Of a stretch of 64,000 nt of DNA, positions 1 to 64,000 are shown one piece after another. Under the pieces are notes generated by a model. It was not told the DNA's origin and did not search any database. It saw only the letters and a program-made list of their open reading frames with translations. The stretch lies in contig JBAJFE010000014.1 in assembly GCA_037903355.1 (NCBI GenBank), positions 248,001 through 312,000 on the forward strand. Direction: 5' to 3'. How positions within the stretch are numbered: the first letter of the stretch is position 1; each line of letters opens with the position of its first letter. Origin of the DNA: Trichuris trichiura. Taxonomy: Eukaryota > Nematoda > Enoplea > Trichinellida > Trichuridae. A program made the position numbers and the translations under genes.

Positions 1-3000
1 TCCGTAAAGCCGCATATATTTTTCCGCACACAGAGCATCACTGCAAGTTTGTCCACTTTAAACAACTCCTGAACGTTAAGCGCTTCAAAGGAGCATTCCA
101 TAACTTCTTCCAGACACTTTCTGAATAGCGAGTATACTGCGAAGAAAATTTTGAGCTGTTTTTCAGAAAAGGTGAGTTCGGGGCACCAAGGTCGATTCGT
201 TTCTTGAAATGGATCGCAGGTACAGCGTCGATTATATGCTTCTTCTTCCAACGTATGGGCAAGTGAAAAATGGTTCAACGTAGTACATAGTGTAATTGGT
301 GAGCTACTTTCTATGCTTCATTAGAAGAGAATTCATTGGATGTCTTGATCAATACACGACATAGCGAACCACGAGAGAGAGAGAGAGAGAGGCGCAACAG
401 GACGACACAGGCGCAGTATTCACATTGACCGCCATCGCCAGCAATGACCGCTTTATATACCTTTTCTCTGAGTAAATACCTCGGGTCATTGCATAATTGC
501 CTGTTTGCCACGTGCTTCCCTAATTTTCGAAGTAAAATGATTGGTCAGTTTGGCCACGGCTAACTTCGGTGACCTTCCTCGTGACTGCCTTGGTCACATG
601 AGCAGTTGTTTATTACACATAGATTATGACTAATCAATCGGCAATGCGGAAATGGAATTAACACATGAGTAGTAGTTACCATTCATTCATACCCATCACT
701 GTGGAGGTAAATCTGCTGTCCGACTTCAACCTGCAGTGAAATTGAAATTGACCACAGACAATGGAAGTTTTTCTCGCTGCGATTAAGTTGAACAAATGTC
801 CTCTCAGCCGAAGAGTAAAAACAGTCGGGTGAGTCGAATAAACGCTTTTCCATCAACCAAGTACACTGTCTTTTCTGTACAGAACCTTCATACATAACCT
901 GAACAAAAAGGAGGTAGTATTATTTTGAAACTAACGCTACGCTCAGCTCCAGTGCTCTTTAGCCTTCGATTAGGTGCACAATGGCTAAGGGGCGCAGATG
1001 TGTTCTTCTGGTGTGGGAAAACAGTTGATGAGCGGTAAGGTGCCTGCTTTTTTGGGTGGACGATTTAGCCAAAATGAAATGGAAAATGGTGCACGAAAAG
1101 GTAGTTTTACATCTTTGCAGCTATTAAATGGGGCCACTGAATGGGAAGCAAGTTCAGTAAGCAATAGGTGGTTTTGCTGCAGTTATTTTGACTCCAGTCT
1201 TAAGGGGAAGGTTTTATATAGAGTTTACTAAGCGTCAATGCTTGACAATAGAACGAAGGGCTTTGATAGAGACTATTAACTACAGCAGTTTGTAATTTAA
1301 GTGAACGTTCAAAGTGCAATGAAATGTGAGCAGACGCATTGCAAATGGATTAAAGGTATGAAGAAGTATTGAGTGATCAACTGCTGAAATCTGGCAACAT
1401 TAGCTGTGAATTCATGAAAGGCTGCTGGAGGGTGAACAGGGCAGCAGTCGACGACTTAAAGCTGCCTACGAATCATGATGCATTAAGGTGCGGTAGAAGA
1501 CGCGAAAACTTAAACATTTTTAAAAATATATTAACGGATTCGAAAATACGCGCGCGTCTATGCGCATTAGGCTAAGATTTCATAGAAAGGTTTTTGCCTA
1601 GAAAAAGACTCTTCATAACGTCAGCCAGAGAAATAATAGCATACACAATTGGAAGTTTGTTTCGACTTTGCAGTGGCTACCAAAACAGTTGACGAATAGA
1701 GCGGGATATTCGTATATCCCAGTGAAGAGATCTTCAGGGCCAGTTGGTTTTAAGATCCGTATCTTCATAGCTTTGCGTACATGCTTAATGATTAATGAAT
1801 TTGCGCCTTCTTGTTGAAAGGATTGTCCACTTTCAAGGTAACTGTAGCTTACAAGATATGCTCACATCGGAAGTTCCTCAAAATAGATAACAATTGAAGG
1901 GGCTGTAAAAGTTTAAGTAACAGCTTCGATGCAGCGAAGAGGTGGGCTGTAATGCTTCATACAAGGGCTCACGCCGATAGCTATTTCCTGTTATGTGCAC
2001 TGTTCGGTGTGGCACACACTTGGTTCCAGTTTTTGGGCACTTTCTTAACAATCCTTTCCGTCACGCGTTTGCACATTTCAATTTTTTGTTCATTTGCCGC
2101 CATTCACATGATTTCTTGCGAACAAACTGCATTGTGTGAATTAGATGAGATTGAAATAAATATTAATTGTTGAGATTATGCTAAATATTGCATCCTTCCT
2201 GAGCTATGATTGCCGCGACCATCGTTTCAACACTCTTTGCGCCATCTGTTAACTTCTTGGCAATTGTTTGATGGTGCAGAGCTGAAAAAGACAAGTTTAC
2301 TGTTTGTAAATGGAGATCACGTCCGCATGAGATAAAATAATGTGAAGGAATTGTTCATCACTTTTATGCGCGCTTAATATACGGTAGACTACTGAAAGAA
2401 AGATAGGTTCAGTTATCAACTTTTACAAAACCTCCATTAGTTTGAAAAGAAGTTAAATTCTTCTACCATTAAAAAAATTTAAAAGCTGCTCAACCAATAC
2501 TGAACCAGTTTCTAAGTTTGAGTTCCAACGTAATGAAATTTCAGCACGGGCTGAAGTTCCATTGGGTTGCTTCTTTTTTTTCTATACGGATTTTTGAGTC
2601 CCGTTGAAAAGAAGCTGAAGTTTAAGATTATACTGCAGATTTTCGGTCGCATTGTGCTTGTTAATGGTTTATCCTCAGCTGAACTTGCAAAAATAAGATC
2701 ATACATCCTGAAAATAGCAGCTCCCTTAATAGTAAGACAAATCAACGCGGCTGTCGAGGGGATAATTTTGAAGAATGTAAGCGTCAGATGTTAAAGGACG
2801 AAAGTGAGTTCCAGCAAGCCGTTGACAACTACTCTCGGTCGTATAAAAAAAAAGTTCTTTTCGAATCGCCTATGGAACCTTAATTGTTGACTTAAGAACT
2901 GACCTGAGGTTAAGCCACGCTACATTTTTTCGTAACAAAAAAGTCATTGCTCTAAGCTTTTGAAAGCAATCTAGACTAAAAACATTTGAATATCACTGTC

Positions 3001-3369
3001 CATGATTAATTGTCTTCAGGCTTAAAGACGGCAAGTCATTAATTTGCCAAACATAAACTTCTATACTGTATCAGTGACATTTTAGTTAGGATACGGAATG
3101 ATTGATTTTTTTAAAGATCAAACTATTGGTTCCTCGGAGCTTGAACTCTCTATGGTGCTTGCAAGTCAGTGACGAATTGTACTAGCACTTTTATATTGCA
3201 GCGTCAGCTTCGGTAACACAGTAATACAGTTGGACCTGCTTATGTCGAACACCCAAGGGGCTGGAGAAAAGTGGTTAACATAGGGAGGTTGTGGCTATAA
3301 GAGGCTCGGCTGAATAGATTAGTATCTGTACGCATTTTATTCTGTTGCACAGCATCTATTGGAGGCCTA
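1..3369. other. No recognisable gene
   Basis: Only short open frames on both strands, none resembling a known family. The one simple feature is a short GA dinucleotide run at 372-391. I see no RNA gene or clear transposon end here. The stretch borders a decayed pogo/Tigger transposase on its right. Confidence 0.5.
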
Positions 3370-4446
3370 TTAAATGGCAAGTGCATAAAAATAACGGCAT
3401 TCTAAAATCATGCATAAGACTTCAGGGGCTAAAATAGTTCCTGAAGTGCCAATTCTAGTCAGATGCTTGTTCTTACTACAAACATAAACGGTAAGGGCGT
3501 CCTCCGCGTTAGCTACTCTGCTCAGCATTCCTGGGCATTTTTCAGCAGCAAAATGCCTCAGCTGCGCTAACATGCAGCCGTCGTCCTCTTCTTTCACCTT
3601 TTGTACCATTTCTGTGTCATTGTCACTTTCCTCCTCTTTGTCATCTCCTGCGCTACTTGCTTCTACGCTCATTCCCGCTTCGACTAGTGTAGATTGGAAG
3701 ATTGGTTGCTGGTCAGGGTCGGTAGAACTGGCCACCCCGTCATCTGTAACAACGAAATCTTCGAAATCTACTGCTTTCATCTCTGACTCGAGAGTCGGAC
3801 TATCAAGTCGAAGCTCAGCATCAGTATCTTAGTTTTTGACGAATCCAGCTCTCCTGAAGCACTTTCTTATTGCCTCCGGTTGAAGATTATTCCAGGAAGA
3901 GCTGATTCAAAATAAAGCGTTGAAAGCATTAATGGGCGCAGCAAGCGTAGTCGCTCCCGCAAATGAGCTGGTGTCTTCTGCTATGCCAATGACCCACTGC
4001 AGAAGCTGGGTACGGTATTTCGCTTTAAATGTCTTAATTACTCCTTGATCTAGAGGCTGAGTTTTTGAGGAAGTATTTGGAGGCAGGAACTTCAACGTGA
4101 CGTTTGTGAAGCGTTTCATGTTGGGACGGCTCGGACAGTTGCCTACTACCAATAAGATGGAACGTTTCATTCGCTTCATCTGTCGGTCGACACTTCTTAC
4201 CCACTCCTGGAATATGGCGGCTGTCATCCAGACGGATTTATTTGATCTCAAAGTGACAGGGAGATCGTCAGGCCTCAAGTTCTTAAATGCGTGGGGTTTC
4301 CCTGATTTACCATTGACCAATGGCTTCAACTTCTCCCCAGTTGCACTAGCGCAAAGAAGCACAGTGAAGCGATCTTTGGAGAACTTCCCGCTTTTACATC
4401 TCAAGGATGTTTTCATGATCATTTTCGTCTTCCATAGGGTTCTCAT
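3370..4446 (-). pseudogene. Tigger/pogo-type DDE transposase remnant
   Basis: Two minus-strand frames join into the catalytic and C-terminal parts of a pogo/Tigger (Tc1-mariner superfamily) transposase. The first (3907-4446) has the family signatures SKDRFTVLL, ATGEKLKPLV, FLPPNTSSKTQPLDQGVIKT. The second (3370-3780) is the acidic C-terminal tail. Between them (about 3780-3905) the family-like reading continues but with a frame change and a stop. The second catalytic Asp, normally in a DNCPSHP-type motif, is Gly here (VVGNCPSRP), so the copy cannot be active. The N-terminal DNA-binding part is missing: the frame begins abruptly near 4446. The start of this fragment also appears in the right arm near 12465-12515 (RTLWKTEMIIKT), so it was in place before the inverted duplication. 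Family assignment is firm; subfamily is not. Confidence 0.85.
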
Positions 4447-4574
4447 TTTGAAAGATTTCTAGGATAAGTAGCCCTTGGGCATTAGCAGTAATTAAGCTAG
4501 AACAAACGCCAGTGTCCGTGTGTAAATAGTTGCATTTATAATTTTAAAATGTACGGAATGGTTTACTGTATCGT

Positions 4575-4655
4575 TGTGGGCAATGTTTGAGCCAATGCGA
4601 GTATAACCCATTGCGTTTGAAGTCTCATTCTTCAACCACTTTACCACAGTAGCGT
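4575..4655 (-). pseudogene. tRNA-Ser-like relic (UCA anticodon), left arm
   Basis: On the minus strand a Ser-type tRNA core is visible: GGTAAAGTGGTTGAAG (D arm), an anticodon loop CTTCAAA with TCA at the anticodon position, AATGGG after it, and a weak T arm (TTGGCTCAAAC). Acceptor pairing is poor and the anticodon would read UGA, so this is a relic. It mirrors the copy at 12258-12335. Confidence 0.55.
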
Positions 4656-4731
4656 ATTTACGTCTGACGACAAGTAAAAGTCATAGAATAAATATTAGTG
4701 CTTTGCTTTGCCAAACGTGTACCGTGTTTTC

Positions 4732-5844
4732 CCCATAATCAGACCTGGTCTTATATTTATTTTTCCTCCAAAAAACATGACAGGGCTTACTTTTCGTGGT
4801 GGCGTATTGTGATTTCAGGTACCACACTCTACACTTGTTCATTTATTTATGCGCAGACGTCCATAGGAAGCGTAAATGTAAAGGAAGAAAAATATTGAAA
4901 CACCTAGAAGAACCATGAATGTAAGGCTGGAAAAATGTTGAAATAGCTACGTTTATTCGAACAGAGTCATGTCACCATTTTCTGGGACGTCTTCATAAAT
5001 CTCCAAATTCTGACTTCCGGCCTGAGTTTCATGCGACTCCATTTTTTGCAGGATCATTCAGCTCAGCCTCTCATGTCTTGCAATAGAGCTCTCCTTAAAC
5101 GAGCACTTCTTGTCCAAGTAGTCTGCTCGTAAATCATTGACCACACAGCTATCAGTGATTTTGTCCCACGAGTTTTTCACCCAAGTCACACCTGCACACA
5201 ATGAAAGCCTGTGCTCTCCTGCCAGCGATCCATTCATAAATGACGTCTTCAAGCTCAGGAAATAATGGTTGCTGAACTGGTCCACACTTACGCTTCTTTG
5301 CATTTCCTTCGTCCATCTTTTCACAGAGTTTATCATACTCTGCTCGCCATTTTCGAACCATCCGGTGATCAAGCTTCTTCTCTTTGCAAAAAGCCGTCAG
5401 ATTCTTGCCTTGAGAGTCCTCCACAATTGCTTTCTTGTATTCGACACTAAAACTCTTCCTTGTTGCAAACATCTTGCCTGAGAGTAAAAATAATATTCCC
5501 TTTTGCAAACAGAATTGCACTTTTGCACCAGTCTGTTGCACACAAAATTGCAAAAGTCACTAAGAGAATTCGTTCAGACGAATTTGCGTGAAAGTTCACT
5601 ACAAATGCAGATGTACCAAAGCACTTTACTCGTAAACTCTACAGCACAGTAACTTAACCATACACAAGCTGTCTGTTTTAAGATATGATTCACCCGTCAC
5701 ATTTTCCAACAGATTTGCTAAATATGCCTCTCTGGCGGACGATCGCAATTGGGCCGTATTTTCAGGGAGGGCTTATATTAACAAGCACCTTAAGAGTAGT
5801 GCTATGGGTACTCTCAGGGTGGTCTTATTATACAGGAAACACGG
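4732..5844 (-). mobile_element. Pogo-type DNA transposon, internally deleted
   Basis: The element has matching terminal inverted repeats starting CCGTGTTTTCC (left) and CCGTGTTTCC (right, reverse complement), with a shared run around ATAATnAGACC. A TA dinucleotide flanks each end (4730-4731, 5845-5846), as expected for Tc1-mariner/pogo elements. The mirror arm near 12185-12205 carries the uninterrupted TA site, so the element inserted after the inverted duplication formed. It encodes only the ends of a transposase (next entry). Confidence 0.85.
5058..5472 (-). pseudogene. Truncated pogo transposase: HTH plus C-terminal tail
   Basis: The minus-strand frame from 5472 begins MFATRKSFSVEYKKAIVED and holds the CENP-B/psq-like helix-turn-helix (HRMVRKWRAEYDKL) followed by FPELEDVIYEWIAGRRAQ, typical of pogo-family N termini. 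It then loses frame. An overlapping frame ending at 5058 reads VTWVKNSWDKITDS, which resembles the extreme C terminus of such transposases. The whole DDE core is absent, so this looks like an internal-deletion derivative that would depend on a helper. Confidence 0.75.
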
Positions 5845-5894
5845 TAACAATAGTTTGTATTTTGTTTCCTGTTTAGCAATATCTTGAGATAAGA

Positions 5895-5967
5895 GCCTCG
5901 ATAGCTCAGTAGGGAGAGCGTTAGACTGAAGATCTAAATGTCGCCGGTTCAATCCCGGCTCGAGGCA
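5895..5967 (+). tRNA. tRNA-Phe (GAA)
   Basis: 73-nt cloverleaf with a perfect acceptor stem (GCCTCGA/TCGAGGC), discriminator A, anticodon loop CTGAAGA (GAA), and a T arm with GGTTCAATCCC. It is intact, unlike its mirror copy at 12067-12140. Confidence 0.95.
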
Positions 5968-6226
5968 AACGCGTCGATTTAACTACGGTTCCACTATGCC
6001 TACGATATTATTGTTGAAGTGATAGCCTAGAAAAAGAAAATGGCAATATTTTTGGGGCATTTTTAAATTTCACATTTGTCAGGTTTGCCAAAACGCACGA
6101 TGTGAAAATTTGCATGTGAACTTCTACCCAGCCGCAGAGGTTGGAATACTTAAAATTCGTGTTTGGTTAATCTCAGATGGTTAGCTACACAGCGTTTGAT
6201 TATTTTGGTTAATCTTCAAAGCATAT

Positions 6227-6298
6227 TGCGTAGACCGGGAGTCGAACCCGGATCGATTGCTTGGAAGGCAACCATGCTAACCGCTACACCATCTACGC
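6227..6298 (-). tRNA. tRNA-Gly (TCC)
   Basis: 72-nt cloverleaf on the minus strand: acceptor GCGTAGA/TCTACGC, anticodon loop with TCC between GGTTGCCT and AAGCAATC, T arm CCGGGTTCGACTCCCGG. Intact. The mirror copy at 11754-11810 has lost its anticodon arm. Confidence 0.95.
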
Positions 6299-6664
6299 GT
6301 TGAACAGATTATTTCACGGGACTTCTCTGCACGTTGATTTATGTTAGGCTATTTTTCCTTCAAAACAGCAGATCTAATGTCCACTTATCAGTACTATACT
6401 AAACACATTGTTGCATTTGCTCCATCTGCATGTGAGTACGTGAGTACTAACGTGTGCTTTAATATGCGAGTACTGACATGAGCTTAATGAAGACCAGGTT
6501 AATTTTTTACGGACAAGTAATCTGTTAGTGATTTTACAGTAGCACTCTGCTGACCTTTCATGAATAACGTTATCTGAAAGTGTTGTTTTAAGTGAAACCG
6601 ACTCTTACGGAAACCATGTTCACTCGTTCAAAAAAATTTGTACGTGTATGCAGTTTCAGTGTAT

Positions 6665-6737
6665 GCCCATGTAGCTCAGTCGGTAGAGCGTTAGGCTTTT
6701 AACCTAAATGTCCAGGGTTCGACCCCCTGCGTGGGCG
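6665..6737 (+). tRNA. tRNA-Lys (TTT)
   Basis: 73-nt cloverleaf with acceptor GCCCATG/CGTGGGC, anticodon loop CTTTTAA (TTT), and a standard 17-nt T arm (CAGGGTTCGACCCCCTG). Intact; the outer Lys mirror copy at 11268-11340 carries substitutions. Confidence 0.95.
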
Positions 6738-7528
6738 ATCGCAAAGGCAGTTATAGTTTACCACCGTTTACTCAAGCTGCTCTCCAATTCTCTAACAACC
6801 AAAACTGTTTAGTCTCTACGAACTACTAGCTATCCCATAAGACCATACGAACATGGTAACTTTGTAGTCCGCTGTTTACGGCACAATATACTCAGTTGCT
6901 AGCTGTATTGCGCAAACGCGTTTTTTATAACAATGCAAAATGGAGTCGCCATCAGTCCGCCACTATTTTGTGAGATGAAATCATCCTGAAATGTAAATGA
7001 TTTCCTTCCTCTGTGCAGATGAGCTTATGAGTGTAATTGTTTTAGTTCAATTCAACGAATGATGGGAACGTTTTTGAGCCGTTCTATGCATCCGAGTGCT
7101 CCTGAATTTTCTAAACGATTATTACAAAAGTGTAAACGCCTACATGGTTGGAAAGCTTGAACGAGTCGGAATATACACGACTTTGTACATGGAAATCTGA
7201 TAATGAAAGCTCCGTGATTTTAAAATAAGGTGCGAAAAAGGCGCCTTCAAAACGGAGATTTGAGAATCTGCTCTTGCTGGTAGAAATCCTGTTTTCACTA
7301 ATTGTTAATGCGTAATAATATTGAAATAAGATCAACGTGGAAATGTTCTTTTGTAATGTGTGCACTTTTAGGCACACCCGATTAAAATGAACTGCTCTCG
7401 TTTACCGGCCCTTCTATGATCCATTCATTGTTCGCATTTCTTGTATTAAAATGTAATATAAATCGATTTGCACGTTTCATAAGCAGCAAAAGCATAATGC
7501 ATCACTCAAAGAATGTCGCCTTCCCTGA

Positions 7529-7600
7529 CGCCCACGCAGGGGTCGAACCCTGGACATTTAGGTTAAAAGCCTAACGCTCTACCGACTGAACTACATGGGC
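7529..7600 (-). tRNA. tRNA-Lys (TTT), short T loop
   Basis: Nearly identical to the Lys gene at 6665-6737 but on the minus strand, with one C missing in the T arm (CAGGGTTCGACCCCTG), leaving a 6-nt T loop, and one D-arm change (GTAGTTCAG). It may be a weak gene or an early pseudogene. Its mirror copy at 10190-10262 is intact. Confidence 0.75.
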
Positions 7601-7721
7601 AGTTCCATGCTAAATCCACATTCATGGAGATTAGAGTAGTATGATCCTAGGTTCATGTAAGTAACGAGGCCTGTTCGGATACGTTGCGTTGTTACGTATA
7701 TTGCATAACTCTTAGATGTGA

Positions 7722-7830
7722 AAAAATAGCTTTTTGGTACAGGACTGTTTGTTTTCATGATTAATTATTTCTTCTTACGGAATTTGTGTGTCCCGTTTTA
7801 GTATAGAACATTTTAATCTTGATTAACTGT
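7722..7830. repeat. Half copy of fold-back family A
   Basis: Reverse complement contains the family tag ATGAAAACAAACAGTCC and TGTACCAAAAAGC, next to a TACGGAATTTGTG / TGTCCCGTTTTAG arm start shared with the copies at 23.9 and 25.9 kb. The second arm and ribozyme-like core are not visible. The same half copy lies in the right arm near 10000-10110, so it predates the inverted duplication. Confidence 0.65.
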
Positions 7831-7875
7831 CAACTGTCTGGATCTTTGGATTTCATTAAGCTACATTCTCAATTA

Positions 7876-8092
7876 CCGTATATTACGGCCTATAAGAACA
7901 CCCCTCTACCTAAGTAATGGGTAGTAATGATTGGTCCAGTTAATCACTTAGTGAGTCTAATTGAGGTAGAAGAATTGCTGTTTAGCTCATAGGACTAATA
8001 AGTCGAATGTGAGCCTAGGAAGTACCAACTAGGCCAATTATTACCACGCATTACTTAGGTAGAGGGGTGTTCTTATAGACCGTACTATACGG
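7876..8092. mobile_element. Pogo-like MITE (non-coding)
   Basis: A 217-bp non-coding element with long terminal inverted repeats: CCGTATATTACGGCCTATAA at the left and, reverse-complemented, CCGTATAGTACGGTCTATAA at the right. Both continue through GAACACCCCTCTACCTAAGT. The left flank is TA and the right flank CA (decayed TA). The mirror arm near 9918-9935 has the empty sequence ctcaattattttcgttc, confirming a later insertion into the left arm. Confidence 0.9.
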
Positions 8093-8452
8093 CATTTTCA
8101 TTCATTGTGCATTGGCACTTTTTTAACGGTTCCATTGACTTCCAGCGAAGTATGCTATATTTTAAAATTAAACAGAAGTTTTAGATGTTAGTCTATTGCA
8201 CTTGTGCATTAGCCCTACATTCACTCTTATTATAAAGGGACATCCGCTTTAAAGGTCGACTGCTTTGTAACGGATTCGTAAACCTTCTGTCGACGCTACA
8301 TTGTCACCCATTGTGGTTCCCACCTAAATCTATAATCGCTAAGTAAATTCTTGGTGTTTGAATATTCTACTGGGAAAAACATGTTTAACTGAACTTATAT
8401 TGGTAAAAGAGGTTTTGCGCAACGCCTTCGGAAGCGATGTATTGAGCGCTCA

Positions 8453-8524
8453 GGGGTTAGCGGGGAATTGAACCCCGGACCTCTCGCACCCTAAGCGAGA
8501 ATCATACCACTAGACCACTAACCC
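8453..8524 (-). tRNA. tRNA-Pro (AGG)
   Basis: 72-nt cloverleaf: acceptor GGGTTAG/CTAACCC, D arm TGGTCTAGTGGTATGA, anticodon stem-loop CTCGC-TTAGGGT-GCGAG (AGG), T arm GGGGTTCAATTCCCC. It lies in the central spacer of the inverted duplication, so it is single-copy here. A T-run lies about 45 bp downstream. Confidence 0.95.
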
Positions 8525-9063
8525 TTCTGGTCTGAGGTACAAGAGCACCAGTGGAAGTGTACAAAAACAAACTGCTTTAAAATTCGTCTCTCTAGAATCA
8601 TTGTAGGTCACTTTATTTGCGGTAAAACAAGTGATTCCGTAAAGCTTTCTCATTCTTTAAAGTGTCTTTTCAATTTTTGTAAACGAAAGCAGCAAGTCCT
8701 CTGGTACTAATAATATGTTTATACAACTGAATGACAGCTTGTTTAACATAGCTTTTGCTTCGCTGACTTACTCTGATACCTGTTATTAGCCTACTACGTA
8801 AAGTAGTTGTTTATTTCCATAGGCTACAATTTAGTTGGAGCGAGAACTACATATGACTTTAACAGGGAGTACGCTTGGCGTTTTTTTCAGTATCAGTGGA
8901 ATAATGAGCAAGATTTATCATATTAATGTCACTGGTTCAATGTTCGGTGTTAGGAGACTATGTAGAGTGCAAAGGTGAGCATTCCGCTTTTAAATTGTGT
9001 ATTAAGTTAAAGCTTGCTTAAAACTGTATTGTAGCCTTTAAGAACGTATTGGAATCGTTCTTG

Positions 9064-9135
9064 TCCCATGTGGTCTAGTGGTTAGGATTTGTGGCTCTCA
9101 CCCACACGGCCCGGGTTCGATTCCCGGCACGGGAA
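9064..9135 (+). tRNA. tRNA-Glu (CTC)
   Basis: 72-nt cloverleaf: TGGTCTAGTGGTTAGGAT D arm, anticodon CTC within GGCTCTCACC, T arm CCCGGGTTCGATTCCCGG, and acceptor TCCCATG/CACGGGA with one A-C mismatch. A T5 run about 9 bp downstream can serve as the Pol III terminator. In the central spacer, not duplicated. Confidence 0.93.
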
Positions 9136-9814
9136 CGTGTGTCTTTTTGTGACGCAGCCATCGACAAAACTATCATTCATGCTACACATGCAAGAATACT
9201 TTCATTCACGACAAACATTAATCTGAATATATACTAACTGTCTCTCAGAACTATCAGATTCATTCTTCAGCATTGGTTGATACTCGTTCCCTTAGAAATG
9301 TTCATTCTGTTGCGTTCAGTGTTCATGCACAGACCCACACCGAAGATGAAAAGACACATAAGCAAACCTTGTGATCTAAACTTTCATCTATCAGCACTTG
9401 CTGTGGAGAACGGCAGAGCTACATGACGAATAAAGGATGTTCAGACTATGGGGCCACAGCTTCCCGAATAGAATTATTTTCTTTTTCGCTATCCCCAACG
9501 GTCGACCAGTTCTGACTATGCCGAGTTGTTGGCAACGTAACGTATCAATACCTCGGGAAGTAGTAGTCCACTTGGAATAAAGTGGATACCGTGCGTTGCT
9601 CAGAAGTAACTCTTTAACCTAAACTGCTTCAAGAATTCATTCAGGTTAAGTCAGCAGTGTGAATCATCCCTTAGTGTATGGTATGATGATCATATTAATA
9701 GCATTAATATAAAAAGGTCAGTTGCTTTACAGAAAATTGTACCTACCGTGAAATTTAGATCATATTAATAGCATGATGATCATACAGCAACGACAAGAAC
9801 CATGTAGCTGCCCT

Positions 9815-9836
9815 GCCCATGTAGCTCAGTCGGTAG
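9815..9836 (+). pseudogene. tRNA-Lys 5' fragment
   Basis: 22 nt identical to the start of the Lys genes (acceptor 5' strand and D arm: GCCCATGTAGCTCAGTCGG), then unrelated AT-rich sequence. It sits at the inner border of the right arm and could mark the rearrangement junction. Confidence 0.8.
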
Positions 9837-10189
9837 TGTTTAATTTTAAAATACAACATACTATTCTGGAAGGCAATCGAAGCATTGAAAAAGTGCCAAA
9901 GCACAATGAACGAAAATAATTGAGAATGTAGCTTAATGAAGTCCAAGGAGCCAGACAGTGGACAGTTAATCGAGATTGAAAAGATTTGTACTTAAACGGG
10001 ACACATATTCAGTGAGAAGATACAACTTATCATGAAAACATACAGTCCCGTACCAAAAAGCTGTACTTTCACATCTAAGTGTTATGCAATATGTGTAACA
10101 AAGTAACATATCCGAACAGACCTTGTTACTTACATGAACCTGGGATCATATTACTCTAAACTTCATGAATGTGGACTTAGCATGCAACT

Positions 10190-10262
10190 GCCCATGTAGC
10201 TCAGTCGGTAGAGCGTTAGGCTTTTAACCTAAATGTCCAGGGTTCGACCCCCTGCGTGGGCG
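10190..10262 (+). tRNA. tRNA-Lys (TTT)
   Basis: 73 nt, same sequence as the intact gene at 6665-6737, with a full 17-nt T arm. It is the intact member of the inner Lys pair. Confidence 0.95.
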
Positions 10263-10812
10263 TCAGGAAAGGCGACATGCTTTGAGTGATGCAGTATGCT
10301 TTTGCTGCATATGAAACGCGCAAACTGATTTATATTACATTTTAATACAAGAAATGCGAACAATGAATGGATACATAGAATTGCCGGAGAACATGTACAC
10401 TTCATTTTAATCAGGTGTACCTAAAAGTGCACGCCTCACGAAGGAACATTTCCACGTTGGTCATACTTCAATATTATTACGCATTAACAATTAGCCAAAA
10501 CAAGGTTTCTATCAACAGGAGCAGATTCACAAAACCCCGTTTTGTAAGGCGCCTTTTTGCCGCCTTATTTAAAATCACGGAGCTTTCATTATGAGCTTTT
10601 CACGTGCTAAGTCGTGTATATTCCGACTCGTTCAAGCTTTTCAGCCATGTAGGCATTTACACTTCTGTAATAATCGTTTAGTAAATTCAGGGGCACTCAG
10701 ATGCATAGAACTAAAAGACGTTCTCACCATTCATCGAATTGAACTAATACAGTCACACCCGAAAGCTCATCCGCACAGAGGAAGGAAATCATTTACATCT
10801 CAGGAAGGTTTC

Positions 10813-11023
10813 GAAAATGTGGTTTCTTCGTACGGGACCGTATGTTTTCATAATGCAAAGGTTTTATTACGGAATAGTCCCGTTTTAGTGCGCGTAAACT
10901 CCGGAGCTTTCGGGTCGACCGGGACCCGTCTTTCATAACCGCTGAAGACGGGTCCCGGTCGACCCGAAAGCTCCGGAGTTTACGCGCATTAAAACGGGAC
11001 TATTTCGTAATAAAACCTTTGCA
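10813..11023. mobile_element. Fold-back element, Penelope-like family A
   Basis: A 211-bp non-coding element flanked by an exact 13-bp direct repeat (tcaggaaggtttc at 10800-10812 and 11024-11036). Long inverted arms (10854-10925 and 10946-11023, nearly perfect) start TGCAAAGGTTTTATTACG. A one-sided tag lies outside the left arm; its reverse complement reads ATGAAAACATACGG then TCCCGTACGAAG. A hammerhead-like core lies at the inner edge. The left arm of the tRNA duplication has the unoccupied site. The traits (target duplication over 10 bp, inverted terminal repeats, one-sided extension, hammerhead motif) match Penelope-like elements; that assignment is inference, as no ORF is present. Confidence 0.75.
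10939..10976 (+). ncRNA. Hammerhead-ribozyme-like motif
   Basis: Order of elements: CCG (stem I), CTGAAGA core, stem II CGGGTC/GACCCG with a 6-nt loop, then AAAGCTC and CGG (stem I 3' strand, pairing with the first CCG). The tiny A-GC-U stem III resembles the minimal type-I hammerheads reported in Penelope-like elements. Caveat: the C after CTGAAGA can pair with the G of GAAA, so the core register is not textbook. Confidence 0.55.
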
Positions 11024-11267
11024 TCAGGAAGGTTTCATCTCACAAAATAGTGGCGGACTGATGGCGACTCCATCTTGCATTGTTATTAAAAAATGCGTTT
11101 ACGCATACAGCTATCAACTGAATACATTGGGCCATAAACAGCAGACTAAAAAGTTGACATGTCCGTATGGGATAGCCAGTAGCTCGTAGAGAATAAGCAG
11201 TTTCGGTTGTTAGACAAATGGAGAGCAGCTTAAGCAAACGGTGGTAAACTATAACCGCCTTTGCGAT

Positions 11268-11340
11268 CGTCCACGCAGGAGGTCGAACCTTGGACATTTA
11301 GGTTAAAAGCCGAACGTTCTACCGACTGAGCTACATGGGC
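11268..11340 (-). pseudogene. tRNA-Lys pseudogene, right arm
   Basis: Mirror of the intact Lys gene at 6665-6737. The TTT anticodon remains, but there are changes in the acceptor 3' strand (GTGGACG), the anticodon stem, the D arm (AGAACGTTCGG) and the T stem, breaking several pairs. Confidence 0.8.
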
Positions 11341-11753
11341 ATACAATGAAACTGCATACACGTACAAATTTCTTTGAATCAGTGAACATGGTTTCCGTAA
11401 GAGTCAGCTTCGCTTAAAACAAGACTTTCAGATAACGTTAGTCATGAAAGGTCAGCAGAGTGCTACTGTAAAATCACTAACACTACTTATCCTTAAAAAA
11501 ATAACCTGGTCTTCATTAAGGTCATGTTAATACTCACATATAGTTCAATTGAACGCTAATGGCCTTCTATCAAAGCGACCTGCAACGGACGTGAATTTGA
11601 TAGAGGAGAATTCTTCCCCACGTATGCAGATGGTGCAAATACGACGTGTTCAGTAGAGTACTGATAAGTGGACATACAATTTGCCGTTTTGAAGGAAAAC
11701 CAGCTTAAAATAAATCAACATGCAGAGAAGTCCCGTAAAATAGTCTGTCCATC

Positions 11754-11810
11754 GCGTAGATGGTGTAGCGATCTAAGCAGTCAATTCGGGTTCGACTCCC
11801 GGTCTACGCA
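11754..11810 (+). pseudogene. tRNA-Gly pseudogene lacking anticodon arm
   Basis: Perfect acceptor and T arms of the Gly gene (GCGTAGATGGTGTAGCG ... GGGTTCGACTCCCGG), but only 57 nt long: about 15 nt covering the anticodon arm are deleted or scrambled. It cannot decode. Confidence 0.9.
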
Positions 11811-12066
11811 ATACGGTCTAAAGTTTAACCAACATAATAAACCGCCGTGTGAATAACCATCTGAACTTTACCCAGCACGAATTTTAAATATTCCAACTTA
11901 TGCAGTTTGATAGTTCACATGCAAATTTTCACATCGTCCGTTTTGGAAATTCCGACAAATTTGTAATTTCAAATAGCTCCAACAATATTGCCATTTTCTC
12001 TTCCTAAGCTATCACTTCAACAATAATATTGTAGGCATAGTGGAACTATAGTTAAATCAACGCTTT

Positions 12067-12140
12067 TGCCTTAAGCCCGGATTCAACCGGTGGCACTTAG
12101 ATCATCAGTCTAACGCTGTCCCTACTGAGCAATCGAGGCT
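12067..12140 (-). pseudogene. tRNA-Phe pseudogene with altered anticodon
   Basis: Mirror of the intact Phe gene. The anticodon loop reads CTGATGA, which puts GAT in place of GAA, and the T stem and acceptor carry several mismatches (for example TTAAGGC for TCGAGGC). Confidence 0.85.
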
Positions 12141-12257
12141 CTTGTTTCAACATATTGCTAAAGGCAAAACTTAAATACACACGGTTATTACATGCGTGGC
12201 AAAGCAAAGCAGTAATATTTACTCTATGAGCTTTGCCTTGTCGTTGGACGTAAATAC

Positions 12258-12335
12258 GCCACTGAGGTAAAATGGTTAAGGAATTGGATTTCAAACCCAA
12301 TGGGCTATATTTGCACGGGTTCAAATGCTGCCCGG
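12258..12335 (+). pseudogene. tRNA-Ser-like relic (UCA anticodon), right arm
   Basis: Ser-type signatures GGTTAAGGAATTGGA, loop TTTCAAA (TCA at the anticodon position), CCCAATGGG and GGGTTCAAATGCTGCC. The acceptor stem is not closed. Both mirror copies share TCA where serine tRNAs have NGA, so the change predates the duplication. Confidence 0.6.
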
Positions 12336-12693
12336 AAGGATGTAGCAAACTATTCCGTACATTTTCAAGTTATAAATGCAACCATTTCGCAGAACGGATG
12401 CCCGCATTAGTTCTACCTTACTTACTGTTAATGCGCAAAGGGTACTCATGTTATAAATCATTCAAATTAAGGACGCTATGGAAAACAGAAATGATCATAA
12501 AAACACCCTTGAAGGTATAACTCACTAAGAATTCTTGGGAACTGACGCCAACCTTTTGTAATTCAATCCTTCGTTCAATAATTAAAACAAGCACATATCT
12601 GCTTCGTTCAAGGCAGCAATACAAGCATGTACAATTTTGAAGAAAGTGCGCACTAATGTTAATAATTTAAAAATATGAATTCTTAACTACTTC

Positions 12694-12774
12694 CCTGTGG
12701 ACAGGATTTAAACCTGTGCGGGTACAATCCATTGGATTTCAAGTCCAACGCCTTAAACACTCGGCCACCACAGC
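12694..12774 (-). tRNA. tRNA-Ser (TGA)
   Basis: About 81 nt with the long variable arm of a class II tRNA: GCTGTGG acceptor, GGCCGAGTG D region, anticodon stem-loop TTGGA-CTTGAAA-TCCAA (TGA), T arm CAGGTTTAAATCCTG, closing CCACAG. The terminal acceptor pair is G-G. T5 just downstream on the minus strand can terminate Pol III. Confidence 0.9.
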
Positions 12775-13253
12775 GCGGACTAACACATAGCCCTCTGAAC
12801 ACACGAAACAATCTACCCTAATATATGATGCAGTAATTAATAACCGGAAAAAATTAATCGTCGTATTTCATTGAACCGCATAGGTCAGCAAGGTAAGAAA
12901 AGCTTTTCTTATGGTGACGGTCAATTCGGCACAACAATCTTCGTTCAATTAACGCCTTATAGATTTCTTCCTTTTTCGTCAGTTCCAATAAAAACCGGTC
13001 CTTTACAACCATGTGACTAGAATAGGACTTACCTTCGCTGTGCTCTGTTTGGTCAATATTTCTACTAATACTTCGTTTCTGCAGCAGCAATGCTGCTAAA
13101 CTCTTGCCACAAAGGATTACGGCTTAAGCTGCGATACACAAAATAAACTAAGTGTAATCATGACAAAAACATCATAAAACCACCATATCAAATAAACTTT
13201 AACACAACCAATGTCTAACCTATGAACTCATTCTTGCGATTACATATTAATGT

Positions 13254-13335
13254 GCTGTGATGGCTGAGTGGCTAAAGCGTCTGGCTCGAATTCCTATGGG
13301 TATTACCCACCCAGAGTCAAATCCTATCCACAGCA
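13254..13335 (+). pseudogene. tRNA-Ser-like (CGA), degenerate
   Basis: Starts GCTGTGATGGCTGAGTGG and ends TCCACAGC, so the acceptor is nearly intact and close to the Ser gene 480 bp away in opposite orientation. The anticodon loop CTCGAAT would give CGA, but the anticodon stem has two mismatches and the T stem fails to pair at three positions. Most likely a pseudogene. Confidence 0.7.
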
Positions 13336-14158
13336 ACATAGAAAACTACGGTTATTTTGCAGGTTTTAATATCAATGCACTTTTCTTGAAATTTCTGCGT
13401 TTCCTTTATTGAACAAAGCAGGCATACATTAAAGTATAATATCTGCACCTGCCGTCTACCTGTAGTCTATTGCATAAAACTGTGGCACTAAACAAATAAC
13501 CTTCCCACATCATATTACCATAACATTTCATAAATGGTATATTGCCTACCATAAGTAGTCTAGCAGCTAGAATAGATGCAGAAGACAGAATTTGATGACT
13601 CTGAGGAGCCTGAGCGTTAAAAGATAGGTGACCACTCTGCACTGCGTGGCTGATTACCACAACTTCATATATCGATCGAGGATTCACTTTCCAACTACCG
13701 ACAAGCTTTGTAATAAGTGGGAACAAACGGTTTGATAGAAATGCTTTATTCCGACACTGTTACCAACCTAAAGTCGTATAGTATGTCAAGCACAGTAGCG
13801 TGATATTTCGTCATATAGCTGGCAAAAGTTTTGTTATAACTCTTTTGACGTAGCATGCACGGGATCAGCTCTTTCATTACAATCTCCAATGCATTCTTCT
13901 CTATCATGAATATTTGTTCGGAAGCCCGCTAAATAACGCAATAATTTACACATGATAAGAAAACAACACATACCTGTTAACTGAGCTTAGAATCCTGAGA
14001 ACTACAGATTATCATATTACCCTAGCAGTGGACAGCAGAAAAGCTATTCAACCAAAAAGTTTAGTACTAGTTGCTTGCTAATTCAATTAAAACCAAAAAT
14101 ACAAGCTTTTCAGTCAAACAAATAGATAAAAATAGAAAAAAGATAGAAAGGACAATAC
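13336..14158. other. No assigned gene; may hold 3' exons of the BAR gene
   Basis: The BAR-domain gene is transcribed toward this stretch and needs further 3' exons. Two open frames lie in that direction (13406-13726 and, beyond the tRNA, 12854-13090), but neither has a recognisable domain nor clean splice sites joining it to the BAR exon. Confidence 0.4.
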
Positions 14159-14699
14159 CTTTGTTTCTGGTTCATGGTATGCTTGAGCTGATGCTGAATG
14201 AGCAAACTTGAACCTTTCGTGGTCCATATCGAGAACAGCGTTTTTCAGGGATTGTCTCACTTTCTTAAACGCAGTGTATTCTTCTCTACCGTTATTCAAC
14301 ATTTGCGAAAGCACATTCTGTCTGATCTCGGCGGATATACTTTTCGATATTTTAACAATTGCCCTTAGACATGCAGCATAGCTGGCAGCGCATTCCATCA
14401 ATTCACTGCCCGGTACAGCTTTTGCAGCCATTTGTAATGTTGCCTCTGCTAACTCTGTCATTTTTGCTTCTTCATCTTCCGCACAACAGAATTCGTCTAT
14501 TGCCCCATGAAGCTGAAAAGAAAGCATAAGTTAAACGTCCAAGACAATGTAGCATCCGAACCCATTCTGTGCAGTCTTTGAATGCTTGAAAATTGTATAG
14601 GCTATTTTTTGTGCGCAAATCCAATTCGGTCCTTTCTATCCTGCCTAAGATGTAGTTTATCTTAGTGTACAGGCGCCTAAGGCACTGCTTAGGCATCGC
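14159..14699 (-). CDS. BAR-domain protein (two internal exons)
   Basis: Exons 14562-14699 and 14159-14512 (minus strand), both phase 0, joined across a 49-nt GT-AG intron. They encode about 164 residues of a BAR domain, the crescent-shaped dimeric membrane-curvature module. The first exon reads LRRLYTKINYILGRIERTELD then FKDCTEW, like the start of endophilin-B or RICH/nadrin BAR domains. The second has TELAEATLQMAAKAVPGSEL, KISKSISAEIRQNVL and FKKVRQSLKNAVLDMDHERF, the conserved central helix with basic residues. The N-terminal amphipathic exon and everything after the BAR helices (SH3 or RhoGAP) were not found, so the subfamily is open. A donor (GTATTG) follows the last exon. Confidence 0.7.
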
Positions 14700-15053
14700 C
14701 TGAACGATGGCCAATTTATTCGCACAGCTTTAAATAAGCTGAAATGCCTAACCTTTCTACACAATTCCAATGCGTTTACAACACAGCAAAGCGGTGGGCA
14801 TACAAAGTTTAAAGTTAAAGTATATTTGAATAGTATACATATTCATACTTCACACTTTGCGCAATAAGTTAAGAGTCGAAAAACACTAAGTTTAAAGTTC
14901 ATCTGCTACAAAGAAGGCAACTAAGCGGGAGCGTTTAGGAATATAATACTTCCTGCGGTGCTGCGATGAAAAACAATTCACAAGCGGGCATTTACTGCAT
15001 TTTTCCAAAAATGGATGCAACATGGCGCCTTTTCAACTTTACTTGGTGATAGA

Positions 15054-15993
15054 CTAATCTGCATCCAAAAGCTGCGAAACACGTTCGCATGTTTCATCGT
15101 ACAAATCCTTGTAGTTTTCGTGAGCAACGACTAAAACGATCATCACAGGTTGAGTCTTTCCAATCGCTGCACCAATATGATTCTTGCTGGGAAGGTAGAC
15201 GTACAACATACCTTTATTTTCGCAGACTGCGGGAATATGACAGTAGATATCTATTGGGGATACATCCCCCGCCATAACGCACAGGCCAGTTGCACCTTTC
15301 CTGAAAACGTTTACTCATGTAATTTCCTCGCGTATAGCTGTCTATATGCTGAACATTTCGCGACAAATAGACACCGCTTTATTTTTGGATCTCACAGTAC
15401 ATGTACCTAATTTTCTTTCGCTAGTTTCTGTAACTAAACAAAACAAGTGCATCTGGGCAGAAAGCCTATGTATTTATTAGTCAAACAGCAACAGATGACA
15501 AGTTCAAAGGTTTATGTGCGATCTACTTCGGATTTGTGGATCATCCATTCACTAACTGGATGGAGACGGCTGACAGATATGCATCAGTACCTTATCAACT
15601 AAAAATCAGACGTCGCGATCCATAAGAGTTATGATAAAAGCATTAAGAACCCCGTGACCTGTGAGTAGCATTTGCAAAAAAGCACGATTTAAACTGCACG
15701 CAATTCTAAGCTTACCTGATGGCTTTTTGTACAGCAGTAATTCCATAGATGCAGTAATTCTTTCCTTGCTCAGATGATTTTCGCAGCAACTTGTACAACT
15801 TCTTCGCCAGCTTCCTGGATGCTAGCGGACTGGCAATTTCGTTGACCAAAGCGCAAAGCTGATCATAATTCTCGCGGCTCGTGAAGTCCGAAGCTCCAGC
15901 AAGCGAAACGTTGCAATCTTCCGGCCCCGTTTCCATTTCGCTCAGAGTTTCTGTTCTTACTGTTGCTGAGGAGTCGTTTTTACTTCGCCCCAT
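15054..15993 (-). CDS. NHP2: H/ACA snoRNP protein NHP2
   Basis: Two exons: 15716-15993 and 15054-15300, with a 415-nt intron splitting an Arg codon (AG|G). Predicted 174 aa. NHP2 is the L7Ae-family RNA-binding subunit of H/ACA ribonucleoproteins, which guide pseudouridylation of rRNA in the nucleolus and also stabilise telomerase RNA in vertebrates. Signatures: NEIASPLASRKLAKKLYKLL (start of the L7Ae fold), VQKAIRKGATGLCVMAGDVS, SPIDIYCHIPAVCENKGMLY, VYLPSKNHIGAAIG. The acidic N-terminal extension (about 50 residues) is poorly conserved, as in other NHP2 proteins. The start at 15993 is the first Met in frame; a CAG just before it could be a splice acceptor, so a 5' exon is possible. Confidence 0.93.
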
Positions 15994-16988
15994 CTGTAGA
16001 TGAAAAATTCGCGGAAATTCTGCAACCTAACAAATTTACAAAACTGCAAATCTTACTTTCGTTTGCAGGTAGCGTAAAATACATTGTATAATATCTACCT
16101 TGTTTGTTCCGCACGCGCTGGAAAAAAAAGAAAATGCAAACAATTACGACAACATTCTTCACGTAATATGGTGCAAATAAGCTAAACCTCCAATAGCACC
16201 AAGATAAAAGGTAAACGGCAGACGCGATGGCCTTTCGCCTATCAAAAGAAGAGCAGAAGCGTTTGTTGACGCTATTAAATATGCTTCGGAAAACAGAAAT
16301 AACAATGCCGTAGTTTCTAGTTAAAGTCTTCGCGCAAGAATCCACACCTCTACTGGCACCTCGTCGCTACGCCATCCGAAGTTGTTTCCTTGTTCAAAAA
16401 AGTTTCAAGAGCATCCAAACTGTCTTGCGATTAGGATACATTAATCATTCTACGCGATGCTTTTGATTTTTGCCTGCTAAGCAATAAGTGAAGTTTGGAT
16501 CACGGTTTGTTAAATTAAAAAGAACGTTCCAATGCTTCTCTCAAAATCCAAAAATTATAAATTCTATTTTTTAAAATAAACGGTTATTTGTTTCTAAAGA
16601 TTAACCCGCGTGAAGCGCGCTGCATTTTAGCCCAATAGTACCTGCGTGTCTATTTAGTAGCGTTGCTAACACTGTATATCGATGGCCTTGATGAATTAAT
16701 CAATTGTGAGGTGTTGTTTATTGCTCTTAATTTAGATCGTACCACTTTTAGCTGTGGCAGTTGTTTGTTGATACTTTATCAAGCAAATGTTCAGCGCTGT
16801 ACTTTTTTGCTATTTTCTGCCAGTAGAGTAATGGCTTAACAAAGGAAGTGAAAATTAAAGTTCATCTCTCGTTATTGAAGCGACCGAAAATGTCAAAGCG
16901 CTTTTCAGTGATTCTACACAACCTTGCTTAATTTTAATTAGCTATTTTTCAGAGTTACAGATTTCGTGCTGCTCATATTCCACTTTCG
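15994..16988. other. Divergent intergenic region, possible small minus-strand exon
   Basis: Lies between the minus-strand NHP2 gene and the plus-strand gene at 16989, so it probably holds both promoters. A minus-strand frame starting at 16345 (MDSCAKTLTRNYGIVISVF) contains a hydrophobic, aromatic-rich segment and a possible GT-AG intron of under 60 nt. I do not recognise the product and do not call it a gene. Confidence 0.4.
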
Positions 16989-18994
16989 ATGGAGAGCAAT
17001 AACAAGGAGCTCGTCCTGCAGCTGGAGAAGCTGTTCGCTTTGGCCAAACTCGTATGTGCTGAAGTCAGCAGCCTAATTTCGTACTTTGATTATTCGCTGC
17101 TTTTTACAGGTAAGCGAACGGTGCGCACTTGACCCAGCGTTACAAAATGTACAAGGCACAGCCGTACAGTTATTTGAGAAGTGCGCCGAAAAAATACATA
17201 AAATATGCAATAACAATGTAGAAGAAGGTCCACCTTCAACTGGGTAAGTTGCATAGAATGCTTACAAAGCATAGCTTTGCTTTTCTAGTTTCGGTCAAAA
17301 CGAAGAACCCTCTTCTGACGTGGTGAGTATATTCTTGAGATAATGGTTAAGTTTACCATTTATAAAGGTCGTAAAAGCAAAACGATTTAACTTTACCATA
17401 AAGGTTTATTATTTATGTGTTATTATTGTATTGCGCGACGAGTAGTGCTTAAGATAGGTTGTTTTATTCTTGTTAGATTAACCACGCGGCTCCAGTGCTT
17501 ACTCCTACGCACATGGAGTTTCGCCCCGCTCTCGGTGAATTTGGAGTGCCTGTAGCAAAGGAAGAAATGGCATTCAGGAGAGATAATTGTAACATATTTT
17601 AATTTCTATTGCATGTGTATGGCACGACGTTTGCAGCACTACTTCGTTCATCAGAGCTTGAAGAGGCAGCCGTTCTAAGTGAAAATGTTACAACCAAGCC
17701 TCGGGAGCGAGTTTCTCCTGATACAGGTACTAATGCTTTTGTCAATTTGTATGACAAGTATTTGAATCGGTAGTTGCAGGAACGCTTTTTTCGTTAGAGC
17801 CCGAGGATATTCCTTGCGCAAGTGGAAGTGAAACAGCCGAGCCGCAGCCGATAGGTGAGTCTATTGCAGGCAGTTACATTTCTCTAGTTTGCATTGCAAG
17901 TACATGAAATACTAATTGCTTGATCAGACGTTGGTACACTACGGTTCTACGTATAGAGCAGCTTTTGCGATCGCAGCAAACAAAAACAACTGTTCCGTAC
18001 ACAAAATAGTTCTTTTGTAACCCAGTTAGCATCTCCGTTAGTCTGGCGTCCTTATTTAAGTCATCATTGACGTCACGACCGAGGAAAATGACTTAAGCAC
18101 AACAAACGCGATTAAGCAGGTAGAACATGCGCCGCCGATAAGCTAGACCATAGTATCTCAACCTTTTTTGCCCCAGGGCCCTCCTAAAATCTCCCAGGGC
18201 CCATGTTGAGAAACACTGAGCTAGACAAAGGGGTGACTGTATGCTTAGTCAAAAAGAGCGGAATGGTACACACTAGAATTCCCCGTCCAGTGTTTCTAAA
18301 CCGCGCTCAACCGCATAAACTGCCAGGCACCCATACTATTGCCTTTGTAAGAACGCTACTTCATTAAAGCGACGACCGCAATGCCTCCTGTCTCGCGTCA
18401 TCGTGAAAAAAAATTAGCGACTATGGGCTTGTTTGAAGCAACCCATAGTTGTCCGTCGCGAGCTGCTATAGTTTCCACGAGACGTCGTCTGCTCTAGACG
18501 GTTGTGAAAGTCGAGAAGCAGATTTCTGCACCGACGAAACTTCGCACCCATTAATAGTAACATGCGTTACAAATCGGCGTACGGTATATCTCTGACACGT
18601 ATATACTTATCCATAATGTTTTACGGAAGGACATCTCGTGAGTAACCATCTTTATTCGTAGTAGCCGAGTGTGGCGTCATCAGTGCTAACTGGTAGTCGT
18701 ACGTAACTTACGTCAATTATTCTTCTAACGGCGGTATCCACAAAGTCCAGAAAGCTCTGGTATCAAAAATTCTTATTTCTAGTAGAAAGCCCGTTCAGTG
18801 ATCGACACATTCAAAAGTTAGGGGTTTAATTGATTCTGCAGCATTGTTTTTTAAAATTCGGAAATAACTGAAGTTATGTTACAGGTCTCTGCCCAAGCGG
18901 GCACATCTTGGAACTGCAAGAATTATTTGGCGACGGATCTTGCCTTGGAAACGCGGAGGAGACGGAGAGCATTGAATTTTCGAAGTCCGAATAA
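16989..18994 (+). CDS. Conserved-architecture protein of unknown function
   Basis: Seven exons with clean GT-AG sites and consistent phase: 16989-17051, 17110-17243, 17289-17322, 17477-17588, 17637-17726, 17780-17854 and 18885-18994, giving 205 aa. Several introns are 45-60 nt; the last is about 1 kb and holds a 70-bp hAT MITE. The N-terminal 60 residues (MESNNKELVLQLEKLFALAK, then QGTAVQLFEKCAEKIHKIC) look helical with heptad-like leucines. The remainder is acidic, Ser/Pro-rich and probably disordered. AATAAA overlaps the stop codon (around 18990). I recognise no family; a small coiled-coil adaptor or kinetochore-type subunit is possible but unsupported. Confidence 0.75.
18149..18218. mobile_element. 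70-bp hAT MITE
   Basis: Flanked by a perfect 8-bp duplication (agctagac at 18141-18148 and 18219-18226), the length made by hAT transposases. Ends are CATAGTATCTCAAC and, reverse-complemented, CAGTGTTTCTCAAC, matching the widespread CAGTGGTTCTCAAC hAT terminus. The interior is only about 42 bp with two CAGGGCCC blocks. It sits inside the last intron of the gene at 16989-18994. Confidence 0.9.
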
Positions 18995-21900
18995 ATAAAA
19001 ATCTTTATTTCAAATCGTAACACTTGAAATGTCGACGCTATCGATGGGCCAAGTAGTTTTGCAGCTCAACCATGTAAAGCAGCACTTTGCTAAGTGCCAC
19101 AATAAAGTTCTCCCGGCAAAGTGACACAATGAGGAATTGGTATATAGCTTCACTACCATTGCAGTGCTACTCCGACAACTATAGGGTAGGCCAACATAGC
19201 CGTATCGCTTAGTATATTGCATATTCTATATGACTAACTGTTCAAAGTATGAATTTGCTTAATCACTCTGAAAGTTTTCGCTGCAAAGATAAGGAACACA
19301 CTATTTGAACTCCATTGCAACTACTCGACAAAAGCGAATATACTTATGTTGACAAAGTTAATATTAAAGAAGCAGCAGTTTTTATCGATGAAGTTATGCT
19401 TACATTTCAAGCTATTTAGAAATAAAAAGTTGTTCAATAGAAATCATTGCTTTGAAGGGCACAGCCTGTTAGGGAGGCAAAATGTATTGACCGACAATTT
19501 TGAATTTCTGACGGGACAAAACAAATTGTAAAAAAGTGCGCTGCTGTTGACACGTTAGTTCTTAGAGGAGGTACATTTATAAGAAAAAAAGCTTATTTAG
19601 AGAAGAGGAGAATTAAAATGACAATGAATGCTTTATTACTCAAAGAATTCGTTATAAAAGCAAAAACTATCTTGCACGTAAAAGAGCTGTTGCCAATGTA
19701 ATCACAATACCGCCAACGATCGAGAAAACCACTCCCTTGTTGACGTAGCTTTCTGCAAAACATAACGCATAAAGGGGACGAGAGCATAACTGCTTCGAAT
19801 CAATTATCAGCAGTTAACCTAAAGCCAAATGGAATATATTTGAATGTTTTACCGTTCTCAAAGTTTTGATCAATTATAACAAAACATTCGTTAAGGAATA
19901 GCGCGCTGAAAATCAATCTGTTTTGTAAAACTTATTACTACGTAAAAAACGTACTCGTTTGTCACACTTTCGAAAATGAACTAAAAAGAAGTTTGACAAA
20001 CAATGGCGCCAACATTAATGCAATACTTTTACAAACGTCGAAGTGAACCCACAAATGGGCACTTTCCTTAGTGTGACAAAAGAAGCTATCAAAAACGCTA
20101 CTCTGCTATTTCTCCACACATTTAAGTACTAGGAAAGGTTTTGTATGTGAATGAATTAATTTGCATACTCGCAAATGACTTAAAATTACACATTAATGGG
20201 AGATTAATTTGGTATAGCGTAGGTAATAAATAAGCGGGGTGCATATGCTAAGGTGTGGGTAAAAAGACAAACTGACGCACATTGCTTTTTTTCGGGAAAG
20301 GTTAATGAATGCTTCTTGCATATGCGACACCATGTCCTGAAAAATGTGACAAGAGATGTGAAAGGCAAGCAGAAATTTTCTCATCGTAAAGTGGTTAGTG
20401 GAGAAGCAGGAGTGGTATAGTACGCCTTTCATATGACGAGGAAGTCTTTTGTGCAAAATGTTCTCACGAGTAGTGGTTTTGCAAAAATTTTCCCACCAGG
20501 AGCGACGGAGGGAAACGTTTGAGAACACACTGACCTCCCGGCTATGCCACGTACAACCTTCTAGCCAATCAGCGCGCGGAAAATTGACCAATCAGAATTG
20601 GGGGCACTAGCCCTCGCGAACGTTCACAGGGGGGCGATGAAGCAGAAACTTTGAGAACCTATGGTCTAGAGCTTACTTTGTTTATTACTCGGAAGAACAC
20701 TTGATTGAAAATCAGTTTCTTAACTCAATGCTCATGCTGCCGCTGCACCTCATCAAAGTTCATGTACAGCTGACAATACGACTGAAGCGTTTACGCCTTT
20801 TAAAATGCAAAAACGACAATTCTAAATACCGATTGTGGCCTGGGTTGTCTTCCGAGACAACTTACCGTAGCCCATCAAATGCAGGTTCTTTACTGAAAAA
20901 TGCCGGTTTTTCTGTTGTGGCCTTACTTATACCTAAGATAAAACAAAAGGCTTACGTTTTAGTGTAGACGAAAGCAGGTGAGATGGCCAGCGTGAGTGCC
21001 AGTAAAGGCAGAACAGGGTTGCTGACGTTTGCCCAGAAGGGCTAAGGCGCCGACATTTGGTGGGTTACAGCAGGTAGTTGGTGAGTCTGTGAAGACAAGA
21101 CATTCTAACCCAATGTTATATGATGAAAAAGCACAAAGGTATACAGCAATAAAGATACTCAGGGCTTGAGCAGTTAAAATACCTGTGTGTACTTTGAATT
21201 TTGTTTCGTACTACCACAGCAGACATAGATAGACCCAGTTACGGCAAATGGAAAAACAACGTTGGAAGTTCAATGCTTAGGAGAAAGGAAAACGTTACAC
21301 TGAAAATTCTGGGGTATACCTGAAGACTGCGATTAGCTTAGTAATTATAGGCACTCGGCAACTGCCTGTAGAAACATAATGTTTTCGTTACGTAGACGGA
21401 AGAAAAGAAGAATTTTCATTGACATTTTTTAAATCAAAATCGTGTGTACACTACGTTGCACTTTTTGTTTTAAATGCCATAGAAGAGTCAATCGTGCAAA
21501 ATAAACAACGAAAATTTGCTGATGCATTTGGTAAGTGTTAAAATAGAAACATTTCGCTAAAACGCGTAAAAATCAAAGGACTTCCGATCAACCGAAACAC
21601 CAATGGTGAACTGGTGTTCCTCAATACTGTTTTTTGATCCAACGATTTGGTTCTGCTGACGATGAGGAAAATGACTACCCTATATGCTCAGTCTAGTTTG
21701 ACTACAGCAATAATTGTTGTCGAGTACGCGAGTGACCAGTCCGCCTTACCACTGCGTTGCCCAAGTTATCTGTATTCTTTCCCTAAACCGTTGGCGGTTA
21801 ATATAAATTGAACTAATGGCATTTGTAAACATTTAGTCTTCACGCTATAATGCTGTTTGTTTACAACTAAGGTGCCGCCGTGCACGCTAGCAATAGTCTA

Positions 21901-22802
21901 ATAATGATAATGAAAATTTCACTGCTCTTTCTATGGAGAAAATCGCTTTATTGAAATCGAAAGACAAATAAAACTTTTAAATTAAAAGCGAGTCGCGTCT
22001 TTCGGTATAGTGCGTGATGACGTAGTGTTCAGAGGAGCGGCCAGGTGTGTGAGGACTTCTAAAACAGGGAATTTTTGAGCTTAAACGTGTACGCAATAGC
22101 GTGACTGTGCTTTTTAAGAAATGTTTTTGATCGTTCAAAGAACATCGTCATGCCAGTGATTTCTTGTTTGAGTTCAAAGATTCCCTATATTGAATAAAAG
22201 TACTCATACACTTCACTTGTCTATTGAACAGTACGTTATTACACGCTGCGCTGAAGAGTCGACGCGCCTTTGATTTAAAAGCTACAGGGGCCTTTTGAAC
22301 TTAATAAAAAACTGTTCTTTCTGTAGAAATAACTATGAAATTCGAAAGAACCGTTAGAAACTGCTACATAATAAAGAAAGTGGAAGAATCTATTGCAGAA
22401 GATGCGAAAAAGTGAAACTTTCTACATTGGAAAATGTTCCTGTCTCTGTGGGGAAACAACTATCGATGAAGAAGGAAAGTTGCTCAGTAATTCTTTTTTC
22501 TGACATCATGAAAGTGGAACTTTACTTCTCGCCGAAAATGGACTCACTATCTGTTCTACGTTTTCTGTCTTTTTATGGTTGACATTATGGACATGACAAA
22601 TGCATACGAAAGAAACGCTAGTCAAATTTCTACGCTTAAGAAAGTCTTGGAGGGCGCTGCAGAAAACGTCGCTCGCACCGCAACTTTGCTTAATCATTAA
22701 CCCTTGCTTGCACAGCTGCGCGCTTCGTGCGTTTGAATGCTTTATAAATTCTTTCCCATCTTTATTCTTCTAATGAATTTAAGGCAAGTTAGTTGGAGAA
22801 TA
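18995..22802. other. Intergenic, hAT remnant, otherwise featureless
   Basis: No coding exon recognised between the unknown gene and the protease. It contains the hAT-like element at 19852-20663 (separate entry). A TATA-like TTTATAAATT at about 22741-22750 lies 55-60 bp before the protease start codon. Confidence 0.5.
19852..20663. mobile_element. hAT-type element remnant
   Basis: Left end CCGTTCTCAAAGTTTT and right end (reverse complement) CATAGGTTCTCAAAGTTTC share a 13-nt block typical of hAT termini, and the right end continues into a GCCCCCC-rich stretch seen in many hAT elements. No clear 8-bp duplication remains, and no transposase domain was found in the interior, so boundaries and class are provisional. 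Confidence 0.55.
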
Positions 22803-25800
22803 ATGGAAGTATTTTTAGCATTCCATTTTCTAATAATCCTCTTCCCTGTGAGTATTATTCACGCTATTGCGAGATCAAGACAAAGAATCTTAGTTTTAGG
22901 TGTTTGAAATCGAAGGAAAAAACCTAGAGAGAAAAAGTTATCCCTGCGGCGTTGCTGCTTTCAAGCACATATTAAAACGTCGAAAAGAAGATAGAATTGT
23001 CAGCGGGTGGGAAGCGAAACGAAATTCACTACCTTGGGTTGTGGCAATCTTTTGTAAGGAAGACAAAGTTTTAAAGGTTTCCTGTGGAGGAAGTATTATC
23101 AACGCAGAAAAGAGCAATCAATCAAACTTGGTGTTGTCAGCCGCGCACTGTTTTGTGACAGAAAGGTGAGAGCAACTATTACTTACATTTGCAGCTCAGC
23201 GCATTCGTTACAATACTTCGCGTTGGCACAGAGAAAACAGTGAATTCAGAGGAAAGCAAATTAGGAATGCATAATAGCATGCGCTCCACCTGTTCGAGCA
23301 AATCAGTCTACACGAAATTATTTTACTCGAAGGTTTTAGCAGGCTCTTGAAAACGTTTAAACGTTAAGAAACTTTGAAATCAAAATGAGATTTGAAGTTT
23401 GCTTATTCTTTATAACAGTGTCAGAGACTCAGCAAGCTTTTGCCCCTATTTCTTAATTTTCATACTATTTCTATTAACACTATACACAATTCTTGTCATC
23501 TGCCTTTATTCAGCAAAGTTTTCGACAAAGCAAAAAAGTACTCCGTTGTCGCTGGATTGCACGACATTAGAGAACAAAGCAGTTCGACAATACAGCGAGT
23601 CCAGGTTAAAGATATTGTACATTTGGACTACGAAGCTGACATTATGCAAAATGACGTAGCCCTCGTGGTTTTGGAGAAGCCACTCCTATTCACTGACTCT
23701 GTTAGGCCAATTTGCTTGCCAAAATTTTTCGCTTTCAGAGTACCATCGTCAGAGTGCTACATTGCTGGATGGGGAAACACGAACGGTGAGAATTGATTAC
23801 AAATCTTCATAGCCCACACAGATAACGTTTTAAACGATGTAATGTGCGTTATTGTTTGGACTGTTTGCATGGGGCTTGTCCCATTGAAAGATACAAAAAG
23901 ATTTTAATGGTAGGCCCTAGCTTTTGAACCGCGCGTGACCCGTCCTCAGAGGTACTAAAAATTAATGTGACAATTAAAATTTGTAGTACCTATGAGGACG
24001 GGTCACGCGCGGGCCGAAGGCTACAGCCTATTAGTAAATTTTTTGTATTTTTCAACGGGACAAGCTCTGTACAAACAATCCAAGCATGAGACGCAATGGT
24101 CCCGTACCAAAAAGTTGTATTTCCAAAAATCTACGTTCTTGGGTAAACTGTTGAAATATGACCCTTTCCACGGGGCGCAGGAAGTTCATGATATTAGCAC
24201 AGCATAGAACTGGCTTTTGAATTTCAAAAAGGAACAGATCGTTCAGGAAAGACTACCCCATCTTCGCATTATACCTGATGGCACGAAAGTTTTCTCTGAG
24301 CGCTTCTTTCCTATTTAAACTTCAATGATCAGTTTTATCTAAAATTAATGTTATGAGAAAAACGTCATGTAAGTCACCATATGACCATTTCTGAGTCAAG
24401 TTTCTGCGCTGATTAATGCTTTTTTCTCTGTTATTTACATAACTCACTATAACTCGTTTTATAAAATATGAGTGGCTTTTCTCGTTAGTCTGGTAGTCGG
24501 TAAACCAGTTTCGCTGCTGCTTCAGGTATGTTTTGCGCAAACAGTTATACTGCGTAGATAAGCAAAGTGTAAATTACCTTGACCGCGATCGAACTGCTTA
24601 TTTCACTACGAAAACACACCCACGTTAATGCCTACGTCTTTTGAACATTCAGGTGGTTGCTCAATGTTTAGCAGCCGCATGCTGCGGCATTTCCCCTTCC
24701 AAAATCATTCACACCTACTCCTGCTGGAGTGACGTAACTAGTCTGTTTCAGAACTTCCTTCCTCTCCTTTGCCCACGCTAAATTCTGCCAGTTTCTCTTA
24801 GAAGTTACTTGCGGAGCTACGGGTCATTAGTCTTCTATGATGACTACTCTGCCGTTAGCCTTTCCTGGTACTCATGTTCAACAACCCTCTGCGCGCGCCC
24901 CTCTGCCAACAGTCGTCTATCTATGAAGAAAGTTAAGCTGGGCAAAGGCAGAATGTGATTTTTAGCATGCTTTTTTTCGCCCATCCTATTCTAGCGTTAC
25001 CCTAGTTAAATCGAAACGTAAGCTTTATTTTTAGGTTTAGGTTCAAGTAAAGACGGAACATGACTACCAGCGTGCTCTTCTCTCTGCTGCCCTGTTTTGA
25101 ACCAACCCAAGTTCACGCTAAATGCATAAGTCTAAATTTAAGCACAAGAATAAAGCTTGTTTTTCTGCTTAGGCTTAAATAATCGCAGAAGAGGACGGAA
25201 TTGAAAATCATGTTCTGCCTCTACGTAAACCTAAGCCTAACCATAAGATTCACGTTCAGGCTGCGTCATAGCAGGACGTTGGTTGGCTGAGAGGAGCCTC
25301 GAGTAGTCCTGTGAGGTTATCGAACATGAGAATCACTAAAAGCCAGCAGCATATCGAACAGCTGAGCATTTATAATGTGCTCAGAATCAAACCGGGCATT
25401 AATCAACGGAAGTAAATGAAAGAAAATAAAACTAGCTGACCTTTGTCGCCAAAGTCGAGGTTTCAGTGCACAGAGAAACTGCTTTTCGTGGTACTTAATG
25501 GTATTTAATGGAATGCTTCTTGGTGGTAGATGCTATGAGAAAAAAATTTCCCTAAATACAAGGAAAAATTATTAATCTTTAAAATCATAGAAAGCAAGTT
25601 CATTTTTATCGACAGCATGCACATGAAATTTAAAATTCTCATTGCTAATTTTCCAGGTGAACCGAGCCCTACTTTGCAGGTGGCAACCATTAAGGAGACG
25701 GACCATGAACAGTGCGTACGCAAATATGGTCACGACTTCAACATTTATCAGCAAATTTGTGTGGTGGTTCCTAAAGGTGGAAGCGATGCTGACAGGGTAA

Positions 25801-26635
25801 GAACCCGCGAAAGCAAACGTCCTCTCTTCAACTTTTGAAGTAAAAATATCAAGTTTTCATGTTAACCTGTTTCATTTTACGGAATGTGTGTCCCGTTAAA
25901 GATACAATAAAATTTTATTCTCTGTAGTTTCCGGGCCGCGCATGATCCGTCCTCAGCGGTGTTAAAATTCAAAATTACGAATTTTAACACCGCTGAGGAC
26001 GGATTACGCGCGGCCGGAAAGTTAAAGAAAATAAAAGTTTATTGTATCTTTGACGGGACACATTCCGTAAAAAGAAACAGATTAGCATGAAAATCTAGAG
26101 TCCCGTACCGAGAAGCTACGTTTTTAAAAATATCAAGTTAGCCACGCCCAGCTACAAATGCAATGCAGACAGCGTTGTAAATTATGCAAATGCAAAGGCA
26201 TCCATTATTTCTAAGTGAAATATTGACAGTGTGAGTTGATAATAAGACAGAGATCTGAACATCAGCCGTACAAAATGCAGACAAGTTTTATAATCATTCA
26301 GTACGAACTTCTGTAAAATAACATTTCCGTCTATAAACATGTTCCTCATGAATTACTGCTAAAGCATCAAATATAAGCTCTTCTGCTACTCATACTGCTG
26401 TAATCCATTTTAAACTATGGTATTCACTGCTCAGCAAATTGGCTTTACTGACACAAATGTGCAGGGCGATTCTGGCGGACCATTTTTCTGCGAGTCCGGT
26501 GGCAAGCAATTTCTCTATGGAATAGTAAGCTATGGAGCATCCTCACGCAGCAAAATATCTGGTAGCGTCTACACACGCGTGTCAGCCTTTTTGTGGTGGA
26601 TACAAGAAATGATAAGAACTTATGGCATAGCATAA
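22803..26635 (+). CDS. Secreted trypsin-like serine protease (S1A)
   Basis: Five exons: 22803-22847, 22900-23165, 23514-23785, 25657-25796, and a last exon starting at 26435 (or 26465) and ending 26635; about 297-307 aa. A hydrophobic N terminus (MEVFLAFHFLIILFPVF) is a signal peptide, so the protein is exported. Cleavage after R47 (DR|IVSGW) would activate the zymogen. Catalytic triad: H98 in LSAAHC, D151 in NDVALV, Ser in GDSGGP (about residue 254). Cys pairs for the 42-58, 136-201 and 168-182 bridges and the propeptide bridge (PCG with PICLP) are present. The usual 191-220 bridge is absent: no Cys precedes GDSGGP and none follows in SYGASSRSKISGSV. Introns 3 and 4 each contain a fold-back element. 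The acceptor of the last exon is ambiguous (10 residues). Confidence 0.9.
23855..24131. mobile_element. Fold-back element, Penelope-like family A (intron 3)
   Basis: Long inverted arms with a short AT-rich centre, GGGGCTTGTCCC near the left end and CGGGACAAGCTCTG near the right. The one-sided tag follows the right arm (ATGAGACGCAATGG then TCCCGTACCAAAAAG). Both arms carry degenerate hammerhead-like cores (CTGAGGA on the minus strand near 23943, TGAGGACGGG near 23992). A decayed direct repeat (tgcgttattg/tacgttcttg) flanks it. Inside the protease gene, presumably spliced out. Confidence 0.65.
25856..26125. mobile_element. Fold-back element, Penelope-like family A (intron 4)
   Basis: 270 bp between exact 14-bp direct repeats aaaaatatcaagtt (25842-25855 and 26126-26139). 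Arms share TTTTACGGAATGTG, GTCCCGT and AAGATACAATAAA. The tag lies on the right: ATGAAAATCTAGAG then TCCCGTACCGAG. Near the inner arm edges are cores CTGAGGA + CGG...CCG + GAAA (minus strand 25922-25960; plus strand 25989-26025), but both lack the following GCT, so ribozyme activity is unlikely in this copy. Confidence 0.75.
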
Positions 26636-27213
26636 AGTCACGCAACACAAGCATGATGGTGGAGGCGGCATTCCGCTTTCTTGACCTACGTATTTTCAAG
26701 CTATCGTTGGATATTGACGATGATAAACTATTGAAGAGATGATAAAACGTCTTGACAGTTTTAGCGGATTGCGACATTACCGTTGCGTTCGATTGCGCGT
26801 GAGCTCAAGCGCCCTTGGCGGATCAGTTTTTGAAGGAAGGAAAAGTCTAGATTCCTGATGAAGTCAGGCTTTTACGTGAAACAAAAGCTTGATTTCGAAG
26901 GACACATATTCAATTGTAAATAACGACTACCTTTGAAACAAGGTGGTAATACTGCACACACATACGCAAGGGGGACAACCTGTTAATGTTAATAGTTTTC
27001 ACCCGATGTCAATGGGTTCTGAACACTGTTGACTCCCAGTGACTACTTGAAAGGTTATCAGTGCACTGCTGCACTTAGCTTGAAGTGCTTACCAGTTAGT
27101 GTGCAAAACAAACCTAACAAAAAAAAAGTATTTAAATTACTTTTAGAATTTTATGCAGGTTGTAGGAATTGCAATAAAGGCGCAAAGACAGACTTAGAAA
27201 ACTGGCGCAGCAT
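26636..27213. other. Convergent 3' intergenic region
   Basis: Sits between the ends of the protease (plus) and synaptotagmin (minus) genes. I see no gene or clear repeat. Confidence 0.5.
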
Positions 27214-28494
27214 TCATTCAGTCAAAAAATGCCATTCAGAAACAACAGTTTTCATATTTGCCATCATATCCTGCCACTGTTGCAGCGGCTTATTCCGAGT
27301 GAACATAACGCCACCAAGGATCAAACGAGCAATCACTTTGTCCGCTAAAAAGAGACTATGTTGATATTACGAGCAGTGAATGCAATATTAACAATCAAAG
27401 GGCTATTAAAGCAAGCAAAGGCGCGGGAATAATGACTGAGTGCCAGTTGAAATTGACTACGACAAAAATAGTACGTTAAGCGAGAGCTGGTGCGACGCTG
27501 CTGAATGCAGCTAAACCTGTTCGCTTCTTGCACCCTGCTTCAATTGCTTCGCCAAAAACGGGCATGCCATTTTAGGAGTCGTGTACTTACGTTTAGACTG
27601 GCATACTAGGATGATGAGCGATGCTTGATCCAACTTATCAGGAGACAACTTGAAGTTGAATGATTCATTAAAAATTGGAGAACGGGTTCGGCGAATAGTA
27701 TTAGACTTCCTCGACTTTATTCTGCGCGTCCCAAGGCAGAGTTCTACCTTTAGGTAGACGCCTGCAAATGTAAACAAATGAAAAACTGACTAAGAAAAAA
27801 TAGCACAATAGAACTATGTCTAAAATTAAACAATCATGACCATTTAAGCCTACTAGACCACTTCAAGAACAGCGAATACATACGCGGACTGTCCTTCCCA
27901 TTAGCGCATTAGTAACAAAACCGTGTGAAAGTTCAAACAGATTGTTATCTTTGTCAACATCGAGCATACCAATAATATTTAATCCTTTTGTGGTGATACA
28001 GACAGAAGCGTTGCGACTATTTAATTAAATCTTGAAGATACGCAAAGTGGTCTTACCCCACGTCTCAGGATTTCCAGACAAATCAAGGTCTCTAGCTTGA
28101 CTAATAGTTAACGTGAGCCGCTCTATAGAATTGTTATAAACCAATGAGCAATGCAATTCGCTGGACAAGCTCTGACTCTGAAAACGTGCGCAAAATTCGA
28201 GTGAATCTAGTGCAGATATAAAGAATAACATATGATTGCATACCTCCGTTTCATCCTTTTGAAAATCTCGCCAAACCTCCAAGTGCTTCTTCTTTTTCAG
28301 TGTATACTCATTCAAAGGGTAAAGTACGTGCCCCACTGGCACAATTCTTTTGAAGGCGTCTATTCGGTAAGCTACGATTTTCAAACACCGTTCATCGAAG
28401 TGGACCGGTGAAAGCTAAACAAACTATTTGAAGCATTTAACCGTAATAACCGTGGTGATTAGCTTTTACATGCGACTGCAAGAATGAAAATGTA

Positions 28495-28574
<80 letters not shown>

Positions 28575-30592
28575 GTTAAAATGTTGAAAGAAAGCACAGT
28601 GCGTTTTAACCATTAAAACTTAGATAGTTCTAATATACACAGTGCGCTGTCCTTTTTTACTGATGTTGTACGCTGGAATTATTCAGTGAGTTCACTAAAA
28701 AACGGTTACGTTGGATATTTTAAAGTTTTAGAGACTCATGAAGCTATGATCATTGATATGCTCGTACATCAAAACTGCAACTTTTATAGATCTGAAAAGC
28801 AAGGAATTATGAACAACTAGATACAATCAATTAAACTAGCTAATTTTTTGAAATATAAATTATGTAAAAACCTCCCTAAAAACAACGTCTAAAGCAGATC
28901 CTACCTCCTATGAAGGCTTGAAGTTTAGTTTACCTCTGAAACTCATTTTGGGAATATTCGCACTCAAACGACTGGACTTGCAATGGCGTCCGTAAGCTGA
29001 TGTTCCGCGAAAAAGTCTACAAGTGCTCGAAACGTAGCAGTACATTATAGACGCAGCATGCGTACGCAACTCCGCAAATAACCTCGGGTTCATACGAAGT
29101 ATCAGTGACAACAGAACTCAATTTTTCAGATAATACCTTTAGAAAAATTCCACTTACGTAATACACAAGAAAAACAGTGATAATTTTAAGATAAACGCTA
29201 TTTAAACATAAACGTTCTGGGGCTTAATTTAGTTCAATCAATATTCACATTCATATTTTTAGACGAACATTTATTATCACAGATTTCTCAAAGTTTCGAA
29301 AGACTGGATGTCTTTTAACAGGCTTGAGTTGTTCCATAGTAGATCTTCAGATTCACGGGTTTGACCTGTTGGATGTATCTGTAAGTACACTTCAAAATGC
29401 CCTACCAACGGATGGATGAGCAAATTGTACTTACAATTTGCTCATCCATCCGTTGGTAGGGCATTTTGAAGTGTACTTACAGATACATCCAACGGGCCAA
29501 ACCCGTGAATCTGAAGATCTAATATGAGATTTCTCAAAAAGATAAGGAATACAGGATGTAAAAACCATTTGAGCATTTAACCAACCGTTCAAGCATTTTA
29601 TTATTGAGGATTTCTCAAAAAGATAAGGAATACAGAATGTAAAAACAAATGCAACAAGAGAATAAATTATTAGTAAAGTAAGAAAGGTAAACGGAAGATA
29701 TAAATTTATTAAGGACTTATGTTGACAGCAATCGAATGTTCAACAGGTGGCGTTACACAAAACTTCAGACGCTCACAACTTACTTCAAAAGTAAAAACTT
29801 CATCAAACTTCGGATTCAACGTTCTTCTCCTCGTCTTCGTTTGAGCAAAACACTTGTCACCAAAAGGGGACAGATAAACCCTAAAAGCTTCGTTCACATT
29901 GTAGTAGAAGCTACAAAGAATAATCACCGCTAAGTCATGAACTTTCCCAACACGCAACAATTGGCACTACCGCGCAACAACAGTCTCAGAATCCCCTTTA
30001 AGAAAGTACAGCAAACAAAAATGTTCAACAAATCTGGATACATACAGAGATTTGGGAGATTAAAGTACAAAAATTTTTCTGAGTAAACATGGCGACATTG
30101 TTTAAAGAGATATGCAAAAATTTAGACAGATTTCTGCTTTCATGTCATGATGACAGAAACATTATCAGTAAAGACAGTGACCACATTTCAATCTACGCAT
30201 TCACTTCACTTTAGGTGTGGTAATAACGCTAGCAAATTCACCTTTGTTGATTCTTGCGAATAAGTCAGCGAATACCAAATACAGTCTAACAAAACAATCC
30301 ATACACGATGCATAGACTTAAGCGGCACGAACGTTTAAAGAGCAGTACTACGCCTACCGGAGAAAAAAGTCGTTAGAGTCACGTAAACGATCTGCTGCAC
30401 TACAGGGAGAAGCTTCGGAGCGACAAGGCAAGTTTCTCACTTTGTCCACCCAAATGGACAACTTTTCTCGCTCTGCGTCGAATTCAATTTCAAACCAAAT
30501 TCGACCAATGTGATTTTCCCCATAGAAGTATTCATCGCCTTCACCAGAGACGTACAGTTCAAGATTCAGAGATTCAATCAGAGACCTTTCAT
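27214..30592 (-). CDS. Synaptotagmin-family protein, tandem C2, 5' end missing
   Basis: Six minus-strand exons with consistent phases: 30358-30592, 29784-29910, 28244-28414, 28057-28177, 27591-27761 and 27214-27344. They encode about 318 residues with two C2 domains. C2A runs from GRIWFEIEFDAEREKLSIWV through TKTRRRTLNPKFDEVFTFE to LKIVAYRIDAFKRIV. C2B runs from SELHCSLVYNNSIERLTLTI through VYLKVELCLGTRRIKSRK, RSPIFNESFNF and DQASLIILV to the terminal WHFLTE, matching the WHxL end of synaptotagmin C2B domains. Calcium-loop Asp residues are mostly missing: SDPY is EAF or GVY, and the third loops read AYRIDAFKRI and VCQSKPDK. It should bind membranes or partners without calcium, like Syt12/14/16-type members. 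The transmembrane exon(s) must lie upstream, beyond 30.6 kb. Confidence 0.88.
28494..28572. repeat. (AAT)n microsatellite
   Basis: About 26 uninterrupted AAT/TAA triplets within a synaptotagmin intron. Likely length-polymorphic. Confidence 0.97.
29341..29520. repeat. 180-bp near-perfect palindrome related to family B
   Basis: Two arms of about 89 nt with a 2-nt centre (GCAAATTGTA-CT-TACAATTTGC). I count only two mismatches. Each arm contains CCAACGGATGGATGAGC, also found in the elements at 40.4 and 45.7 kb, so it belongs to or derives from that family. Lies in the intron between the 29784 and 28414 exons of the synaptotagmin gene. A direct repeat (TTTCTCAAAAAGATAAGGAA) follows at about 29528 and 29610. 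Confidence 0.85.
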
Positions 30593-33500
30593 CTGTAACA
30601 TTTGGGTAAACGTTGTAAGTAGAAAAGCAGGGAGTCATATGACATATAACCCACTTGCTGAACGGCCATCCAAAAGTGAGACACGCGAAGGCCGACGGGG
30701 TACAACGAAAGGGATATCTTCAGGAGGAACTGACTTTGATCTGAAGTTATTTGCTTTAAGGATAAACAGTACATGTTACGTTTCATGTACAGCAAAAATA
30801 CTGCGCTGAAGTTCAATAACACGTGGGAGAAAACTCCAATGGAGATGCACAACCAGCTGCTTCCGTAAGCACATATCTGACAAGTACAAGTTAACTGGAA
30901 AGGCTCTAAACTGTAATGAGCTTTTTCTTAAGTAACTGCCGCTGCTGACGCAACAGTAATCAAACAGTTGCAATCGTCATACATTGCGTATAAGTTATTA
31001 GTACTACCTGTTTGCATGGAGGAAACTTTCTCGAATATGGCGCCAGTGATTCATTGCAATAGCGCATAAAGAGAACGTAAGGCTTAGGTACGCACACTGC
31101 TAACTGCCTACCTGAGCGACTTTACAAAGATAGCCACCTGCGTAGGAACTGTAAGCCGCAATGCAAACAGATCGAAGGCCGCTTGATTTACAAATGCCGC
31201 TAAAAACCCGTAAAGGTCTGAAGGGACGTTTGCATCGCTGAATTACTGTCTAGGCGTGTTGACAAAGCCACTAATGATGGATCTAGATGACTCAAAAGCT
31301 GGGTCGTTAACATAAAAATAAAGCTTTATGCCTACAAATTGGTCTTATCTCGGAAAGAAAGAAGGAAATTAAAAGCTGAGCCCATCAAGAAGAAAAGTTG
31401 GCCAGCTGAAGCGTGCAACAAAAAATTGTTGCTGTTCAATCCATTGTACCAGTACGAAAAACTCCTGAAGCAATGCACGACAAATTTAGTTTTCCACCTA
31501 AGTTAACATTGAAGGATAAAACGATAAAAGTGTAACATATCGCACTGCAAACTAATCATTGCTAAATGAGTTATTCTATTAATATTAATAATTTCAATGA
31601 GTGCGCTTTTGATTTCTGAAAGCGGAAATGAAACGCTAAGTTGCCTGCATTCGATATGACCATACCGGCAAGCTGTATTGTATTAATATTAAGTCAAACA
31701 TGGCAGAATTTTACCAATTCCCTATTTGGAGTAGTCCGCCAATTTGAAGCAGTTACTATCGAATAAAAATTGTTTATTTGTAACGTGAAAAATTTAACCT
31801 GACCTGATTGCGCTCATCACTCACTACAAATGACAATCGAACGTGTTTATTCAACTTAGACGTCAACGCGACCACCTCTAAGCAGTTGACGAACAAAGGT
31901 AAATGCAAAGTGTCTGTTGCATAAAAGCAAATAGAGGCGGCGCAAACATTCAATAACATGTGCATCTGTGAGTACATGAATTTAAAAGTTAGATAAACAG
32001 TACTCTTCGCCGCATGAGGAAGAAACTTAAAATACAAGAAAAAGGTTGGCATGCATTTTTCGCTTCTAAAGGTTATTCAGCATGCAAGTTCGAACTCCAG
32101 CAACACACATTGAAACGAATTCATTATTAACATTCAGGTGCTGTTCACACAGTTCCAAGCCTTGATCAGACAAATTATCGAATTATTATAACCTTCCGTT
32201 ATTCATAACTGGTTACTCTAAGACAGCCAAAAGAAAATCTTCGATAGCAGGGTGCAATCCATAAATAAGCACTACTCTCAAATATAAATCACACTTAGCA
32301 ATTTGCTGTAGTCTAGAGCGATTTTTAAACTGCGACAGTTCAAGTGAACCATTCTCCTACAGAAGCTTGTGAAAATGCCAACAAGAGCTCACAAGAAGAA
32401 ACTCTGTTGTCAGTGGTGAACGTTAAATGAACGAAAGCGGTATTCATACATTGTACAATAAAAATTCACATCTAATTTATGCCCACTCCGTAATTCCCAT
32501 ATGTTCAAAGTTTAATTTTCAGGCAGAAGAAAGTAACTGCAGTTCAAGCAGGAACCAACAATCGATTATGGAATAGCTTTGAGAAACAAACGACAAGACA
32601 AAAATAAATTCAAAAGATTGTTCACCCTAAAATCTCTTGGAAACTGCTCGCTGTCAAACGCACATATTGAATATTGCACGAAAACAAATAAAGGAGCTGC
32701 TAGACACGTTTAAAGAGCCGTTATGGAAATTTATGAGCCCATATAAATCAGCAAGTGATATGGCTCATTTTTTGCGAGAAAACTTCATCAATGGAAGGCG
32801 GAATGCTCCAGCTAAACCGCCTATTTTTATTTCTGTCCCAATAGCGGCTAAACGGTAACGTTCATCAAGTATTAATTCAACCGGAACAGACTAATCTTAC
32901 TCCCATAGAACGTTAGACTATTAATTCAAAACTATACGGTGAAGCACCACGTATAAACGCTACATGTTTTCCAAACGCGATGATAGCTATTAATTTGCAA
33001 GGCATTAAATCTGCCAGCGTAATACCACAGAAGTTCTGGCACTTAGCAATACTGCAAACATATTACTGAACATAATTTAAAATAAATGCTGTCTTACGAA
33101 ATCGCAACACAGCTGAAAGTGAAAGAATACAAAAAAATAACAAAGGTATGAAATTAGCCGCCCTCTGCACGCTTCATGCTCTAGTTGGAATCAGTTGAAA
33201 TACGTGCATATTCACAAACATGAAAAGCGGTCATACTGACGTACTCGCTGATGTTGAACATAGATGAAAATCGTCCGAAGACCGCCATTTGTGGACTCCT
33301 GGAGTCGTGCTTCTGAAAGTAAATCAATTCAGCGTTTCCAGTTGGCACAAACTGAGAAGTAGCCACACGAAATATATTCATGCAAAACAGATGGAACAAT
33401 AAATCAGCCATTAACCCGTGTTGCGCAGATTTCCCATTTCGACTTCATTTGTCTTACACGAAACCTGAGCCCCGGGAAACTCAAAGCATAGCAGATCATC

Positions 33501-36500
33501 TGATACCAGAACAGGCATTTTGATGTGAGTATAATCGCACGCGTTAATTGGGTCTATCGAATGAAACGAACGTGCAACAGCGATGCGCTCATACCTCCAC
33601 CATATTAAACTCATTTAATTGTGTTTTTAATCCGCCGACTGAAGAGAACAGTTCTCAATAGCTTCCAAACATCGATCGGCCAGGATTTCCTACTTGAAAA
33701 ATCCAAATTGTGAAACAACGCTATTTATTTTTCAGAGGCCGCCAACAAAACAAAAAATTGAAGAAAGCATGAAAAAATCATAAATGCAAAGCAAAACATA
33801 AAAGCAAACCCAACATTAAAAACTCTAACGGAGAAAAAGTAAAGCGAACAGTCGTCGTTGAGTAACTGATTGATTTTCACTTAAACTTCCTTTCAAAAGA
33901 GAATAAATCATTGACCCAAGCAAGATAACGTAAAGTAAGCAATATGCTAACTACTAGAAGAGGTTTGACGTGGTATTAAGTTCAAATTTTTACTATTGCT
34001 GTGTCTTTTACTAGTACTTTCCTAACTTCTCATGGACTAGTTTTATGTCTTCCTTATTCTGCTTTGTAATTGAAGCCAAAGAAGTCCGTAAGAACACAGC
34101 TTAGTCAGATGAGAAATGGAAATTTCAATCATTCGAACTCTACTATTCACGCATCGAATTTTTTCTAGCTTTTACCTTTAACAGCAAACATTTTATTAAA
34201 GCATATCGCTCCAAGCTGGTAAATAGTGAACACTTAACATTCTAGTTAATAAATAAAATGGCCAGCATATCAAATAATCAGTTCACGCGATGTGAAAATG
34301 CGGTTCGTGCAGTCATTAGAAGGTATAGATAAAAGGTGCCGCAAAATGTTTATTCTTCCAAAAGCTATCGAAAATTGAGCTTCCACAGCAGGTGTTTGGT
34401 TGGAACAAGATATGAAGGTAGAGTGCGGTCAATTAGCACCCACGTGAAAAGGGGAACGTATATTTATACAACCGAAAGTCTGCATTTACAATCAGAACTA
34501 ACTAGCGAGGTTTTCCCCTTCCAACTGTACCGTTTCCACTTTCTCGAAAAACTTCTGAATGTATATAAATTATCTGAACAGTTTCATATTTTTCAGGGGC
34601 AGTAAGACGCGGTTTCAAATTACCGGGCGTTATTGCAGCTATTCAGAAAAGCACAGTGCCTAAAGTAAAGGCAATCGACTAAGCGGATACTTTCCCAACT
34701 GCAAAGACGAAGACAAGATAGATTTCAAGCTTTTACGAATTCTGGAAGATTTCGTATGACATACTGGAGGGTAGTACACTATATTAACCAGGAAATTCAT
34801 ATTAAATGTATGCTTCAAAAATACAGCACGAAGACAATCTTCCAAATCATTTCTAATAATTAGAAAATAGCTATTACTAACGTGAGGAGACATTTTGCTC
34901 GATCAAGTTTTTTTCAAATACTTCTCAAACAGTCGTTCTGTTTCATTAAGAACATTACTTGTCTTAAAATCTCTTTTTCGTTTTATAGACTGGGGTTATT
35001 GTAGATTACAAGTTTCATTTTCCGGAGCTATCAGTGGCAGAGCAGTCCCTAATCAAGGAAAATAATGTTGCTCCAGGCAGTCAAAGACATCCAATACAAA
35101 GTGTTATTAAAACTTAAACTGTTACATGAGCTGCAGCTCTCAAAGTTAGAGATTATGAGGATGCCCGATAAGCGAATATTTACTAACAGGCACAGTATTT
35201 CGAAACACTATCACACGATTTTACTCCGTTTTGTTAGGCACAGAGAAGGAAAATCATTCGTTACAATACTGGTGATGGGACCAGAAAGGGCTCATCTCCA
35301 TAATCTCTCAATAAAAACGCTTTCTAATAGGGCGCTTGCCAGTAAACAAAGCAGAATCACTACAGGAACTAGTATAGTGCGGTATGATCCGTGGGGCAAA
35401 GCAAAAATGATCAGAAATTGTGTGTGTGAATGTAACATCGCAAAATGTGTCATGTTTTCATTATGAGCTTCCCCATAATTGGGAATTTTTCTCATGATGA
35501 ATCAAGAGACCGAAATGCATGGAGATAAAACCAATAAGCTTTTTAATACATTAGGTCGTTTAAAACTCCAAACCAAACGTACTGATATAAAAACATTACA
35601 CCCAATATTGCTCATAATGTTAATAGCAAAAGGTAGTACAGTCATAGAGAACAGGGAGAAAACCATGAAGAGTAACTAATCAAAATCCATTACCCTGTTA
35701 AAAAATGTAGTCTTTAAGAAGTCGTTATTACTTTTAGGATATTGAAATTAATAAAGTCCTGCATTCCATCAAAAGCGGCATACCCGATGCTGCTGCCTTC
35801 AAACTATTATTAGGGCGTAATTAAGCAAGGTTTCGTTCGAACACTAGAAATCTTGCTATGGAAATGTGCAATTAAACAATTCAGACTCTGAATACCGAAT
35901 TTCACATTATCTCTAGGTTTCCTAAATTTCAATCCAGCCGAAGCTTCACCCTGCATAGCCGAAAAGCCTGAAGCCAACCTGAAAGCAAGCAGAGCCGGAG
36001 ACATAAACCCCAAAAATCTCGTAGACAATGCAATAGGAAGCGTAATTCTAAAATTTTATTTTATAACTTTACATCTTTCTTTTCGCCTTCAGTGCCTTTT
36101 CGTAGTACAAGAATTTTGGAACAGCGCAAGAACATTAAGGATGAAGACTCCTATCCAACTAGGAATCATTCACTGCACACTTTTAAAGTCAAAACAGACT
36201 AATCACATTCAGCACTAATGTAATTAATGAAACGAATGCAAGTTCAACGAAAAATAACTGAAATTATCAAGGTTACCGAGATGGAGCCGCATTGTGGCAT
36301 TAGGCCAAACAACAGCAGCCTATTGTTCTCACACTCCAAGGCCTGCTTGCCTATTTATCCTTTGACTAAAGGTAGCAGGATGTCTTGCCCACAGTTGACG
36401 TTCCGCCATATATTTTGTAGTTGCCGCACCGTCAGTTAAGCAACAGGAACAAGCTGTACGCCAAACTTGAAAGTTTGCTGCGGCGAGATGGGCATCTTCG

Positions 36501-39020
36501 TGCACCATGGCTGTTGCTTGACCAGAAGATCAAAGGGAGGCATCAAGGAGAAGCAAACCTTGGAATGCGAAAACAATATGCTCCTGTTGTCTAACTGTTG
36601 GCAGAACATCCGGCAGTTAACGGTTTATATCAGGTTGGTGAACTTGTTTCTGTGCCATGTAAAGTGTCAGATATTAATGCACTGTCATCCGTACTAATAA
36701 ATCAGCGCTCTACTAAAAGCGCTTTCCAATTGCGAAAGTTAGTCATCATTTATACGCTATTACATGTATTAATATAGTTTATTGTATTAATGAAGCTTAC
36801 AACCTACTGGAAACGTTAGTAATATGCGCCTTAGTTCCAGATATGTTTAACGAGATTATAATAGAAACCGATACTTTAACAGCGTAAGCCTAGTGCAACA
36901 TACAGGACTCTTTGCGACTGAACTCCAACGCTTTTCTACTATAATAAAAAATTTGCTCATAGTAAATGACTATTCATGAACTAAAATAAGCGTCTAACGC
37001 AAACTTCGTCATGTTGGCAATTTTGCTGCACAAATATAACCTCTTCAGTATTACGATTAATAGGTGCATTTCAACAAAATTCTGATAGGAACTACATACC
37101 ATTAAACAATTCATCTTTCTCGCCCCAACTATCTGTTGCAATTACGAATGGAAGCCGAATAAACAATAGAACACCAAGTATATTAAAAAACTAGGGCAGA
37201 AGCTTGCGAGTAATCTTCAAACGACATGATAATGTCGAAACTGATAGCATCTGACGTGCGTCGCTTTGAAAATTAATTAGGTGCGTGCAGATGATTTACG
37301 TGCCTAATTAAGGTTTCATAACATAAAAGTAGTGATTACGTAATAATATAAAGTGAACGAGCTTTTCACAGTGCGATTACAGCAGCTTTTCTCGTTATAA
37401 AAAAAAGTTTATTCGTAGGTCTCTGGAACTTTCAGATGGAACATAGTGTGTCATTACAAGCTGCCGAATGATCAAGCCTGACCCTGAAGCTTCAGAGACT
37501 TCGCGTAAACAAACTTTTACTTCTAAGGAGAAAACCTGCCATAATTATGCGATGCAATTGTATGGACTTATTCACAGCCATTCTGTTTACAAAAGTCAGT
37601 AAGAGTACATTAATCAACTAAACTGACGATACAAAACGAAAAGACAAGTGGGACAATCGAAATACGCTTCACCTATGATCGTGAAGACTTTAATGTGCAT
37701 ATACATATTTGCAATGAGAAAATTATACCTAGATAAATGATGCATTAGAGGATTAAGTTTATTCCATGAGGAAGTTCTGTTGGCTGCCTTTAAATGCTGT
37801 ATTGCGAAAGGAAAGTGATTTAAATGCAGTGTCTTGACAGAAATGTCCTTTTAAGAAAAGCAAGCAAATTCGAACTACTGAACAGTCTTGTTCCTCAGGG
37901 AAGCGAGGATTTACCAGCAGCCGCAAATTGCTTAAGGGACCAGTCACAGCGACGCAAATTACAAATGCTTCGATAATCAGCAGAAAGCAATCACAATCGC
38001 TACCTAAAAGGCGCAGAGGTGGCGACCGTATTTTCCTTGACTTCGTGATTGAATTACGCGATCGATTGCACGGAGATTAACACCATATGGATAGCTGGTT
38101 ACCTTACGCCTATATTACTCTTTGTAAAGGATCGATTGAACTAGTAAGCCAGTTAATAGAAACACGGTTAAACTCTTATGCGACGGAGACAAGCTGACGT
38201 GGTAATCCTGTCAAAACCAAATTTTAAAGCTTACTTGCAATAACAAGTTACCTAGTGAAATAGATTGCCTAAACAAGCCCTCACGTATCGCAACGACTCT
38301 TTTCGAAACGATAGCTATGCAGCCAATCCAAGCATTTTGCATGAGCAATCCATTACACTACGAGAGACGTAAAAATGACAGAACAGGATTAAGCTTATCC
38401 GTTGATCAGCTACAAAACTCCAAAAACGCTGCGATCAAGTATACTTATTATGCCAAATAAATACTAAATTCAGGATTTGTTGGGCTGAATATACGAACAA
38501 ATAGCGAGTTACTTTAAATATGCAGCTCGAGATACGGCTTGCAGGTGAGAAAAAGTGTTCAACGATTATAAGAAAAAAGGTACAGGTAGTTTTGTCGGCT
38601 AAATCAATATTCAAAGTCAATGCTATTCCGACTATGAAGTGCATTAATCTGATTCTAAAGCTCCGCATTAAGGACAAAGCAGTTTGACTTCTTTTATTCT
38701 CATTACTGAATTTATCAGTCACTTTATCAGTCACAGAGCCACTAAAAGTGAGGCAGTTGCCATTGTTAGAATTGCAATAGAACGCTAAGCCAACGCACAT
38801 CTGCAGCTATTCGAACATCATAAAAGGAAGACCCTAACGCTTAAGCTAAAGTTATAAGCACGTATGCAATAGACGTGAAAAAAACAATTATGGTTTCTAG
38901 AACATAAGAAGTCTTTGAAAGCTTTGTTTCCAACCAGCACTTATGCACAAACGGTTCGAGAGCGGAAATGAAGACCCATGAAAGAATAATGTTCAGAGAA
39001 GAAGTGCTCACGTATTCCCA

Positions 39021-39089
39021 GTTACGAAAAAATAACGCGCTAAACGCTAAATAGATATAGATATCCGTTTAGTGCGTTATTTTGTAAAC
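39021..39089. repeat. 69-nt imperfect hairpin
   Basis: Arms GTTACGAAAAAATAACGCGC and (reverse complement) GTTTACAAAATAACGCACTA continue through AAACG to a short AT loop. It could be a tiny MITE or a small structured RNA; no target duplication is evident. Confidence 0.6.
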
Positions 39090-40029
39090 AGAATCACTGT
39101 GCACATATATACCCTTTGGCGCATATACGTATCTACTTATGTAATGATACCAGCTAACGAAAAAACAGAAAATGTTAACAAAACACTTCTTCTTTCCTAC
39201 CTAAATATCCCAAGGTTTTAAAAGTTTTAAGAAAACGTTAGAAGTATCAAGAAACAGAAGGAGTGAAGAAAAAATCCTATAAAGCGCCAAAAGGCATACC
39301 TGCTCTGAGGAAAAGGTCGATCCAAGCAAGGAAGCAGCTTTGATGGTTTAGTAACCGCAAGAATTTATAGCAATTTTACGTTCAGTCTTTTTCAAAACAA
39401 GCAAAATTGATGACAACAAAAAGCACTTCAAGGTGAAAGAGTGGGAATCGATATTGAGCATTCAGGCTCAGACGCCTACTCGCATACTTTAAACAATACG
39501 TCTGATTGACAAGCTGTTCAGTGATACATTGATAAGGTCTCATCTTCATGCATTTATCGCAGCTTAATGGTTTGCACTATTCAACTTCAGCTGCAAAATA
39601 AGCCGTATATTTATAAAGAAAAGTTCACTGTGAAAAGCAATTTTTATACAATTAGAATTATGAACTGATGCTTTTTTGTCAACACCGAAAGAGCCAGTAA
39701 AAACCTGTCATCCTTAGCTCGCCGTTGCCCTTTGAGTGGGCAGATGTTGTTAAGATAATTGAAAGTGTAGGCGTGCAAAACATTGTTCCATAAACAATAC
39801 AGAAAGTAAAATAAAAAGAGAAATCTGGTAGTGCGCATCTGTCACCAACACTAATAATATTAATGCTTTCTACAACTTCAATACTTACTACTTTGAATAT
39901 GTATGTTCTTTTCATAATCGGATCACCGTTATTGGTGAAAAAGGTTGAAAATTTCCCGTTGTGCATAACAAAAATGAATCAAAGCTTTCATAATATCTCA
40001 TTACCTTTCACATACATATATATGAGCAT

Positions 40030-40126
40030 AGTTTGAGTATGGAATGTTTAACCCGTGAAATCTTTTTAATGAGCAAAGCTTTCGGAAAGCCACTGTTCCC
40101 GTCTTCAGCGCAAACGTGATGGCCCC
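40030..40126 (-). mobile_element. Minimal Penelope-like insertion with hammerhead motif
   Basis: About 97 bp flanked by a direct repeat of about 15 bp (catatatatgagcat at 40015-40029, repeated with one extra TA at 40126-40142). It lacks long arms but contains the hammerhead-like core at 40073-40111 and AACCCGTGAAATC near one end. It looks like a 5'-truncated or solo copy of the family. The AT-rich repeat makes the duplication less certain. Confidence 0.55.
40073..40111 (-). ncRNA. Hammerhead-ribozyme-like motif
   Basis: Minus strand: GCG, CTGAAGA, stem II CGGGAA/TTTCCG with loop CAGTGGC, then AAAGCTT and TGC, which pairs with GCG (one G-U). Same layout as the motifs at 10.9, 40.5, 45.4 and 45.8 kb, with different stem sequences. 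Confidence 0.5.
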
Positions 40127-40372
40127 ATATATATATGAGCATTTTTAATACACTAAAATGACTACTGTTTCCATGTCCATCATACTAAACGCGCTTATAA
40201 CCTTAATATAAGTTACATTGCATTAACAAATCACACATCGCAATATGATGCAAAAAGTTAAGTAAAACGCTTCTTATAGGGTATTCAAACTAGAAAAAAT
40301 GGCTCAAATAAACTTTACAGGCTTGACCGGATAGAATGCATAAGGTGAATGAAAAGTATAATATCTGAGCGT

Positions 40373-40742
40373 GGTTGTAAGGTCTTCAACGGCTTTTCCC
40401 GTTTTTTGTTGTGCTGTTATCTGTAATTAAACTAAAACAACTGCTCTACCAACGGATGGATGAGCCGTTATTAAGAAAATGTACAGATATCAATACACTC
40501 AACTTTTAATGTTCAGAGCTTTCGGAACGCTCTAGTTCCGTCGTCAGTGAGGTGGTGGTGGTGGAGCATTAAAGAATTGAGTGCGCTGATATCTGTACAT
40601 TTTCTTAATAACGGCTCATCCATCCGTTGGTAGAGCACTTGTTTTAGTTTAATTACAGATAACAGCACAACAAAAAACGGGAAAAGCCGTAGACGACCTT
40701 ACAAACATGAAAATACAGCCCGTTACAAAACATCCAGTTTTC
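40373..40742 (-). mobile_element. Fold-back element, Penelope-like family B
   Basis: 370 bp flanked by exact 13-bp direct repeats aatatctgagcgt (40360-40372 and 40743-40755). Outer arms of about 130 bp are nearly identical (ACGGCTTTTCCCGTTTTTTG, CTACCAACGGATGGATGAGC, ATGTACAGATATCA). The one-sided tag lies at the right: ATGAAAATACAGCCCGTTAC then AAAACATCCAGTTTTC. A unique loop contains the hammerhead-like core and a GGT run. Non-coding. Confidence 0.8.
40513..40550 (-). ncRNA. Hammerhead-ribozyme-like motif
   Basis: Minus strand: TCA, CTGACGA, stem II CGGAAC/GTTCCG with loop TAGAGC, AAAGCTC, TGA (pairs with TCA). In the loop of the family-B element. Confidence 0.55.
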
Positions 40743-42709
40743 AATATCTGAGCGTAATGAATTGAAAAAGCCCAGATAGTTGCAATGGCAACTTACGTAC
40801 ACAACATGCCCAAAAATTTATAATCAATAAAAGGTTTAAAATTACTTAGAACTGAACTTGTTATTTGCACTTTATCCAATAGCAACATAATCCTTCAACA
40901 CTGTTGAATTAACAGACCTCCCACAGAAGCCGACAAATAGCTACTGGTGAACACCTATTTGAAGAAAAGCTCATCAGGGATTTCTTCGTCAATAAAAGAA
41001 GAGAATTAGGTAAGTATTAACCCTGAGGGATTTCACGTCAAAAGATTAACCATCGCACAAATTCACCCCGAGGCAAATTGAACCTGTTTCAAACGCTTTA
41101 ATTTGACATAGTATTTTGCAATGGGAAATCCTTTTCTAATCGATTGAACAATTTTTCCATTAAAAATGACCACAGTCTAGGAAGACAGCAACACTTGTAG
41201 AAATCGCCAAATTTTTCATCTTGAAACCGTTGCATAAATTCCAATAATCGATGTTTCTTTCTTTGGATGTTACGAACACTAACAATTAACCAAAGCAATG
41301 GCAAGAGAACAAAATCGTCTTAAAGACTGAATACCAAACAAGTGTAGAGTTCTGTTGCTTACCAAAAACTGCTCGGCCATTTGCTGTCAGAGTATTTGTT
41401 TCCTTTAATACTGGAGCAAAATAAAATCAGTAGTGCACTCGCGTGAATCAAAAACGAAAATGAAACAATAGATTTAGAAGGCATAAACTGCAAAGTATAT
41501 CAAGCGATAGCTATTAGCGCACTCTTAGAAACATGACAAAAGAAAGCCTGAAATTATCTTCGAATCGACGAAACAAATGACTACAAAAATCTGACATGAC
41601 AAGCAACAGCAAGCAAAGCTGTTCGGCATCTGATAATCGAGAAAAGCATTAAGCTGAAATACGGTGCCACATCGCTTTAAAGAAAAATCGCAACGAATAA
41701 AGATAGCTCTTCTCTACGTTACTGACTTTAACATCCCATTTAAGAACAATACAAATGTTATCATTGGTATGTTGATACCGTTGAACAATGTCTTTCTTAA
41801 ACAAAGAATGCTTCTTTCACGCCGTATAAAAATGAATTTTGCGTCTCAGTGAAAATCGTTAGGCGAAAGCATTTAGATAAACATCTGAAAACTGGATACG
41901 GACAAGGATGGATACGAAATCCACTACAATAAGGCAAAAGCAGCCGAAGATACGAAATTTTCAAAAAAGCATTTCCACCTATTTCATTTAAGCTCAGACT
42001 GTTCTGTTCATGACAAGTCGCCTTAACACTGCATCGACCACACATGCCTCGCTGAAGGTGGGACCAAATGTTGTCAAAGTTGAGGAGATACCTTCTAACA
42101 AACATTTTAATTCAAGCATAACGGCGTATCCGTAATTACCTTTCAACAACGATAACAGCATTTTTTGAAGTTGCTCACGTCCTATTCCACCTCCCTTAAG
42201 ATAAAACTAGATCGTTCTAGAAGCTCTGAAAGTTTGCTGCGTTCAGAGTTCAACAAGAATTCAGTACCCACTTCCAGTAATCGCTCATCCAACCTTTGAT
42301 AGAGCACTTGTTCTGCTTAGTTACTTACTGTCACTACATGAAGAAAAACGGAAAAACCGTTGGAGATATCATCTGAAAAACGAACCTCAACGGAAGATGA
42401 AAGAACGGAATAGACAGAACAACAGAAGGGGAAAGTGGATATTAAAATATAATTATCTTGCTTGTTTTCTTTTCTACGTTTTTGGAACCAAGCGACATCC
42501 AAAAAACTACCACATTCTTTTGTGCCTTTACCCATAGAAGTGCTTTCAGAAGTAAAAGGCGTTTCATCTTAATATTCGACTACCAAGGTACTTGCAGCCA
42601 TGAAGTCCACGCTGAAAACGGGGACAGGTGTTACCGGAAGGCTTCGCTAATCTAAACAAGCTTTTGCGCTTTGCATTTCCTTAAGCCTTCTAGAAATAAT
42701 ACAAATAAA

Positions 42710-42710
<1 letters not shown>

Positions 42711-42753
<43 letters not shown>
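42711..42753. repeat. (AAT)n microsatellite
   Basis: About 14 TAA/AAT triplets. A decayed fragment of family B lies upstream at about 42285-42360 (CGCTCATCCAACCTTTGATA, then GAAAAACGGAAAAACCG). Confidence 0.95.
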
Positions 42754-42754
<1 letters not shown>

Positions 42755-44070
42755 CCATCATTACCACTGAAGATAAAATTATTTTGAATATATCTATAGA
42801 GGTTCATATATGTTCACAGGGTTTTCCTCTTTATCTGCACTGAATCAAGCAGCAAAACCGGCAGCATCAGCATCAATACATTTCAAGAATGCGCAGTGTT
42901 AAAACTAACAAATAACTCATACGTCGAATAGAAATAATTCCAAAACACAAATTAATGAGCAAGCCATTGAGGAACGAACAATTAGCCATTCATTCGAAAG
43001 ATAATGCAAGTTCATTCAAAAGGGAATAAGCTTCCAGAGAAACACAAGTGGTCAGTAAGTATTGTTAATGCATTGATTAGTATAAGTGCTTCGTGTAAAA
43101 GCAGCAAGGCATTAAAATCACAACATGCAAAGCGCGCTAGCAAACTGAGTTCATAAATCCCAAAAGTATTTCTAGCCTTCAATTATCAATTAGCAAAAGT
43201 GGCAATTTCGGTTTGCTGCCCATACTTGAAATGCATGCGTTTCCCTTTGGCAATTCCGCTGGGCAAGGTTAAAAAGAAAAATGCGTCATTTCGTTCGGGC
43301 GTTGAGTAGCAGCTCTGCGGCAGATTAGAATATATCACGCAATAGGACGTCAGTTAATCAGCCGCGCAAGTAAGCTGCTATAGGAGCAGAGTGAATTCAA
43401 GAAACTGTTCGATCAGTTACGCAGGGCCCCAGAGCTTACTCAATTGCTCCGTAACAAACGTCGCCCAGTATAGATGTAAATGATGACAACTTACTGAAAA
43501 CCTCCAGGGGTGAACTTCAAATTGTTTCTGAGCCTATAAATTAACTCGTCACTTTTTAAGCAACGCACTGCCTAATTGCCCATCTGTGACAAGGACGCTA
43601 AACTAGAAATTCTTCGAAAGAAGTTCTAAGCAATGGAACCAACATTAAAATGACACATTCGCATTTTTACTTTTCCTGTAGTTGCGTAAAGGCGTAAGGA
43701 TGAATGACAAGTCAATAAGCAAATGTCAACTTGTACCCTCATGCAACACAATTGGACATCAGTTTAAGTGCATTTTGAATTTTTTTTGCCATAATCAACT
43801 TGCGTAAACTAGGACTTCTGAGGGAAATGATCGCAAACATAAAAAAGTAAGTACAACGCGACCAGTACGTTCAGAAACATTTCGGAATGGCCTATACATC
43901 CAACGGACTTCACATACTAGCCTGATATTTTTATGAAAACAAAATTCAACATATCACAAATGACTTTGAAAGCTCAGATTCTTTGCTCCAATCAATTCAA
44001 TGAGTAACCAAAGATAACTAGCCTACGGGACGTTTGGCGAAAAGTGATCTTAACGCAATACGTAAACTTA

Positions 44071-44143
44071 TTGCTCGCCACAATATCTCTTCCCTTGGGT
44101 TGACTAATGGTCAACCCAAAAGAAGAGATATTGTGACGAGCAA
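44071..44143. repeat. 73-nt hairpin, pre-miRNA-sized
   Basis: Arms TTGCTCGCCACAATATCTCT and (reverse complement of the other side) TTGCTCGTCACAATATCTCT pair with very few mismatches through GGGTTGAC, with a 4-5 nt loop (TAATG). Size and pairing would suit a small-RNA precursor, though a microscopic fold-back transposon is equally possible. Confidence 0.65.
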
Positions 44144-44928
44144 TTCTGAAACTTTATAACGCGTGCCTGTAGCAAATTTTTCCATTATAAAACTGATTAG
44201 TTAATAAACTACTGCAATCAATATCCAAACCTGATGAACGCGAACTGCTTCAGTAGAAACATTTCGAACAGTTATGGAGCAAGTTGAATGCAAGAAGCTT
44301 TCTCCGAACAAAGAATTATTTCAAAATGAAGCACAAAATTGGCAAACTTTGCCATTAAGATGATACCTATGAATAAAATAATAATAACGCGTGAACTATT
44401 GACAAATGGCAAATTTTGGAAAATACTTATCTTCAGATGCAGTACGCGAGAAAACATCCGGCGAATAAAGTTCATAACAACGAGGAATAAGATGCAAGGT
44501 ACAAAACGCATCAAAAAACTGTTAACGTGGTGCGATGTTTCTAGTTTGAAAATATTTTTACTCGTAGGTACTTAGCCATTCTAAAAGCTCTACTATCGAA
44601 AGAAAACTTAAGACCCAGTGCTAGCAATGAAGGAAATATGACAGCTAAGCTTTTCTATTCACTGACAACATGGGAGATTAAGTCAGGTGAGAAAACATGA
44701 TAAAAATGGACGAATACTGAACCAAAGCTGCTCTTATGAATTTTGATCAAATACTTATCCTAAACTCCCTAGATTTAGATTGGTAATTAATAATAATGAA
44801 AAAAGCATTTGCAGTGCTTGACTATTTTCAGGGTAAAACTTTTTTAAAGTTCTCGTGTGAAAATATGTGAGCGATGCAATGCATGCAACCATAGCTAAAC
44901 GTTAACAGATTGCTTTTATTAAGATATT

Positions 44929-45550
44929 ATGAAGGCGTAAGGGTCGTAACGGGTTTGGTGGTTGAACAAGAAATGTACATGGATTTTTCCCGTTTCTATT
45001 TGCCCATAGAACGAGTCAAAAAGTGAAAAAGCTTTAATGTCGTTCAAAGGCATAAAACCAAACAAACGTCTGGCGAACGACGCTCACATGGTGTGCCAAA
45101 AACAGGACTCGGAAAACACCGGATTGGACAAAGAAGATAACCCTACACGTGGACAAACGGCCCTCGCCCTAACATCGGCAAGTTGACCCATTTCGACAGG
45201 ACGCCTCACCTAACTTTGACTGACCATCCTAATACGCGTTGTGCCTCCGCTGAGGACAGCCTCTAAGGAATTTGCTCCGAAGCTGATCCAGCCGTGTGTG
45301 TATAGCCTCGACAGGTCAAGGTTCGACTAGACAGGCACGCACACGACTCGGAAAGGTGGAGGAGCTACTCCTGAGGAAAAACTCGGTGGGAGGGCAACTC
45401 CTGCGTGCGCTGATGACGGCTCAAGATTGAGCCGAAAGCTTCGCCAGACGTTTGTTTGGTTTTATGCCTTTGAACGACATTAAAGTATTTTCACTTTTTG
45501 ACTCGTTCTATGGGCAAATAGAAACGGGAAGAATCCATGTACATTTCTTG
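44929..45550. mobile_element. Fold-back element with 360-bp unique core, Penelope-like family C
   Basis: 622 bp flanked by 13-bp repeats ttattaagatatt/ttattaaaatatt (44916-44928, 45551-45563;one mismatch). Inverted arms of about 110 bp (44970-45078 and 45442-45550) share AAGAAATGTACATGGAT, AACGAGTCAAAAAGTG and CGTCTGGCGAA. A tag lies outside the left arm; its reverse complement contains AACCCGTTACGACCC. The GC-rich centre (about 45080-45405) has no long ORF. A hammerhead-like core borders the right arm. Confidence 0.75.
45407..45444 (+). ncRNA. Hammerhead-ribozyme-like motif (best copy)
   Basis: GCG, then the canonical CTGATGA, stem II CGGCTC/GAGCCG with loop AAGATT, AAAGCTT, and CGC pairing with GCG. 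This copy has the exact textbook CUGAUGA box. The same register caveat applies (first C of stem II may pair with G12). Confidence 0.6.
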
Positions 45551-45571
45551 TTATTAAAATATTGCTATATT

Positions 45572-45916
45572 GAAAACGGGGTGTTTTGTAACGGGCTGTG
45601 TTTTCATGGTTGTAAGGTCTTCTACGGCTTTTCCCGTTTTTTTCGTTGTGCTGTTATCTGTAATTAAACTAAAACAACTGCTCTACCAACGGATGGATGA
45701 GCCGTTATTAAGACAATGTACAGATATCAATACACTCAACTTTTAATGTTCAAAGCTTTCAGAACGCTCTAGTTCCGTCGTCAGTGAGGTGGTGGAGGAG
45801 TTGTTATTCTCTGAATGGTACTATATAGGCACACGTGACAATAGGAATTGGGGCGAGGTCAGCGCGGCAGTGAGCAACACTTGAAAACGGGAAAAGCCGT
45901 AGAAGACCTTACAACC
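45572..45916 (-). mobile_element. Fold-back element, Penelope-like family B, second copy
   Basis: 345 bp between exact 14-bp repeats aatattgctatatt (45558-45571 and 45917-45930). Very similar to the 40.4-kb copy for TACGGCTTTTCCCGT, CCAACGGATGGATGAGC and the ribozyme region, but the tag is at the left (reverse complement ATGAAAACACAGCCCGTTAC). The right arm keeps only its outer part (GGGAAAAGCCGTAGAAGACC). It inserted at the right-hand target duplication of the family-C element. Confidence 0.8.
45750..45787 (-). ncRNA. Hammerhead-ribozyme-like motif
   Basis: Minus strand: TCA, CTGACGA, CGGAAC/GTTCTG with loop TAGAGC, AAAGCTT, TGA. Differs from the 40.5-kb copy at two sites; one turns a stem II C-G into a G-U pair. 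Confidence 0.55.
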
Positions 45917-47489
45917 AATATTGCTATATTTGTTAAATTTCCGTTTTGGCATACAAACGACAACCGCTCATGCCATAGTGTGTCGTTGAGAGTGCGGCGC
46001 AGAGTTAATATTTATAAGTCATAATATATTCCTAAGCATCACAAGGAAATTATTTAGCGGCACATTGGTTAGCCATTCATATGCTCTTACGTAACTAAGA
46101 CATTCTTAAGAAGAAGTCATTGTTCAATGTTTTCATTAGGCAGAAACAACTGCCTTTACCTTAAAGCAAAATAGCTAATGACATGAGCTCAATATCTTCG
46201 CGATTGACCATTTTGAAACTACTAACCTTCTCGATTTTTACATCATTACTTGTAAAGGGGAATAGTGTCCATCAGCGAACGAACGGAAGTTGATCAAATT
46301 TTCGATGCAATGAAATAGCAATGAAAATTTCACCTCTCAATAAAATCGAAAGCTACTTTTCGCACTCACGAGATTGTTTGAGTCGACTCATGGCGGGAAC
46401 GTAACCTTTTCGCTAGGACAGTTATGACTGCATAACTGCAGAAACTATCTTATGTCGTAACCGATAAAAAGGAGACGAAAATGCCAACCTATTACATTGA
46501 AAGAATAGATTTGCTTCAACAACTGAATACGGTTGTAAAATCGATTTTGCCAGTTCATTTTCCAAGCACGCCATATTTAGGCTGCAATCGCCTATGCTAT
46601 GTATTAAACGAAACGGCTACGATGCCACGAAAAGTTGTATTTTCTATAGACATTCAATTCAACGAACCATTCAAAGACGACATCTTTTCGCAAGCATAAA
46701 CAGTAAATGGAACTTCGCCATTTAACCAAGTTGAGAAGAGGAGGGGTTTGAAAATTTTGAAAACTGTTTCAAGAAGCCAAAAGTCAGACTTTCCTATGCA
46801 ATTTTTCAGAGCGCCTACCGAAAGCGCGAAGTCGCGTTGATTATACGCAAACCTTAAATCATAGAGACCTTTGCTTAAAATGGATGTTATTACTCAAATA
46901 CCTTCAACAATCAATCCCCAAGTTTCCCAAGTTAGAAATGATAGAGATGGTTTAGTAAGATTGCAAACTTTGACAAATCATTGCTGACTAAGAATAATGG
47001 TCACAGTTGTTCTTATAGTGCCCCTAACGTAGATTTGTTGCAAAGTCAACGTAGGCTACTTTTAAAACTTCAGTGCTGTTATGCGCCAACTTCTATCAAG
47101 CCAACACTCTGCTCAGTAATGAGAGCTTTCCGTTAAAGTGACTAGCAACTGCTCAAGAACTTTACTTCCTACAAAGGAAACGATACGTTTCGGGGAAATA
47201 CAAAACTGAAGGCTGACCACTCGCGTTGAGTATTTTCTGAAAACACGAATAATGCACCAACGCAGTATAAACCTTTTGCTTCTCGAAAAGTAACGCATTT
47301 TTAAATTAAAGTTTTTGAAAAGGCTGGTTAAAGTAACATATGCATACGGACAAGACCAACCCGTCTGAACTACGTATGCAAAAACATGTATCCACGCTGC
47401 CGTCTTGCGCATGCAAGTTTCACCAAGACAAAGCAGTACTTTTTGAAAGCGTTCACTGAAGATAAGGCAACACGTCAACGAGCGATATA

Positions 47490-47649
47490 CAGTGGAACCT
47501 TCAAAGTTGACCACCTCCATAAGTTTACAGAATTTTGACCAGTTAGTTGGTCCGCACGTTAATAAGCGCAAGGACAACCATCACAGTCGACCACTGTAAG
47601 TATGAAGTTGACCAATCTGTTGGGTGGTCAACTTACGGAGGTTTAATTG
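47490..47649. mobile_element. Pogo/Tc1-type MITE
   Basis: 160-bp non-coding element with TA on each side. Ends CAGTGGAACCTTCAAAGTTG and (reverse complement) CAATTAAACCTCCGTAAGTT both continue to GACCACC, a terminal pattern common in pogo/Tigger elements. Confidence 0.7.
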
Positions 47650-50600
47650 TATAAGAAAGCAATAAAACTTTCGACTGATTGTAACTGTTTCGAATGAGCA
47701 TTGTTTCATACTGTTTTTAAGACAACATATCAAAAATCATAAATTTAAGACTGCTTCAAACAAATTGTGCTTACCTTTCGAGTTTGAAGTATGTTCACAT
47801 CACAGATTGAAAAGACCCAACGGTATCCAAGAGAGAAGGCGTATTTTCAAATTTCATAATGGAAGCCATTGCCATATGACGATTCCCGCCGCTCGTTCAC
47901 TGTTACCACCCCAAAGGATACGATAAGGGGAATAAAAGTGACTAAGTGTGATACAGCTTAAAATATGAAGACTCTCTTACCGTTTAACTTGAAGCGAAAT
48001 AGCTTTGCAACGTACCAGGTCGTGCACCGATAATGTCACGTACACACCTTTAAGGATTATCAATTAACCAATATCATACGCGCGATTTTCTGGAAGGGTA
48101 AATTGACCCCACGCAGGCTGCTGCCTTCGTGAAAGAAAAAACGGCACTTCATCGTTGAAGCTCTTCGAGAAAAATTGGCAGACTAACCTTTGATTGTTGA
48201 CAACGAGAGTAATACGACGCGACCAAATGGGCGCATTACGCGACCAGAGACAACGTCCCGCTTTTGCCTCGAATCCACAAGGAAATGTAAATTACGCATT
48301 TTGCTTGCCAATTAGTGTTATCATTGAATTTTATGCGCGGACGTCGCAATATAACTTTCGATCAATAAGGTGGCTGTCGAGGAAGAATCATGTTGGAGGA
48401 AGGTCCGAATTCGTCGTCCAAGCGAGTCGTTAAAGTCACTTCATTTGCGCTTTGCCCTCATCAATATTCCGGAGAACTGTAATAAAAAACGTTTAACAAT
48501 TCGTATACCAAACTGAAAGGCAAGAAGCAACTGTTATAATAAGGAGATAATTTGCATAAAAATGACGCGGCATCAAGTTGGAGCATTCAGTCTTAGATGT
48601 TATCGTAATTAAACAAGTGCCTGAGTACAACAAAAGTTCAAACCGCCTAAGAGCAATGCAGCAATTAGAATGAAAATTAGATAAACTAGTATGAACCAAC
48701 CTAGAAGATGGAATTTAAAACTTAAGCAGACAAAGGCAACGACTAGTACGGGACACAATTAATAGGAAACAATAATTACAAGGCAGCCAAGCGAAACTAT
48801 TAAGGCCCCATAAACCCACGCTTAAAGCAACAAAGTTTTAAGGTGTACCGCACTACTGTTAATAGAAGAGTTCGCCGCCTGAAATAAAATTAATCTTACG
48901 TATAAAAGCATTCACTCAAAAGTATACTGCAATTTATTCAAGGTATTTCTGCAGCATATGTAAGCTGCAGAAGAAAGAGAGATAAGAATGCCAGAGCAAA
49001 GATAAACGCTTTTGCCCATTAGCCATTTTAATAATGAAATTATCCAATTTAGAAAGTAGTCTGTCTAGCCAACGTCGCGTCAATAAACAGCAGCACATTT
49101 AAAGGACGACTAAGTATAAGAAGATTTTAAACCGAAACAATTAGTTCAATTTTTGGAAACCACGTTCAATTTCGATTTGACATAGAAAAAGTGAAGAACA
49201 ATAACAAGAAAGTTGGACGCAGTTTCCGAACAGTAAAATGGGTAATTCTTACTCGCTACGATATGTTACACTTCTAAGAGCAACGTGAAAGCTAAGAATG
49301 GGCGAAGCAAGCAATTGGTAAAGGAGTTAGCCTAAATCAAATTGTGTTCCACTTTAATTCTCAACTCCAATTCAGTATCCACGGAATCATTATCAGGAGA
49401 GTCTTAACCGCCTATTGGCCAGTGGTGCGCCCTAACAGTCTTTCTGTCACTAATAATACGACAGCGAGCAAACTCTCGGCATTCTGAAAGACGTTTACAC
49501 CATCTTAGTTTTAGGAATTTAACATTCCCAATAATAGACGACAACGATGAACAATTAACAAGCAATCGCAAACTTTTATCACTATAGCGCAATTCACTTT
49601 CCACAGAGCTCTTAATGCTTGTTACTGAGTTACTGCCAGCGAAAACTATGAGAGAAGACGCGGAGCGAGCAAACCAAAAGACCGTTCCCTTGTCATGAAT
49701 TCTACAACAATAAGCAGGGATAATTTGAATATTGAGTTTACATGATGATGAAGCGCAGCTTTGCATACAATCTGCTTGAAATAATGATTCTTCTGGTACT
49801 TAGCCAGGTTGACAGAATATTAAGGGACCATCCGAAATTACGGCAAAAGATAGTTACAGCGAGCTTAACAAAACAAGAAAGGCTCGGTATAAAATGAATC
49901 GAATCGATAACCGCAATTTCACCTGGTAGGATGGAGAAATGAAAACGGTGAGCTGCCTTCCGTAATTATTGATAATTAAAACGCAAACCTGAAACTTCAG
50001 ATACTAGTGCACTGCTCAGAAATAGCAGAATAATGGTATTAATACAGAAAGCATTGAAGATAACATAAGGCATATGATCCCTTCAACTATTTAAAAGCTG
50101 TACTTTAACGTAGAATGAAACTGTAATTTAATAGCATATTTAAAAAGTGGACATGGCAATCATGCATTGACTACGACTTATCCGCGCAAATCAACATTTC
50201 AAGTAAACACGGAATATTTTATGTGAAACATTACGATGGCCTATTTGCTTTGCTGGTACAAACAGCTTTTGCGACTTTCTTTTGCGAAAATTTGATAATC
50301 AGTAAATTATAAGCTAAAAATTAAAATGTAAAAATACTCTTTTGACGTCTCCAACGAATTACGTGAGCAAGAAAAATTATCTCAGCAAGGAGCAATTCGA
50401 TGCCAATCAGCCTATCACCATTGATGACATTCGCCTTTTTAGGCCTTTTGGAAATTTTCAATCAATGTTATTCTGCAGGAAAGAAGCGCAACTCTCCAGC
50501 TCGATACAGTTCTTACGTATGTTGTGCACGCGCCTTCTACGTAAGTAAAAAGGCTTACTTTAATGAGCTCTCGCAGCTTCTGAGCTCGTTGAACTAATGA

Positions 50601-53600
50601 AACGAATCGGGCAAACGGTTATTGTCCACCTCTTTCACGTGTTGAGTAAAGATTTTTAACCAACGCATAGATTCGCTTTTTCTTGACGACGGACAGCCGC
50701 AGGTAAAATAAAGCTGTAATTTCTATAGCTGTTTGAACTTCTTATCCCTCGAAGGATATGGAATTAAATTTTTATTGTATCAATGCTCACCAGGAATCTA
50801 GAGAGGATGTTGCATGAGACATCTACTAGACAAATAGTGAGAACGTGTGTTTTCATTATGAATAAGTAAAGCGACAGTACTGTCCGTACTTCGTTGTCCA
50901 AGAAGTAATTCATTACATTCAACGTCGAGCTAAAGAGGCACTCTTTCCAGCTTTTTTACGCCTCGCTGCTTCCTTAAGGGCCATCTTGAACTAATGGACA
51001 GACAAAAGAAACTGAGATAAAACGCATCTGTACTTAAGTGAAGTTCAGAACTATAACAGCTTTGATATCAAATGCAATTCCCCCAAGCACGTGACCATTA
51101 GGCACAGAGTTGCATTCACTTAGCCGCACAGGTATGATAGTCTGCTGTAGCCTTCCCTCATCAAAACGAACAAACCTCAATGCAGCTTATTCTTACAATG
51201 AAGACATGATGGAAATTCTTTAATACGGCTTTGTCCAGCCCATTGATAAGTACGAACTAAGTACAAACTTCTTCGTAAATTGGAAACATCGCAAAGCGGG
51301 GAACGCCCGTATTTTAACTACCCACCCGATGTGCCGCATTCTTGATTCATAGGTTCAGTTCATCATCAACGTTTGAATAAGCTACCTTCAACACAGATTG
51401 GTAAAGTTAACAGTAGGCTATACGAGAAGATTTATGCAATAGAGAGATTCTGTAAGTTGCATTGTCACTGTCACTTAATGCACTAGAAAGAATCGTGCTG
51501 ATAACGCTGGCATTTCGAAAAGCCATGGTTTAAGTTTAATAAAGAAACAAGAGATTACATAGCAGATGCACAAATACCTTTTTTATGGAACAGGCCAATC
51601 ACCGTTCGAACTTCCCGGTACTGCTATGAGTAGCTACGCACATGTGGCTCGGTCAAGAGAGAATCTGCCTGTTTACCACGCATACAGACTTTCAAATAAC
51701 GCTCAATTTCATGATATACAGATAACCAAAAACCCATCGTCCCGCAAGGGCACTAACAAATGCCTTGACGATAACAGTGCTTCACTGCTTCGTTCGATAG
51801 TGGTGAAAGTGGGTACTGGTATTCGCCCTGAAAAAATCAAGTTATTTGCTAGCCGGAATGCTTTATTGCCTTAAATACGATTCCCTTCAAATTCATTCAG
51901 ATGCCTTGAAGAAAACTGATTAATATCTGACGGAATGAACCACCAACGGATATCGAAGTAAAGTTTGCACACTCCAAGTTAATTGTGGGCAATCTTAAAT
52001 GACCAAAACAATTAGCAGAATTTAAAGTATGGAATTTCTGCTACAACTTTGCATCGCCATCTTTCGTACAATTCAAGATATTCCAGAAGCGTTTCAACTG
52101 CAGGATATAAAAAGTAAACAGCTCTATCTGCGCGCTATTTATTTGAACGTTAAAGCTTACAAAAAGCGATAAGACAAATAGAAGATTTAGGGTCTTTTTA
52201 GTTATACGCCCGCCTTTGAAGGAATGCATACTCTTGTTTGCTAAGCGTGCGGCTACACTGTTCTGCTCTTATCTAAGCTTATGCTTTATGCTTAGGCTTA
52301 GGCCTAAGGAAACGTAGGACAAGATAATCGGGAAATTTATAGTGTAACAGAGGGTCACATAACCGACAAGTATTAAATCATTTTAAAAGTTTGCCTAAGT
52401 CATTCATCGTCAAGTCGAATATCAAAAATAGATACTAAGCAAAGCCTGAAATGGAAAGAGATCACGAAAGAAAATCATGAACACAAAACAGTCAGCAAAT
52501 AAATTAACAATTTTATTTAAAATGCACTTGCTTTAGCAAACCTAACGTGTGAACATGTTCAATATAGCAACATGATTGGCGGCCAACCACCTATTCCCAC
52601 TTATGCACTTCCGAACGTCAAAGAATATCGTTCGTACACTGTACCTGAATTCTGATTGCCGGTTACGATAGTCAGAATAAATTTATCAACACAACTACAG
52701 GAATAAGGAAGCAACGTTCTCGCACGTTATATTGATAGAAAAAAATGTCAGACTGCTAGTTGGAAACATGTTGAAGGCAGAGAAAGACAGATTCCGAAAG
52801 CTACATTGCATTAACGTTGAATAGCTTTATATCTGCGATCGCACCCCCTATAATGCCTACAGTATTAGCGACCCGATTACATTACGGCATAATGAAAATC
52901 TGATTACGGATATTGCGCGTTCCAGCAGACCAAAACAGGTCGAGTACAGTAAATTACCTTGGATCATCTTAACACGTTCAACCTTGTGCGCTAATGACAC
53001 ATGGGATTATTGGGGCCATGAGTTGTGCTGTCCACGGGCGTAAGTGTAAAAACATTCCAAAAGTTACGCAAAAACATGTTACATCCGCATGGGCAGTAAA
53101 GGTAGTAATTACCCAAAAAGATTCGATGAGCAAGACTTTTTACTGTACATGGACATGCTAAATCTGTTTGCTTAAAGCCTATAGAGCGCTGCAGCAGCTA
53201 CGAAAAAGATTATATGCTAGGCCAAGAAGCTAGTCCCAACACGGCAAAAAGCTGAAATCTTACGTGATAAAATAGGATTTTTGAAAATGTAAAATCATTC
53301 TGTCAAGAAGGACTAGAATACCTTCAGTATTCCCTGCTGCTTTTAAAACAGGCCGGCCGACGATCCATACACACATATACGCTCCAAACCATTAGATCGC
53401 CTACATTCTATTCTACAGTGTCCCGTAGAATTAATGTATATTTTCCATACAGTCCAAACCGGTGTTTTACTATCGTCAGCAATAATGCTGTGCGTTAGCA
53501 TTTTACTAGTTGAAATAAAAATCTGTCACAAGCTTTCAAGTCAGTTTAGCAAATATGAGCTGAACAGGAATCAAATTCCACGTCCACTTGGTTAGATTCT

Positions 53601-53682
53601 ACTTGCAAATCTTGTAATTCAATTCCGGTAGTAACTGCAGACGTTTCGTGTTGTTTTCTAATGCCGGAATAAGATTAGTTCT

Positions 53683-55767
53683 ATGTTTCCTCCTTTGTCT
53701 GTTTCCTTTGGTTACATTGCGTTTGCTTTGTTGATCATTGTTACGGTTAACTTGCTCTTCTTGCGTCTTCGCCGAAAAACATTGGTTGGAAAACTTCGAG
53801 TAGCCTTTTTCCATCCCAACTGTAATGCAGGAGGCGGTGGCGAACGCGTGTTATGGTGCGCGATAAATGCCTTACAAAGGTAGACAAAGATTTGTTTCGT
53901 TGTTTTGGTTGTTGAATGTTTTATGAACTAAGTTGTTTCATTATAGCTCCCTGTGTAACTTATGTTAACGACAAGACTTAGTTCCAAAAAAATCTAACAG
54001 TTTTATACGCACAGTAATATAACTAACTTCGTAAACGCTAAAACTTTAGCGTAAAACCGTTTCAGTCTGTGATTTAATTAAATTAGGCTACCCGTAACGA
54101 ACACAAACATTTTCTTAGATAAATTCGCCATTTGTACGTTCAAGGTAATGAAAAGTATAATACAAATTGAAAATCCTCATAACTATGAGGTACGATCTCC
54201 ATTAAAAAGATCGATAGGTTCAAAGAAGAACATTATAAAGAGTCCTTCTTTCAAATGAACTATTTCCGATTACTTTTGGTTACGCTAGTCATTTACGCGC
54301 GTTGAACTGACTTAAAATATTGTAAGTTAGATTCGATAGGAACTGTAAATTCATTCACTTTCTTGAACCCGCGAATTAGGGCGGTGTGCAGTTTTTACAT
54401 TATCTTACTGTATTATGCGTCAACATTTTGCCTGTAATAGTATTTTTAAATTTTAGGCGTAGCATTGCGGATTGTTACGTTTATAGTAGTGTTAAGGACT
54501 GTTCACCCGAGGAGATCGTCAAAAATGCAGAGAAACGTTTCAACATTTCTCTAAGCGAGAAGGTTCACTTTGTGACGCTGCAACTATGTCCATTATTGAA
54601 TGCAAGCATATACCCCCGCTTAACGCTGCTATGCCAAAGTATTGCCGGCTTTATTGTTGGTTTGGAGGCGCTTTTGCACTTCCAACCGGATATATTCATC
54701 GAAACAACCGGTTTTGCCACAACGCTTTGCGTTTTTCGGCTACTTCTCGGGTGCAAAACGGCTTGTTACATTCACTATCCAACTATCAGCACAGACATGC
54801 TTCAAATGGTAGCTGAACAGCGCCCTTCTTACAACAACGACGAACGCGTTGCGAACGTGAAAGTCTTAAGCCAAGCCAAGTTGTTATACTACAAAGCTTT
54901 AGCGTGGAGTTACGGTTGGCTGGGTAGAAGAAGCGCTGACACTATCATGGTAAACTCTTCTTGGACCAAAGGGCACATTGTCAAATTATGGCGAAAACCT
55001 AATTCCACTTACCTCGTATTTCCTCCGTGCGATTTTTCAAAGTTCAGTCTGCTGCCTTTGGAACGCGAAGACGACCAGTTACTGACTATAGTATCGGTTG
55101 GTCAGTTTCGGCCAGAAAAAGACTACCCTTTGACATTACGTTCTTTTCAACGACTTCTGGAAAATATATCCGATTCGAACCTGCGTCATCGAGTTCGGTT
55201 AGTAATGATTGGCAGTTGTCGGGGAAAAAGCGACCAAACCCTTTTGGAAAGTCTGAAAGCTATGGCATCGCAACTTGGTATTGATAGTCAAACGGAATGG
55301 AAAGTCGACGTCCCCTTCGACGAACTGCGAGCGTCACTCGGTGCTGCAATAGCCGGCATACACACCATGTGGAATGAACACTTTGGCATAGGTATGCACT
55401 AAATCATTCCAATAGATTTCAAATAATTTTGAACGAAGCCAAATTTCAGGCATAGTTGAAATGATGGCAGCCGGAGCGATTGTAGTCGCCCACAACTCGG
55501 GCGGACCCAGCCGGAGCGATTGTAGTCGCCCACAACTCGGGCGGACCCAAAATGGACATTGTACGTCCGTACAATGACCAAGTCGTTGGTTTCCTCGCAT
55601 CATCGCCCGAAGAGTACGCCGATGCGCTGCGTAAAATTTTGCTCCTTTCCAAGAGCGAGCGCATGCGCATTCAGCTTGCGGCACGAAAGTCTACCGAACG
55701 ATTCAGAACGGAGATTTTTGAAAACCAGTTTCTCAAGATTTTTCAAAATCTTTGTGTTTTACAGTAA
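53683..55767 (+). CDS. ALG11: GDP-Man:Man3GlcNAc2-PP-dolichol alpha-1,2-mannosyltransferase, frame broken
   Basis: Three exons: 53683-53879, 54457-55391, 55450-55767 (introns 577 and 58 nt). ALG11 adds the fourth and fifth mannoses to the dolichol-linked N-glycan precursor on the cytosolic face of the ER, using GDP-mannose. An N-terminal membrane anchor ([18 protein letters not shown]) precedes the GT-B/GT4 fold: [67 protein letters not shown], then IVEMMAAG (the E-x7-E motif). Exon 3 contains an exact 40-bp tandem duplication (55469-55548) covering [13 protein letters not shown], which shifts the frame and gives a stop shortly after; the downstream frame ([20 protein letters not shown] ... 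to 55767) is otherwise intact. Either an assembly error or a recent null or pseudogene allele. Upstream exons look fully constrained. Confidence 0.93.
55469..55548 (+). repeat. Exact 40-bp tandem duplication inside ALG11
   Basis: Units 55469-55508 and 55509-55548 are identical. 40 is not a multiple of three, so the reading frame moves by one. No GT-AG intron removing one unit can be drawn, because the unit nowhere contains AG directly followed by GT. Confidence 0.97.
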
Positions 55768-56584
55768 AAAATTTACCCAAAAACCAATGAATATTTTTAA
55801 ATTATAAATACCCCAGAGTTAGTAGTCAAAATTGAAAAAACGCGAAGCTAACTTCAAGTTTCAACACGGAACCTGAAAGTTATTGATAACGCGTACGGCG
55901 ATAGCTCAGAGCTAGCGGCAAGCTGGTTCAAACTTTATTGGAGAGGACAACATGTTAAGCGGTGAAAAAAGCCAGTGTCTTTTTGCCGAATGTGTTGATC
56001 GATTAAGTGCGCAACGGTTGCCCATTTCTGCGTTGTATTGCGTGCTGCCAAACAATCCTGAAAGAAAGAGATTTTCGTTCACAAATCGTTTCCAAGCGAT
56101 CGTAAGGACGCGGAACGATACAGCTTATTACCGGTAACGGAAAAACATAATAGACGAGGCGCAAAGCGCCCAAGAAAAGTACGAAAACAAACCGCGGCAA
56201 AGTTTAAACAAAGGGACGAAATGTCCCGTAAGACCCGCTGGCCAGCCAAACCTGCCTTCTTACAAACGTCGTTCCTGGAAAGGCGGAGTCAACGGCGGCA
56301 CCGTTTTGCCACAGGGCTACTTTCACGACTTCCTGAAGATCGGCTGCGACTACCCGACCTGAAAACCGGGACTTTATGCAAATTTGACAAACCGAAACAC
56401 TTGCTTACATACAACGCACAATATAAAGATCTTCGAACGCACGATTACAGATATTACGCAATGTGTTGAATTCATTTTTATTTTTAAATTAAAATCTATC
56501 TAATGCTCTTTTTTGAAATTGACTATTTCCCTCCATAAGTGCCATTCAATTTATGAAAGCGATTCAAAATTAAACCTACGAGCT
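55768..56584 (+). other. Possible unresolved exon(s) between convergent genes
   Basis: Between ALG11 (+) and ZRANB2 (-) ends. Two overlapping plus-strand frames read protein-like: one through KDAERYSLLPVTEKHNRRGA and TAAKFKQRDEMSRKTRW, the other through GQPNLPSYKRRSWKGGVNG and YFHDFLKIGCDYPT (stop near 56360). I could not join them by splice sites and recognise no family. It may be a broken gene. Confidence 0.35.
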
Positions 56585-58473
56585 TTAGGTGGAAAAATAC
56601 AGTACACCATAAATATGCAGGTAACCGCAGTGCATCAGTTGATAAAAGCGTTTAATTAATGCGTACGTTGATGACCGACGGTGACTACGACGACTTCCTG
56701 CAGATAGGCTGCTTCTTCCTGACGACCCACTCGAACTTCCGTCTCTGCAGGAACGGCTACTGACGCTGCTGCTACGACTACGATGTCGACGTCTTTTTGT
56801 TGGGGAGGAATGACTGCTTGCAGAGTTGGACCTAAAAAAAATTTAGGAAAAAACTACTACCGGACAATCGAAATAACCTTTCAGTTGATGCACTGGATAG
56901 CTCGCTGCTTGAAGTATCGTCCGATACAGAACAACTGCCTTCCTTCTTCCCTCTCCCAATGGCCACATCTCCTGATGAAGAATTTTCCGCGGTTTTACGC
57001 TCCGCTGTTTCCTAGAAGTAACAGCTTTAGCAATAGGCTACCGAGCCGTTGATGGCCATTAGGTACATTCACGGGTTGGTCAGCAAAATCCACTAAGTCG
57101 TATTTCGCTAGGTCGCTGTCCGAGTCATCGTCGTCTTCATCATCATCATCATCGCCATCACGGTCATCCAGACCGACTTTGCCGTTCGAACGGTCAGAAC
57201 TGGGAGACTCATCACGAACATTCCTGCGTAAAGCCGACTCGTTGTTTGTTTTCTTCTTGCGACGTCCAAACTAAAAGGCAATAGCGATTACAAGATTCAA
57301 AAAATGAGTACTGCAATTTATGATATTTCAAATTATTTCTGTTGTGTTCATATATAGAGCTTTCAGGATTTCCTACAAAAGGTCGATACTCGTTTGAAAT
57401 TGAACAATAAACGAAAGTGAAACAAGTGCTTACGAATGAAGCTCAAAGTGCTGAGTAGAAAATGCGACCTGCACTACCTTACAACTGGAAGCATTAACTT
57501 CGAAAATTTCTCGAACTGCCTACAAGCTGCTTCAAAAGCGAGCAAAAACCAGGCCAAGCTGGGTAAACAGAATAGGATAAAATTTAAAAACTTACATGGT
57601 CGTATTCGTCGTCAGAGGCATTTCGTCTGCGTTCAACTTGCTGCCGGTCCATGTATCCGCCGCCATATCCAGTTCTTGCTTCAACTTCACCACATTTTGC
57701 GGCATTACATATGTTACACTGAAGCCTTCGCGCCCAATTGATGTTTCCACATCTGAAAACCTCCACAATGCATTTAAAGAAATCGAGAAATGATTTGGTG
57801 CACACCAAACGGAAATACATGAAAGTGGAACCCTTTTGTAGTGCTGAGCAAGCTGTGCTACGTTAAACTTAAAAGCGAGAATACGTGATTCAGACTTTTG
57901 GTTTTACTTATGATGATACAATTATGAAAGAACCGTCTTTACCTTTTGTACAACTTAGTGATAAATACGGCCGCTACTCCACCAATATTACTGAACCATT
58001 ATATGTAGATAATGAGGAAATTTGCGCTCATCCGTAATAACGGGTATTATAATACTTTCAGCTTAAGGATTACTCACTTAATGGTTACCAGCGTTAGACT
58101 ACTTAGGCAAAAATGCTCCGACCCTAACTTAGTAAAAGCAGTGCTCATCGGTCTGTCGTAAACGTACGCGCCTCCAGCAGTTGAAAAGTACAAAGCAAAC
58201 ATGACTCACTTCGAACAAGACCAATCTTCGGCGGCGAAGAGACCCTTGCTTTTCTCAGCCGCTTCTTTGCCAATTTCGTGCCCTACTTGACCTTTACCGC
58301 GCGGTTTGGAGCGTCCACAAAATTCGCAACAACTGTTACTACCGCTATTCACCTGCTGACATCTAGCCCAAAAAAGAAACGTTAACGCCGGCAAAAACAA
58401 ACAATTTGCAAGCAGCGCACCGCGAACTACCACAAATCCATTCATTTTCAGTAATTACTGGGCGAGAGGACAT
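56585..58473 (-). CDS. ZRANB2: Zinc finger Ran-binding domain-containing protein 2 (splicing factor)
   Basis: Six exons: 58421-58473, 58210-58362, 57596-57752, 57073-57270, 56878-57011 and 56585-56831, all in phase; introns of 58, 61 and 46 nt among them. Predicted 313 aa, close to the human length. ZRANB2 binds single-stranded RNA at GGU sites through two RanBP2-type zinc fingers and acts in alternative splicing in the nucleus. Finger 1: EWICGSSRCQQVNSG...CCEFCGRSK. Finger 2: DWSCSKCGNINWARRLQCNI CN followed by RTGYGGGYMDRQQVE, a hallmark of this protein. Then an acidic block (DDDDDEDDDDSDSDLAKYDL) and an RS-rich tail (RRRHRSRSSSVSSRSCRDGS). In finger 1 the usual N-x-A-R-R is NSGSNS, so one RNA-contacting Arg pair is missing. 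The last about 25 residues are atypical. Confidence 0.93.
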
Positions 58474-60838
58474 TTCCAATAAGTACCAGCCCCTTACGTT
58501 GGTTGCACTTCTTGTAACACACGGAATAAATACGAGCAAAAAGAGTCCAAAGTCGCTACTGTAATAGAGCAGGTTTTCTACAATGCTTATGTACTTTATA
58601 TGCGTACTTCAAATTTGAAATACATTTAGTAGCTCTATGTTGGAATGATAAAAGCAAAAACCTGTAGAATAATGTAGGAACGCGTTCGCAAAGTTAAATA
58701 TAACTTGATGCTCAGCTGGAAATCGAGCAGTGCTTCAAAGCGTTCTGTGTTTCTCTAACTAATGCTGCCGTAGTTGACACTTTCCGTTCTCACCGAAATA
58801 TTTATTCCAGCTTCAGAAACAATCTTCTTAGGTTGAATTGCCTTGCGTGTCAGTTCTAAACAGCTGTACTCATTCGTACTGGCAGTAAGATAGGTTGGAG
58901 CAGTGATTTTACTCAAACGTTTGAAAGCACAGCTTTCTGACTCAATTGCTACTGTTGAACTAGCAATCGTGTGAATCCTACCCGGTCATCTGGTTTCTCA
59001 TTCCTAATAAAAATATCACATATTGCCTCTTAGCAATCCATCGTCTAAGAAATGCAGGTTCCATTCTGGCAAGCATGTCGCCTATCCTGTTATGCTTTTA
59101 CTGGCGAGCATGTAGATGGTCCATTTCCGTCCTTACATCAACGTAAGCCAAAACGTAAGCCTTATTTTTACGGTTACTTTTTCGTTAGAACAGAAAAGGG
59201 TGGCTAGCAAACGTACAGTATGACGGAAGGGCAGCTAAGAAATATGATCCAAAGTTATCGAGTGAAAGAATCACTTTTCGGTCTTCCAAAAATCGAAACA
59301 GTTGATAAGTGCATTTGTTCAGTGAGGAATGTTTTCGTGCTTGTGATTTGGAAGTTCCATTCCGTTTTGACGGGACATTCATGTATACTGCGACTGATCT
59401 ATGCGTGCTTGAAGGAATATTCTTACTGCATTCCAAAATGTTTGAAAAGTGCTCTACTTCTCGCATTCACCACAATTAGCAAATACAGAATTTTCTACTC
59501 TTGAATCTTCAAGTGAAATCAGTTGTCAATCATTGGATTGTTTAGCGTGCCAAAATTACCAACTGTTCACAACACCAAGTTCCAATTTTGTTGTGAGAGT
59601 AACGATAACGCAGTTTCTGACTGACTCTTTACTGAGTCTACAGAATCTCTAACCACGTGTTGTGGTACGGTAGAATGCGCAGGTACAGATGGACTTCCTG
59701 CTCATCATTAGTTCCAGCTTCGGCTGGAACACCAACTTTTGAATTCAGTTGGTTTGCCAGCCAGGAACCATAGACATCTTGTTTGAGGCATAACAATGGT
59801 TTAATAATAATGAACGTTTTGAAGTGAAGGGCGTGGATGGACAGTGTTTAAACGATAAGATACATGTGGGCTCATTTGATATATATAAAAGCTTCAGCAC
59901 AACATAAATACAGACAGAAGGCGGACAAAACGAATTATTATCAACCTGCCACGAAGAACTCACCCCTGAATGTCATTATGCGAAATAAAATCTTACCGTT
60001 GGACTTTACAGTCAAATCTAATGCGGAAAACGCCCTTCAATGATTACAAAAAACGTTGGAAATTCCAGACGTGATTCAAACACTATTTATGACAGAATCT
60101 CTTCAAGATACTTTGCTTTTTTAAAATTTTTACAAACCTGCATTTTTAGCTTACTGTAGGCATGCCAAAAATTGAGACCCCGAAGTCTGCTAACTCTAAT
60201 TATACAACTTTGTTATGCCGTTCTAGCTTCCTAAATACGTTGACCTTTCATCGAAATGGGATTCTATTAAGCTATGCGTTAAGCTAAGCAGTAAGCCAGA
60301 ACACGTAGATGCACGCAAGAATTTTTTTAAAAATTATTTTTATGTAATATCCTAGTATGTCACTCGTTTATTTGCAACCTAGGCGCATACGTGAAGCACA
60401 AGTCATTCGTACAGTACTACGGATGCGTAGGATGGTTTCTCTGATGCTACTTTATGGATAACACCACTGCAACTAACTCGCACTACTCTGCATCTCTATG
60501 TATGAGATCAACTGTATGTTCCTTATAAGCCTCAGTCAAATACCAGTGACATATAAGCACATTGTAAAACACTTTAAATGTATGCTAAAGCTAAGCTTTT
60601 TCTAGAGAGATTTAGTTAGTTTTACCTGATCGACGTTGGCCCATCAAATCGTATTACTGGACTTCCATAACGATAACTAATGAAACGAAGCCTCGTCTAA
60701 AAGTTACGGTAATCTCCTTCTCACTTTGAAAGTATCACAAACATATTTCGTCGAAGTTATAGGATAATCAAGTTCGCTCTAGCAAATTTTTTGTTCATTG
60801 AAAACGCAGTTTTAAGCAATTCTTTATTCCTCGACGAG
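58474..60838. other. Intergenic, nothing recognised
   Basis: Between the ZRANB2 start and the RPL7 end. Only short frames of no known family on either strand. An AT-rich stretch lies around 59870-59900. Confidence 0.5.
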
Positions 60839-61837
60839 TTACAGCATTCGTTGCACTAGAATATTCAAAAATCCCTCGCGGTTTCCCGCATCACCTCCTT
60901 CCACGAAATGCTGTCCCTTCTTTCGCCAACCGCCTTTCGGATTCGGCAACTAAAATGAATTATAAAAATCTGGCAAGGAAAAGGTTAGCAGAAGACCTTG
61001 AAAGGCCAAAGAAAATTGTTAGCCTGTTTGAAGTGTTTTCCAACCGTAAATATTTCATTTATCAAGTCCTCCATGCAGATGATGCCATATCGACCTGAAC
61101 AAATAGTTGGAAATAAATACTGCGCAACCAATAGCCGACAAACCCAAATGTTCTTCTATGATTTTGTTGCTGGAAATCTGTTGACGCTGCTTGTTCACCT
61201 TTGCGTAGCCGCGCTTGTAAATTAGGTTTCGCACAATGCGCCTGCTAGGATAACCCCATGCAATGAATGGCTCGACCAAATGTAGCATGTTAAGAATCGG
61301 CTTGTTAAGCTTAACGAACACTCCGTTGTTTATTTGGCGGAGACGCAGCAACTGCAATATTTTACGGATGCGCGGGTGTACGCCATTTATGCTGAAAAGT
61401 CAAAACTCCAATAAATAGTCCCGCATTAAGGATTAAAACAAGAAGTACTCACCCTTTGATTCTAATGACAAAAGCCAACTTTGGCTCGTCAGGAACGTAA
61501 AAGCTTCCATTCTTACGGGCCAAACGACGCAGTCGAGCGCGCTGTCTAGCAGCTGCACGATATTCTTTGAGGTACTTTTCCGCTCGTTTAAAAATTTCAA
61601 CACGTTTCATTCTAGCCTCCTAAAGAGCTTTAATGAGAACAAATGAAAATAACACTAGGAAAGAATACATGTCGCTTCTTTATGCGTCGTTTCCACCTTT
61701 TGGCCGCAAGAGATGACTTGGTTTTCACATGCTTAAGCACAGACTCTGGCATAGAAGGCACCTTTTTATCCTGGCTGAAAAAGCGTACATTAAGTGCAAA
61801 AATAGGATAACGGAATGGGTTACCTTTCCTCTGCCAT
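60839..61837 (-). CDS. RPL7: 60S ribosomal protein L7 (uL30)
   Basis: Six exons: 61824-61837, 61669-61774, 61453-61619, 61144-61391, 60997-61094 and 60839-60949; three introns are 47-49 nt. Predicted 247 aa, the same size as human L7. It is a structural component of the large ribosomal subunit and contacts 5S/28S rRNA. Signatures: [127 protein letters not shown]. The 14-nt first exon encodes only MAEE plus part of a codon, as in many ribosomal protein genes. All splice joins preserve the L7 alignment, so confidence is high. Confidence 0.96.
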
Positions 61838-62893
61838 TATTCGTCTAAGCGAACACTAGACCGCTTCCTAAAAAGTGTACAACTCGACAAAAGCATATAA
61901 AAACTAGCAAATGTATGAAGCCAATGCGCGAGGACAAAACGAACTCTCAAGAGAAGCCTTCAGAAACTATAAAAACCAACAAACGCTAGTGACAAAACAT
62001 TAATAATTGTGCAGGTAACAACCTATCGTAGCCACTTCACGCAGTACAGCTTACTGTACATTTTCAATTTCAACTATACTTTTCGACCTACGTATTACAT
62101 TTTTAGCTGGGTATAACAACGGAGTAGGACAAGCATAAGAAAGTTTTCCGGAAAGCGACAAACCATTTTAATATTGCTGGCTTCGTATCTTTCTTGTCGA
62201 ATGAAGAAAACGGTAAATGCATTCATGAGAACTCACGCAGAAGCTTTGACAAGCTATGCTTTTAGTGTAAACAATCTTAACTTTAGAGACAGCGGAAGTT
62301 GAAAGTATGCTATAAATTATTTGAAGCCGAAAAATTGGAATTACACTTCCAAGTTGAAATCTTTTAGATTAGTCTCATTCAGTCTCGGTGGTCATAAGAT
62401 CGAAGGACAGCTGACAGGTTCTAAGAGCTGCCAAACATTTAAATTTTTAAAAAGCAAAAAACAGCGTTGGACATTTTCCTAATTCCATATTTTCATGAGT
62501 TTTACAAAATTGCAATCATTTTAATAAATGGACGATGCTGTTAGCAAGGTTATCCGTTTCACCGTACAGCTTCTTTCGCTGCGACAAAACTAGCAAGTCC
62601 AAAAGCCGCAGAAATGTTTTATTGTTCCGCATATGTCTTTCGCTCAAAAACCATTCAGCTACACGGTTGCCAGAGTTGTTTTTCTCGCGTTTATGAAATT
62701 ATTCAAAAATATCGGCAGACCGTCCCTTCGTTTGATCAGGACGTAGAACTTTGCCAACACGATGCCAAAAAATAATTTTCAATATAAATAAGTCTGAAGG
62801 TACAATTCATTACGCGTTTTAAACTTGAGGTCATTTATATGCCTACAGTAATTACAATTCTTTGCAGTTTTTGAATTTCTTTCCAGTGCAAGG
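61838..62893. other. Divergent promoter region of RPL7 and NSE2
   Basis: About 1 kb between divergently transcribed genes. No exon or repeat recognised; promoters of both genes presumably lie here. Confidence 0.5.
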
Positions 62894-63917
62894 ATGAGTC
62901 AGTTTTCAACGGTAATTCAAGTTCTTGTTGAACTATTAACAATGCATGTGTGCAATTTATCCATTGTTATAACAGCTGTTTGTTTTATTTTTACTAGCCA
63001 TCTTTTTATGATGCAGTTTGCTTCGAAGTATTGCTTTTATTTTGAACCAGGTTGTAGTATTGGTTTTCCCGCTTTAGGTATACGTCACTAATGCTAGTCG
63101 TAGAATGCGAGCTATTACGTTTTGGTTTGGTGTTGGTAGGTAAACTTCTGCAATCGACTTTGGAGCTCTACTCTCTAATACTCATTAGCGGCCTGCCAGC
63201 ACAGGAGCACATGATTTTCTGTCGGTATTTTTCCTGTGTTTGCTTAAAGGAAATATGTACCTTTCCGTCGAATCAACAGTGTTGCTATTTCAGGGTCGAG
63301 ATTCCTACGGTCCAAATAACAGCACAGAAATTGAGTCATTGATAAACGAGCTTGACGATGCTGCACGCGACTTGTTGACTCAAGTACAGCTGACCTGCGA
63401 ATCCTTTGTCAGAGGAAACTCTTTGCAACCTGAGCATGACTTCAAACAGTTGCGCGAAATCCTCTCTTCTGCCTTAATAACAAAGCAGAAGATTGCAATA
63501 GACAAGTCCATTGTTCAGCAAATGAAGGGAGTGGTAAGTCCGCCGTTCGTCTAACATTTTCTCCAGTATCGGTGTTGACCTTAGAATGGTGATTCGGAAA
63601 GAATGCACAACCTTATGGGAGATTATGCTGATGCTCTGCAACAGCTTACTAAAGCAAAAGATATGCATGAATTCAAAAAATTCAATGCTACTTACCAACA
63701 AATGGCCAAAGCCGACTGTGGTAAGCTGTTACATATGCATCTTCGAATTCTTGCCGTGGACATGTTTAGTTGCTTTGGAAACGTCGTCAAGTGATACTGT
63801 AATTGATCCTATTACAAAGAAACCAATGGTGAATCCTGTTAGGAACATTCACTGTGGGCACACTTATGAAAAAGAGGCGATCGAGTCTTTGCTTTCGATG
63901 ACGAGTAGTTCTCTGAC
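62894..63917 (+). CDS. NSMCE2: E3 SUMO ligase NSE2/MMS21, 3' end beyond window
   Basis: Exons 63294-63533, 63585-63720 and 63770-63917 are in phase; a first exon at 62894-62911 (MSQFST, donor GTAATT) is plausible but less sure. NSE2 docks by its N-terminal helices on SMC5 in the SMC5/6 complex and SUMOylates targets during DNA repair. The N-terminal part is helical (SLINELDDAARDLLTQVQLT, ADALQQLTKAKDMHEFKKFN). The SP-RING begins DTVIDPITKKPMVNPVRNIH and continues CGHTYEKEAIESLL, giving the Cys-x-His zinc ligands. The usual CPIT box is DPIT here. The second zinc-ligand half (CPxxGC) should follow in an exon past 64000; the insertion SMTSSSLT before it is longer than usual. Confidence 0.85.
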
Positions 63918-64000
63918 GTAAGTGCTCCCTATCCTTTGGAAATCTTCTTTTTCTGTCAGATCCATTGATGACCTTTTCTTTGTTTTTTTTAAATGAGGAA

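Follow-up and report, generated by a model that had tools for sequence, protein, structure and literature searches.

The 64,000-nt stretch of Trichuris trichiura DNA analysed here (the window) carries small inserts with inverted arms and hammerhead-like cores, which raises the question of what these inserts derive from and how their two arms came to be joined. A preliminary description of the window had taken them for small derivatives of Penelope-like elements (PLEs), i.e., of elements whose ORF encodes reverse transcriptase (RT) and GIY-YIG endonuclease domains.

Anatomy and abundance of the inserts

Six of the seven intervals examined in the window are fold-back inserts (Table 1); the remaining interval, a 97-bp copy at 40.03 kb, has a single arm and was found, on inspection for both features, to have neither an inverted arm nor a tail. 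Target duplications of 13–15 bp flank five of the six fold-backs, one of them with a mismatch (44.9 kb). Duplications had originally been assigned to all seven copies; with the single-arm copy included, six keep them, while none was detectable when the flanks of the 23.9-kb copy were searched. Inverted arms are indeed present in all copies except the 97-bp one, but they are not all different in sequence, as had been thought, since copies 40373 and 45572 share 92–96% identity along the greater part of their length. The short “tag” described earlier is present on a single side of six copies and missing from the 97-bp copy; at 44.9 kb it has diverged and lacks an ATG. Cores of the CTGANGA/GAAAGCT type were recovered in six copies; in the 23.9-kb copy the scan with the core pattern was negative, and a decayed core is visible by eye. 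No frame of at least 150 amino acids is present inside the inserts, which are 97–622 bp long, and thus no RT or endonuclease is encoded there. The inserts are, as had been proposed, non-autonomous derivatives.

Table 1. Positions of the window inserts and of one tag-bearing stretch (window coordinates, strand in brackets)
Feature	Extent	Target duplication	Arms	Hammerhead core	Tail or tag
10.8-kb fold-back	10813–11023	10800–10812/11024–11036, 13 bp, exact	10847–10932 and 10945–11030, 86 nt, 95%	putative minimal, CTGAAGA..GAAAGCT, 10942–10972 (+); predicted cleavage after 10973	10813–10851 (−), ATG at 10851–10849
23.9-kb old fold-back	23852–24131		67 + 47 nt, ~81–83% complementary		right side, ATG at 24086
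25.9-kb fold-back	25856–26125	25841–25855/26125–26139, 14–15 bp, exact	84 + 36 nt, 88–92%	hammerhead-like, 25993 (+) and 25956 (−)	26087–26125 (+)
40.03-kb solo leader-like copy	40030–40128 (−)	40016–40029/40129–40142, 14 bp, exact, AT-rich stretch		40108 (−)	
40.37-kb fold-back	40373–40742	40360–40372/40743–40755, 13 bp, exact	40372–40507/40572–40707, 136 nt, 93%	40547 (−)	40707–40742 (+)
44.9-kb long fold-back	44929–45550	44916–44928/45551–45563, 13 bp, 1 mismatch	44965–45077/45440–45552, 113 nt, 97%	45410–45440 (+)	left side, diverged, no ATG
45.57-kb fold-back	45572–45916	45558–45571/45917–45930, 14 bp, exact	unequal, 34 nt at 100%	45784 (−)	45572–45607 (−)
L136-like stretch				 	strict tag 10032–10056 (+), contig C1:258032–258056

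The left duplication of the 45.57-kb insert overlaps the right duplication of the 44.9-kb one by 6 bp (45558–45563). The window also holds a further stretch resembling a tag locus, at 9288–10166, which is 96% identical to locus L136 over 881 nt.

Genome-wide, a strict tag pattern retrieved 82 matches, compared with none for the reversed pattern (an earlier tag pattern, which gave 0 matches, was superseded by it). The hammerhead pattern matched 4,988 times against 54 in the control, and close inverted hammerhead pairs gave 513 strand matches against 0 in the control; since a symmetric centre is scored on both strands, this corresponds to about 250 pairs. The abundance of tags, hammerheads and inverted pairs is not due to chance.

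The 151 distinct cores, chosen by the core motif, lack helix III. Pairs of stem I form in 139, 143 and 141 of them and pairs of stem II in 129–144; H17 is a nucleotide other than G in 150, and a pyrimidine stands between A9 and stem II in 148. The cores thus fit a type I hammerhead without helix III and may be regarded as putative ribozymes. On minimal hammerheads of this kind, PMC7761336 cites Cervera (2014) and Lunse (2017). The Rfam hammerhead models, which the preliminary description had proposed for a scan, did not recognise them, with no match at the gathering threshold in the window and none at E ≤ 5 in six loci. The microRNA entries returned by the Rfam scan of these six loci were all below the cut-off and reflect hairpins.

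Link to PLEs and nature of the tail

PLEs with RT and GIY-YIG domains are present in the same genome as the fold-backs. The GIY-YIG domain has 71 matches, some of which may be non-PLE, in frames of up to 865 amino acids, and both ORFs tested (L039 and L040) contain RVT_1 and GIY-YIG above cut-off. When 30 of the 71 loci were fetched, a same-strand hammerhead core was present downstream of the domain in 22 and absent in the other 8. By similarity alone, RT proteins of Trichuris are the best named matches of the RT, and proteins from tapeworms, ticks and insects rank below them (among the best 120 of 248 matches). Two traits of the PLE family are seen: a hammerhead motif in the pseudo-LTR (pLTR), and an inverted pLTR with a one-sided tail of 30–40 bp. 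Full-length copies L039–L042 carry an inverted leader at their other end.

Over 121 nt, leader and tail included, the 10.8-kb element and the GIY-YIG locus L036 are 94% identical. Matches to the leader and ORF start of L013 are weak for the 25.9-kb copy (73% over 151 nt) and for the 23.9-kb copy (75% over 81 nt). Just short stretches of the 40.37- and 45.57-kb copies match GIY-YIG loci, one of which is itself a fold-back, and no match to the 40.03- and 44.9-kb copies was found among the loci compared; for these four copies, the PLE link therefore rests on shared anatomy. Judged by sequence similarity, PLE parentage holds at the level of the family and, among the window copies, directly for that at 10.8 kb. 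The derivation proposed at the outset is supported in that loci with RT and C-terminal GIY-YIG share termini with the inserts, and the family does have copies tied to a Penelope RT.

The tag turned out to be the first ~13 codons of the PLE ORF, as read in one locus, L013 (MKLYGPVPRSYIFKTIQG...); the L013 frame is open over the 254 codons available and matches the N-terminal part of the L039 and L040 frames. Its published counterpart is the Penelope “tail”, the segment separating two RT start sites (PMC11167929). The suggestion that it is a priming signal had therefore come close, while its coding nature had been missed. Both types of fold-back end sit 14–28 nt 3′ of a CCGTA-like motif. The N-terminal tag peptide had no strict-motif match in 240 stored proteins, and the start of one of these (P0004) is similar by eye. 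Around the start sites, RNAalifold proposed a 4-pair ACGG/CCGT stem with no covariation. Evidence for a longer ACGGGA/TCCCGT stem with one variable pair is weak: the pair is standard in 17 copies (9 C-G and 8 G-C), absent in 16 and unscorable in 2. A search for solved structures found none.

A single tail in nearly all fold-backs with a duplication

The ends were compared in a centre-selected sample of 42 inverted pairs from one contig, 37 with a target duplication and 5 without. Exactly one tail is present in 36 of the 37 fold-backs with a duplication, the 37th (L089) being ambiguous, and the two ends of these fold-backs differ by 32–50 nt. Among the five pairs without a duplication, L102 and L107 have one tail by reading, L078 has no recognisable tail on either side, L101 is unscorable and the stretch of L112 is incomplete. 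All three long PLEs with a duplication (L040, L041 and L042) also have one tail. In a separate, tag-selected set of 59 sites, the duplication adjoins a tailless left end at 25; a tailed left end was scored twice, neither time convincingly (L064, 9 bp and AT-rich; L135, a simple repeat). No duplication was found beside the tailless end at the other 34 sites, and 24 of the 59 are without a convincing inverted partner in the stretch fetched. This regularity is the new element of the present analysis; neither it nor the identity of the arms as head-to-head leader copies had been noticed before in this window, and we found no one-tail count or comparable ORF-less fold-backs reported in the open-licence papers searched.

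The duplications vary from 10 to 22 bp in the centre-selected set, with a mode of 14 and most at 12–18 bp, in agreement with the earlier view that they are variable and not fixed at 8–9 bp. Of those scoring at least 10, 34 of 35 are 10–19 bp long and one is 22. A score of at least 12 was reached at 32 of 40 sites versus 2 of 233 cross-paired flanks, and a score of at least 10 at 34 of 40 versus 13 of 233.

The two arms of an insert are closely related. Of 70 arms, 52 have their sibling as the top match among 69, and in every case the sibling ranks within the top five. Between siblings, 99 of 3,387 sites (2.9%) differ, versus 2 of 476 (0.4%) in the duplications, a comparison that is biased because the duplications were picked for matching. 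In a site-pattern test, both variants occur in other copies for 48 of 71 arm differences, versus 42% under random changes; the result tilts towards the two arms having had separate templates, in a cluster too mixed to trust. In the tag-selected set, measured over a search span of 330 nt upstream, arm length from axis to end is 97–131 nt in 18 of 31 cases, shorter in 12 and longer in 1. The arm limit near 20 nt in the centre-selected pairs is partly built in, because the pair pattern allowed just 12–42 nt between inverted cores; the tag-selected set is free of this restriction. Among the first eight hammerhead loci, L002 and L005–L008 have no close inverted pair under centre selection. Separate reading shows L007 (the 10.8-kb element) and L008 (the 44.9-kb element) to be fold-backs flanked by a duplication. 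L002 and L005 each have an inverted partner, L002 together with a 13-bp duplication containing one mismatch and L005 with no clear duplication; in L006 neither was found.

Possible routes of formation

We consider it probable that the fold-backs are non-autonomous products of the genome’s own PLEs, made by two-strand priming and head-to-head joining. Each consists of two PLE 5′ leaders placed head to head, a leader being a minimal hammerhead plus ~80–100 nt to the ORF start; one end lies near the ATG and the other ~40 nt deeper in the ORF, the additional part being the tail. The PLE mRNA would offer two RT start points, the first close to the ATG and the second ~40 nt into the ORF, both lying 14–28 nt 3′ of a CCGTA-like motif. 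The PLE endonuclease would cut both target strands ~14 nt apart, and each cut 3′ end would prime one cDNA, one per start point. Both cDNAs would be extended toward the RNA 5′ end, which, to go by the stop positions of the arms, would lie slightly upstream of the hammerhead core, and would then be joined. Because a monomeric mRNA has just the leader upstream of its start points, a fold-back would be the default product. Templates of greater length, for example read-through RNA from tandem copies, would yield PLEs whose 5′ end bears an inverted leader.

A purified PLE, PAc of Anolis, cuts and extends both strands in vitro, and its RT starts at two neighbouring positions, with the tail as the interval between them (PMC11167929), which we count in favour of two-strand priming. 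As in Trichuris, the PAc tail is close to the beginning of the ORF, shortly after the hammerhead. Unlike what the proposed scheme would call for, the bulk start sites of PAc are the same on the top and bottom strands, and a pairing of one start of each kind is absent from the text of that report; both points count against it. We put forward only tentatively, as a possibility, a stricter form of two-sided target-primed reverse transcription. Here one RNA would carry two tandem start modules (CCGTA...TTTTCA), one per cut strand and each used once; monomeric mRNA would yield fold-backs by default, and these would be the chief source of the thousands of dispersed minimal hammerheads. The partly built-in arm limit and the lean of the site-pattern test away from one RNA lower the odds both of this form and of the two-strand scheme in general.

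A self-priming origin appears rather unlikely. Under it, the palindrome at the leader 5′ end would let either an antisense PLE RNA or the first cDNA fold back and prime itself, and one continuous hairpin would be inserted. It is the 2013 reading of palindromes at inverted PLE junctions (PMC3846280); many centres in this genome are palindromic, and sibling arms are closely related, as expected from one hairpin. Yet it does not predict a tail of near-constant length at exactly one end. Moreover, no spare loop nucleotide is present in 14 of 40 centres comparable with a PLE reference, and at least 4 nt unseen in the reference are present in 19 of the 40, where some subfamilies have no reference and some extra nucleotides may be templated.

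Internal deletion of full-length PLEs with inverted leaders, followed by trans-mobilisation in the manner of MITEs derived from DNA transposons, is improbable. Suitable parents exist in L039–L042, and hammerhead matches far exceed GIY-YIG matches; but one deleted master per subfamily should give a shared centre, and close relatives differ there in the examples compared (L079, L091, L099, L105 and L109; L074, L082 and L097).

Metazoan retrozymes are a very remote candidate. These retroelements have circular RNA, lie between hammerheads and ride another element’s RT; like the inserts, they are small, dispersed, non-coding and hammerhead-bearing, but classical type I hammerheads bound their ~150–300-bp units (PMC7229834 and PMC7761336), whereas the Trichuris cores are minimal, the units examined are arranged head to head, and the start of a PLE ORF forms the tail. 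Transposase-driven DNA transposons of MITE-like or fold-back type would account for inverted arms and flanking duplications, but with duplications this variable and with ends made of PLE leader and ORF sequence (L013) they can practically be dismissed.

The proposed origin from two-strand priming can be set beside what is known of Adineta vaga and other animal PLEs of the Penelope/Poseidon group. In the accessible part of PMC3846280, these share with Trichuris an ORF with RT and GIY-YIG, variable duplications, a pLTR that reaches up to or into the first ORF codons, a tail of ~30–40 bp at one inverted pLTR and junction palindromes. They differ in having an ORF, a captured gene or a few unrelated sequences between solo pLTRs, whereas in Trichuris ORF-less head-to-head leader pairs are abundant and the one-tail pattern has been counted; duplications there are 8–10 bp, compared with mostly 12–18 bp in Trichuris. 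Minimal hammerheads without helix III are dispersed in animal genomes and in PLE pLTRs, as covered by the accessible part of PMC7761336. The Trichuris copies resemble them in their core, the lack of helix III, PLE association and occurrence in thousands of copies, and differ in that dispersed copies lie in the arms of two-ended PLE inserts.

PLE insertion has posed the questions of why pLTRs are inverted, why a tail is present at one end and why many hammerheads lie outside coding copies. About 250 close inverted pairs in one genome allow both ends and the junction to be read. The one-tail regularity constrains any model of insertion, agrees with a protein able to extend the two strands of the target and is testable in the existing in vitro system. 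The role of dispersed minimal hammerheads was called a mystery in a 2020 review (PMC7761336); the fold-backs suggest an origin for them.

Parent elements and their hammerheads

Copies of Penelope-like elements (PLEs) carrying both a reverse transcriptase (RT) and a GIY-YIG domain, which the preliminary description proposed to seek, are present in the Trichuris trichiura genome: RVT_1 and GIY-YIG were above the cut-offs in L039 and L040, the two loci tested. The frames of the long loci L039, L040, L041 and L042 comprise 865, 854, 679 and 654 aa. The PF01541 profile matched 71 places, with frames of up to 865 aa, not every one of which need be a PLE; among 30 fetched GIY-YIG loci, a hammerhead core is found downstream on the same strand in 22 and is absent in 8. 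At their far end, the long copies have an inverted leader (the 5′ hammerhead stretch up to the ORF start), whose length varies from 59 nt in L039 through 377 nt in L042 to ca. 1 kb in L041. Trichuris proteins were on top among the matches listed in the PLE protein search, and ALG11, encoded in the window, shares 91% identity with its Trichuris suis counterpart and 79% with that of T. muris; both results point to a Trichuris species.

At locus L013, the leader continues into ATG AAA CTA TAC GGT CCC GTA CCA AGA AGT TAC ATT TTC AAA, which is the tag found at one end of the fold-back elements. The frame is open over the 254 codons available and matches the N-terminal part of other PLE frames. Since the leader thus passes through the tag into an open PLE frame, the tag is the start of the ORF, as judged from this one locus and a similar start seen by eye in protein P0004.

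Searches of the 72.7-Mb assembly, in which the window occupies C1:248001–312000, retrieved 2,452 + 2,536 matches to the hammerhead pattern (30 + 24 for the reversed pattern), 82 to the strict tag pattern (0 reversed) and 248 + 265 strand matches to close-spaced inverted hammerhead pairs (0 reversed). Because a symmetric centre counts on both strands, the number of inverted-pair places is nearer half of the strand matches, and as an estimate of fold-backs in this one genome, made with one strict pattern, it is a lower bound.

Hammerheads were surveyed in 151 distinct cores, picked by core motif from the fetched loci. Stem I has three pairs (formed in 139, 143 and 141 cores), stem II has five (each formed in 129–144), and helix III is reduced to A-GC-U. 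The cleavage position is non-G in 150 cores, and 148 contain an extra pyrimidine between A9 and stem II. The Rfam scan suggested earlier did not detect these hammerheads. They are of the minimal PLE form described in PMC6155905 and PMC7761336, and self-cleavage is predicted.

Fold-back elements of the window

Of the seven window elements, six have inverted arms (two leader copies, head to head) and the tag, or tail, at one end, as originally proposed; the exception is the 97-bp copy at 40030, which consists of one arm. The tag of the 44.9-kb copy is diverged and has no ATG. Target duplications had been proposed for all seven, less certainly for the 23.9- and 40.0-kb copies. They were recovered as exact 13–15-bp repeats at 10813, 25856, 40030, 40373 and 45572 and as 13 bp with one mismatch at 44929, while none was found at 23855. 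The claim that all arms differ in sequence did not hold: the elements at 40373 and 45572 are 92–96% identical over most of their length, and the window arms are therefore not all unrelated. At 45551–45571, the left duplication of the 45572 element overlaps the right duplication of the 44929 element by 6 bp, as though one had integrated at the other's end.

The 10.8-kb element is 94% identical to the GIY-YIG locus L036 over 121 nt covering leader and tail, and the 25.9- and 23.9-kb copies are 73–75% identical to L013. For the 40.37- and 45.57-kb copies, matches to GIY-YIG loci are confined to short stretches, some of them in a separate fold-back inside L042, and the 40.03- and 44.9-kb copies matched none of the GIY-YIG loci compared. 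The assignment of these four copies to PLEs rests on the hammerhead, the duplication and (except at 40.03 kb) the arms and tail; it also leans on related fold-backs elsewhere in the genome.

Other features of the window
Position	Feature	Remarks
3370–4458 (minus)	Frames resembling, by eye, a Tigger/Jerky-type DDE transposase	
5895–12774	Ten tRNA genes, both strands	Interleaved with the next three stretches
7624–8174	PLE-like stretch	
9288–10166	PLE-like stretch; strict tag at 10032–10056	96% over 881 nt to tag locus L136; between two tRNA genes
10805–11030	PLE-like stretch	
29291–29531	Similar to L042	76%
47484–47652	Similar to L051	86%

One tail per element

A centre-selected set, picked by the centre alone, comprised L001, L003 and L004 (from the first eight hammerhead loci) and the 40 loci L073–L112 (from the listed matches to close-spaced inverted pairs), all on contig C1; no inverted pair was found in L111. 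A duplication with a score of at least 9 flanks 37 of the 42 loci having a pair, and 36 of these 37 carry exactly one tail, their arms differing in outward length by 32–50 nt. The 37th, L089, is ambiguous and sits in a repeat. At L096 (the same place as L048 of the tag-selected set) the duplication lies in an AT repeat, and the single tail was assigned by reading. With L089, L096 and L111 excluded, scores of at least 12 were reached in 32/40 loci versus 2/233 cross-paired flanks, and scores of at least 10 in 34/40 versus 13/233. Independent choice of tail at each end would give exactly one tail in at most half of the elements. The other five pairs lack a duplication: reading of the sequence assigns a single tail to L102 and L107, no tail could be recognised on either side of L078, L101 was unscorable and L112 is incomplete. 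Of the long PLEs, L040, L041 and L042 are flanked by a duplication, and all three have one tail; L039 showed no clear duplication.

The tag-selected set, picked by the strict tag pattern, contained 61 loci from the 82 matches, i.e., 59 distinct sites. A duplication stands beside a tailless left end at 25 sites, and in 23 of these the left end is at most 313 nt from the ATG. Tailed left ends scored at L064 (9 bp, AT-rich) and L135 (a simple repeat that scores higher when read as tailless) were unconvincing. Displaced flanks gave 0 of 28 computable sites, versus 13 of 28 with real flanks. No report of one-tail counts or of ORF-less fold-backs of this kind was found in the open-licence literature searched.

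Templates, joints and a model of fold-back formation

Each of the 70 arms of 35 elements was compared with the other 69. Its sibling ranked first in 52 cases and within the first five in every case; sibling identity was never below 87%, and the median of unrelated arm pairs was 69%. The two arms of an element are thus copies of one RNA, or of RNAs closely related to each other. A shared-variant test (48/71 versus 42%) leaned to different templates, in a set that was too mixed.

Inner ends lie at most 22 nt past the hammerhead core in the families compared, a limit that is partly built in because the pair pattern allowed only 12–42 nt between cores. In the tag-selected set, the distance from axis to end (within 330 nt upstream) was 97–131 nt in 18 of 31 arms, shorter in 12 and longer in one. 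Compared with the PLE reference, 14 of 40 centres have no spare nucleotide, 7 have 1–3 and 19 have four or more non-reference nucleotides, some families having no reference and L001 and L092 not being comparable. The pattern fits the joining of two cDNA ends better than it fits a hairpin loop. The L110 fold-back contains nested repeats of the leader centre, its cores being 109 nt apart, as though the junction had been copied at least twice.

Tailless ends finish on the ATG or close to it, tailed ends around TTTTCA, and the nearest CCGTA-like motif is 14–28 nt from ends of both types. The stretch before the ATG, CCGTAATAAAG...TTTTCATT, resembles that of the tail, CCGTACCAAGA...ATTTTCA, and the two may be a duplicated start module.

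In work on a purified lizard PLE, both strands were cut and extended, and RT began at two adjacent internal sites, the interval between them corresponding to the tail (PMC11167929). Given these two starts and the finding of one tail per element, the most economical model has each strand end use a different start. Self-priming on antisense RNA, an alternative of 2013 (PMC3846280), accounts for palindromes but leaves a single tail of near-constant length unexplained. In the two-start model, each cut strand end would use its own one of the two RT starts. Because both starts sit at the 5′ end of the ORF, only the leader would be copied on a monomeric PLE mRNA, and the product would be a fold-back.
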